Positions 1 through 64,000 of a DNA stretch of 64,000 bases are shown one piece after another. Position 1 is the first letter of the stretch, and each line of letters opens with the position of its first letter. Origin of the DNA: an uncultured Clostridia bacterium (GTDB taxonomy: Bacteria; Bacillota; Clostridia; UBA1381); the NCBI GenBank assembly GCA_947591315.1, contig CANQDD010000042.1, positions 62,001 through 126,000 on the forward strand, read 5' to 3'. Position numbers and translations under genes: made by a program. The notes beneath the pieces are model-generated. The model made no database searches and was not told the origin of the DNA. It saw only the letters and a program-made list of their open reading frames with translations.

Positions 1-130
1 TTCGGAATCCGTATCCGTCACATCCGCGTCTGTAACCGTCGTGGTTGTGGTTGTTGTCTTTGTTCTGTCGTCCCCTACTGTCGTTTCAACCTCTGTATTG
101 GTTGTGGTTGTAGTCGTTTTTTCGTAATTG
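1..130 (-). repeat. Thr-rich spacer at the window edge
   Basis: Residues read KTTTTTTNTEVETTVGDDRT then KTTTTTTTVTDADVTDTDSE. It follows the NHVII strand of a blade, the same sub-position at which the Pro-Glu spacer of unit 4 lies (after HSAAL), where the next blade resumes. It may therefore be an internal spacer and not the start of a C-terminal stalk. Confidence 0.7.
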
Positions 131-1290
131 TATGTATTGATTATAACGTGGTTCGGGCCTAACGCGGCGTTTACGATACCCTTCATCGCGCCCGTTGTAT
201 GGCTGCCGTCGCCGTCGAGCACAGGGAGAGCTATCGTTCTGTTGTACGCCGCCATATCCACGTTGTTCTGCGCGTTCCAAATTTCGCCGTTACCTAACTG
301 ACCGTTGTCGTTGCTGCCCGCGATATACATTGTACCGTCGCGTCTTACAACGGCTATGTTTTTCTCGCCTATCACAACGTCAACCGCGTCGTCGATACCG
401 TACATTCTTACCGGTCTTGCGCTGCTTGAGCTCTGTTCAAGCTCCGTAAGCTCGTCTTTTCCTATACCAAGCTGTCCGTAACGGTTTGAACCCCATACGT
501 ATACGTTGCCGTTCTCCGTAATCGCCGCAGCCGTCGAGCCGGAAGCGAATACCTTTACAATCTTGCCCGTCGCATCCGAACCGAGTATACGTACTCCGTC
601 GTCAAGCTTCGCGGTGCTGTCAGCCTTTGTATCGGCGTTCACTGGGTTGGAAGCCACGTCGCGCGCGTACTGCGGGCCGGAGAGATTACGTCCTACGGTC
701 GAGTTTCTGCCAAGCTGACCTATACCCGCGTCGTTGCGTCCCCATGACCATACGTGACCGTCCTTATCGGCTGCGATTACGAAGTTGTCGCCCGCAGCTA
801 CGGATACAATGCCGCTGAGCGGCTTGCCGCCTACCTTAAGCTGTCCCGCGCCGTCTATTACCGGTGCGTTTATCGTCTTTGTATTTGTAGATACCCCGAG
901 CTGTCCCTTTGCGTTGTCTCCCCAGAGATATACGTATCCGCCGCTCGTGAGAGCCGCCGTGAACTGACCGCCCGTCACAATCATCGGCTGTACCGCCGTG
1001 TCGAGGTTGGACGTTTCGGGCAGCACGTTTACATCGAACAGCGCGTACTTATCGCTGTCCGTCTTTGATACAATAATTCTCGTCGAGCCGACAGCCGTGT
1101 ATGTGAGATCGCCCTCGCTCGTTATCTGTGCCACAGACGGATTGATTGAAGCCGCGTGGAACTGAGCGGTGGTATCATGCTTCTTGAACGCATTGAATAC
1201 GTCGTACGAGAAGCTGACCTTACCCCTTGACGTTCTCTCGAAGTAAGTTTCGTTGTCAATAAGGTTGAGCTTCGTCTTTATCGCGTTGTC
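1..1290 (-). repeat. Unit 32: Ig-like domain + at least 4 RCC1 blades, cut by the window edge
   Basis: Ig-like part 1010-1290 (AQFHAASINPSVAQITSEGD). Blades lie near 925, 745, 493 and 315. The fourth blade strand NAALGPNHVIINTYNYE leads into a Thr-rich spacer at the edge. Three more blades would be expected beyond base 1. Confidence 0.8.
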
Positions 1291-4200
1291 GCTGCCTATA
1301 ACCGTTCCATCTTCGCCCGTTACGTTGATAACGCCCGAGTATACATCCACAAGCTCCGAGCTGCTTGTAAGCGTCGCGTCGCCGAGCTGTCCGCGCGAGT
1401 TGGAGCCGACGGTCTTTATCTCACCTTTCGTTGTGATAAATCCTGACATAGAGCCGTTCGCGCTTACCGCCGCCGCGAGTATATCGCTTACGCCGTCAAT
1501 CTGCTTGATTTCGGGTACATTCGGCTCGTCCGCGGCAAGCTTGCCGCCGCTGTTAGAGCCGACAGCCATAATCGAGCCGTCCTTCTGAACGAATATCGCC
1601 GCGTCGCCGTTCGTTACGTCTATCGTATTTTTGAGTATATCAAGCTTAGCGGGTGCGTACGATGCCGCCTCGCCTTCCGCCGGTGCGTTTACAGGTACCA
1701 AGCCGCTTTCGGTATTACCCCAAGCGTAGTACGCCGTATCGGTCGTGCCATGCGTTGTTGTGAGAGCGACCGCGTTGCCTTCACCCGCCGTTACCTCAAG
1801 GGCGTGAACGCTGTTTTCAAAATCCTTGCCTCTCACTACAGCCTGACCTGTTATCGTGTCGACCGTACCGTCCGCATATTCATGATTTCTGTTTGAACCC
1901 CAGGCTATTATCTTACCCGTTTCCTGAACGCCGTAGCTTGTAGCGTAGTTTTCACCGCTGCCCGCTGAAATCGACGTCACTCTCGATACGGAGGATATAG
2001 TCGGAACGGTTATTACTCTTGTGTTTGTATTATTTACCTGATGATAGAGGTTTGAACCCCATGCGAACACGTCGCCGCCGTTTGTAAGAGCCAGTGCGTA
2101 GCTGTTGCCCGCACTGCCGCCCGCGGAGATCGATCTGATTACTCCGCGTACGCCGCTCTCGTCGGTGCCGTCCGCGAAGAAGTCGAGCTTCGTCGGTACT
2201 TCAACGATTACCTCGTCCTTCGGATCTTCCGTGTCCACCGTCGGGCTCTTGCCCTCGCCGGGCGTTACGATTACGCGTACGTATGTTATTTTCTCATTGC
2301 CGCTGCCGTCCGTTGACGTTATCTTAATGAACGCCTTGCCGGACTTAACGCCCGTTACCTCGCCGTCCGCGGTTACAGACGCGATTGAGGCGTTAGTGCT
2401 TTCGTAGGTCTTTGTCACGGCGTCCGCAATGTATACGCCAATCGTCTGCTTCGCGCCCTTATCCACGGTCATCTCGTTGCCGTACATTCCAAGTCCGTTA
2501 CCGAGCTGACCTACGTTGTTGCGTCCCCATGTGTAGAGGTTGCCGTTTGTATCGACAGCCATAGAGAAGTCTGCGCCGGCGGCAATCTTGCTGAATTTGA
2601 TCTCTTTACCGTCCTTATCCTTTACGCTTACTCTCTGCGGCTTCATATCTATGCTGCCGACTCTTCCGAGTCCCAGACCGAGCTGTCCGTACGTGTTGTC
2701 GCCCCATGCGTACATCTCGCCGTTTGCGCGGAGCGCGAGCATGAAGTTCTCGCCCGCCGCAATCTGCGGATATGTCACGTACTGTTCGTCGGGATAGAGG
2801 TATGTATCGTCATCTTGCTTACCCATTGCCTCGCTGTCGTCGGGCAGAGCGTATACGTGAACGTACATTGTCTTTGACGCGCCGTTTGCGTTCGTCTCAA
2901 CCTTTATGTACGTGTCGCCTATTCCTTGCGCCGTTACAACACCGCTTTCGTCTACCGATGCGATAGACGGGTCAAGCGAGGTGAATGTGTTTGTCGCTTT
3001 CGTATCAGCGTTTCTGTAGAGGTTGAAGCCTTGCATAGCCTTAACCTTTATAGGCTCTGACTGCGCGAGATGTCTGAGTGTCATTTCACTGCCGTTTTCA
3101 AGCTCGACAACAAGATCCGCGCCCACGAGCGAGGCTTCCGGATAATCCGCCGTTACATCCTGATACGAGAGCTGACCCTTGTCGTTCTTACCGAACGCCC
3201 AGACGTCGCCGAATCTGTTGGCGTATGCCGAATATTCTCCGCCCACGGAGGAGGACATGCTTATTATGTTGTTCGCGTTCGCCTGATAACCCTTTAACGG
3301 ATCAAGTCTGTCATTCGGGTCCGCGTCGGCGCTCGTCTTTTCGCCGAGATTTGCTGTGTTCTGGATAACCTTCCTGTTATCCGACAGCGGCTGGGTATCG
3401 CTTGTCACAGTGCCGATACCGAGCTGTCCGCTCGACGCGAGACCGCCCATTACCGCCGTGTCCTTCGTTACGGCGAATATGCTTCTGCCGCCGCCTGCCG
3501 CGAGTACATCCGAAACGCTCGCCTGTCTCGTCGGCGATGTGAGCGTAGGCGGAATAGCGCCGAACTCACCGTTGTCGTTCGCGCCCCATGCCCATACGCT
3601 GCCTGTCTTATCCTTATCTATACGTGAGAGCTGGTCGATGTTGTATACTATCGCTATGGTGTTCTCGTCACCCGCGCCGATTGTCATTGCGCGGTACTCA
3701 AGCTCTGCCTTACCCGTTCTGTAGTCCTCAGTATCCTCATAGTCGCTGATACCGTACTCGTATCTGTTGCCCTTGCCGACGGAGAATACAGAGCCGTCCA
3801 TACGCAGTATGTGCGACGTCGCGCCCTGACCTATCGCAAGCTGAGCGCCGTTGTCGGCTACTCTTACGGGTTCATTGTATGACGCCTGATGCACGGCGTT
3901 GATCTGGTTCCATGCATTGTCGCCCGTGCCGTATACAACGCCGTTCTTTGCGAGGAACAGCGAGAAGCCTTCATCATTCGTAAGACCGCCCGTCGCTATA
4001 TCCACAATGTCCGCAATATATCCGTCAGCCGTAGCCTGCATACCGCTGTGTACGCGTTCGGGAACGCTTATCTTATCAGCCTTGCCTTCACCCAGACCGA
4101 GCTGTCCCTTATCGTTGCGTCCCCACGCCCATACATTACCGTTTGTATCTATCGCGAGTACGCTGTGTCCGCCCGCGGCGAGCTTCGTGATCTTAACTTC

Positions 4201-7200
4201 ACTGCCGCCGTCAGTTATCTCTACCTGCTGCGGGTACAGAGCCGTGCCGAATATCGCGCCGTTACCGAGCTGTCCGTACTCGTTTGAACCCCATGCCCAT
4301 ACCGTTCCGTTCGGTTTCAGAGCGTAGGTGGTGTTCGCGCCCGTTACAACCTGCGGGTATGCGACGTTGTTCGCCTCTGCGTCAGCCGCGTTACTGAATA
4401 AGCCGGTGTTTATAAGATCCTCGTCGCTCGGACGTACCTCAACCCTGAACGTGCCTACGGTCTGAGCGTCGTCCTTCAGCGATACGATTACATAAGTCGT
4501 ACCGATTTCCTCAGCCGTCAGCGTCGCCTGTCTTCTGCCCTCGGCGCTGAAGTTGCCTTCATAACTTATAGAAATTATTTCATTATTCGGAACAATATTT
4601 CCGTTTTCATCGGAGGAGCTGTTCCACGTCTGCCAGATAAGATCGTATTCATCCGACGACGAGCCGCCCGCGCCTTCAAGGAGGTTGAAGGACGCTATCG
4701 GCGGATTGGTGATGTCGAGCGTGTCGCCGACCTTCATCGAATACGTCATCTCGTCAAACTTGAAGTACGATACGCCCGTGCGTACCGGCGTGTATCTGGT
4801 TGTGAAGGTGTTGTCGCCGAGCAGTCCCGTAGCGTTCTCACCGTACGACCATACCGCGCCGTTATTCGTTACAACAACCGAGCGCTCGCCTATGATGTTA
4901 TCGGAAGCGGTCGGGTACTGGCTGCTGAATATGCCGTTCGAGGCAATCATTACATTCTTTATGCCGCCGCTTATATCCGACTTACCGGCGCGTACTCGGT
5001 CTATACCCATGATTACGCTGCCGTCGGTCTTATAGTATTCATCCTGTTCTACTTGGTCAAAGCCGCCATCGTCATTTGGCACGTCTACCGTAATCTGCTT
5101 GCCGGTCTTTATGAGATCTCTGCCGAGCGGCGAGCCGTAGCTGCCGGCAGCCCAAAGGTTGCCTCTTTCGCTGCGGTCAAGCACGGTTTCTGTCGTTTCG
5201 TCATAATCCCTTGTCTTGCTTCCGCCGTCCTGATAGAACATCTGAACGTATGTGGAGATGTCGCCGCCGAGCGGGAACGAGTCAACCGGAGTTGTCTCAA
5301 AAGCACTCGTCTCGTCATTCCAATCGCCGTGCCACGAGAAGTTGTATGCCTTTTCGGGGAGCGTGTAATCGGCGTTATGATGTACCGAATCGTCCATATC
5401 CGCGCCGTAACCGAGCTGACCTTTCGTGAGGTCGCCCCACATGTCAACGTCGCCGTTTATAAGTATCGCGCCGATGTTGTCCGTACCCGCGAACGCCGCA
5501 AGCGCTCTTTCCTTCAGGAGTGCGCGGCTCGGCAAGGTCGACGTGAGGTTAAGCTCTTCGCCGCCTATACCGTAAACGCCTCTTTCGTTGCTGCCCCATG
5601 ATATAATCTGACCGTCACGCTTTAAGAGATGCATCGACTTGCCTATCTTATCGGCAACAAGCTTATAGCCGCCCTGCATAATGGTGTTTGCCGACGTGAT
5701 ATTTCTCGGCAGGAGGATTCGGCTGGTCGCCGAAGCCTGCGGCGATACAACCTTCTTTGTGTTGCTGCCCCAGCCGTAGATATTACCGTCTATATCGAGC
5801 GCGAACGAATACTGCGTCGTCGTTGTGGTGGCTCGTGAGCCTACGCCCGCCGCGGCAATGTCTATAATTCTTGAACCCATGGTATCGCTCGTAAGACTGT
5901 CTCCGAGGTAGTGCTCCTGACCGTTGACAAGTCTCGTCGTGCCGTATACCTTAACGGCGTATCTCTGGATATTGTAGTCGCCTTCGGAAGCGTTGCCGAG
6001 AGCGCCGTTGAAGCCTGTGCCCCAAGCGTATACGTGACCGTCGCTTGTAAGAGCGAGGTTGTGGTTGCCGCCCGAAGCAATCTTTATTACATTCGTGAGA
6101 GCCGTCGGACTTGAGGTCGGTGTTTCACGCTTCAATACCTGAACAGGCTCTGTCGTGTTCTTTGAAGTTCCGTTGCCGAGCTGACCGTAAGCGTTGTCGC
6201 CCCACGCCCAAACCGTACCGTCGGACTTAAGCGCTATAGCGTGCTTTTCGCCTATCGCGGTCATCGGCATTACGTTGCTGCTGTCCTCACCCGCGGGGAT
6301 AACGTTCAGCTTAATTACACCCACGTTCTTGCGTGAGTCGCGCGCGATGAGGTATGTTACACCCGTCTTTTCTCCCACGTGGAGCAAGCCGTGCGCGGCG
6401 CCGTTGACGGCGCTGTTCTTCGTGCCGTTCTCGCCCTGATACATTCCCGTGTCTTCACCGTCGAACCACGCAACGTCATGGTTGACAGATTCAAAGGTGA
6501 GCTGCTGCGGCTTGTACGCCGAGCTGCCGAACAGGGTAAATCCTACGATACCTACAACCGAACCGATGTCGAACTGAACCGTATCGCCCTGTCTTACAGC
6601 CGTTTCGATAACGCCGTCAAGCGCGCCGCCCTTGCGGAGAATGGTGTCATAGTAGAACTTAACGTCGTTCTCCTGATCGTTGCGCGTAATCTTAGCCTCG
6701 GAGAAGTCGAGATAGTTGCCGCCGCCGTCCATGAGAACGGAAGCCGGATACGAGCGGTTCTCCTGAGTACCGTCGCCTATCTGACCTTGAACGTTTGAAC
6801 CCCATGTGAATATCTTACCTTCATTATTGAAGATAACCGCGTCCGCGCCGGACGACGATACAGCCATAGCTATCGCGTCCGTAAACGATGCCTCCGTATC
6901 GAGCGGCTTGCTTTCGCCCGCCTTGAGGAGGTGCTCGCCCGTGTACTTCGCGTCTATGTTAGGATCATGTATACCGAGCATACCAACGCCTTCGTTATGC
7001 GCCGTACCCTCAACAGAATTTCTGTTGTCACCGAGTACGTGCACATTGCCGTTGTCATACGTCACATAACCCGTGTTGCCTACGGCAATCGACGTCGGTC
7101 TTATATCGTCCTTATCAACGCTGCCGTCGTATCTGTTGAACCAGTACGACGGAGTCGGATCGTATACGGTTGTCTCAAACTTAGCCGCATTGGTCTCCTC

Positions 7201-10200
7201 GTCCACCGACGTTTCCATACCGAGCTGGTTATACGTGTTGATGCCCCAGCCGTAGACGGTCTGCGACGTTATCAATTCTCCCGTATCCTCCGTCTTTGCC
7301 GGACGGCCGCCCGTGGACAGAGCCATTACGCTGTGCGCGCCGACAGCCATCGTGACAAACTTTTCGTTCGTCGCGCTGTACGTGAGCTTATTCGTGTCGG
7401 CGTATGCGAGACCGCTGCCCTCGTACTCTGATGAGCCGAAGCTGCCGAATACATTCTCACCCCACGAGATGATATCGCCGCCCTTTGTGAGAATATAGCT
7501 TGTATTCTTGTCCGCGAATATTGCCGCGGGTTTTATCTTTTCGTCTATAAATACCTTCTGCGGTCTTGCTATGTCAACGACCGTACCAGGTCCGAGCTGC
7601 TGCTCGGTGCCGCGTCCGAACGCGTAGATCGTGCCCGAAGCGGTGAGAAGCAGCGTGTGGCTTGTGCCGACCGCTATGTCTATTACACCCTCGATACCGT
7701 CAACATGCGTCGGCGTGTTGACCTGACTGGTGCCTGCGCCGGAGCCGATACCAAGCTGACCGTGGTCGTTAAGTCCCCATGTATATACGTTGCCGTCGGT
7801 CGTGAGCGCTACCATGAAGCTGTCGCCCACGAGCGCTTTTCTTATACCGCTGCTTATTGCTATTGTCGGTGTTGTTGAGAACTTAATCTCGGTCGTGCCT
7901 ATACCAAGCTGACCGTGAGCGTTATCGCCCCAGGTGTAGAGTATACCGCTGTCTGTTACGGCAGCCATTGCGGCATGAGTGGTATCGCCGCCCGTCGATA
8001 CGGACGGAGCAACTATGCTGTCCTTCTGTACCACAACGTCGTTTCTGCCGTCGTACTGAACATCCATCGGCAGTACGTTGATTCTTATTATACCCTTCGC
8101 GTTGCTGCCGCCCTTGTCGCTGCCGGCGTTTACAACAACGTAAGTCGTGCCTACAGATATGGGACTGTCCATATGCTCCGTAGGTCTTATGTGTATTCTG
8201 CCCGCACCGTCTGTAAATACCGTTACGAGGTCGGGGTTGAGCGACCATACCTCTCCCGCCTCTCTGTAGCGGAAGTGGCTCTGAATGAGGTTGAAGCTGT
8301 GCTGTGAATCGACTATCATATTGTTGATATCGTAGTCGAGTACGAGCTTTTCGCTTCTCAAGAGGTCAACCTCGTACGGAAGCACGTTGTAACCGTCCGC
8401 GTCCTTATAAACGCGTATCGGATTTTCCTCATCGTAGGTGTTGTAATTATCCTCCGTTACGCTGTCCGCATATCTCTTTACAACGTAACCGTCGGTTATG
8501 TCTACCGTGTCAATAGTCTTGCCCATACCGACGAGAACAGGTCTGTCCTCGGTGTTGTTTGTGGACGTGCCGAGCTGTTTATCATCGTTTATACCTATGG
8601 CGTATACGTCACCGTTAGATCTTACGAGGAAGCTGAGGTCACCGCCGGCTACAACCCAAATCGTGTCGGCTGCTATCTTCTCAACGGACTCGCGCTCGCC
8701 GCCGAACAAGTCTACAGCAACGTAATTCTCATTGTCAATCAGCGGTACGGCTGTATCGTTATCCTCACTGTGGTCCTTATTGTTGAGGTTCATACCCCAT
8801 GTAAGGACGTTGACCTTATCCTTATTTTCGGGTTCGACAGTCTGCTCCTCCGTGTCAATGAGAAGGAGTGCGTTCATGTGGTTCTCACCCACCGCAATCT
8901 GTCTTACCTCGTCAAGCTGCTTTCCGTTGTACATAACAGCCTTCGGAAGCGGGATATAATCCGCGTCGCTGCCCGTACCGGTCTGACGATGGCGGTTATC
9001 GCCCCACGCCCACGCGGTCATGTCGGTCTTTATCGCGGCGGAGCTGTTGTAACCCGCCGAAATCTTCTCTACGTCATTTATGTACGTCATTACGGGCGCA
9101 ACTCTGTAGTTCTCAATCGACTGCTCGGACGTGGTTTCGCCGTACGGCAGCGGTTTACCGTCATTGCCGTCAACGGTGTACTTCGTCCAGCTAAGCTCGT
9201 CGCCGTCGGTAATTTCACCGAGCTGTCCGTATCTGTTATCACCCCACGCCCATACGCTGCCGTTCTTGTCGAGCGCGAGCATGTGGTTAGCGCCTGCCGC
9301 AATGTCAACAATATCCTCAAGATATGTCGTCATGCTGCGGCTTAAGCCCTTCTTAACTCTCTGCGGAGCAAAGCTTGTATCGGTGGTTGTTTCTATACCG
9401 AGCTGTCCGTATGTATTGTCGCCCCACGTCCATACGTAGCCGCGCTCGTCGAGCGCTGCGGTGAAGCTCTCGCCCGCCGCAATGTCAACGATACCGCTGA
9501 GGTACTCGCCTTCGCCGCCCGTTGTAACAAGCGTCGGAAGAAGTCTTCTGGGATATCCGCCGAGCTGGTTATTTGTACCGTCGCCCCATACGTATACCTT
9601 GCCGTCCTCGGACAGCGCCACGCTGTGGCTCTTGCCCTGCGCCACCTTAATAATACCGGTGAGATAACCGTCGCCTGACGAGCTTCTAACCTGTATCGGC
9701 GCGGATGCGGAGGTATTCTGACTGCCGGCGCCGTTACCGAGCTGTCCGTAGGTGTTATCGCCCCACGTCCATACCGTACCGTCCGCCATAAGCGCGATGG
9801 TGTTTATACCGTTCGTCGATACCATCGGCGAAGTGAATATATCTGTGTCAAATTCCACATCATTTCTCTTTGAGCCTCTGAACTGCAGCTCAAAGGTCTG
9901 AGAGATGTTTCTCGTTCTGTCTCTTATAATAAGCGTCGTTACCGCGTATCTTCTGTCAATAGCCTTCTGCGTCGGCGTTACGAGCCAGTTATCCGATACC
10001 GTGAACAGCGTCGGATCAGCCGATACCATGTAAATATCCTCTACCTGGAACGTATCGGTGTCGCTGTCCGCGATCGCGTTGAGATAATAACGAAGCTCGC
10101 TGTATACCGCGCTCTTGTCAAGCGCGAACTGCTGCGGTTTGCCGTTCTCGTTATTCGTAAGAGTAATCGTTCTCGGCAATACGTCCTCACTCGAGTAATT

Positions 10201-13200
10201 CGGTATCTCGGAGGTGTCTACCAAATTGGCGTTGCCGAACAGTACGAAGCTGTCATCGATCGAAGTCGTGTCCTCCTCCTCTTCGGAGAACGCCTTGTCT
10301 ATCCTTACCTTACCGCTTGCCGACATGAGGCTGAAGGTCGGGAATTCCTCGGTCGTTACGACCTCGCTCTTATCGTCGCTGTCATACGTTATAATCGACG
10401 CGTTCTTTATTACGAGCTTTGAATTTGCTCCCGAAGCTACCGGCACAAGCTGCTCATCAAAGGTACTGTTGCCTATCTGACCTAAGTCGTTTCTGCCCCA
10501 CGAGTAAACGTTGCCGTCATCGGAAAGCGCCGACGCAAATCCCTCTCCGAGCGATACCGACATAATATCAACCATATCGCTCTGCATTACGGGATAATAG
10601 CTGTCGTATTTCGGCAGCGCTTCCTCACTCTGATCCTGCGTGGAAGCCGTGCCAAGCTGACCGTTATCATTTCTGCCCCATACGTATACTCTGCCGTTCT
10701 TTCCGAGCGCCATAGCGTTATTTCTCGACGCGGAAATCACGCCTCCGGAAATATCCGCAGACTGCTCTGACGGCAGCTTCAGGTTCGTAAGATAACCGTC
10801 GCCGGTGATACCCTTAACCTGTACCGCTTTTGCTATATAATCGGACGTGCCGCCCTGACCAAGCTGTCCGTACGTGTTCGCGCCCCACGCCCACAGATTG
10901 CCGTTTCTGTCGAGCGCGAGCGAGAAGTCGCCGTAGGACGCGACAGCTACCGCGTCGGTAATATTGCTGCCGTCCTGCTTCTGAACGCGTACCGCGACAC
11001 GCTTTGAGGTGATCGGCACTGTATACGGCTCGCCCTGGTCGTCCAGCTTTGTTTCGGTCATGCCGATACCAAGCTGTCCGTTGTTGTTGCGTCCCCACGT
11101 TACGACAGTGCCGTAAGTGTTGTCTGACGCGTCGTTCAGTATCGCAACTATATGGTTCGCGCCTGACGCGAAGTCCACAAAGTGCGACGACCGGTACTCA
11201 GCCGATACTATACGTCCGTTGGTTCCGTAATCTTCGTCGGACGGCGTCGTTACGGCAGACCCGTCCTGCGTCATTGTCCACTGGTAGCCAAGCTGATTGT
11301 ACGTGTTGTCGCCCCACGTGTAAATCATATTGCTGTCCGCGCCTTCTCTTGCGAGTACAGCCACATGATTTTCACCGAGCGCAACCTTATCGACAGCCAC
11401 AATATCTGCGCCGCTCTTGAAGAGCGCCGTTACCGGCGTCGGATATTCAAGTTTCGCTCCGCCGTCCACGCCGAGGATATTATTCTTATTATCGCCCCAT
11501 ACGTAGAGTATACCGTTGCTGTCCACAGCCGCCGACCTGTTGCCGTAAGCCGCTATATATTTAATCTTTGTCAGAACCGTCTTGTTCTGATCGTTCTGTC
11601 CTATACGAACCTGACGCGGTACGAATGAACCCTTATCCGCGCCCGATACGCCGTAGCCGAGCTGACCGTAGGTATTGTCGCCCCACGACCATACCGTTCC
11701 GTCCGTGCGGAGCACGAGCGTATGATTATCGCCCGATACGACCATGCCTCTCGTCTCCGAGGTTCCCGAAGCGTCGGTTACCTTTACGTCAAAGCTGAAG
11801 CTGCTGCCGAGAATATTGTCCGTAACGGTTATCGTAGCCGTACCCGTCTTGCCGTTTCCTGATACTTTGCCCGTCGAATCAACTGTTACAGCCGCAGGAT
11901 TGCTTGACGTGAACGTAAGTCTCTCGCCCGTCATTTCAAAGCCTGCTCTGTCGTATACGCCGACAGTGTCCACATACGCGTCGCCGAATATCTTATCGGG
12001 ATAAATCTGAAGCACGCGCGAGGACGGGTTAAGCTCTACCAAGGGATACTTCGTGAGCGGGTTAGCCATTACGAAGTGTACTTTGTCAAGCTCAGCCTGT
12101 TTAGCCGCGATTTCGTCAGCCGAATCGGACGGCATCGTTCTCTCTATTATATCCGCAACGTTTTCGTCGTTTTCCATTATATCCGCGTAAACGACGTTGA
12201 GATTGCGCTTTTCGGTTTCCTTATACAGTGACGGCGTATGGAGCGAAGCCGTCTGCGACTTTCTGTTCCATGTGTACGCGCTGCCGTCAGCCTTTGCGAC
12301 GTATACGCTGTTGCCGTATGTATACATTCTTACTATATCCGTAAGGTTGCCGTCTGCGTCGCCCGCGCTCTGACCTGCCGTCATAAGCTCGGGCGCGTTG
12401 AGACCGTCGCCCCATACGTATACCTTGCCGTCATCGGTAAGGGCAACACCGCCGTTTTCGGTGGCGGCTATCTGCTTAGCCTTTATCGGCTCGCCGTTCG
12501 ACATAATCTGAACCGGCATGTAGCTGTAGAGCAGCGACTTGCTGCCGAGGTTGCCGTAGGTATTGTTACCCCAAGCGTATACGCTGCCGTCGCTCGTCAT
12601 AGCCACAACGTGCGAATCACCGGCGCTTATCTGCGTTACCGTCACATTATCGTAGCTTATGGACGATGTTACCGGCGTCGTGCTTGCGGCTCTCGGTCTG
12701 TAACCGTTCTGACCGTTGGAGTTCGCGCCCCACGAATATACCTTGCCGTCGGAGGTGAGCACGACAACGAAACGGTTGCCGACGCTTACCTGTACAACCT
12801 TGTTTGTGTCAAGGCTGTTGCCTGTTACCTGTCCGGGTTCCGTTATATCGTTATTTACTTTTCTTCCCATCTGACCGAAGCCGTTTCCGCTCACCGTATC
12901 AAGGTTCCACGTCCATACCGTGCCGTCGTTTCTGAGCATTACCTGAACGTCTTTTCCGTCAAGATACGGCGATGAGAATACTCCTGTCTCCGCCTTCGGG
13001 CTGCCCTCGCGTCTTACGGATACCTTTACGAACGCCTCGCGCTTCGTCGTCTGCTCGACTATCTTAATGAGCGTCGTGCCGAAGCCGTTTGTCTTTGTGG
13101 CGTCGGGTATTATTACGCGTCCCGTAGACTCCTCAACGTCTATAACCGACGGATCGAGCGAATAATACTTAACGTCCGCGGTCTGCGCCGTGTGAACCGT

Positions 13201-16200
13201 AAGCTCGTTCGACGAGAACAGATTAAATTCAAGATTTGCAGCCGTTAATACAACGTTTGTATTATCGAATACAAGCTCGTCGTCCGGCTTGATTTCTATG
13301 TTGTACGGCAGCTTGATCGCCGTGCCGTTGAGCTTGGCGTCGGTAGCGGTCATGCCGTTTTCATCGGCAAGTCTCACAAGCTTGGCCGTAAGCACATTCT
13401 CGGTAAGAGCGTTTGTATCAGCGTCTCTGCCGATACCTATCTGACCCTTCGTGTTATCGCCCCAGCCGTAAACTATACCGTTCGAGGTTACCGCGTAAGA
13501 CGAGTTGTAACCCGCGCCTATGCCCCACATATTGGACATCGGAGCGGTGGAGTCTTCCGCAGTCTCTCCCGAATAGGTCTTCTTCGGACTGAACGCCTCT
13601 ACCTGTGAATTGTCGCCGATCTGACCGGATGTATTCGCGCCCCATGTGAGCACCGCGCTGTCATTCGTAATAGCCACAACATGGTTGTAGCCCAACGCAA
13701 CGCCGGAGAATACATACTTATGCTCGTTGTGTTCGTCACTGTATGCCACAACCTCCGTAGCCTTTGTTACGCTGCTCTTATCGCTTGTTCCGAGCTGTGC
13801 GGTGCTGTTTGAACCCCACATGAGAAGTCTGCCCTCGCTCGTAATCACTGCGGAATAATCGCCGCGGGCCGCTATCTGAACTATCTCCTCGTTCGGCTTG
13901 ACCTCCTCGGTGCCGTCGTACGTATTGAGCGGAATGTCTATTGATGTAGTGTTATCGAACGCCTCGCCGCCCGTCGTTTCACTCTTAATCGTGCCGTTGC
14001 CAAGCTGACCGGAGCCGTTCGCGCCCCATGTGTAAACCTTACCATTCGCGTAAACCATAGCATGGTGCGCGCCCGCCGCAATCTGCGATGCGCCGGTAAT
14101 GTTAATCTTAAACGGCTTGTAGAACGCCGGCAGACGTCCTTCGGTGTCACGTCCCATCTGCTTGAAGCTGTTATCGCCCCACGCGTATACGTTGCCCTCG
14201 TTCGTGAGAGCCATTGCGAAGCTGTCGCCCGCCGCTATTCTCGTAATCTTTTCCGTATCATTAAGCGCCTCAAGATCTACCGTCTGCGGCGTTGTATACA
14301 TCGTCTCCGCAACGGAGCCCTGACCTATCTGACCGTCAACGTTGCTGCCCCACGCGTAAAGCTGTCCCGTTGTGCTGTTGAGCGCGAGAGCGAAGCTCTT
14401 GCCCGCCGCAACCTCTGTTATACCGGTAAGCGATGCAAGCTTTGCGGGGTTGACCGCGTACTTGTTCGCGCCGTACTCGCCGTTGCCGAGCTGACCGTAT
14501 GAATTGTCACCCCACGTCCATACGCTGCCGTCGGACTTCAATGCTATTGTGAAGTTTTCGCCGCCCGTAATCATAGCGGATTCGCCCGCCTTGTTTTCGG
14601 GCTTTATAATTACCGTAAATGTCTTTGTATATCCCGTCTTTGTGTGCGTAACGGTTACGTTCGCAACACCGTAGGTGTTAGGAGCAAGCTCAAATACCTG
14701 AGTTACGCCCTCGTCCAAGTTAGCGCTTACGTCATTCTTTAATGTGAGCAGGTTGTCCGTATCGCTTGTGAACGTTACCTGTACGTCACCCGGATTTGCG
14801 TTCGTACCCGTCGCAGACGATGAACCCGTACCCTGCGACGCGTAGATGTTGAACGACGATACCGCCGTGATAACCTTCAGCGTGTTCTTGTCTATGAGAA
14901 GGTGCTGATTGGGATAAATCGACAGCGTACCCGGCAGATTTGACGTATACTTGACTGACGGAGTATTCGCGCTGTCAGCAACGATTACCGTCGGGATAAT
15001 ACCCTTGCTCGCGCCGTCCGAGCTTCCCAGAAGCGTCGGAACGGAGGAGCTTGTCTTGTAATCCGCGTCATTGTCCGCCGCGTTTCTGATACCGAGCTGA
15101 CCTTCTGCGTTGTTACCGAAGGTGTAAATCTCGCCGCTGCCGTTAAACAGAACGGAGTGCTCGTTACCCGCGGCAATACCTATCGCGCCCTCAAAGTCGC
15201 CGCCGAACTCGCTCTGTACCTTTACGGCTGTCGACTTCTGCGCTCTCGTGCCGTCACCGAGCTCACCGTACATATTGTCGCCCCACGCGTATACGGTATT
15301 GCTTTCGCCGCTCTCACCCTTCAGGATTGCGAGATTGTGCGAACGTCCCGCGTCTATGTCTATTATCGGCGTATCCTTGCCGCCGATAGCCTTTAACGTG
15401 TAGTTTTCGGCATACATTACCTTGCCCGGCATATTTCTCGACGTGTCTGTGCCGTCGCCGAGACGTCCGTAGTAGTTGTAACCCCACGTCCAGACTCTGC
15501 CGTCGCCGGAAAGCGCGACATTATGCTCGTCCTTCGTCGCTATCTTCGCGATATTGTACTTAAATCTGCCGTTTGCGTCGATTTCTTCGTCTGTGTATTC
15601 AAGCTCGTCTCTGTTGCCGATTACTTCTCTCGGCACGTCGAGCTTCATATATTTCTCATTGCCGTCGTCTATATTTCCGAGCTGACGGCTGTTGTTTCTG
15701 CCCCACGCGTACAGCGTACCGCCCGTGGTAAGGGCAACCGTGTGACCGTCGCCCGCGCCGAGGCTTACTATGTCGTTAAGCATCTTCGTCGAACCGAATT
15801 CCGTAGCAACGGCAGCCGTTGTCTTATAAGCGTCGTCATTCTGCTTGTTGCCTATCTGACCGAACTCGTTGGAGCCTATTGACCATACAGTGCCGTCCTT
15901 CTTCAGGAATACGCTGTGCTCCTGACCTGCCGCAGCGTCCACAACGCCGCTTATACCGAGCTTCGTCGGCTCGGAAGGCGTACCCGAAGCAAGCTGGTGG
16001 AATTCATCGTTACCCCAGCCGTATACGTTGCCGTCCTTGTCAACCGCAAGCGCGTGCGTGTCGCCCGCGGAAATCTTTACTATATTGCTAAGTCCCGTAA
16101 CAAGCATGGGCTGCGTGTAATAGCTGTTCTCGGCGCTCTGAACCTTATGGTGGCTGTTTGAACCCCATGCGTATACGTCACCCTTATCGGTAAGCACAAG

Positions 16201-19200
16201 CACGAAGTCCGTACCCGCCGTTACCATAGGCGCCGTTACCGCGCCGTCGGGTATTACGTTAACTTTTATAAATCCTATGTTATTGCCGTCCGTGCCGTCG
16301 GCGTTAAGCTCAACTATGCGCACATACGCAGTGCCGTACTGACCGTCCACGGTAACGATTCTGTTGTCAACGATCTTTACAAGCGCGTCGTTAAGCGCTT
16401 CAAGCCTGTACGCCTTATTCTCGTCGTTATAGAGGAATGTATTCCATCCCTTTGTATGCAGCACGTTGTATCTGTACGGCGCGAATATGTCAACGCTGCT
16501 TATCGTAAGCTCGCCGCCGCTTGTAACGGTAAACTCGTACATGTCATGGAGGTTCGCGTAGTTTGCGAGAGCCTCGTATACTGTTGCGTCGTTAGACGCG
16601 CTGTGTACTCTGATACCGTCGGGCACCTTGTTGACCTCTACAGGCTTTTCTGCCGTAAACGCGATATTCGTTCCGTCGCCGAGCTGATAGTGCGTATTGT
16701 CGCCCCACGCGTATGCCTTACCTTCGGAATTGATTGCGGTCGTATGCTTGCCGCCCGCGGCTGTGATTATTACATCACCCTCCACGTTCGCAGCCGATGC
16801 GGTCGTATCCGCGCCGTTCCACTCGTACGCCTTAGCGTCGTAGCCCGTGGCGGCAAAGTGGGTGTCTCTCATATCTATCTGTGTAGCCTTGTTGTCATCG
16901 CCGACAGATACCTCGTTAATCTCAAGATCATCGCCCCACGTGTAAACCTTACCGTCCTTGTCGAGCGCCGCCGACATGCCATCGCCCGCCGTTATCGCTA
17001 CTATATTGTCAAGTCCGTCTATCTGTACGGGACGCTTCGTCTCTTCTTCGCCGTAATTACCCCAAATCCAAACGGTGCCGTCGTTCTTCAGAGCCAGCGA
17101 ATGCGTCCTGCCCGCCGCTATAGCCTGAACGTTCGATATTCTTACGGCTCTCGCGTAGTAATGCTCGCCGGACTTGTTGTCGCCGACATTAGCGTCATTC
17201 TTACCCCACGCGTAAACCGTGCCGTCGTCCGCGAGCGCAAGAGCGTGGCTCGTGTACGCGCTTACTGCGACGATACCGGCTATGCTTGAAAGCGGTGTGC
17301 CGTCGGCGTTAAGAACCTCGCCGCTGTCGGCTGCGGAAAGCTTATCGGCTGTGGTTTTACCGATACCGAGCTGATAGTCGTAGCCTTCGCCCCACGCGTA
17401 AACCTTGCCGTTATTTGTTAAGTATACGCTGAACTCATCGCCGAGTACAAACTGCTTAACATTCTCAATCGCCGTCGTATCGTCGCTGTTGAACATCACG
17501 TTACCGGGAACGTAGATGTAATCCTGACCGCCGCGGTTGATTGAAACGTTGAGGTTGTTTGAAGCGTAATTCTTGCCCCATGCCCATACCGAGCCGTCCG
17601 CGTGAACCATAGCGGACGCGGTCGCGCTCTGTGAAACCGTCGGCAAGGAGACAGTGCCTTCTTCGATAAGACCTGCCTTTATAAAGCCTGTCGGCTGCAT
17701 ATCCTTCGGCTGACCTGTTTCGTCGCCGAATACCTTGCTCTTGTACGTCGTTTCGTATATCGTGTACGCGCTGTCGCCGACAGTCGCGTTTTCGGGACTT
17801 ACGAGCTCCGGCGTGGGTGTTTCTATCTTATTTATCGCAATCGCCAAATCATCAGTAGTTTCAAACGTTATGCCGTTAAGGTCGGTGATTTCCGTTGCGT
17901 ACTTGTCATTATAGAGGTTGAACGGACGCGTTTCCTCTATGAACATTCTCTTTATTACAGCCTTTTCACCGAGGTCAAAGGTTATCTGATCCGGATAGTA
18001 GAGCGTTTCTTTAAGAGTGCCGTCAGCCTTGTAAATATCCACTTCGGCAATCTTAACCGTAACCGTAGGCTCTTCGGTCTGAGCCATTACAGGTACAGCC
18101 GTTGTACTCTCAACCTCGTCCGTGCCGAGCTGTCCGTGGTTATTCGCGCCCCACGACCAAACCGTACCGTCCTCGACGTACGTTGTTCTCGACGTTGCGC
18201 CCGCGGCGCCGTCTATTGCGCCCGGAACGACTATTCCGTACGGGTTGACCTGCGTCCAGTCTACGCCTTCTTCATTCTGAACCTTCGATGCTTCATCGCC
18301 GTTATTCCATGTCCATACCTTATGCGCCTTTGTTGAAGCCGAGTTAATATCCGTCGCTGCCGATACGTGCGTTACATCTGTTGTCTCGCCGTCGGTTTCG
18401 TTAAACGTTATCTCGCGCGGCGCGTACTGAGCGTACTTGTCCGCCTCGGCTGACGCGGCATCTCTGCCCCATACGAATACTCTGCCGTTTGCGGCGGAGA
18501 ACTTCTTCTCCTCCGGCACATCAAACTGCGTATGCTGTGCTTCCGTATTGTTTTCCTTGAGCAGCGCGATGTTATGACGGTAACCCGTGTCTATATCAAC
18601 AACGTTGTTGAGGTATATACTGTTGTACGGACTATCGCCCGCGCGAACAAGTCCGAGATAACCGCTCTCGTATCTGCGCTGAACATTGCCGAGCTGACCG
18701 TATGTATTATCGCCGCGCGTCCATACGCGTCCGTCGTCGCGGAGTATGGTCACGTGACCCATTCCGCCCTGTACCTCAAGCGCGTGAGTAAAGTCTTCGC
18801 TGTAAAGCTTACGGCTCTCGCCCGCGTTTATGATATTCTTGTCACTGTTATAAACCCACTCCATAACGGTCGTGTCGCTCATAACTGCGTATATCTTTGT
18901 CTCCGACGCACTGATTGCAATCGGGATTGCCTTACCCTTGTTTTCTTCCGCGTTCGGATCGTAGCTTACAACCGGGTACTTGTGTCCCGTAACGCGCTCA
19001 TCGGGTATGTCGGCGCCCCATGTGTAAACCGTGCCGTCAGCCGCAAGCGCAGCGGAGAAGTCGCTGCCCGCGGCAATATCTATAATTCTCTTTGTCATTC
19101 TGAGAGCAAGAGTGTCGTCCCAGTCGCCCGACTCGGCAACAGAAACAGTATCCACGCCAAGGTAACCCGCACCGTTCACGCCGGGTACCTGTGACGGATA

Positions 19201-22200
19201 TTCGTCGTCCTCTCTGCCGCCGGAACCGAGCTGGTAGTTTCCGCCCATGCCCCACGTCCATACCGTACCGTTCGACTTAAGAGCAACAACGTGGTTCGCG
19301 CCGTTTACAACCTTCGGCGCGGCTGCCTTCGGATCGGTGTATACGATATTTCCGTTTCTGTCAATCTTCTTCAAGTTGCCGTACTTTTCGGCGTCGCTCA
19401 TGCGAACCTTTACCTTGAATACGAACGCCGTATCGGACATATCGTCACGGAGAATCATATTTGTATCGCCGTAACTGTAGAAGTTCTCATGCGGTATCGG
19501 CTTGATAAGGAAGTAATCCTCCGTCTCGGTCTGTACGTGCTCTACCGCGACAATGTTGCCGTCGGCAGCCGTAAGATTGAGAGATCTCTCGATTGTACCG
19601 ATATCGCCGTTCTTTTTATTATATGTGAACGTATGGTAATCGCTCGACTCCATATTGATATACGAGAGGTTGAAGCCCGGATCTATAAGTCTCTGGACGT
19701 CGTCAGTATCTATTCTTATATACTGATCCTCCGTTATCATTATATTGTTCGGCATCCACGCGGACGTATCCTTGCCGAATTCTTCAACGAGCGTGTCGTC
19801 TCCCTCTGCCGATACCTCGTAAATACCGCCGCCTGTTACGTTCGGGCGGATATAGTCGGTCGCGCCTGTCTGAACGGGCGTTTCGGCTGTTCTCGGATAT
19901 GCTGTTTCTTCATTGTTGTCGTATATCTTGTAATCGCCGAGCTGATTGTCTGTGCCTTCGCCCCACGACCATACGGTACCCTCCTGAGAGTTGTACATTA
20001 CGGTATGCGTGCCTCTCGTCGCAATGCTTCCGAACTTTGTGAGATTCTCGCTGAAGTTTTCGCCGATATAGTTAATCGTCTCGCCCTTCTTTACTCTCGT
20101 AGGCTCGTATACTATCGGATCATTCGTACCCGTGCCAAGCTGATGCGTCACGTCGTCCGAATCGGTTATTGTGTTATATATGCTGTATTCGGAATTGTCA
20201 CAGTCAAAGGTGGTTTGTAATCCTGCTGCGCCCTTGTAGCCCGAATAATGAGTGCCTTCAAAGTATCTCAGGTTATATAACCAATCGGGATACTTGTAGC
20301 TTATAGTGAGATCCTCCGGCGGAGTATTGTCGCCCCAGCCGTATACAGCGCCGTCATCGGCTATTGTAAAGCTCTGGTTCGAGCCCGCGGCAATCTGCGC
20401 GATACCCTTAAGGTTCTTAGCCTTTACAGGGCTGAGAGCGTTTTCCTGATCCTTATGATCCTCGCCCAAGCCCATCTGACCGCGCGAGTTGTCACCCCAC
20501 GAGTAAACGTCGCCGTTCTTGGTGATTACTGAAACATGGTTATCACCCGCCGCGATTGTCGTTACTTCCTGGAGATAGTTGTACGCGTATGTCGCCGCGT
20601 TCTCCGAAGCATGCTCATAAACGTAATCGTCTCCGTCCTTCGCGTAGCTTATAAGCTGCTCGCCGGCTACCGCCTGGAGCGGGAATGTTCTCTCATATCT
20701 TCTGTCGTCCGCGGCGCTCTCGGCATACTCAAACTTATGCGTCGAAAGCTTTTCTCTCGTATACGTGATGTTCACGCCGTCGCCCGACTCGCCGTTATCC
20801 GTTTTACCCCATGTGTAAACCGTACCGTCGCGGCGGAGAGCTACGGTGAAGTTACCGCCCGCCTTAATGTCGATTATATCCGAAAGAGCCGTCATACCGT
20901 CAACGCCCTTAACCTCAACCGGCAATGCTCTTACCGGTCTCATTGTGTAAGCGTTTCCGTCTATGCCCCACGTCCATGACGTATGGTCGGCAGGTCTGTA
21001 GTGTCCCATAAAGCCGGATACCTCGGACGATTTAGCCGTCGCCGTCTGCGAGTAGCTGTTGTCGCCCCACGCGTATACCGTGCCGTCATCAAGAAGCGCT
21101 GCCGTGTGATTGTCACCCGCCGTTACAGCCGCCACGTTTGTAAGAGACAGCTTGATCGGTTTCGACTCGTTAAATTCTTTCTTTGTATAATGATAATGCG
21201 TATGAGCCTCGGGACAGTGTACGTCAAGACTTGTATCGCCCGAATCAATGGTGTCTAAGCAGCAGGTACGGCATTGATGCCACCATTCCGTATAGTGACC
21301 GCTGTAATACGGTACCGGCTCCTCATACTGCTCGAAGTACGACGCCTTGCCGTTGCCGAGCTGACCGTACTCGTTCCAGCCCCAGGTATATACGCCGCCG
21401 TCGGTATCAACCGCCGCCGCGTGGTACTTACCTGCGGTTATGTACTTGATAACCGTTCCTTCGGGGAAGGTTATCGGTCCCGGTCTGTCTGCCGGATAAT
21501 CTGTCATATTGTCTCTGCCGAGCTGTCCGCGGCCGTTAGCGCCCCACGACCATACCGTGCCGTCCGTGCGCAGCGCGAGCGAGAAGTTCTGACCTGCCGC
21601 AACCATCGGCATTACCTTCGCGTCGTCGCTGTGACGCTTTACGTACAGTATGAACATACCGATAGCTCCCGTTTTCTTATCCTGAACGGAGATGGTAGTT
21701 CTGTCGTAGCGTCTGTTCTTATTGGGTGTGATCTCACCCGTTACGGGATCGATCGTCGCAACGCTCTCATCGGACGAAGCCCATTCGAGATTACCGTTCT
21801 CCCAAAGCATATCGTTTTCTGTATAAACTGCGGGGAGAGCGTTCTTCCAGTATCTCGTCTGCGTCGTGTACTGCGTTACGTTGAAGCCCGTGTCATAGTC
21901 GTATGTGAGAAGGTTAATATACAGCGTCGCGTCCTCGTGCACCGTAACAACAGGCGGAAGCTGCTTATCCGTCTTGTAAATATCATTGCCCGCGTCATAT
22001 TCATACGATGCGACAACCTCATTGGGATCGCTTACCGTGATGTCTCTGAAGGTTATGTAGCGCGTCTCTCTCATACCCGCAACCTGCGGAACCGCGACAA
22101 CGTCGTTTGTCGTGTCGCCGAGCTGGTAAGCCGCGTTATCGCCCCAACCCCATACGTAGCCGTACTTGCTTATTGCCATCGCATGGTTGTCGCCCAGAAC

Positions 22201-25200
22201 GGCGTTGTTTACACCGTTGAAGATGTCTTTGTCGTCCGCGTTGTTATCGTCACGCTCGTACTTCAGACCTGTCTGTACGGGTACGAACGTGTCAACATAA
22301 TCCTCCGTGCTGCCCGTGCCAAGTCTCGATACGTTCACGTGCGTATCGGCGTCGCTTGACTTCCAGTAATCCTCTATGCTCGAATTTGTCGAATTTGTTC
22401 TCGATACGTCGGGAACGTTCTTGTCCGCCCAGTTGAGGTTGCTGCCCGCCGTGTAAAGATGTCCGTCGTTTGTCAGTACCGCGCTGTAGTGTCTGCCCGC
22501 GAAGACGTGCGCGATATTCTTAACATCAATTTCATCGGCTATTGTATTGTCATCACCTACGGTCTCAGCGTCATCGGTTATGAGCTTGGGCGACGTTACC
22601 TCGTCGCCGGAAGCCGTTATACCCCACTGACCGTACGTGTTTCTGCCCCATGCGTATACGTTGCCGTCCTCGCGGATAGCGAGCATAAAGCCGTCGCCGA
22701 CCGCGATTTCTCTTATATCTCTGAGATACGGGTTATAGTTCGCGTTATCGCCGCGCAGCGATTCGCCGTTTTCCTTCTTGTCAAGCTCATCGCCGAGAGA
22801 ATCGCCCACGCGTACCTGTATCGGAGTTGTCTGGTAAGCCTTTTCTCCGACCGTCTGACCGAGCTGTCCGTCCGCGTTGTCACCCCACGTGAATACCGCG
22901 CCGTCGCTTCTGAGCGCCGCGCTTGTATCGCCGTAAGCCGCAATCTGAATTATATCGTAGAGGTTATTCTCACCCGCGAGACCTACTACCTGCGTCACGC
23001 TGCCCGCGCCGCTCTTGTCGGCGGTGGTGTTGTCGCCGAGCTGTCCGCGCTCGTTCGTACCCCACGAATATATGTAGCCGTCCGATGTAAGCGCGAGTAC
23101 GTGGCTCGTGCCTGCCGCAACGGATATAACCTTCTTACCCTCAAAGCCGGTAAGCTCTGTCGCAAGACGCTTTGTGCCTATGCCGTCGCTCGTACCCCAG
23201 AAGTAAACCTTATTATTGTCGTTTGCTTCAATATCATTTCTTGTCGGATCTTCACCGTCGGCTTCAGCCATACCCTCCGACGTTACCGCTACGGAGTAGT
23301 TCTGATTTGCCGCTATAGCTATAACATTCGTAAGGAATGCGTTATTGTCCTCCTGACCGTCGTCTATTCTTACCTGTACGGGGTATGCGACATAGTTCGT
23401 GTCGCTTGTGCCGTAGTAGGTAAAGTTGCGGTAGAGGTAATCTCTGTAAAGACTGGTCCCCCACGGAGCGCTGCCGCCGTTTACTACAGTGCCGCCCGTA
23501 CCGTTCTTACCGGGATCGCCGTCGCCGAGCTGTCCATATGTATTGTCGCCGAACGCCCATACTCTGCCGTCCTCGTAGAGTACAACAGTATGGTTGTCAC
23601 CCGCCGCGACAGCCGCAGTCGCGATTGAATCAACACGCTTCGTTACCGTTACGGTAAATCTGCCCCGGCTGAGCGATGTGCTGCTCGGGTTGAGTACGGT
23701 AATTACCGCGCTGTTATACGCCGCGTCCTTATCAGCGGGTACGAGCTTACCGGACGTATTGGAATCCGCAACCTTTACAACCGTTTCGTTTGACGATGTG
23801 AATGTCGCGTTCTCTACCTTTACCTTATTGCCCGATACCTCAAGAACAAAGCCGCTCTCGTATACCTCGTAAATCTTATCTGTGTCTACCTGTAAGTATT
23901 CAGTTTCCGCTACCGAGATATCCGGCAGGTTCGTTATCGACGTGTCGGTGTAATCTTGCGACATATCGAGCGATACCTGGTATCTGCCGCGGAACGCATC
24001 TGTTGCCTTATCCTTCTTTTCCACAACGAGCACAATTACCCGTCTTATTTCTCTGTCGCCCGACTGGAGCGGCATGTACGATTCCATATATACCTCGTGG
24101 GCAAGCTGTCTTTCGGAGTTGTCACCCCACGACCATACAACGTCGCTCTTTACAACCGTGTCGTGCTTAATCGCGTGGGTATGATCTCCGCCCGCGTCTA
24201 TTGCCCAGATATTTTCAAGATATGCATATCCGTCTGCCGAGTACGAATCACCCTTCCTAACCTGTACGGGTTTGTTGTTGCTTTCAGGATAGTCGTTATT
24301 CTGAATTGTCGTACCCAAACCAAGCTGACCGTGATTGTTATTGCCCCAAGTCAGCACGTGTCCGTTTTCGGTAAGCGCAGCCATATGATTGAAGCCGCCG
24401 TCAAGCTGTACTATTCTCTCAAACTTTCCTTCGCCGCCGTCGCTTATCTTAAGAAGCTCTTGCTTTATTTCCGTAAATCTGTAACGGTTATCGTTATCGC
24501 CAAGTCCGAGCTCGCCGTTTTCGTTAAGTCCCGAGCTCAGAACCATATTTCCTTTGCCGATTATAACAGCCGACGCGTCGCCGCCGACGCCTACCGAGGT
24601 TACGTTTGCCAGATAATTAACGTCGCTGAATACAGACATCGGCAGACCGTCCACGGTTTCGGTGCGCTCAACATAGTTGCCGTCATCGTCCGTTTCGCCG
24701 TCCTTAACTGCCGCGAGCGCTCTCGTCGGTATAAACTTGGACGTGAACTCGCCCGGATCGCCCGTGCCGGAAGCGCCGTAGCGGTCGGTACCCCAGCTAA
24801 GCAGCGTACCGTTCGACTTAATCGCCATAGCTCTGCCGCTCTGCGCGCTTATAGCCGTGACGTTCTCCAGCGCGTCGCCCTGGTCGTAGATAACATGTTC
24901 GATTTCGTCGCCGTTGGTATCCTTCATGGGATTGCCGTCTGTTCCGACTACCTTTACCGTTTCTCCTTTTACGCTTGTCGTCGCAGAAGAACCGTGATTT
25001 ACCTTTACAGGTATGTACTGGTCGCTTCTCGAGCCGTCGCCGAGACGACCGTCCGCACCCGCGCCCCAAGCGTATACGAAACCGCTGTCCGCAAGCGCGA
25101 GCGAGAAGTCGTCACCCGCCGCGATTGAAACGATATTAACGTCCTCGCCGTTTTCGCGTATGCTTACAAGACCTGCCGTTCTCCTGAACGAGGTCTCTTC

Positions 25201-28200
25201 ATCCTCTGCCGGCGATTCCTCATCGTCATTCGATGATGATTTAGCCGGCTTTATGCCAAGCTGACCGTGGTTATTTCTGCCCCACGCGTATACCTTACCG
25301 TCACTCGTAAGCGCAAGAGCGTGGCTGCTTCCCGCGGCTATCTGTATAACTCTTGTTTCGCTGCTCATACCGAGCGGCTGTGTGCCGTCCGTTACCTGCA
25401 AAGCGTAGCCGAACGGGATCGCTTCCTTCATGTCCGCGCCGAGCTGACCGTACTTGTTGTCACCCCACGTCCATACAGTGCCGTCGGGCTTAAGAACAAC
25501 CGTGAAGCCGTCGCCTGACGCTATCATCGGCTGCGACTTGACCGTGCCGCGCGCGCCGTCAGCCGGAGCTTCCTCAACGCTTATGTTGAGTATTGTCTCG
25601 TCAACGTACGTATACGTTGTATTTCCTTCCGCGTCCTGATTCTCTATATACGCAACGATGGTGGTCGTGCCGTACTGACTGTTAACGTTCATCGTTACAG
25701 CGCCCGTTGTCGCGTCTATATCCGCGATCTCCGGATTTGACGAGTAGAACTTGAGATTGCCGTTAAGAGTTACCTTTTCCGTAGCTTTCTCGGTATGTAT
25801 TCTCTGGAGATTAAACGCGTAGTGATGCTGCGCCGCGTAGCTTGACGGACTGAATGTAACCTTATCCTGCGTCGTTACGTAAAGCTGCGGAGGCGCGGTA
25901 TCGGGATTGTCATAGCTGTCGAATGTACCGTCAGCGTGTTCTACCTTGATACCTGCCGTATTGAGTATATCCTCAGCCTTGAAGCCCACTCTTACCGGCA
26001 CGTCGGAATTGCTCTGGCTCATATCGCCGAGCTGTCCGCCGCCTATCGCGTTGCCTTCCTCGTCCTCGTACGTATTCTTACCTATCGCCCATACGTAGCC
26101 GTTATTCGTGAGAAGAACGGTGTGATCCCAACCGGCGTCAATTCTCGAATACGTTATAAACTCGCTGTCTTTTTCCGGATTGAGCGTCATCGTGTCGGGT
26201 ATTATGATATTCGCTTTGGTCGTGTCTATTTCCGCCGCGTTTGCCGTGTGTATCTTTTTGTCTCCGTTTATGTCTCTGCCTATTACAACATCTGTTGTGT
26301 CTTTTATAAGCTTGTTGCTGTACTGGTCTTTCTCGTTATCGCCCCACGCGTAAACCGTGGTCGCGCTGATCGTCTTGGGTTCATCGGAATCGGTCGTTTC
26401 AACGCTGCCGTCAGCCGCCTTTGATACGGACGAGCCTATCGCCATAGCGTGATTTCTGCCCGCCGTTACTGACGAGATGCCCGTAAGCTGATAATCCGTT
26501 CCCGCCACAAGAACGCGGACGGGCGTCGAGCGGTCATCATTTGTACCGTCGCCGAGCTGTCCGTAGGTGTTGCGTCCCCATGAGTAAACGTCACGTTCCT
26601 TCGTCGTTATAATCGTGAAGCCGTCGCCCGCGGCGATGCTGTCAACGCCCGAAAGTCCGTTTACTTCTTCCGGCGTTGTCGCGTGTGTCACGCCCGCGTT
26701 GTCGCCTATACCGAGCTCGCCGTGCGTATTGTTGCCCCACGTTGAAACGCTGCCGTCGCGTCTTACCGCAACGGAGTGATCCGAACCCGCTCCGATAAGA
26801 ATTACGGAGTCGAGCGAACCGCCGCCGTGGTAGCCTCTTACATTCATCGGGTACGGCTTATTCGTCGTCGAACCCTGCTCTATACCGAGCTGACCTCTGT
26901 TGTTCGCACCCCAGGCGTAAAGGTCGCCCATGTTTGTAACGGCGAGAGTGTGCGCTCTGCCGGCTACTATTTCGGCAATCTTTACTATTGTGGAGCCTTC
27001 AGCCGTATTTTCCTTAAGCTGTTCGGAGAGCGACTTGCCGTTGCCGCCTATACCCGCAACCTCAACGGGGTACGCGGAGTACGGCATTTCGGTATTGTTG
27101 TTACCGAGCTGATACTCGGAGTTGTCGCCCCATGTGTACAGTCTGCCATCGCGCGTAAGCGCTACCGAGAATCTGTCGCCCGCGGCAATATTCGTAACGT
27201 CGCGCAGCGGCGTGGTTACCTCAACGCCGTTTTCAACCGTGCGCAGCATTACCTGTACCGGATATGCGCGGTCAACGGTCGTGCCGTCGCCGAGCTGTCC
27301 GCGGTCGTTGCGTCCCCATGTCCATACCTCGCCGAGCGTGTCTATCGCGACTGTGTGGTCGCCCTTCGACACGATAACGGGAGTTACCGTTGAACCGGGT
27401 ATTACTCTCAGGTTAATAGCGCCGCTGTGACCTCTGTTGCTGTGGTAAGAGTTAATTCTCTCTATCTCATCGCGCAGATTGAGGTCGTAATTCTTGTAAT
27501 CCTTATCCTCATACGGGTCGTTATTCGTAGCCGTGATGATGGACGAGCCGAGCTTGATTGAGCCGTCGTCGCCCTTCTGCGGACTTATAACAAGATACTT
27601 TCTGCTCCTGCTGTCATTATCATAAACATTTCCGAAATCTACTGTTACGATTTCCGTGTCAACGATGGCACTCAATTCATCCTGCGCCACCTTCGCAACC
27701 GTCTCGTTCGACGATGTGAAGTCAACGTAGTTTTCACCATCTCTTATCGGATATACGTTGTTGAGCTCACCCGCGTTGTTCTCCTTGAAGGTGTGATTGT
27801 TGTTTAATTTGGTATCCGGCTCGTCCTCGCTTCCGGAGTAGATATACTTCGGACTGTCCGTAATATCCGTCTCGGAGGTCGAGAACTTCGATACCGGACT
27901 TTCCTCAACGTCGCACAGCAGAGTAAAGCCCTTGAAGTATCTGTTGAAGAGCTGGTTAATATCTATGTAAAGCTTCTGTGATTGTTCAATATCTATAAAC
28001 TGCGGCGACGTCTCATAATGCGTTACCGGTTGTCCCGCGCTGTCAACTATATACACGTTCTTGAATATAATCGACATGAACGGCTTCTCGCCGACGAGCG
28101 TCGGGAGCGGACTTGCCTGATCGAGGAAGTTACCGATCTGGTTCTTGTACTTGTCGTTGTCGCCCCACATGTAGACCTGACCTTCTTCGTTGACGATAGA

Positions 28201-31200
28201 AGTGCTGTTACCGCCCGCGGAAAGCGTCAGTACGCCCTCAAGGTACGGACTTGTGTCGCCCGATTGGTCATTCGCGTCATACGTCGCAGACAGAACACGC
28301 TGCGGCGTTGTCGCCGTATAGCTGTCCGTTTTGTTAATACCGAGCTGACCGCCTGTGCCGCCGAGAGTATCGTTGTCAACGGTCGGTATAGCGTCGTTGT
28401 GACCTACCGTCCATACGCCGTAGTGATACTGATCCGTGCTGCTCGTGCCGAATGAGTTTGTATATGTCTGCATTACGGAGTGCTTCGAGCCTGCCGCGAT
28501 ATTTATAATAGCGTCAACCGGCTTCTTCCATCTGTCCGGACCGGACTCTCCCTTTTCCTCGGACAGCATTGCCTTTGTAGCTATAAGCACGGGATCGGGT
28601 ACTGCCTTCTTTGCTTCGCCGCTAAGCTGTGAATTTGAGTTGTCGCCTACTCCGTATACGTTCGTTTCGCCGTTATCATACAGCTTGCTCGTAAGCATAA
28701 GCAGATGATCCTCGCCTGCGCTTATGCGCGAAATTGTGCTTATATATGACGTGCCGAAGCGTGAACCCTTAACCGTTCCCGCCTCTTCCTCTTCAGCCGC
28801 AGCCGAGTACGCGGGATGCTTCGTTGCATCATATGCACCCGCTGTAATCTGGTACGGAGCCATTCTCATGTCGTTTTCCTTTACTCCGCCCTGGTCGTTT
28901 TCATTATTACCCCAAACGAATACCGTACCGTCGCGTCTTAACGCCGCGGCAAAGTCGTCGCCTGCCGTAATCATTATTACGTTGTTCAAAAGCTCGTCGG
29001 GAACATCGTTATTAAACTCGTCCTTTTCCACCGTGATCTTACCGTCAACTACTTTTTTCTTGACACCAGAAGCGGACGTACCCTGTGTTACCAATATCGG
29101 GTATGCCTTTTTGTCCTCGGCCGCGAAGTCGCCGCTTTCGGTTGACGACGAGCCAAGCTGATATGTCTTGTTCTCTGACGATTCGTATTTGCCCATGTCA
29201 AGCTGCGCGTCGCCCACGGACGTGTACTTTTTCGCGTTGTATTCCGAACGGAAGTTACCGCCCCACGCGTATACGTAGCCGTCCTTTCTGAGCGCCATGC
29301 TGAACAGTCTGCCCGCCGCTACCTGAACTATGTCCTCCATGGGACGCGTTTCGTCGAGCATTACCATATGTACGGGAACGTGGTCGTATCTGTCCTCGTC
29401 CGACGGGTTCTCGTCATAACCGCCGTTACCGAGCTGACCGTAGGTATTGTCACCCCATGCCCATACGTGACCGCTGCTGTCAACGGCAAGGCTGTGGTAA
29501 CCGCCCGCCGCGACGCCTATTACGTTTTCAAGGTCGTGCATCGCTGTTTCGGCAGCGCCCGCCGCTATTTCCTCGGCGGTACTCGGTCTTTGAATTTTCT
29601 GCGGTACATACTGGCTCGGCGACTCGTTGTCGGGGAGGATCTGTCCCTCAAGGTTTCTGCCCCAAGCGTATACCTTGCCGTCGTACTTAACCGCAACGGA
29701 ATGTTCGTCGCTCGTCGAAACCATCGGCGTAGCTTTCTGGAGCGTGTAGCCGGAGTTGTCCTCCGACGCACTGTTCGCGGTAAGTCTCGCGCCGTATACG
29801 TTCAGCACGAACGCGCCCGCCGCGCCCGTTTCCTTGTTTATGTAGGAAATAACCGTCTCGCCGCCGCGGTTATACTTTGTACCCGTAAGCGGCTGAACCG
29901 TTACAGTATGACCTTCTCTCTTAACCGTCGCAACGCCCTCATTCGACGATACGAACTCATAGTTATCGGGATTGTAATTTCTCTCGCCGTCAACAAGTTC
30001 GTTCTCCTTCATCTTAAACTCGTTGTAGAAGTTGAAGCCTTCGAGGAATTCCTCTTTCGCCTTGTCGAGGTCTATGGTGATTGTCTGACCTTCGGATATT
30101 CTCACAAATACCGGAAGCTCTTCCGTATCTTTGTAGGAAACGGGCTGCGCGTTAGTCTCCTTGCTCGCCTCGTCCTTACTTATCTGCGCGCCGTACAGAC
30201 TTAGTATGCTCGTCTCTCTGTCGCCGACCTGAACAAATTCCTCAGCCGTGCCGGACGTGTCGTCACCGAGCTGTCCCGACGCGTTCGTGCCCCACGAGTA
30301 TACAAAGCCTCTCGTATGCGCCGTGTTTCCGGCGAATACGGACACGTTTGTATCATTGTCGTTGGCTTCCATATACCATACGTTATCGCCGTCAGCCATT
30401 TCGCCGCGCTCCGTCTTTGTAATAGCCGTGCTGCCGGGAACGCTCGATCCCCACGTATAAACGTCGCCCGTCGTGGTGATAGCCGCGCCGCCCGCGGCAA
30501 GCGCGAATATCTGAGCCATTTTCGGTATATCTTCTTCAGTTATGTTCACAGCAGGATGATACAGCGTCGTGCCGGTATTCAATCTATTATTGCCGCCGTT
30601 ACCCCATGTGTAAACCTCTTTTTCATATGTAACCGTCTGCGCGGACGGTTCAGCCTCCTCCGAAGTCTTGGGATTGAGCGCAAGCGCAACCGCATGCTCG
30701 CTTCCCGCCGACATCATCAGAACATGATCCAAATACTTTTCATCAATGGTACTAACCGCAAGCGCGCCAAGACTGTCGGCAGTCAGCACTCTGTAAGGCT
30801 GATAACGGTTTGTGTTGTTGCCGATACCGAGATAGCCGTAGCTTGCGGAGGTGCTGTTCTCGCCCCACGCGTAAACCTGACCGTCCTTGCCTGCCGCGAA
30901 GCCGGTATTGTTACCCGCCGCTATGTCGATTATATGTTCGAGCGGCGTCTCGCTGTTAACCGCGAGAACGCTCTTCGCAACGTCCGTCGATGCAGCCTTT
31001 GAAGCGTTTGCGGTGTTTTGACCGAGCTGACCGACGGAGTTTGAACCCCACGACCATACCGCGCCGTCGCTTGTAAGCGCAAGCACGTGCGTCTCGCCGA
31101 ACGCCATGTCGATTACGTGCATCAGCGGAGACTGTATTGTTGTAACCGTAGTCGTTACGGTCTGTGAGCCGTCTGTGTTCTCGGTTACTTCTTTTGATAC

Positions 31201-34200
31201 TTCCGTATACTCATATTTTACTTTAGTGGCAAGCGGTTCTGCGGCAGGAGCGGTTCCGGCTGTCGGATCGCCTGCCTCGGTCTTACCCTTCGCCGTCAGA
31301 GCCTCGTTGCCCCACGCCCAGAGGTAACCGTCCTTATCGAGCGCGTAGCTTGCGCCCGTACCCGCGAATACCTGCACGATCGTGCCGTCTTTGAAGCCGC
31401 CCAAAACGTCGTCCTTGATCCTTACGGGGAATGTGCGCGACTGCTTTGTACCGTCGCCAAGCTCGCCGTAGCTGTTGCTGCCCCACGCCCAGAGAGTGCC
31501 GTCCTCGCGCAGCGCGAGAGTATGGCTCTTACCCGTGGATACCATCGGCATAGCCGTAGTTTCGCTGTTATCCTTTACGCGTACCACAAACGCGCCCTCA
31601 AAGCCGTCGTTCGTTACAACGCGTATATAAGATATGCCGAGCTTTCTGTCCGCGTCGGACGTCGTGGTAATAAGACCGTCCTCGCTTACCTTCACCGTCG
31701 AATCATTCATCGAAATGTATGTGAAGGTAGGCTTATTCAACAGTCTGTCGTCATCTGTGCCGTTTATGTAGCCGCTCTTGTCAAGGTCATAGTTCTTAAC
31801 GTTAAAGCCGCTTCTGTATAATTGTCTGAAGTTATCGCTGTCAAGCTTAATAACCTGATTTCTGCCTATTGTGATGCTTGCGGGCATCTTGGACGTATCG
31901 CCGTCGTATGTGGTCGTAAGCTGATATTTCGTGTCGCCCGTTTCTTCAAACGTCGTTTCGCCCGCCGTGTCCTCGGTGTAAATACCCGCCGCGTCGGTAA
32001 GGAGCGTCTTTGAATCCTTATCGCCCACCTGTACGGGGTAGAAGTTATGCGAACCGTTCGTGTTGGGGTTGCCAAGCTCGCCGTAGGTGTTATCGCCCCA
32101 CGAATATACGTAACCGTCGCCGCGTATAGCGTAATACGCGAGGTCGCCCGCCGCGACTGCCCATACGTCGTCCATATACTTGCCGGCGCTGTTGTATTCT
32201 TCTTGAAGTACCGGCGACTCACCTCTTAAGATACGCTTCGGCAGCTGTACGAAATCGTATACGTAGTAATAGCCTCTGTCGTAGCTGTAATATTGATTCT
32301 GATAGTTTCCTACCTGATACTGATGGTTGTCGCCCCAGGCGTATACGCTGCCGTAGAGCGTCGAAGCAACCACATTGTCATAATAGCTTGTTGAAATCGA
32401 AACAAGCTTGTCGTCCGTTGTAAAGTCCTCAAAATTACCTCTCGGCACTTCTATAGGTCTTGCATAATCCTTAATGGTGTCGTTTCCTATGGCGTTATTG
32501 CTGCCGTAGCCCCAGCCGAACAGCTTACCGTCCTTATCGAGCGCGTGCGCGAAGTCTGCGCCCGCGTCAACATCAACGGTGTATGTGAGATACTTTTCAT
32601 TATTCGCGCCGAATACCTGCATCGGAACAGGTCTCAAAATAATATCGTTAATTCCGAGACGGCGGTTTGTCGGATTTCCGTTGCTTGCCGTCGTGCCGTT
32701 GTAACCCCACGCGAACACGCTGCCGTCAGCTCTTAACGCAACGGAGAAGCTGCTGCCCGCCGCCACGTCTATAATATCCTGCAGATACCATTCGTCATTG
32801 GTCGCCGCGCTTTCGCCGCGGTATACCTTCTGCGCCGTCGGAATAATCGCAGCGTTCGCCGCGCTGTCCGCGTCGCGGAAGCTGGTGCTTGCTTCGTTTG
32901 TATTGCCGTTGCCGAGCTCGCCGTATGCGTTGCCGCCCCACGCGTATACGTGACCGTCCTTCGTAAGCGCGAGCGCGTGCGTCTGGCTTACGGACATTCT
33001 CACAATGCCCGTTAAGGGAACCTCCTTCAACTCGGGGGTAATCGTTGTAACCATGCGCGGAGCAACTATATCCGCGTTCTGATTGAGCGCGCCCGCGTCA
33101 TTCTTTATATTGCCGACGAGACCGTTCTTGTTATTACCCCACGCGTATACGTAACCGTCCTTGAGAGATACGGCGTATGATACGTTTTCGCCCGCGGCAA
33201 TATAACCTATCTTATCTCCGTTGGGTATATCAACCTTTACGGGATAGGTTACGTTCGTCGTTTCCGTAAACGTTCCGAGCTGATAGTGGTCGTTTGAACC
33301 CCACGCGTATACCTCGCCGTTATCGAGAAGCGCGAGAGCGTGCTTTCCGCCCGCCGCAACCATCGGAGTTGTTACGGGTTCTACCTTTCTTTCATTTTCA
33401 TGCCATGCCGTTCTGACGGTTACATGGAGCTGACCTATTACCTTCGTTTCGCCGTCAACGTCGGTGTACGTGAACGAAACTACGGTAAATCCGGTACGGT
33501 CGGCGGGCTTGATTACAAACTTACCGCCTTCAAGCTCAACCGTCGCGACTTTCGTGTTCGACGATTCGGCCGTTATGCTTGTCGCCCATGCAGCGCTGTC
33601 TGTCGGCGTATGCGTATCGTAGTATTCAAGGTTGAAGCCGTAGAGATGATGACGGTCGATTTCCGTTATCTCTATCGTTTCATCTGATGTTATATTCTGA
33701 ATGTATTCAAGTCTTTCCTTAGTCTCGGTCGGCACGGTCGGCTCACCGGTATCTTCGGACTGCTCTGTCTTTGTCGTGTAGAACTCAAGTATATCGAGCG
33801 GTCTTTCGCCGACCAGATCCGTACTGTACGGCTCTATAGACGACTTTCTGTAGAGGTTGCCGTACTGCCATCTCGAATCGTCCGCCCACGCGTGAACATA
33901 GCCGTCCGCGTAAATCGCCGCGCCGTTCGTCGGGCCTATATGGAAGTTCACAACAGTGTTGCCCTCGCCGAACGATTCCGTTATATCCTGCGGAATTGTG
34001 TAATCGGCAGTCTTGTCAAAGGCGGCAATTCTAAGTCTGCTCTTTGTCTCGTAACCCCATACGTAAACCTTGTTGTCGTCCGACAGCGCTATCGAGTGAT
34101 TCGTATCGGCTGTCACCATCTTTATCTTCTGAAGCACCGCAGTGGTATTAGTATTATTCGTTTCGGAGCCTCTTACCTGTCTCGGCACATAATTGTAATC

Positions 34201-37200
34201 GTTGTTTATCGTAGACCATATACCAAGCTGACCGTATCTGTTGTCGCCCCACGCATATACGTGACCGTCCTTCGTGAGTGCCAGAGCATGGTTATTACCC
34301 GCGGATATCATCGACACATTTGCGATGTAGTCGTTACCCGTGGGTGAATTTACGCTGTTTGACACGCTGTCGCCGCTGAGCACCTGAACCGGAGTGAGCT
34401 TGGAGGCGCTTGTACCGTCGCCGAGCTGTCCGTAGGTGTTGTCGCCCCACGCGTATACCGTGCCGTCGTTCTTTAACGCTACCGAGAAGGTCTCACCTGC
34501 CTCGACAGCGGATATATCGCTCAAATAGTAGTCGTTGCTCGTACCGCTCATACCCTTGAGAACCTGCTGCGCCGTTGTGTACGTATCGCCCTTTGTTCCC
34601 GTACCGAGCTGTCCGTAGGTGTTGTCGCCCCACGCGTATACCGTACCGTCCTCTTTAAGGGCAAGCGAGTATTCGTTACCCGCCGCTATCGCGATAACGT
34701 GCTCAAGGTCTTTATGTCCGCCGTCCGCAGCGGCGTCGATAATTTGTACGCGCTTTACTATATTGCTGTCGGTATTCGTACCGTCGCCGAGCTGTCCCTT
34801 ATTGTTGCGTCCCGCGGCGTATACGTAACCCTGCTCGTCAAGCACGAGCGTATGGTAGAGGCCTGCCGCTATCGCGACCGCTCTGTGAGTATCGGAGAAT
34901 ACGCTTTCCGTGTTCGTATTGCCGTCGTAATACTTAACGGCTGCCGGATATCCGCGCATTACCTTAGAGCCGTCGCCAAGCTGTCCGTAAGTGTTGTCGC
35001 CCCACGCCCAAACGGTGCCGTCAGCCTTAAGAGCAACCATGAAGTTATAACCCGTCACGATATCCGCCGCAACGATAGACTGCTCGTTCTCGTCGGCAAC
35101 CGTTACGGTAAATGTGCTTACATATCCGCTTCTTGTATTCTTTACGCTGATTACCGCCGTACCCTTGCCGACAGCTGTGAGTTTTCTCTTGGACGATGTT
35201 CCGTCGCTGTCCTCAACCTTTATTACGGAGGGAGCGGAGGACGTGTATTCAAAATTCGCCACTTCGTCGCCCGACATCGTCGGGGAATCGAGATTCCTGT
35301 TAAACAGGTTGAAGCCTGCGATGTAATGCTCCTTGATTTCCGTATTTTCGATTTCTATATAACCCGTCTCGCTGATTCTGATATAAGAGGGAAGCGGGTT
35401 ATCCTTCGTGTAATGTACCGCGGCTGCGCCCGTGTGGTCGTATACGTCCGCGTTCTCAAATCTTATCGTGAGTGAATCGGTGTCGCCGACCTGAACGGGA
35501 ACTCTCGCCATATCCTCGTAGCCGTTCTTCTTCGTGTGCGTTACGGCAGACTCGTTGCCGAGCTGGTCATACGTATTGTCACCCCATGCCCATACGTATC
35601 CGTCGTCTCTGATAACAACGGTATGCGTCTTGCCTACCGACGCGCCGACTACGTTCTTCAAATTCGGCTCCGCGCCGCTGTTGAAGGTGTCGCCCTTCAG
35701 TACCTTTACGGGCCATTCCGAATTTCTTGTGGTGTCAACGCCGAGCTTGCCTCTTGCGCCCTCACCCCATGTATAAACCTCGTAATTATTCGTTATAATG
35801 AGCGTCGAATTGCCGCCCGCCGTTACGCCGTAAATATCGGTGAGATAGCCGTCCTCGGCAGCAAACTCGCCCGCCTTGACGCGAACCGGATTTTCGGTCC
35901 ATTCACCGTTCGGTATAACTGTCTTAATATCAAAGTCGGGATCGTCAACCGCGACGCCAAGCTGTCCCATCTCGTTCGAGCCGAACGTCCATACCTGTGT
36001 CTTGCCGTCTGCTTCCGTTACGACAACGCTGTGCTCGCTGCCCGCCGCAACATATTTGGGCGTGCCTGTAAAGCCTGTCACTACCGCAGGCTTCGCGCTG
36101 TTCGTTATGGGATATGTTTCCTCTACAGTATCGTATTGTTCGGGATCCGTGTCAGGGTTGCCGTCACTGTCAACTTCACCGTCTTTGAGCTTCTTGACGG
36201 TGCGCGTACCCTGACCCTGCGCGCGTCCAAGCTGTCCCTTGGAGTTGTTGCCCCACGTCCATACGCGGTTTGTCGTATCAATCGCGATATTGTGCGAGTC
36301 ACCCGCCGCGATTGACTTAATCTTTACTCCTTCATCAAATTCGACCTTATTATACGTTTCCTGTCCAGTGGTCGGAGCATCGGGAGCGGTCGCAGCCGTT
36401 TCAACGCCAAGCTGACCGTTCTCGTTATCTATACCCGCCGTGTAAACCGTGTTATCCTCTGTAAGAATGAGTATGTAATCACTGCCCGCCGCAATATTCT
36501 GCGCTCTCGCGCTGTCGGGCAGCGGCTCCATTTCCTTAAATGTGTCAATTCTTCCGCCGTCGGCGGCGAATATGTCAAGTCCCCACCTGTACATCTTGCC
36601 GTCGCTTGCAAGAGCCACGATAAACTCGTCGCCCGCAGCGATTGCTATTATGTGTTCGAGCGGCTTGCCGTCCGCGTCAAGCACGCGCACGGGGTATCCT
36701 CTGCTCACGATCGAGCTGTCGCCGAGACCAAGCTGTCCCTTTGAGTTGCTGCCCCACGTCCAAACCGTGCCGTCCTCCTTAAGAGCTACGGAGAAGTTCG
36801 CGCCGGCTGCCACCTTCGCGCCCTGCGGCCATTCCTTTGTACCGCCGTTTACGGTTACGACTACCTGAGACTTGTAACCGTTTTCGGGGTTCGTTATCGT
36901 TACAACCGTGTACGACGCTTTCACAGGCTCGGCTATGTTAAGGTCGTCGCTATTACTGTTATCAAACTTCGCAACAGTAACATCTGACGATTCAAACGTA
37001 ATCGCGTCGGTATTTGCTATATCGGTTATAATGTCGTCCTCGTAAAGATTGAAGCCGACCATTCTCTTATTCTTTATCTTCGCCTTGTTGAAGTCTATAT
37101 ACTGACCTTCCACAATGTCGATATAATCGGGCGATACGTAGGTTTCCTTGACGGCGTCGGTAGCTTTTTCCTTAACCTCAACCTGCTCCATTTCAAGCGT

Positions 37201-40200
37201 CAGTACCTCGTCCGGTCCGACCTTCACGGGTATGGGCGAATCAACATACGTTTCGTCGCCAAGCTCGCCGTACGTGTTGCGTCCAGTCGTGTAAACCGTA
37301 CCGTCCTGCTTCATGATAACGAGATGATTGTCGCCGTACGCGGCTGTGAACGCGTCGGTAAACGATGTTATTTCACCCTCCGGCGAAATGTAGCCGTAAG
37401 GACGTTCGGGATTGGGCATCTCCGCGTTTGTGGGATCGAATGATGCCGAGCTGTTGCGTCCGAGCTGTCCGTAGGTGTTGTTGCCGACCGTATACAGAAC
37501 ATTCTTTTCACCAGCGGTATCGCCTATAACGGACGTGCTTCTGCCGTGCGACGATACCTGATATATCTTTATGAGCGGATCTACGGTAAGCTCTTTCATT
37601 TCCATGCCGCCATTGCCGAATACCTGTTGTGTATTCGCGCCGTCGTCACCCGCCGCGTATACCTTATAATTTGTCGTGCGGACAAAGCTGTCGTCGTCAC
37701 CCGCGACAATATCCACCGCTCCCGTTATAAATTCTTTGCCGTACGCCTTTGTGACAAGTTCGTCCTTATCGTTTATCTGCTCGCCGCTCTGTACCATAAG
37801 CGGCACGTACGAGTATGAGCTTAACCTATCCTCGCTCGCTGCCGATGTCGCTTCGCCGCCATCGTCGTACTCCTTAAAGCGGAACTCCGGATCGTCCGAC
37901 GGAGCAACGCCAAGCTGACCGTATCTGTTGTCGCCCCACGCGTAAACCGTGCCGTTTCCGGCAAGCGCAAGCGCGTGGTCGCCGCCCGCGTAAATGCTTA
38001 CAATATTGCTTAAATATCTCTCATTCTGCGTCGGACGCGTCGAATTGGTCGCCGCGCTGATTATGTTCATACCGTTTACAACCTTATTTTCGTTATACGC
38101 GTACTCCGTATCGCTCGCCATCGCGCCCGCCGTTACGTATGTCGGCGTAACCGTATTCGTATCCGCGCCCTTTCTGTAATCCGGCGCGCACATATTAAGC
38201 GTGTAGTTATTGCCCCACGCGAGTACGTGACCGTTCTTGTCGAGCGCGAGCATATAGTCGGGGCCCGCGCTTATAGCCGTGATACCCGTTATATATGTTT
38301 CGCCGTCAACCTTTTCGGTGAGGTCGATACCCTCGCCGGCTGTAAGTCTTACGGGATATTCCGTCTGAGCCATATTTGTTCTGCCAAGCTGATTGTGGTC
38401 GTTAACGCCCCACATGTAAACGTTTCCGTTAATGTCGAGCGCAGCGGCATAGTAATCGCCCGCCGCGATCTGAACTATATCCTTCAGATATCCGAGTCCC
38501 GAAGCGGAAGCTACCTGAAGCGGATCGCTCCACATCGTTACCCTGTTCGCGCTGTATGACGCGTCAGCCTCGCGCAGACGCTCTATCTTGTCGTCCTCGT
38601 TCACAATCGTGTAGCCGATACCGAGCTGACCTTTTGCGTTATTGCCCCATGTCCAAACCGTACCGTCGGCTTTAAGAGCTACCGTGAAGTCGTAGCCCGC
38701 CGCAATCATAGGTACAGCCATCTTGTTGTACTTTAATATATCCGCGACAATTATACCGCTGTAACCCGTATTCTGTTCGGTTACGGTAATCGTAACTCTG
38801 CCGTAGTTGCCGCCGCCCGATTTGGATATAACGGGAGTTATAACACCCTCGGGGCTTACTTCTGCTATTCTGTCGTCCGAGGACGAGAAGGTATATTTTG
38901 CATCCGCTCCCTCCGGCAGAACCGCGCTTATGTCTAAGAACTTACTGTCGTCATGCAGGTTAAAGCCCGGAACATATTTGAGGTTAATTCTTGATGTGTC
39001 TATCGTGTACGAGTTAGCCTTGTAATTCGACGGATTTGTCGGATCGCCCGCGTTCGTTATTGTCTTATCGAAAATTCTGATATGACCGTCGCCGAGATTT
39101 ACTATATTATCGTGTGTCTTTTCGTTTGTATCATCGCCGGCTTCGTCGTTTTCATCTTCTGTCTGCAGGAAGTTGAGCGCATAGTATTCCAAAGGCCCTA
39201 CCTGACGCGTGCCCTTCTGCGCATGATTGTAGAAATCACCGAGCTCGCCGTTCCTGTTCGTACCCCACGCCCAGACAGTACCGTCGTTAAGTATCGCCGC
39301 TGTCGCAGTGCTGCCGAACGATACGGCAATGACGTCGTCGTCCGCGTGAGACAAGTCACGCATATTGTCGGTTATAACCTGATGCTTCGCATACAATACG
39401 TCGTCCGTTGTTTCCGCGTCGGCGTCGGCAGCCATGCTGCCGTTACCGCCCCATACGTACAGCTTCTCCGCAGTCGGCTCTCCTTCGCCGTGACCTTCAA
39501 CCGTCGCGCCCGACCTGTCAAAGCCCGCGCTTACCGTTATAACATCGCTAAGCTCCGTATCCTCGTCCGTCTTGACAACGCTCCAGTAATATCTGTCCTC
39601 GCTGCTTCCGTCACCAAGCTGTCCCTGCGTACCCGCGCCGGTCGTATACGCCTTGCGCGTATCTCCGTTAAGCAGTATCGCATGGCTTGCGCCCATATCT
39701 ATAGCCGTCGTATTTTGCATATACGTGTTGTAGACAGCCTTATCTCCCCTTGTTACCATCGCATCACTATCGTCGCCTCTGTTTACAATCTGCGACGGAA
39801 CAGTCTTAAGGTAAGCGCCGGGAGACGCGTTTGTATCGTCTTTATTGTACGCCGTAAGCCGGTATGCCTCCGACGTTCTCGTGTTGTCGTAACCAAGCTG
39901 ACCCTTGTCGCCGAGACCGAACGTGTATACCGTGCCGTCCGCGCGCATGAGCATTGTGCTGTTGCCGCCCGCGGCTATCTGCACAATATCATGTATCGGC
40001 TGGTATTCATCTGTGCCGTTACCGTTCCAATCCGTCTTTTCGTTATGACCGTTGTTGAGATCTCTTACAACCTGCGGCGTGTCGTAATATTCAACCTGCG
40101 GGGTGTAAGTATAGTTATTTCTCGTATACGACGATTCAACGCCTATCTGACCGTGACTGTTGCTGCCCCACGCGTAAACCTTGCCGCTTACGCCGAGCGC

Positions 40201-43200
40201 GACGCTGTGGCTTGCGCCCGCGGCGATAAACACTATCGCCTCCGGCAGATCAACCGTGACAATGGTGGGAACAGAATAATCTATATTTGCGCTGCCCGAC
40301 TTGTACTGTCCCGCGGGCTTGCTCGCCGTCTCGCCGTAGCGGTTTCTGCCCCACGCGTAAACCGTACCCTCGCTGTCGAGAGCCATTGCGTGGCAGCTGC
40401 CCGCCGTTACGGAAACAATATTGTCGAGATATGTGCCGTCCGCCTTCTTGACGCGTATCGGGTAATTCGAGCGGTACCGGGTACCGTCGCCGAGCTGACC
40501 GTAGGTGTTGTTGCCCCACGTCCAAACTGTGCCGTTGTCCATAAGCGCGATATGGAAATCGTCGCCCGATTCAACCGCGGGCACAGCCATCTTCAATTCA
40601 TTGTTAAGCGCGTCGTTCTTCACAACGTCTATGACCATGCTGCCCTTATACGTTACGGGGCCGCCGATAAGCGTAAATTCTTCACCCTCGCCGTGATTTT
40701 CTATTGTATACTCAAACGTTATTGTCGTGCTGCCGTAAACGCCATTGCTGTTAGCCGTTACAACGCCGTCGTCGCTGACATCGGCAACGTCCGTATTCGA
40801 CGAGGACGTAAACTCGATATCCGAAGCGTCAATCGTGCTGTACGCATCGTATTCAACCACCTCAAAGCCGAGTACATGCTCGTACTCCGCCCTGCTTATT
40901 ATTTCCTTAAGGTCAAGCGTCGTATCCGCCTTCATCTGCTTTCTCAAAAGACGCTCTTCCGTTGTATGCGTAGTAGTCTGCGGTTCGGGGTTCTCGTTTT
41001 CATCGTCGGGTTCGGGGTAAACCGTCTCCGTAACAGTCTTTTCCTCATATATTCTGAGAATATCCGCCGCTCTGTCGCCCGACTGAACGGGGATTTGACT
41101 GTTCACTCTGTAGTTGTTGCCGAACTGACCGTTGCGGTTTGAACCCCACGCCCATACCGTACCGTCACGCTTTACGGCGGCGGAATAATACTCGCCGTTC
41201 GATATAAGCGTCGTGTCGTCAAAATACTCGTCCGCATCGTAATCGTTTTCGCCTCTTACGACCTTGACGGGCGTCGTCTGATTTTCAAGCGAATCAATAC
41301 CAAGCTGACCTTTTGTATTGTCGCCCCATGCGTATACGGCGTGACGCTCCGAAAGCGCATCGCTTTCTGTCTCCGCTTCGCGGACAAGCGCCGTCGCGTG
41401 GCTGCCGCCGGCGGCTACAGCCGTTACGTTTTCAATAGTCTCTACTCTTTCGGGGTTCGCGGAATAATGTCTCGTCACAGCGCCGTCCGCGGTGCTGTTC
41501 TGCTCACCGTCGCCGAGCTGTCCCGATTCGCCCGCGCCCCACGCGTATACATATCCGCCGTTGTCGGAATACGTCTTTACGCCGTAGGTCTCTGACTTCG
41601 TATCTCTGTCCGTCTCCGACGCTGCCGAAAGAGCAAGCGTGAACACGCTGTCATACGCGTCCTCCGGACCAACGCTGTGGCTGCACTGACTGAGCGCCGT
41701 ACTCTCAGTTGCATAGCCGTGCATTTCCGACGCGCCGTGATATTCCGAATATACCGCACCCGTCTGAATATCTACGATATCATGCAGATATTTCTCGGGT
41801 GTATGTGAATAATTCTTTACATTTTCAGCCGTGTTAAATACCTCGAGCGGGTATGAAACAAATTTAGCCGTCTCCTCCGTGCCGAGAGAGCGTGTCGGCA
41901 GCGTGTAATTTGTCACTGCGCCGGTTCTGTTTTCATACTGATTTGAACCCCACGACCATACCGTGCCGTCGCTCTTTATCGCGAACGTGCTGTCGCCCGC
42001 CGAGCGCACCGCCACAACGCTGTTCAGGCTGCCCATATTGTACGGGCCTACAACCTGCTGCGCCGTTGATTCCTTACCGTACTCATTCCAGTGACGCATA
42101 TAGTAATTCGTGTGGGATGTATAATAGCGTGAAGGCGCGGTTATCTGTGAATTTGTTGTCGCGGGAACCCATTCGTCGTTCTCCCAATGCGCCGGAATTG
42201 TCAGATGTATTGTATTGTATTCGTAAACGGTATCCATAACATTGTAGGGAGTGTCAACCTTCGCGATACCGAGCTTACCCGTGGGGCCGTTGTGTCCCCA
42301 TGACCATACCGTGCCGTTGCTCTTTACGGCGAATGATGTGTCGTCGCCGGCGGCAATCGAAATTATATCCGAAAGCTCAGAGCCATCCGCGCCCTTTACG
42401 AGCGTCGGCGTCACTATACCGTAGCGTTTCTCGCCGCCGGTATAGGTTGATATATTCGACCATGTGTGACTGCTGTAATACCAATACTCGTTACGTCTCA
42501 TAACGATATTGAACTGCATATAGTCGCCCCATACGATGTTCATAGGATCGGTGTAACCCCAGATGTAAACCCTTCCGTCGTCCGTGAGCGCGAGCGAATG
42601 ACGCTTACCCGCCGCAACAGCCGTAATTACCTCATCATCGGGTATGTTGACCTTTACGGGATACATAAAGTCATTTCTTCTTTGACTGCCGGCAGCCGGA
42701 CCTGTCGTCCACTCGTTTTCGGGCTTCATGTTACTTCTCACGCCGTTGCCGAGCTGTCCGTACGTGTTTGAACCCCACGCCCATACCTCGCCGTTCGGCA
42801 GAAGCGCAAGCGTGTGGTACTCACCCGACGAAATCATGGGAACTACATTCGCGCCGACTTCCTTTATACCCACCTCGAGCACGTTTGTGAAGTTCGTAAA
42901 CGGGTTGTGGTACGTAACGTAGGTTGTCGCGTATCTGTGATCCGACGACGGTCTTATCGTCACGGTGTCCGCGTCAGTATTTTCAATGCTTACAAGCGAC
43001 GTGTCAAGGCTTGTAAACTGAATATTTTTTCTTATGTCCTCTATGGGTACGTCCACCCACGGAGTGTATCTGTTTTCATAGCTGTGGTACGCCTGGTTGT
43101 AGCCCTCCTGATTATATTTCGCTTCCGCGAGCGTCTGCTTGTCATTTGAGCGCACCAGATTAAAGCCCGTGAGATGTTCGTCATACATGCCGGACTTATC

Positions 43201-46200
43201 AATTACCAGATACTGGTTCTTATCCATCATTATTTTCTGCGGGAGCGGATTGTCGCTGTCATAGACAGTTTCCGTTACCTGACCGGTATCGTCGGTCGTA
43301 TACAGCGTCGCCTTGCCTATCATGGCGCGTCTGTCCTCATATACGCCTGTCTTAACAGGTACGGGACGCGTCCATGTGGAGTTGTTGCCGAGGTCGTAAA
43401 CGCCGCCGCTTATACCCCACGAGTACACGCTTCCGTCGTATCTTACGACCGTCGCGCTTCTCGCGTTGACCGTCGCGCCCGCCGTCCAGCCGAGCGTTTC
43501 GGTAATGTCGTCGTAGAAGAACGTGTTGCCGCGCTTTACGTACGAGGGGCTGATTTCGGGAACGGGTGTGCCTTCCTCGTCCTGACCGCCCTGACGGTTC
43601 TTGTTGTCGCCCCATACGTACATTCTGCCGCTCTGCAGCACCGCGGACGAGGTGTCGTTGTTTACGGCAAGACCTACAACCGTCTCGCCCTCAGCCTCGC
43701 TTACGCCGGCCTCCGGCTCCGCCGCGTAGTTAATATTTTCAGCGGCTACAGGCTCCTTCGCTATAGTCGGAGCGTCCGCGCCGTCCGCGCCGGTAAGCGT
43801 CGCGGCAAGCTGCTTCCTGCTGTTGTCGCCCCAGCCGTATATCGTATTATCGTTACGAAGCGCGATAATATGATTAGTACCCGCGTCTATATCTATAATA
43901 TTTCTGAGGTACGACTTTAAGTATCCGACCTCAACGCCGTGCTCGCTCTGACCGCGCACAACCTGTACCGGCGCGTAGGAAACAGCCATACCGGAAGGCT
44001 CCTGATTTCTGCCGAGCTGTCCGTGCGAGTTTGAACCCCAGGTGAATACGTTGCCATCCTTTCTCAGCGCCGCGATAAACGCGCCGCCCATCTCAATATC
44101 CATAAAGTCGGTAAGCGCGCCGTCCGGGTGGTCGCCCGCGCTCATACCTTTAATCGTGTACTTCGGCGTTGTGCTGCGGCGGTTTTCGGCGTTTGACTCA
44201 ACGCCCATCAAACCGTAATTGTTATAACCCCAGATATATACCACGCCGTCCGTGTCTATTGCGGCTGAATTATACTTGCCCGCCGCGACCTTGTCTATAT
44301 TTGTAAGGTAGTCGCCGTCCGTGTCCTGAACGCCCTTCTTTACTCTCGCCGCCCTATACGTCTGATTTGTGCCGGTAAGGTAAATATCGCTGCCGACCGC
44401 CCATACGTATCCGTTAATATCCACCGCGAGAAGCTGATCCTCACCCGCCGCGATATATTTAATCTTCACGTCGGTTATCTCATCGTCTGTGAATGTTACC
44501 TTCACAGGCGACGATTTATAGCTGTAGCTTGTTCCCGACTGCTTCGCGTCCGTGCCGTTATACGACCAGCCCCAGCCGTAAACCGTACCGTCAGCCGCGA
44601 GCGCGTAGGTTGAACCTCTGTCGGCGTTTGTCGTGCTTACGACCATCGGAGCCGTCACGCCGTTTTCGGGTTTAACGCGCACCTTGAACATGCCGAAATA
44701 ACCGGTCGCATCATTCTGCGCCGTGATAACAGTCTCGCCGTAAATCTTATTGTGATTTGCCGTTATCGTAGCTTTGTTTCCGTCAAAGTCAATTTTAATA
44801 TCGGCAATATTCGTATTCGACGAGCTCCAGCTGATATTCTCCACCTCTTCCTTCGGCGTGGGTTCAGCCTCAACGTCGAGAAGAAGGTTAAAGCCGAGGT
44901 ATTTCTTGTTGATCATTCCGTTCGCTCCGCCCTCGGTGTAAAGCGGGAACTCGATTTGTCCGTTATTGTTTATTACGGCAATATTCGGCAGACCGTCGGC
45001 GTAATCCGTCCACGACGAGAGCGCCGAACCGTCGGGGTTCTCCGAACCCAACATATACTTGCCGTCGCCGAACTCATAGATATGCGCCGGTGTTTCGCCG
45101 ACGAATATCGGATATATCTGGTCGGACGCGAACGCGCCGACGCCGAACGTACCCCAGCCGTAAACATATCCGTCGTATCTTACGGACATCGCCTGCGTTT
45201 CGCCCGGGTATACCCTCGTAACATTTGTGAGTATCTCCGTATCGTCAACGTCTTTCGTTTCGCCCGCGGCAACATGCACGGCGTAAGCGCTGTTTGTGCC
45301 TTCGCCCTTGCTGTTCGTGCCGAGCTGACCGTGGTCGTTAAGTCCCCACGCGTATACGTCGCCGTTTACCGTTACGGCGTAGCCCTGACCCGCGCCCGCG
45401 CTCACGTGTACGACGTTATTGTCAACCGATACCTCTTCCGGAAGCTCCTCCGTACCCGCTGTGACTACAATGTTGTCGCCCAGAGCCTTGCCGTCGGAGG
45501 TAAGCACCATAACAACGGGCGTCTCCGCAGCGGTCGGGTTGGTATTGCCGTTGCCAAGCTGACCGTAGTCGTTACTGCCCCACGCGTACGCGTGACCGTC
45601 GCGCGTCGAAACAACGCCGTGGTCATCGGAAACGTCTATGTAAAGCGCGTCACGGAAGAAGTTATACTGATTGCTCTTTTCGCCGCTCGCAAGCTGTACC
45701 GGCTCGTTTATTGCGCTAATAGCCTTGTCCGTGCCGAGCTGCTTCTTCGAGTTATCGCCCCACGTAAACGCGTGACCGTCCGCTCTTACCGCCGCGCTGC
45801 TCGCCGCGCCCGCCGCGATTTCCGAAACTGACGTGAGATAACCCAAACCTTCAAGACCTACCACGCGCTTAGGCTGAGTAACGATAAGATCCGTTTGCTT
45901 CACCTGATATACGGGGTAATCCTCTCTGCTGCCCACGGGATATTTCACTGCATCCTTAAAGAACTCATCCGCGCCGCCGGCATTTGCAATATCATCTATT
46001 GTAACGTCGCTGTCTATCTTGTAGTAGCTGTCGGTTGAGCCGTCAACGTGCCAGCCGGCGTCAACGTCATTGTAAACCGGAGTTACGCCGTTGCCGAGCT
46101 GACCTTTATTGTTGAAGCCCCAGCCGTATACGTATCCGTCAACGTCGAGAGCGAGCGTGTGCGCACCGGTTACGGGGTGGTTTATGAGATCAACCTTCTT

Positions 46201-49200
46201 GCCTACCTCCGTGATTGGCTGCTCGGTGCCCGTACCCGTCGCGGCTGAAATAGCCGTAACTCTCACGTCGTTATTTTTACTGTCCGTTACCTCTATCTTC
46301 GTAGGTACGGAAACATTGTTATTTTCCTTTACTCTCGTGTAGGTGTTGTGCGTGTGTATGCGCCACTCATGCGTTGCGCCGCTTACCGCCGGATCGCACG
46401 AGCCGTATACGTACTGCGTGCCGGCAACCTCCTCGCTGTAGCTGTTCCACTTACCGTTGCCGAGCTGACCGTAGTCGTTCCAGCCCCATGTGTATACGTC
46501 GCCGTCGGTCGAAAGCGCGACGGAGAACTTGTTGCCCGCCGCAACCGCCATGAATTTGATTTCCGTGCCGTTGTCGTATTCAACGGTGAGCTTTGCCGGA
46601 TACGCCGTCGCCATAGCCTCCGTACCCGACTCGCCGTTACCGAGCTGACCGTATTGGTTGTTGCCCCACGTCCATATTGTACCGTCGGACTTCAGCGCAA
46701 TCATGTGGTCGGTACCCGACGCTACCATCGGAACGACAATCTTGCCGTCTATATTCTGTTTAATATTAACCTTAAATATGCCGGTGTAGTCGCCGTCAAG
46801 CTCACGCGTTTCACCGTCCATATCCGTGCCGTAATCTTCGTCATTGCTGCTTATGATGAACGAAACCTCGCCGTAACGCTTATCCTTCGCCGACTCAATG
46901 AGCCAGTTGCCGTCGTCGCGCTGCATCGCCTTACCAAGACCTTTGTCGGTCGTGGTGAGAACATAGTCCTTCGCGGGGAACGGTACGGAGGATATTTCAT
47001 CGTTTAATATGAGGTTAAAGCCCGCCGCGAATTTCTCGTACACGGTCTCCACAAGCAGCTTGTTGCCCGCGCTTAAGAACAGCGGCATGTCGTCCTTTGT
47101 GACGTTCTTAACGTGCATGCCGTTCTCGTCGAGTATTTCACCGCTGTATATAGCAAGCGTCTTTACGAGCTTTTCACCCGTCTGAACGGGCGAGTAGCGC
47201 GTTATTGAGTCGAAGTCGCCGATACGTCCCGTATCGCCGAGACCCCACGACCATACTGTGCCGTCCGTTCTGTATATCGTCGTATGAGTGCCGCCCGCCG
47301 ATACGCCGAGCGCCTTCTGTAAATCCTTATGTCTCTTGGAGCTTTCTCCCGCCGACACGCGTGCCGGTATGAGTGATTCGGGTATGTTCTGACCCATATG
47401 CTCCGCATCTTCATCGCCGTAAACTATACCGAGCTGTCCTTCGTCGTTATTGCCCCAAGCGTAAACAGTGCGCTCCTTTGTCAGAGCTACGGAGTGCTTG
47501 TCGCCCGCGGCAACCTGAACAACTCTTTCACCGTCCATCGTACTATCCTCTATAAGAACGGGAAGCGTCTTGTTCTTGCCCTTTTCGCTTTCGCCCAGAC
47601 CAAGCTGACCGTTATCGTTCAAGCCCCAGCCGTATACGTGCGACGCGGGCGCCGATGTAAGGTTATCCTCTTCGTGAGTAAGCGCGAGAGCATGATGCGC
47701 GCCCGCGGCAATATCGGTCGCGTTCTCCAAATACCAGTCGGACGAATACTCACCGTTCCAAACCTGTGCCGGAGTGTATACGTCGCTCGATATACCCGTT
47801 CCAAGCTGACCGTTTGAAACGTCGCCCCACGCGTATACCATACCGTCGTTTCTGAGCGCGAGCGAATAGTCGCCGCCCGCCGCGATTGCGATTATGTTGT
47901 TGAGGTAGCTGTCCTCGGACGCGCTGTCGCCCTTCAAAACAGCCATCGGATAATATACGTTGTCGCCGTGTTCGCCGATACCGAGCTGACCGTGGTCATT
48001 CGCGCCCCACGCGTATACGTGACCGTCGCCCGCAAGCGCAAGCGAATGGTTGTCGCCCGCCGCGACCGCCACGATATTGCTTATAATAGCCTTGCTTCCG
48101 CCCTGGTCGCCGGTAAAGCGTCCGACATATTCGGGCGAATTGCTCATGCGCTGTCTGCTGTCTATACCGAGCTGTCCGCGGTCGTTAAGACCGAACGCCA
48201 TTACCTCGCCCGATACGGCGTGAACCATAAGCGCGTGGTTTTTACCCGCCGCAATATCTATAATATAATCGTGCGAATCGGACGACTCAACCTCCGTACC
48301 CGACGGATTTTTGCCGAGCGACGTCATTGACGGAACGGCTGTGGGGTTGTCTATGTACGTCTCACTGCTGTTTACGCCAAGCTGACCGTTACTGTTGTTA
48401 CCCCATGTCCAGACGCTGCCGTCTATCTTGAGCGCAACGGAGAAGTCGCCGCCCGCCTCGAGACGCGGCGCGGGATATATGAACTGCTGCGATTCGAGAA
48501 GCTCGCTCGTAACCGTTACATTAAACACGCCCGTCCACATTGTCTTTTTCGTGTCGCTGTCAACCGCGCGCACGGTCGTACGTCCGTAAAGCGTGTCGGT
48601 GGGCGGTACTGCGTACACGCGTCCGCCTTGAGTTTCTATCTTAATTATATCTTCGTTTTCCGAAATGAACACAAGCTTGCCGCTCTGTATATCATCCGAT
48701 ATATCCGTGTCCTTTTCGCTCTTAACGGTGTTTATGAGCGAGAAGCCGGGATGCGAGATCTTCGTGGCATACGTCTTGTCGTCCTTCTTAATGTAGTTCG
48801 TACCCAATTCAAGCATTTCATTCTGCGCCACAACATATACCGGACGCGAGAAGTCACCCGCGCTGCCGCCGACGGGGGTATAATACTTATACTGATTTTC
48901 CGAACCACTCTTAAAGTACGTTCTGCCGTAATCGAAACGATAGCTCTCGGCAGCCTTTTCACCTGTAAAGAGCGGATATTCAAACGTCGTAAAGCCGGAG
49001 TTACCTATCTGACCTTTTTCACCCGCGCCCCACGTCACAATGCGTCCGTCCTCTAAAACGGCTGACGTGAAGCCGTCGCCGGCTGACATCATATTTACGT
49101 TTGTGAGTGAATCCTCGCCCGTTACAGGCTTCGTCTCACCCGCTGGAACTGCGGTCGCTTTATCGTTCCTTACATCACTTGCGGAATTGTCCGCGTACTT

Positions 49201-52200
49201 AACGGAGCGTCCCCAAACTGACACGTTGCCGTCCAGGTCGACCGCGGTCATGTGGTCGAAGCCAACGGTAATATCCTTTATATTCGCGAGGTCGTCGCTG
49301 CCTTCATAATATATCCACGACGCGGTCACGTTCTGCGGCGTGTTTGTAGATTTAACGCCGGTGTTTGCGTCGCCAAGACCGAGCTGACCGTACGTGTTGT
49401 CGCCCCACGCGTATACGATATGAGTATCTCTCGTGAGCGCGGCGGTATTGTTGCCCTTCGCGGAAATACGGCTTATATCCGAGAGGTAGTAGCCCGCGTT
49501 TTGTACCTCGCCCTTAAATACCTGCACAGCCGTCCTCGACATGGGATGACCGTCCTTCATGGTCATGTAATACTGACCGCTGTCGCCAAGCTGACCGTAC
49601 GTATTGTCGCCCCACGCCCAAACAGTACCGTCTCTCTTGAGAGCTACGGAATGGTTTGAACCCGCTTCCACGGCAACAACGCCCGACAGGTAAATTCTTT
49701 CGGACGATTCCATGCCGTTGTACGCGAGAACGCGCTCCGGCGTTGTGTTATATTGTTTTCCGTCTTTTTCCGGTACAAAATCCGTACCGAGCTGACCGTA
49801 CTCGTTATTACCCCACGCGTAAACCTCATCGTCGTCTACAACGATAAGCGCGTGCGCTCTGCCCGCCGCGATATCCGTTATTCTTTCTTCGCGCGACGCG
49901 TCGTCGCTGTGGAGGAATTTAACAGCCGTTACCTCAACGGGTAAAAGTCTGTTGTCTATGTGCTTTTCGGGAACGGGATCGGGTTCTTCAAAGTACATTA
50001 CGCGCGTCTCTTTAACGGGCAATCCGTCCTCGCCTTTTTTAATCTCAAGCACCGTTTCCGTTTTATAACCGTCGCCGCTGTCGTTGGGTTCGGGCTGACC
50101 GTCCTCGCCCATAACGGTTTTTGTCGTCCACTCGCGCAGATTGACCTCTATCGTTCTGCCGTGAAGCGGCTTGTTGTCCTCGCGGTAGCCGATAACCGGC
50201 GTGAGCGTGTATCTGTCGCTTTCGTTGTTATATACGGGATTTTCTTTTCTCTCGTAACCGAGTATGTAATCGCCGTTTGTATCCTCGCTGTCTTCTTCTT
50301 CCTCGTTCAGAACGAGCAGCTTGTCCTTGTCGTCGCCCATCGGGAAACCGTCGGCGTCAACAGTGATTATATTATCTTCGGCGTCGAGCGTCGCGCCGTC
50401 CTTATCTTTATAAATATACTTTGTGTTTACCGCCTTGGGAACCTCCGCGTATCTGTAGGTTTTAACGCCGCCGTCATCTGTCATCCACAGATACGGACGG
50501 TGATTTTCCTCATCGTAGCCTATAATCTCGTTTCCGCTCAAATCGTAAAGCGTCTGCTTTTCGTACGTCGGCTTTACATATCCGTCGTCGATTGCAACGC
50601 CGAGCTGACCGAGCGTATTGTCGCCCCACGCGTAAAGCTTATCGCCGTCCGCGCCGACCTCGACCGCAAGCGTGAACGTTTCGCCCGCCGCGGCAAGTCT
50701 GAATATGGTATACTCCTCCTCGCTGTCGAGATTGAAGTTACCGTCGTAGTTACTCATCGCGTCCGCGACATGCTCCTGAAGCTCCTCGTAAACCTCTTTC
50801 GTCAGCACGCGCACGGGGTACGCGCGGTCGATCGACGTACCGTCGCCAAGCTGACCGTGATCGTTCGCGCCCCATGCCCACAGACTTCCGTCCGACTTGA
50901 GCGCAACGGTAAAGTCCTTGCCGGAGGTGATTACGGGTTCTACCTGACCCGCCTGCGGAATGAGCTTCAGCGTAATCTGCTTTATGAACTCATTTTTCTT
51001 AATTGTAAGCGTCGTTGTGCCGAAACGGTAATCGTCGTTCGGCGTGACAATGATTTTGCCGCCGTCCATTGTGAGCGTAAACAAATTCGTATTCACGACA
51101 GCAAAATCAGACAAAGTGACATCGGGAATTTTCGCGCCGTCTTTGTCATTGTTGTCAAACAGATTAAATCTGTTTTCTATATCCGTGTAAAGCTCGCCCG
51201 CGTCGATCGCAAGCTGCTCATAATATGCTGTGTTATAGTTGCGGACAAGCTCAACCTCCGTAGGCAGGCTGTCATAAATCTCGCTGCCGCCGGTTGACGT
51301 TTTCTTTTCCGCACTCTTAATATCTATCGTATTGCTTTCCTTCATGCCGACCTGCGTCGGGAAGCTCTTGTCGCCCGTGGAGTAATCGCCGATGTGCCAT
51401 CTTTCGTTTGAACCCCACGAGTACAGTCTGCCGGTCGATCTTACCGCGGACGAATAGTTTTTGCCCGCGCTTATGAGATATACCGGTATCGAATAATCGC
51501 CGTCCGTCTCCTTCTTATCCTTATGGTCGCCGAACTGCGTCTGTTTATATGTTTCACCGTCGTATACGGGAAGCGGAGCGTACGCGTTTTTGTTTTCCGC
51601 GTCGTAAGCCGCTATCTCCGTCATGTCATACTCGCCTATACCGAGCTGACCGCTTGAATTGCTGCCCCACGCGTACATTGTGTCGTCCGTCGTGAGCGCG
51701 AGCATATGGTTGCCGCCTACGGCAACGCTTCTTACATTGTTGAGCTTAACCTCTTGCGGCTGACCCTGTATCGCGTAAGATGATGTGTAGTCCTGCTTGC
51801 CTATGCCGAGCTGACCCGCGTCGTCTCCGCCCCACGTATATAACGTGTTGTAATAAACCGTTCTCGTTATCGTCTCCGGTTCGGGTTCAGGTTCGGGAGC
51901 GGGTTCGGGTTCAGGTTCGGGATCAGGTTCCGAATCAAGCTCCGATTCCGGACCGGGTTCCGGACTAAGCTCGGAATCGGGCTCCAGTTCGGGAGCGGGT
52001 TCGGGTTCAACCGTTTCTTTTACTTCTTTTGATTGCTGCACAATAAGCGCCGCGCTGTGTCCGCCCGCCGCGACATCTACGGCATGGTGGATAAACGTGT
52101 CGCCGTCATATACGTAGTCGCCCTTCCATACCTGTATCGGCACGTTCTTCTGGCTGTCGTCGGCGTTGTTTCCAAGCTGACCGTCCGAATTTGAGCCGAA

Positions 52201-55200
52201 TGCGAATACGTCTCCGTTTCTCTTTACGGCGACCGCAAAATCGTCGCCCGCTTCTATTCTTATAACGTCCTCCAGATTACTCGTAAGGCTCGCGCTCGCG
52301 CCCTTCGACGCTGCCGCGATCACGGGCGTCGTAACTGTCGAGCTTGTACCGAGCTGACCCTGCGTCGCTTTACCCCACGCGTAAACCGTACCCGTTTCAC
52401 TTAGCGCGTACACGCTGCCGCCGCCTGCGGCGAGGCTCAGGAACTTCACGCTGCCGCCAATGCTGTCGGGTATTTCCGCCTTATCCGGCTTCCACGCGTA
52501 ATCGTAATTGTAGCCCTCCTCCTGATGCATCGAACCGTCAGCGTTCTGCGTCGTTACCAGTGTCTTTCTGCCAAGCTGCAGACTTCTGTTGCCGCCGAAT
52601 GTCCAAATGTCGCCCAACGTGTCGAGAGCCGCGGTGAAGTCGTCGCCGACAGCCACGGATATTATTTCCCTGCCGTCGCCGATTTCCACCTGTTCGGGAA
52701 TGTACGAGTATTCCTCGTCCTCAATAATCGTTCTGCCAAGCTGACCCATAGAGTTGTCACCCCATGTATACAGCTTACCGCTTGCCGAAAGCGCAGCCGA
52801 AAAGTCCTTTCCGGTCACAACCTGCGGCAGTGTCAGACCGTCCGTTACGTTTATAACTATCGAGCCGATATAACCCGTTTCGGTGTTGTTTATCACGATC
52901 GTGGCTCTGCCGATTTTACCGTGAGCCTTTATAACGCCGTTCACGCCTGTAATAATTTCGGGTTTTTCTTCTTCATCTTCTTCGCCATCTCCGTCCGGCT
53001 CCTGCTTCTGCGTCTCTATCACCGTTTCGACCGACGCGACCGTCTCATCTGAGGACGAAAATACTATCTTGCCGAGATTTGCCTTGTCGGTCGGGTTAAT
53101 CTTGTTGTTGTTGAGCATGTTAAAGCCGGAAAGAAATTTCTCCGACGTGTTGAGCGCGTAAATCACAGCCTCGGATTCGGGACTGATATTTATCGCCACG
53201 GGAATATCCGCGTCATCAACGGGATAATCTACCGCCTGCTTTGTTTCGGAATCACTGTCGGCGTGTATCTTGTTCATCATCAGAATACGCGCCTCAAGGT
53301 CGCCCGTCATAACGGGCGTGTATCTGTTGTTATACGAAATGTCGCCTATCTGTCCCATGTCGTTAAGTCCCCACGAGTACACATAGCCGTCATTCTTTAT
53401 CGCGATTGTGTGATCGCCCGCCGCGCCGAAGTAGAGCGCGTCGATAAAGTTTGCGCTGCCGTTTTTGTTTACGCTCGTTCCGCGCAGTACCGGCTTCGGA
53501 TCACCAACAGACGCGCTTGAGTGGTCGTCCGTGCCGAGCTGACCTGTCGCCGCGCGGCGCGTCTTAAGCACGTGGTCGCTGTCCTCGTAAACCTCGTCGA
53601 CAGAGTTGTTGCCCCACGTGTAAATTGCCGTCGCGTCGCCGCCGGTAATATCCGACTTTCCTTCTGTATACACGAGCGCGCCGGAATGTTTGCCGCCCGC
53701 GGAAATCTGCTTTATTGTCACGCCCGCCAGACTGCCGCCCGTTGCAGCGCTCTTGATAACGACCGCGCGCGTTTTTTGCGCGTCGGAAACAGCCGACGTA
53801 AGCTGCTGCATATCGTTATTGCCCCAGCCGTAAAGACTGTTGTCAAACGCGAGCACGAGAGCGTGCTCACCGCCCGCCGCAATATCGGCGGCGTTTGTTA
53901 TCTGCGCCGCTTGCGTTTCAAGCTGCGCGTAAACAGGCTGGTTTCTTAAGCTTGTCTCACCGTTCGCAAGCTGACCCTTCGAGCTGTCGCCCCACGTCAG
54001 CACCTTGCCGTTTGAGCGAAGTGCGGCGGTGTAGTTGTCGCCCGACGAAATCTTTATGACGTCGTCCACGTACATATTACCGCTCGGACTTAAGCCGTTC
54101 ATAACTCTCTGCGCCGTGCTTGTATGCTTCGGGAGAGCGTTCGGCAGCTTTACGCCATTATACTCCGTAAACGTGCCGTTGTTACCGTTACCCGTCTGAC
54201 CGTAGTCGTTAGCGCCCAGCGCGTATACCGTGCCGGTACCCGTGAGCATGACGGTGTTGTTGCCGCCGGCGGCAATCGCCGTGATATTTTCTATAGGCGT
54301 AAGTTCGCCGCCCTCGCGCACGTTTACGAGCGACGGATATACAACGTCCTTCTTTGAAAAGTCCGTAAGATTTACCTTTTCGGGCGGATCTGTCTCTATC
54401 ACAAGCACGGGGAGCTTATCCGTATCCCACTGCGTAATGTACTCCCATGTGTTGTCAAAATCCCAGTACTGATCGCTAAACTGAGTTTTGTCGGTGAGGG
54501 TAACGTTGTTGTACGAGACGAGCGGAACGTTTACGTTGTCGGATTCTTCCGAATTGACATTTCCCGCTATGGGAAGCGCGGAATCTGTATACGCGGAAAT
54601 AATACCCGTATAGTTATCTCCGTCCTCCGTCGCCTGCGCGTTATTGCTCGCGACAATGCTGCCTGTAAGATGAGACATATCTGTTGATTTATTCTTTGTC
54701 TCAACCTTGCCGCTGCTGTAAACGGTCTTGATGCCCGCTCCGTCAAGATTGACCGCCGCGATACCCGCCGCGTACGTTGAAAGGCTGTTGCCGTTTTCGG
54801 CAATTTCTATGCTTGCGCGGTTATACACGTTTTCTATTTTACCGCTGTTCTCAACCGCGATACCCGCCGCGCTGGTGTGCGATGATATTGTACCGGAGTA
54901 AACAGCCGACTGCGAAATTTTACCGTTCGGGTTATTTATACCGACGATACCCGCCGCGTACGACCGAGCGTCACTGCTCGTCGAACCGTCCGAATACGTT
55001 AACGTTTCGTTGTTTATATTCACGTCGGAAAGTATAACGCCGTCGATAGTGCCGTTATTGTACGCGAACATGGCTGCAATGAACGTATACTCATCGCTTC
55101 CGCTTCTCATTACGTAATTTTCCGGTTTTGTTATCGTAAGGTGTGAAATTCTGTGACCGTTTCCGTGGAACACGTCGCGGAAGCCCTTTTCTTCCTCCGC

Positions 55201-58200
55201 CGCGTCGTGCTCTTCAAAGTATATCGGCTCAAAGTCATAGCCCGTCATATCGAGGTCAGCCATAACGTTAAACACGTAATAACCTTTTTCCGTGCCGTCG
55301 CCGTAATCGTCATATTCAAGAAGCTTTGTACGGTCTTTTATTATCTCGTTGACCTGCATGAGACCTTCCGGCTCGTATATATTATATGTATAAATCTTAT
55401 TATCTTCGTCAGCGGAGGCTTCCTCGATAGGCTCGTGCGGATCCAGATTCCTGAAGTCCTCGATTGCCTGATAGATACCGCTCTCGCCGTTACCTATCTG
55501 ACCGTGGCTGTTGCTGCCCCACGCGTAAACCTTACCGTCGGAGCGCAGCGCAACGGCGTGGTTCGCGCCCGCCGCGACCGCGATGATATGATCTATCGCC
55601 GCGCCGTCCTCGGTTATTACCTGCACGGGGAGGTACTGCTTACGGTCTATGTACTCGCCGTTTTCAGTACCGCTCTTCTGTCCGTTGCCGAGCTGTCCGT
55701 TATCGTTCGAGCCCCACGCCCAAACCGTACCGTCCGACTTAAGCGCCACAGAGAAGCTGTCGCCGCCCGTTACCATAGGCTCGGTGTAGAAGTCCTTCGG
55801 AGCGGGATCGCTTTCACTCTGTTCCTTTATATTAAGAACAAACATCATCGTACCCGACTTATTAACGCCCTGATTTACAGTGCTTTGCACCTGTTTTGAC
55901 TGCGCGCGAATAACGACGCTTCCTCTTGAAACCGCCGTGATCGTTCCGTCCGGATCTACCGTCGCTATCTTATTGTCCGACGATGTGAAGGTAAGACCTG
56001 ACACTTCATGTGTCGGATCGTCGATAACTATGAGATTGAAGCCGCGTCTCTCCGTGAGAGTGCCGGACGTGCTTATTTTTATCGTGTCACCCTTAACGGC
56101 ATTTACGACCGTCGGGTTTTTCACCGTCTTTGCATCGGGCAGCGTCACGTCAACCGTCAGGATTTCATCGTCGAGCGCGCCCACCTGTACGGGCTTATGA
56201 CGCTCGTCGCGCGACAGGTCGCCGAGCTGACCGTTTGCGTTCGCGCCGTACGCGTAAACGTAACCGTCCTCGCGCATTACGTAGCTGCTGCCGAGACCCG
56301 CGCCGATAGCTTTACTGTCGCCCTTGTATGTTGTATTGTTAGAGGTAAATTCACTTGCCGAGGTCTGCACCGCCACGCTGTGCTTCGCGTCGTCCTTATT
56401 GCCGCTGCCAAGCTGACCGTTCGAGTTGCTGCCGAACTGGTACACATTTCCCTCGGTGTCAAGCACAATCGTGTTGTCGCCGCTCGCCGCAATCGCGCTT
56501 ACCTTAAGCGGACTTGTACCGTCAGTCGTAATATACGCGTAAGCGCCCTTTCCGACAACCTCGGAAACGTACGCGTCACTCAGTCCGCGTCCAAGCTGAC
56601 CTTTTGAGTTGTCGCCTATGGAGAGCGCCATGCCGTCCTCTCTTAAAAATACCGTGTGGTTGTCACCTGCGGCAATATCCACAATACCGCTCAGGTTTAT
56701 AGTGTCTTCGGTATCGCCTTCATACGTATAATCATAGCTGCCGCTGCCCCAAGAGAGCGGGAACGGGCGGCTGTAATTGCTTCCACTCTCCATATCACCG
56801 CCGGACTGAGTATATTCGTTTGAACCCCATGCTATTACATATTTATAGCTGTCGTGTGAATCGTCCGTTTTCGTATAGCTGTCCGCTATCGCAACGGAAT
56901 GATTTCTACCCGCCGCAATCTTTACGGCGTCTCTTATATACACATCTTCACTGTAAGCATCAGATGTACCGTCTCCTTCTTCCTCGGCGCTGGACTCCGC
57001 CGCCTGAGCGTTTATGACGCGCACGGGCGTGGCAACGTATTGACCTTCGCCGATAAGCGAATCGTCAACCGTGTAACCGAGCTGACCGTAATCGTTCGCG
57101 CCCCACGCGTAAATGCTGCTTATATCTCTCTGGCGCATCGCGGATACAGTGCCGCCGCCGTCCTCCTCCTCGTCAATGGTGTCGTTGAAATAATGCTCCG
57201 TTGTTTTTACAATCGCGAGCGAATGTCTGCCGCCTGCGGCAATATCCTGCACGAACGCGAGATACTCGTCCGCGCCGTCGAACGTGCCGCTGAACACCTT
57301 AACGGGACGGTTCTGGTCAACCGTCGAATCTATACCAAGCTGACCGTACGTGTTATCGCCCCACGCGTAAACGGTCTGGTCGCTTGCGAGAGCGAGAACG
57401 TGATGCTCGCCCGCCGAAATTTTATGTATGCCCTTCAGAACCTTATTATTTTCCTCGGGATAAACGTACGCTCCGCCTTCGCCGATTGTCACAGGCTCCG
57501 CCGCGGCAAGAACCTGAACGGGACCCTGCGTGTCCTCTGTCGCGCCGTCTCTTAAACCGTAGCCGAGCTGACCGTGCGTATTCGCGCCCCATGCCCAAAC
57601 CGTACCGTCGGACTTTAAGGCGACCGTGAAGTCGTCGCCCGAAACAATCATCGGAACGGCAAACATATTCGGCGGCGCAACGTTCAACTTGATTTCACCC
57701 TTATCGACCTTTGCCTCTGCGGGAGACTGATCCGTTATGACGAGAGTTACGTCTCTCTTTTGGTCATGGAAGTCCTCCGGCGTCGCCACATACCATTTTA
57801 TACCGTCGCTTGTGTTGTCCGCTCCCGTCACAACGCCGGACGGATCGGGGTCAAGAGCTACCGGCTGCGCGGGTTCAAGCTGCTTGTTATTCTTGTAAAG
57901 GTTAAAGCCGACGTCCTCCAGAATTTTAATGCTGTCATAATCCACCTTTACCTTCTGCTCCGTGGTTATGTAAAGCGTGGAGGGGATTGCGCTGTACCTT
58001 GTGTATTCGTTTATGATTTCCTCGTTGCCGTCCTCGTCCTCCTCGGCGATAACGACGTGGTTCGCGATAAGCTTCTTTACCTCGCCGTCACCCGTGAGAA
58101 CGGGAGTGGGTTGATTTTGTTTTCCGTAACTGAGATTACCGAGCTGACCGTAGGTGTTTGAACCCCACGACCAAACCGTACCGTCCGACTTCACGGCTGT

Positions 58201-61200
58201 CGCGGTAAACGTTCCGAGAACAACCTGATCTACGTCGGTCATGTAATTGTTGTAATTGCCGCTGAAGTCCTTTAATACTCTGCCCGGATCGGACTGGTGC
58301 AAATCAACAACGCTGCCGCTCGAATCGGTGTACGTAAAGCCGAGGTGCTTATACGTGTTGTCACCCCAGACGTAAACGGTACCGTTATAGCTTCCATCAC
58401 GCGCAACGACCGCCGCCGTGTTTGTCGCCGACGCCGTTACGGAAACTACTTTATTATTGAAGCCTTCAAAATGCATACCGCTCTTTGAATCGTCCACGTC
58501 GGATTTAACAGCCGTCGGTATCGGATTGGATTTAAGTATACCGTCGCCCAAATCATCGGTTGTGTAACCGAGCTGACGCGTTTCGTTGTGTCCCCATGTA
58601 TACACATTATCGCGCGGTGTGTCGAATACGACTACCGAGTGGAACTTCAGCTCCGCTGTCGAACCGGTAGAGGTGTCGGTTTTTTCGGTAAACGTTCCGC
58701 CCGCGGCTATGTCGGTAATGTAACCGGGAGCTTCGTCTATCACTCTCTTTACGGGTTTGTTTATATATGTTACACTATTATAGTCATCATTATTGTTGAT
58801 AAGCAGCCCGTCAACGTTCGCGCCCCAAATATAGAGGTTGTGATCCACGTCGAGAGCCATCGCATGTGAGTAGCCCGCCGATATCTTTATTATCTTTCCG
58901 AACTCTTCGCCGTCCATCGTTGTGTCAACGGGTGTCGCCACACCTATATCGTAAAACGACGCTTCCGGCTTGTCGTCGGTGTAGCTTTCACCGATACCAA
59001 GCTGACCGTAGATTGAAAGTCCCCACGCGTAAACCTTGCCCGTCCTGGTAACCGCATACGACGCGTACTCACCCGCGTAAACATACTCGACATCAGACAG
59101 TACATCGCCGTCGTCCTTAACGACGAGCGTCGGGTTGCCGTCGGAGGTGGACGGAGCGTCCTTGCCTCTGCCGAGCTGACCGTTATTGTTCATACCCCAC
59201 GAATAAACGTATCCGTCATTCGTAACCGCGAGCGCGTGACCGTCGCCGACGGCTATGTGTCTTATGCCGGTGAGGTCGGTGAGCTTACCGCCGCGCTTTA
59301 TCTGTATATTGTTCGGAGCCATAACCGATGTACCGGTCGCGTTTGCAAGTCTGTGGTCGTCGGCGCTTCCCCAGCCCCATACCGAACCGTTGTTCTGCAA
59401 AGCGAGCGTAAACGTACCGGTCGAAACAACCATCGGTATCGCCGACGGCGTTACCTCGCCCTCGACTTCGCCGTACACTTCAAGGTTAAGGATTTTATTA
59501 TTGCCGTCGTCGTTAATTTCTATAGTGGTGCGTCCCTGTGAATTACCTGTTATCCTGCCGTCCGCGCCCACCGTCGCCATTCTGTCGTCCGTCACGGTCG
59601 GCGTGCCGGAGTAGTGGTAACCCTTCATCGACAGCAAATCGTTAAGCGACTGGCTGTCACCTACGCGTATCGCGATTGTCTGACCGCCGACGCTCGAATT
59701 GAGGCTTTCCGCGTCGGATGAAAGAGTGCCGACCGCCATGAGGCTTATGCCGTTATCCTCGTCGAGCGATATTGCCTCAAGGTCGTAATTCTCGGAAAGC
59801 TTGTCCTCTATTTCCGGGAACTCCTCGGCAAATTCTTTTTCGTTTACGGTGACTTCATTTTCGTCCGTCTCCGTTTCCGCTTCCGTCTTATCATCAACCC
59901 CCCCCTGATTACTATCCGACAGGTCGGGGGCGTTTTCTTCTTTATTTGTCTCATCCGATTTGTTTTCTTCGGGAGCTGTTTCCGTTTCGTTCTTGCCGCC
60001 TGTAATTTCAGCGGACGGCTTCCCGTTTTGAACGTCTTTATCGGAAGCGTCAGCGCCGTCGTTTTCGGTAACGGTATTGTCCTCCGTTACCTCCGGCTGA
60101 AAGTCCTCGTTCTTCGAGCCGGTCTCCGAACCAAACTGCGCGAGCGGAGCGGAGCTTTCACTTTCGCTCTCGTCGGACGAGCCTTCTGCGGTAACGGTTT
60201 TCTCAACCGTTTTTTCAACTTCTGTTTCAACGGTGTTTTCACGCGTTCCGTTTTCGGTCGACGTCGTAACATTCTCCGTCGTGCCGACATTCGGCTCAAC
60301 GTCCGTAAAGTAATCGTTCGAGCTTGACGTTTCGTCCGACGAAACAACTCTCGACGAAATAACCTCGCCGTCGGCGCTCGTGACCGTTTCGGTAACGACC
60401 TTCTTTACAACGACCGTTTCCCTTACGCTGTACTGCGTTCCCGTCGGGACTTCCTCCTCGACCGTTTCCGTAACCGTGTCGTATACGGTCTGCACCGTCG
60501 GAACGGTGATTGTCTCGGTGACGGTTTCCATATCGCCGTCCTCGTTGAACACTTCCGTTTCGATTACCTGCTCCGTCTCGACCGTTTCCTCTCTCGGAAC
60601 CTCTTTCGTTACTTCCTTTGTAACCGTTTCATACTGCGTTTCGGCGTCAAGGATCTCCGTTGTCGTCGTTTCGGTCGTGGTGGTCTCGGTTGAAACGTTC
60701 TGCGTTTCGGTGGACGTCACTTTTTCGGTAACGGTCTCCGTAACCGTCTTTGTCTTCGGCTCACTCTTTACGCTTTCCTCCGCCTTGGGAGCGTTCGGCG
60801 TACTCTCCGATTTCTCCGTAGCAGTCTCAACAGGCTTCTCTTCCGCTTCGGATTTTGTCGTTTCGGGCGCGGCCTGCTTTGCTTCCTTTTCGGATTCACC
60901 ATTATTATAGGAAGAAACTCGTTCACTTTCGTCGTCCGCCGTCTCCGTATTATCGTCCGTCGAGGCGAGTGAGAACGTCGTGTCGCCAAGCTCGTTCTCT
61001 CTCAGGCTGTCCATGAACAAATCGGTGTCAACCATGCCGAGCTCCGATATTATCTTATCGCCGTCGTCCTCGGGTTCTTCCTCCTCAACAGGCGAATACG
61101 TCTTGTCCTCCGAATCGTCAAACAGCTTTGACAAATCGTAGTCCGAGTTTTCCTGCGACAAGCCTTCGTTATACATCTCGCGGAGAAATTCTTCAACCTC

Positions 61201-62025: not shown

Positions 62026-62030
62026 ATTGT

Positions 62031-62036
62031 CCTCCT
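62031..62036 (-). promoter_or_regulatory. Ribosome binding site of the giant gene
   Basis: AGGAGG on the minus strand, five bases before the ATG at 62025. A full-strength Shine-Dalgarno that fixes this start. The signal peptide follows immediately. Confidence 0.92.
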
Positions 62037-62081
62037 GAGATCAATCTGGTCTTTTGTTGATTTTTACCAATGTTTACCGGA

Positions 62082-62100
62082 TGAGAGCAATATTGTCTCA
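62082..62100. promoter_or_regulatory. Quasi-palindrome over the predicted start point (operator candidate)
   Basis: TGAGAGCAATATTGTCTCA on the plus strand: TGAGA/TCTCA arms around the perfect palindrome CAATATTG, off-centre by one base. It lies just downstream of the -10, where a repressor would block initiation. As RNA it could also fold as a small hairpin at the 5' end of the transcript. The core CAATATT recurs at 62208, 62256 and 62328. Confidence 0.45.
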
Positions 62101-62105
62101 TTCTC

Positions 62106-62134
62106 ATTGTAAGACTTTTTTCTTGAATTGTCAA
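62106..62134 (-). promoter_or_regulatory. Sigma-A-type promoter of the giant gene
   Basis: Minus strand: -35 TTGACA (62134-62129), 17-bp spacer, -10 TACAAT (62111-62106). A perfect -35 and five of six in the -10. Predicted start is near 62099, giving a leader of about 74 bases before the ATG. Confidence 0.75.
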
Positions 62135-62412
62135 TACTTGTTTCATCGTTTGCATAAATATATATCGGTTTTTTGTTGATTTTGTCTGATTTTTTTTGTT
62201 TTTTACCCAATATTATGACAATATACCCGATAAACTGTTATTTTTTGCTCTTGTGCAATATTACCAAACGTTTCAAAAGAGTTACAAGAATTATACATTG
62301 GTGTATTTTAGAATACAAAATTAACCGCAATATTACAAAATTTTATCATAAAAAGCTTCCCTTCGGTGGTATATGCAGGGATATTTTTGAATAAAAACAA
62401 AGGGGTGATATT

Positions 62413-62973
62413 ATGAATTATATCTGGTGCGTGATGATAATAGTGTCGCTCGTCGTGTCGGCGGTGAACGGCACGGTCGGCGAGACGGTAAACGCCGCGT
62501 TCGACGGCGCGAAGGAGTCGGTTTTTGTCGTGCTGTCGTTCGCGGGCGTGATGTGCTTCTGGACGGGAATAATGAAAATCGCGGAAAGGTCGGGGCTTCA
62601 GGACAAGGTAAAAAGACTGCTCCGACCCGTGATTTCGTTCCTTTTTCCCGGCGCGGGCGAGGACGCGAAGGGTCATATCGCGATGAACATGAGCGCGAAT
62701 CTGCTCGGTATGGGCAACGCCGCGACGCCGGAGGGTATTCTGGCGATGCGCGCGCTCGACCGTGAGAATCCGCGTCCCGAGTACGCGTCACGGAATATGT
62801 GTATGCTCGTCGTGATAAATACCGCGTCGATACAGCTTATACCGACGACGATTATCGCGCTGCGCGCCGCGGCAGGGTCGGCGGACCCGTTTTCGGTCGT
62901 GCTGCCCGTGTGGGTCGCGTCGTTTACCGCCGCCGCTGTTGCTGCGCTCTCCGCTCGATTGTGGTTAAGATAG
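62413..62973 (+). CDS. spmA: Spore maturation protein A
   Basis: 186 residues (B. subtilis SpmA is 196). Recognised by NLLGMGNAATPEGILAM and the later CMLVVINTASIQLIPTT motif, both typical of SpmA and the nucleoside-recognition (Gate) membrane family. Hydrophobic segments lie near residues 2-20, 35-52, 128-150 and 160-183, so it is an inner-membrane protein. In Bacillus, SpmA and SpmB together are needed for full dehydration of the spore core and thus heat resistance; the transported substance is not established. The start is supported by AGGGGTG five bases before the ATG. It is followed by spmB after an unusually wide gap of 261 bp. Confidence 0.93.
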   Translation: MNYIWCVMIIVSLVVSAVNGTVGETVNAAFDGAKESVFVVLSFAGVMCFWTGIMKIAERSGLQDKVKRLLRPVISFLFPGAGEDAKGHIAMNMSANLLGMGNAATPEGILAMRALDRENPRPEYASRNMCMLVVINTASIQLIPTTIIALRAAAGSADPFSVVLPVWVASFTAAAVAALSARLWLR

Positions 62974-62990
62974 GGACAAACGCAAAGTTA

Positions 62991-63104
62991 GCCTCCCTTG
63001 TCAAAGGGAGGGGGACCGCCATAGGCGGTGGAGGGATTCACTGTAAAAATTGAAAAGGAATCCCCCAGTCGGCTCCGCCGACAGCCCCCTTTAACAAGGG
63101 GGCC
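62991..63104. repeat. Pair of inverted intergenic repeats (about 49 bp each) between spmA and spmB
   Basis: The left half starts GCCTCCCTTGTCAAAGGGAG and ends GGAGGGATTC. The right half, read on the minus strand, starts GGCCCCCTTGTTAAAGGGGG and ends GGGGGATTCC. Each contains a 5' hairpin (CTCCCTTG/CAAAGGGAG type) and a GC-rich inner hairpin (ACCGCC/GGCGGT; TCGGC/GCCGA). The two are diverged copies of one element in opposite orientation. Similar elements are common between genes of gut Clostridia. Confidence 0.75.
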
Positions 63105-63107
63105 TTT

Positions 63108-63135
63108 CGTAGGGGCGGTCATTGGCCGCCCGTTG
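63108..63135. repeat. Short palindromic repeat, GTAGGGGCGG type
   Basis: GGGCGGTC-ATT-GGCCGCCC hairpin (63113-63131) preceded by CGTA and followed by GTTG. Shares its frame (GTAGGGGCG ... CGCCCG) with the copy at 63185-63213, so both belong to one element family. Confidence 0.7.
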
Positions 63136-63140
63136 TGTAT

Positions 63141-63162
63141 GCCTCCCCTACTAGGGGAGCCT
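63141..63162. repeat. Palindrome GCCTCCCCTACTAGGGGAGC
   Basis: CTCCCCTA/TAGGGGAG arms meet around a single C, making a near-perfect palindrome. It sits between the two GTAGGGGCG elements. It could form a hairpin in the spmA-spmB transcript but lacks the U-run of a terminator. Confidence 0.65.
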
Positions 63163-63184
63163 AACGTAACGTATCCGCTATTTC

Positions 63185-63213
63185 CGTAGGGGCGACCCTT
63201 GCGGTCGCCCGCC
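63185..63213. repeat. Short palindromic repeat, second GTAGGGGCG copy
   Basis: GGGCGACC-CTTGC-GGTCGCCC, a perfect 8-bp stem (63190-63210), in the same CGTA...CGCCC frame as the copy at 63108. It ends 11 bases before the spmB ribosome site. Confidence 0.72.
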
Positions 63214-63234
63214 CACAAAACAAGGAGGCACATC

Positions 63235-63738
63235 ATGACATACGCAATACCCGCGATAATCGCCGCGATCCTCATTATCGCGCTCGTAAAAAAACAAAAC
63301 ACATACGACCTGTTCATCTCCGGCGCGGCGGACGGTATGAAAATCGCGGCGAACATATTTCCGCCGCTTTTAGCCGCGCTTACCGCCGCGTACATGCTCC
63401 GCGCGTCCGGCACGCTCGACCTCATAATAAACCTGCTCGCACCCGTGACGCGGCTAATACCGACCGAGGTAATGCCGCTCGCGCTGCTTCGTCCCGTATC
63501 GGGCAGCGGCGCGCTCGGACTTTTGACCGACATACTCAAAACCCACGGCGCGGACGGCGACGTCGGACGTATCGCGTCCGTAATCATGGGCAGCACCGAA
63601 ACAACTCTCTACTGCCTCTGCGTGTACTTCGCCGGCACGCGCGCCAAACACACGCTCCGCGCCCTGCCGTTCGCCGCGGTCGGGGATATCGTGGGAATAC
63701 TCATGGCTGTTGTGCTTATAAAACTGTTAAATTTTTGA
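63235..63738 (+). CDS. spmB: Spore maturation protein B
   Basis: 167 residues (B. subtilis SpmB is 178). Family marks are YDLFISGAADGMKIAANIFP near the N-terminus, LLRPVSGSGALGLLTDIL, and VIMGSTETTLYCLCVYFAGT. Membrane segments lie near residues 3-20, 40-60, 115-135 and 143-163. It works with SpmA in spore core dehydration. The ATG at 63235 is preferred because AGGAGG lies 8 bases before it; a longer TTG start at 63199 would translate the upstream hairpin DNA. Confidence 0.93.
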   Translation: MTYAIPAIIAAILIIALVKKQNTYDLFISGAADGMKIAANIFPPLLAALTAAYMLRASGTLDLIINLLAPVTRLIPTEVMPLALLRPVSGSGALGLLTDILKTHGADGDVGRIASVIMGSTETTLYCLCVYFAGTRAKHTLRALPFAAVGDIVGILMAVVLIKLLNF

Positions 63739-63756
63739 TGAAATTGTATTATCCAC

Positions 63757-63785
63757 TTGCAATACGGACAAATTTTATATATAAT
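63757..63785 (+). promoter_or_regulatory. Sigma-A promoter of pgk
   Basis: TTGCAA (63757-63762), 17-bp spacer, TATAAT (63780-63785). Five of six and six of six matches. It lies in the 96-bp gap after spmB, so pgk has its own promoter. Transcription should start near 63792. Confidence 0.82.
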
Positions 63786-63802
63786 ATATGATAGAAAAAA
63801 AT

Positions 63803-63815
63803 GCGGCTGTGCCGC
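63803..63815 (+). other. Small hairpin in the pgk leader
   Basis: GCGGC-TGT-GCCGC, a 5-bp GC stem with a 3-base loop, about 10 bases after the predicted start of the pgk transcript. A 5' hairpin of this kind can stabilise mRNA; no U-run follows, so it is not a terminator. Confidence 0.45.
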
Positions 63816-63834
63816 GCGAAAAGGAGATAAAATT

Positions 63835-64000
63835 ATGTATAACAAAATGACAGTTGAAGATGTAGACGTAAAGGGCAGGAAAGTTCTTGTCCGCTGCGAT
63901 TTCAACGTTCCGCTGGACGCCGACGGCAACATCACGGACGAAAACCGCATAGTGGGCGCGCTCCCCACGATCAAGTACCTCGCGGATAACGGCGCGAAGG
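63835..64000 (+). CDS. pgk: Phosphoglycerate kinase, N-terminal fragment (runs off the window)
   Basis: The first 55 codons read [55 protein letters not shown]. The VRxDFNVPL motif and the following N-x-I-T-D-x-x-R-I-x-x-x-L-P-T-I segment are the conserved N-terminal substrate-binding part of phosphoglycerate kinase, the glycolytic enzyme that makes ATP from 1,3-bisphosphoglycerate. AAGGAG lies 8 bases before the ATG at 63835; the internal ATG at 63847 is less well placed. Cytosolic. Not functionally linked to its neighbours. Confidence 0.96.

What the first reader, a model, noticed from the sequence alone, without database searches (positions are those of the whole stretch)
1..62025. A single gene of more than 20,675 codons fills the window
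The frame is open from a well-supported start to the edge with signal peptide, ribosome site and promoter in place, and the RCC1 motifs stay in the same frame at every place sampled. Very few bacterial proteins are this long (a Chlorobium protein of about 36,800 residues is a known extreme). At typical bacterial elongation rates one chain would need more than 20 minutes to translate. If extended, about 32 propeller-Ig units could span a few hundred nanometres.
Basis: partly seen in the sequence, partly recalled or inferred. Interest (0 to 1): 0.95.

Follow-up and report, generated by a model that had tools for sequence, protein, structure and literature searches.

The report
Giant 33,065-residue bacterial surface protein
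An uncultured bacterium of the Clostridia, with a near relative from what is probably rabbit gut, carries one real, conserved gene for a 33,065-residue exported protein built of about 38 propeller-shaped domains and a long stalk, probably a giant fibre on the cell surface; proteins of this size are known, but I found no description of this build.

Summary
The minus-strand frame opens at window 62025 with a promoter-like site, a Shine-Dalgarno sequence and a signal-peptide-like start, runs through base 1 and stops 37,173 bases further on: 33,065 codons, 99,198 bp, about 4% of the draft genome. It is not an assembly chimera: a second species, separately assembled, has a collinear 33,033-aa copy, 93.5% identical, open throughout, with dN/dS of 0.13-0.34 in every full 1,000-codon window. 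A third species has up to 29,380 aa.

Anatomy: acidic N-region; about 250 RCC1 blades in about 38 propellers separated by Ig-like domains; a cadherin-like tract (C-terminal part 8-9 kaa in all nine copies measured); a tail with two dockerin-like halves, below Pfam's cut-off. Propellers match one-to-one between species (36 of 38). Downstream lies a conserved cluster of secreted proteins; its third gene ends in SLH anchors in both species where it is complete.

Most likely it is a surface fibre or adhesin, held non-covalently. Attachment and ligand are inferred. Giants of this size, including about 40,000-residue ones from gut Oscillospiraceae, are in print; the propeller-array build was not described in the papers I searched.

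The parts
1..62025 (-). Window part of the giant gene: codons 1-20,675 of 33,065; the remaining 12,390 codons and the stop lie left of base 1 (C42:24828-62000)
   Evidence: conservation in a second species
62106..62134 (-). Promoter-like site TTGACA-17-TACAAT, 11 of 12 matches
   Evidence: consensus match only
62031..62036 (-). Shine-Dalgarno AGGAGG, five bases before the ATG
   Evidence: read directly
61927..62025 (-). Signal-peptide-like N-terminus (basic start, hydrophobic stretch), aa 1 to about 33
   Evidence: read directly; same start in G008; no signal-peptide program was available
59605..61926 (-). Acidic, Ser/Thr/Glu-rich N-terminal region, aa ~34-807; no Pfam domain at E 0.001 before aa 860
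1..59604 (-). Window part of the propeller array: RCC1 propellers, mostly seven-bladed, separated by Ig-like (Big_2-type) domains; whole array aa ~808-23,827, 248-250 blades, 38 Ig-like hits
   Evidence: fold model, PDB matches
54280..55470 (-). About 397-residue insertion inside the third propeller (aa ~2186-2582)
   Evidence: gap between blades; nature not tested

Best explanation
This is one gene for an exported, extracellular modular fibre of 33,065 residues. SHOWN: a single open frame under purifying selection along its whole length; an N-terminal array of about 38 RCC1 propeller + Ig units; a cadherin-like tract; a tail with two dockerin/EF-hand-like halves separated by an acidic linker, seen in nine of nine tails read; a conserved cluster of other secreted-looking proteins downstream, of which gene D carries SLH repeats. 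INFERRED: it leaves the cell by Sec, folds domain by domain as it emerges, and stays at the surface non-covalently with its C-terminus inward, either through the split dockerin-like tail and a cohesin-type partner or through the cluster proteins. The cadherin-like tract acts as a stalk of nearly constant length and the propellers as a many-headed, outward-reaching binding array (adhesin or scaffold for mucin, plant fibre or other cells). The array seems to differ in length at the N-terminal end: 13 and 15 units in two species, 37 to 38 in three (G008 by its Ig-like hits).
For: Whole-length reality: (32,996 aligned residues, 93.5% identity, 51 codon-length gaps, dN/dS 0.13-0.34 in each of 33 full windows). 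Array; unit model pLDDT 76, pTM 0.74, best PDB matches UVR8 chains with TM 0.82-0.86 by target length. Nearly constant C-part, 8.1-9.2 kaa, against a varying number of propellers in nine genomes, four of them cut by contig ends on the propeller side. One-to-one propeller matches G000 vs G014, 36 of 38, collinear. Shared end: 14 of the 17 reciprocal matches to the short forms (7 of 9 with G002, 7 of 8 with G005) fall in the ten units next to the stalk. Export: signal-like N-terminus, 0.05% Cys in the window part. Cluster: a related gene directly downstream in 6 of the 6 carriers where more than 1 kb of downstream sequence was held; SLH repeats at the end of gene D in G008 (123.9 bits) and G014 (125.4 bits). 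Surface context: SLH in 16 of 16, cohesin in 15 of 16 and dockerin in 14 of 16 genus genomes; a cohesin-cohesin-SLH protein in one carrier, G013; a cohesin over the cut-off in the window's own genome (C16, 37.7 bits).
Against: The tail is below Pfam's dockerin cut-off of 22.9 bits: 16.3 in place. Of seven tails typed without the linker, five match Dockerin_1 at 14.2 to 22.8 bits, one matches only EF-hand models and one matches nothing. The single-sequence model of the tail is uninformative (pLDDT 42). No cohesin-SLH protein was seen among the G000 and G008 cohesin-hit proteins that I read or scanned. Of the cohesin hits, those in G000:C20 and G014:C3 did not reappear in hmmscan even at E 10; the one in G008:C4 was missed in the whole protein but found in the piece (40.9 bits). 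Blade columns that I take as exposed loops (by recall of the RCC1 topology) are the least conserved between matched propellers (0.19-0.38 identity against 0.58 mean), so a fixed ligand per propeller is not supported. Three genus genomes of 90% completeness or more lack the C-terminal match, so it is not essential to the genus. No expression data. Orientation and ligand are untested.
Confidence: 0.55

Rival explanations
1. A polyprotein: the chain is real but is cut after export into many smaller propeller proteins and a stalk, which act separately.
For: Suggested for other giants in a passage of PMC13104272 that cites a preprint. The acidic low-complexity stretches at both ends and inter-domain linkers could be cleavage sites.
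Against: No protease domain in the Pfam scans of the protein (E 0.001-0.01; about ten residues at locus joins not covered); no repeated cleavage motif was sought. Collinear one-to-one propeller order between species fits a chain whose order matters, but does not prove it.
Confidence: 0.2
2. A free secreted matrix or effector protein, not attached: RCC1 propellers act on host or competitor proteins, as RCC1-type Legionella effectors or the beta-lactamase inhibitor BLIP-II do (functions recalled; the Legionella paper seen as a search listing only).
For: No LPXTG or SLH found on the protein itself; the propellers' sequence and fold matches include RCC1 and BLIP-II.
Against: Matches are by general fold, at most 26% identity among the 50 listed; gene D of the cluster ends in SLH repeats in two species.
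Confidence: 0.15
3. An assembly artefact: repeats from several genes joined into one frame.
For: Draft genome of 42 contigs; the second copy is from a contig with a NODE-style assembler name, so probably also short reads.
Against: Two separate assemblies agree over 33 kaa with 17,854 of 17,856 anchors collinear; a third species matches unit by unit; no near-identical tandem repeats in the window, and propellers of one gene are at best 39% alike, so mis-joining by repeats is very unlikely.
Confidence: 0.02
4. An open frame that is no longer expressed or is decaying.
For: No expression data.
Against: No stop in 33,065 codons; dN/dS 0.13-0.34 in all 33 full windows; third-position G+C 0.61-0.64 along the gene (0.585 in the last 65 codons), close to pgk 0.658 and tpiA 0.653.
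Confidence: 0.02

Closest known systems
Giant proteins of uncultured gut Oscillospiraceae (~40,000 residues), reported in PMC13104272 (passages read)
   Same: Size class; Bacillota_A there and Clostridia here (for the relative); gut of mammals including rabbits; many domains on one chain
   Different: That paper's main text does not mention RCC1 and its supplement could not be read, so I cannot tell whether these are relatives; the present gene is 33,065 aa
Giant ORFs of Omnitrophota, e.g. Velamenicoccus archaeovorus 39,678 aa (PMC10066038, passages read)
   Same: Single frame of tens of thousands of codons, proposed extracellular coat or adhesion; dockerin domains occur in one of them
   Different: Passages describe 42 transmembrane helices, few annotated domains and poor conservation; here propellers and sandwiches cover most of the chain and it is conserved between species
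RCC1-repeat propellers (RCC1, UVR8, HERC, BLIP-II)
   Same: Same repeat family and fold
   Different: Known examples have one to a few propellers (recalled); here about 38 alternate with Ig-like domains
Cellulosomal dockerin proteins and cohesin-SLH anchoring scaffoldins
   Same: Duplicated DxNxDG-type loops at the C-terminus; cohesin, dockerin and SLH proteins in the genus
   Different: The two halves are separated by 210-403 residues of acidic linker in the five of nine genomes where my pattern found both, and score below the family cut-off
Giant1-5 surface proteins of Apilactobacillus kunkeei (PMC12863079, search listing with start of abstract and one reference passage only)
   Same: Consecutive genes for very large extracellular proteins
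   Different: 3,000-8,000 aa; the word propeller does not occur in that paper's main text

Membership tests
RCC1 repeat family | Pfam RCC1 repeats above the curated cut-off | tested here: met
   PF00415 from 57.9 to 339.9 bits in each 1,000-aa piece of aa 1-24,000 (one of these pieces was scanned in two parts), cut-off 21.7
RCC1 repeat family | Seven-bladed propeller | tested here: met
   25 of 38 Ig-to-Ig intervals hold exactly seven blades, the others 1 to 14; unit model pTM 0.74 with RCC1-fold matches
RCC1 repeat family (function) | Guanine nucleotide exchange or other known RCC1 activity | not testable with these tools
   no assay
Giant bacterial surface proteins | One intact frame of more than 5,000 codons, conserved as coding | tested here: met
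Giant bacterial surface proteins | Export signal | tested here: inconclusive
   Signal-like N-terminus by inspection; no prediction program
Dockerin type I proteins | Dockerin_1 above Pfam cut-off (22.9 bits) | tested here: not met
   16.3 bits in place; with linker left out best 22.8 bits, two of seven without a Dockerin_1 match
Dockerin type I proteins | Calcium-dependent binding to a cohesin | not testable with these tools
   needs recombinant proteins
Sortase-anchored (LPXTG) proteins | C-terminal LPXTG, hydrophobic stretch, basic end | tested here: not met
   Tail read directly in nine genomes; the genus does have sortases, 15 of 16 genomes
SLH-anchored proteins | SLH repeats in the protein | tested here: not met
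   none for the giant; present in gene D of G008 and G014
Omnitrophota-type giants | Many transmembrane helices | not tested
   no helix predictor was run

The most novel reading that the evidence does not exclude
A surface fibre of a new build: a stalk of fixed length bearing a row of about 38 individually kept, non-interchangeable propellers whose far end has lengthened during evolution of one genus, clipped to the cell by a dockerin split in two by a long acidic linker, and assembled with the secreted and SLH-anchored proteins encoded by the same cluster.
Probability: 0.3. Interest if true: 0.78.

Novelty: new variant of a known kind. Interest (0 to 1): 0.62.

Why it matters
It gives a clean case in which a bacterial protein of more than 33,000 residues can be shown, from sequence alone, to be selected as one coding unit along its whole length, in two separately assembled species, with a shorter and two much shorter complete relatives for comparison. 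That makes the standing question of whether giant genes are real and whether their length is used testable: the stalk is nearly constant, the propeller number varies, and the propellers keep one-to-one identity between two of the long forms. It also shows an RCC1-propeller array far larger than the solved examples and a cluster of partners to test.

Tried and rejected
Assembly chimera and recent tandem expansion: rejected. Antisense ORFs of up to 686 aa: taken as shadows of the coding frame, since one opposite frame has only 206 stops. Classic anchors (LPXTG, SLH, choline binding): none found on the giant. Split dockerin: for G000, leaving out the linker raised the Dockerin_1 score from 16.3 to 21.7 bits; G005 gave 22.8, three others 14.2 to 19.0, and G013 and G014 gave no Dockerin_1 match; no scrambled control was run. 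So I keep it as a hypothesis. My pattern found the second half in only 5 of 9 tails because it was written too narrowly; the other four are visible in the printed tails. Fold of the tail from a single sequence: mean pLDDT 42, not used. Idea that each propeller keeps its own ligand: not supported, loop columns are the fastest. Cohesin partner in the window's genome: a cohesin domain is there (C16) but in a secreted-looking protein without SLH in what was read; the second hit (C20) did not reappear in hmmscan. Name of the window's organism: not obtained; only the G008 relative is named. G004 and G020, whose copies are split over several contigs, were left out of the architecture comparison (9 of 11 carriers used; only G000, G008, G014, G002 and G005 are complete). 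Unit matching used 34 of the 38 units. Literature: six paper searches.

Full report
OBSERVATION. The window holds one minus-strand ORF from ATG 62025 to its left edge, 20,675 codons without a stop; the five other frames over the same stretch have 206 to 1,146 stops each. The window is C42:62001-126000 of a 42-contig, 85%-complete genome of 2.34 Mb. With the DNA to the left the frame ends at C42:24828-24830: 33,065 residues. AGGAGG lies five bases before the ATG and a TTGACA-17-TACAAT site about 80 bases before it.

IS IT REAL. A same-genus genome (G008, another species) has a frame of 33,038 codons stop to stop, 33,033 aa from the matching ATG. A contig of the same length and match is CANQKM010000006.1, 'uncultured Clostridia bacterium isolate Lapin-030__bin80' ('lapin' suggests rabbit, my reading). 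Aligned end to end as proteins: 32,996 positions, 93.5% identical; 17,854 of 17,856 unique shared 14-mers are collinear; the 51 gaps are whole codons by construction of a protein alignment, but both frames are open from end to end; dN/dS is 0.13 to 0.34 in each of 33 full 1,000-codon windows. Another species, G014, has up to 29,380 aa. No tandem DNA repeat reached the threshold in the window. Third-position G+C is steady along the gene and near that of pgk and tpiA. I take the gene as real and selected along its whole length.

ANATOMY. Pfam scans of the chain in about 1,000-aa pieces (about ten residues at locus joins not covered) give RCC1 from aa ~860 to ~23,830, a few Big_2 domains, then cadherin-like sandwiches (PF12733; below its cut-off in several pieces, no hit at all in aa 24,001-26,000) and a carboxypeptidase-regulatory-like domain, below cut-off, near aa 32,550. 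Profiles trained on the protein itself find 248-250 blades, 38 Ig-like hits and 21 cadherin-like repeats after the array. Written in order, the units read Ig-then-blades again and again; 25 of 38 intervals have exactly seven blades, and the irregular ones (1, 2, 5, 6, 8 or 14) lie mostly beyond aa 12,600, among them one interval of 14 that is probably two propellers with a missed linker. A model of one Ig-propeller-Ig stretch, with 20 units of the window as alignment, has pLDDT 76 and pTM 0.74 and matches UVR8, HERC, RPGR and RCC1; by sequence the same propeller matches UVR8 at 7.6e-40 and also BLIP-II. The N-terminal ~800 residues are acidic and without a Pfam domain at E 0.001. The tail carries a loop like GDVxxxGDSxxxVDDxD, then an acidic linker, then CDFNxDGxxNxxD and about 30 more residues; both halves can be seen by eye in nine of nine tails, but the match to Pfam's dockerin stays below cut-off.

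EVOLUTION. In 70 genomes of the family, 14 match the C-terminal alignment: 11 strongly (9 of 16 in the genus, plus one each in two other genera) and three weakly. Three genus genomes of 90% completeness or more, G010, G011 and G015, have none. Among the five complete genes, propeller units number 38 (G000), 37 (G014), 15 (G002) and 13 (G005) by the unit count; G008 resembles G000. The part after the last blade is 8.1-9.2 kaa in all nine measured; four of these nine are cut by a contig end on the propeller side. G000 and G014 units are reciprocal best matches in the same order for 36 of 38, at 36-60% identity, while the best match inside G000 is 24-39%; the two exceptions are partial units. Against G002 there are 9 reciprocal matches (units 13, 27, 29, 31, 34-38) and against G005 8 (27, 29, 31, 34-38), all in order along both chains. 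So the stalk-side propellers are the shared core, and the far propellers differ between long and short forms; whether by growth of one or loss in the other is not settled. Between matched propellers, columns I take as buried are kept and those I take as exposed loops are not (34 of 38 units used).

NEIGHBOURS. Directly downstream, same strand, is gene B (2,048 codons in G000), with dockerin matches (23.5 bits in its C-terminal piece, cut-off 22.9); related open frames begin 220-329 bases after the giant in 6 of 6 carriers where more than 1 kb of downstream sequence was held; three others end within 1 kb. Then comes gene C (about 800 aa in G000) and gene D, a further giant with YDG repeats in G000. 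D is cut by the contig end in G000 (5,058 codons); it is complete in G008 (5,737 codons) and G014 (4,972 codons), and in both it ends in SLH repeats. Upstream, on the other strand, lie genes that look like spmA/spmB, pgk, tpiA and gpmI, named from their sequences by recall.

SURFACE CONTEXT. In the 16 genus genomes, SLH is found in 16 (45-116 matches each), cohesin in 15, dockerin in 14 and sortase in 15. G013, a carrier, has a protein with two cohesins and three SLH repeats. The window's own genome has a cohesin over the cut-off at C16 (37.7 bits) at the end of a secreted-type protein in which no SLH was seen in what was read; its second cohesin hit (C20) was not seen by hmmscan, although the same kind of protein in G008 (C9) does match, 32.1 bits. 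So possible partners exist, but none is identified.

HOW IT MOST LIKELY WORKS. Shown: one coding unit, its domain order, its conservation and its cluster. Inferred: Sec export, attachment with the C-terminus inward by the dockerin-like tail or the cluster proteins, and a propeller array reaching outward as adhesin or scaffold. If each propeller-Ig unit spans roughly 8 nm and each cadherin-like domain 3-4 nm (recalled sizes), a fully stretched chain would reach a few tenths of a micrometre and perhaps 0.6; at 12-20 residues per second (recalled) one chain takes about 28-46 minutes.

WHAT IS KNOWN. Passages read in PMC13104272 report 19 proteins above 40,000 residues from Omnitrophota and from gut Oscillospiraceae of humans, mice and rabbits, maximum above 57,000; RCC1 is not mentioned in its main text, and its supplement was not readable here. 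Passages in PMC10066038 give 39,678 aa for a Velamenicoccus giant, and in PMC12057145 up to 85,800 aa, citing a preprint not held. PMC11573180 (passages) surveys proteins over 5,000 aa and notes dockerins among them. Six searches brought up no title or abstract describing a giant RCC1-propeller array in Clostridia or a split dockerin; subscription papers and preprints are mostly outside that library, and I read only the passages named.

VERDICT.

Noticed in passing
window 63186-63209; 51 places in G000: A palindromic REP-like element, GGCGACCGCAAGGGTCGCCCCTAC and near copies: 51 matches with up to 2 mismatches in the genome, 0 for the reversed control; none of the listed places lies inside the giant gene.
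   Followed up: partly
L009 15062-15069 (G000) and L043 13417-13425 (G008): Gene D has a run of 8 G in the signal-peptide region in G000 and 9 G in G008, where the signal-peptide-like start and the rest of the frame are out of register: a possible phase-variable tract or an assembly error.
   Followed up: partly
L009 18413-18440; L043 9960-9993: The Gly/Glu-rich C-terminal end of gene B is encoded by GGAGGAGG-type repeats that lie just before the start of gene C and could serve as its Shine-Dalgarno sequence.
   Followed up: partly
window 54280-55470: About 397 residues inserted in the third propeller; by eye it resembles GLUG-type repeats, but the Pfam scan at E 0.001 did not name it.
   Followed up: no
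G004 (C51, C220, C333, C544, C586): One 600-contig genus genome with 8% contamination holds two C-terminal copies and a 17,112-codon RCC1 frame, so either two giants or two mixed strains.
   Followed up: no
L102, G008:C6 130742-140000: A further secreted-looking protein of at least 3,086 codons, open at the end of the fetched stretch, follows gene D in G008, so the cluster of large genes goes on.
   Followed up: no
L099, G000:C16 1996-4943: A cohesin-bearing protein in the window's genome is split over two ORFs that overlap by four bases, while its G008 relative (L111) is one 1,877-aa frame.
   Followed up: partly
L109, G008:C4: hmmscan on a 2,316-aa protein missed a cohesin that it found at 40.9 bits in a 316-aa piece: scans of long repetitive proteins, the giant included, can miss domains.
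   Followed up: partly
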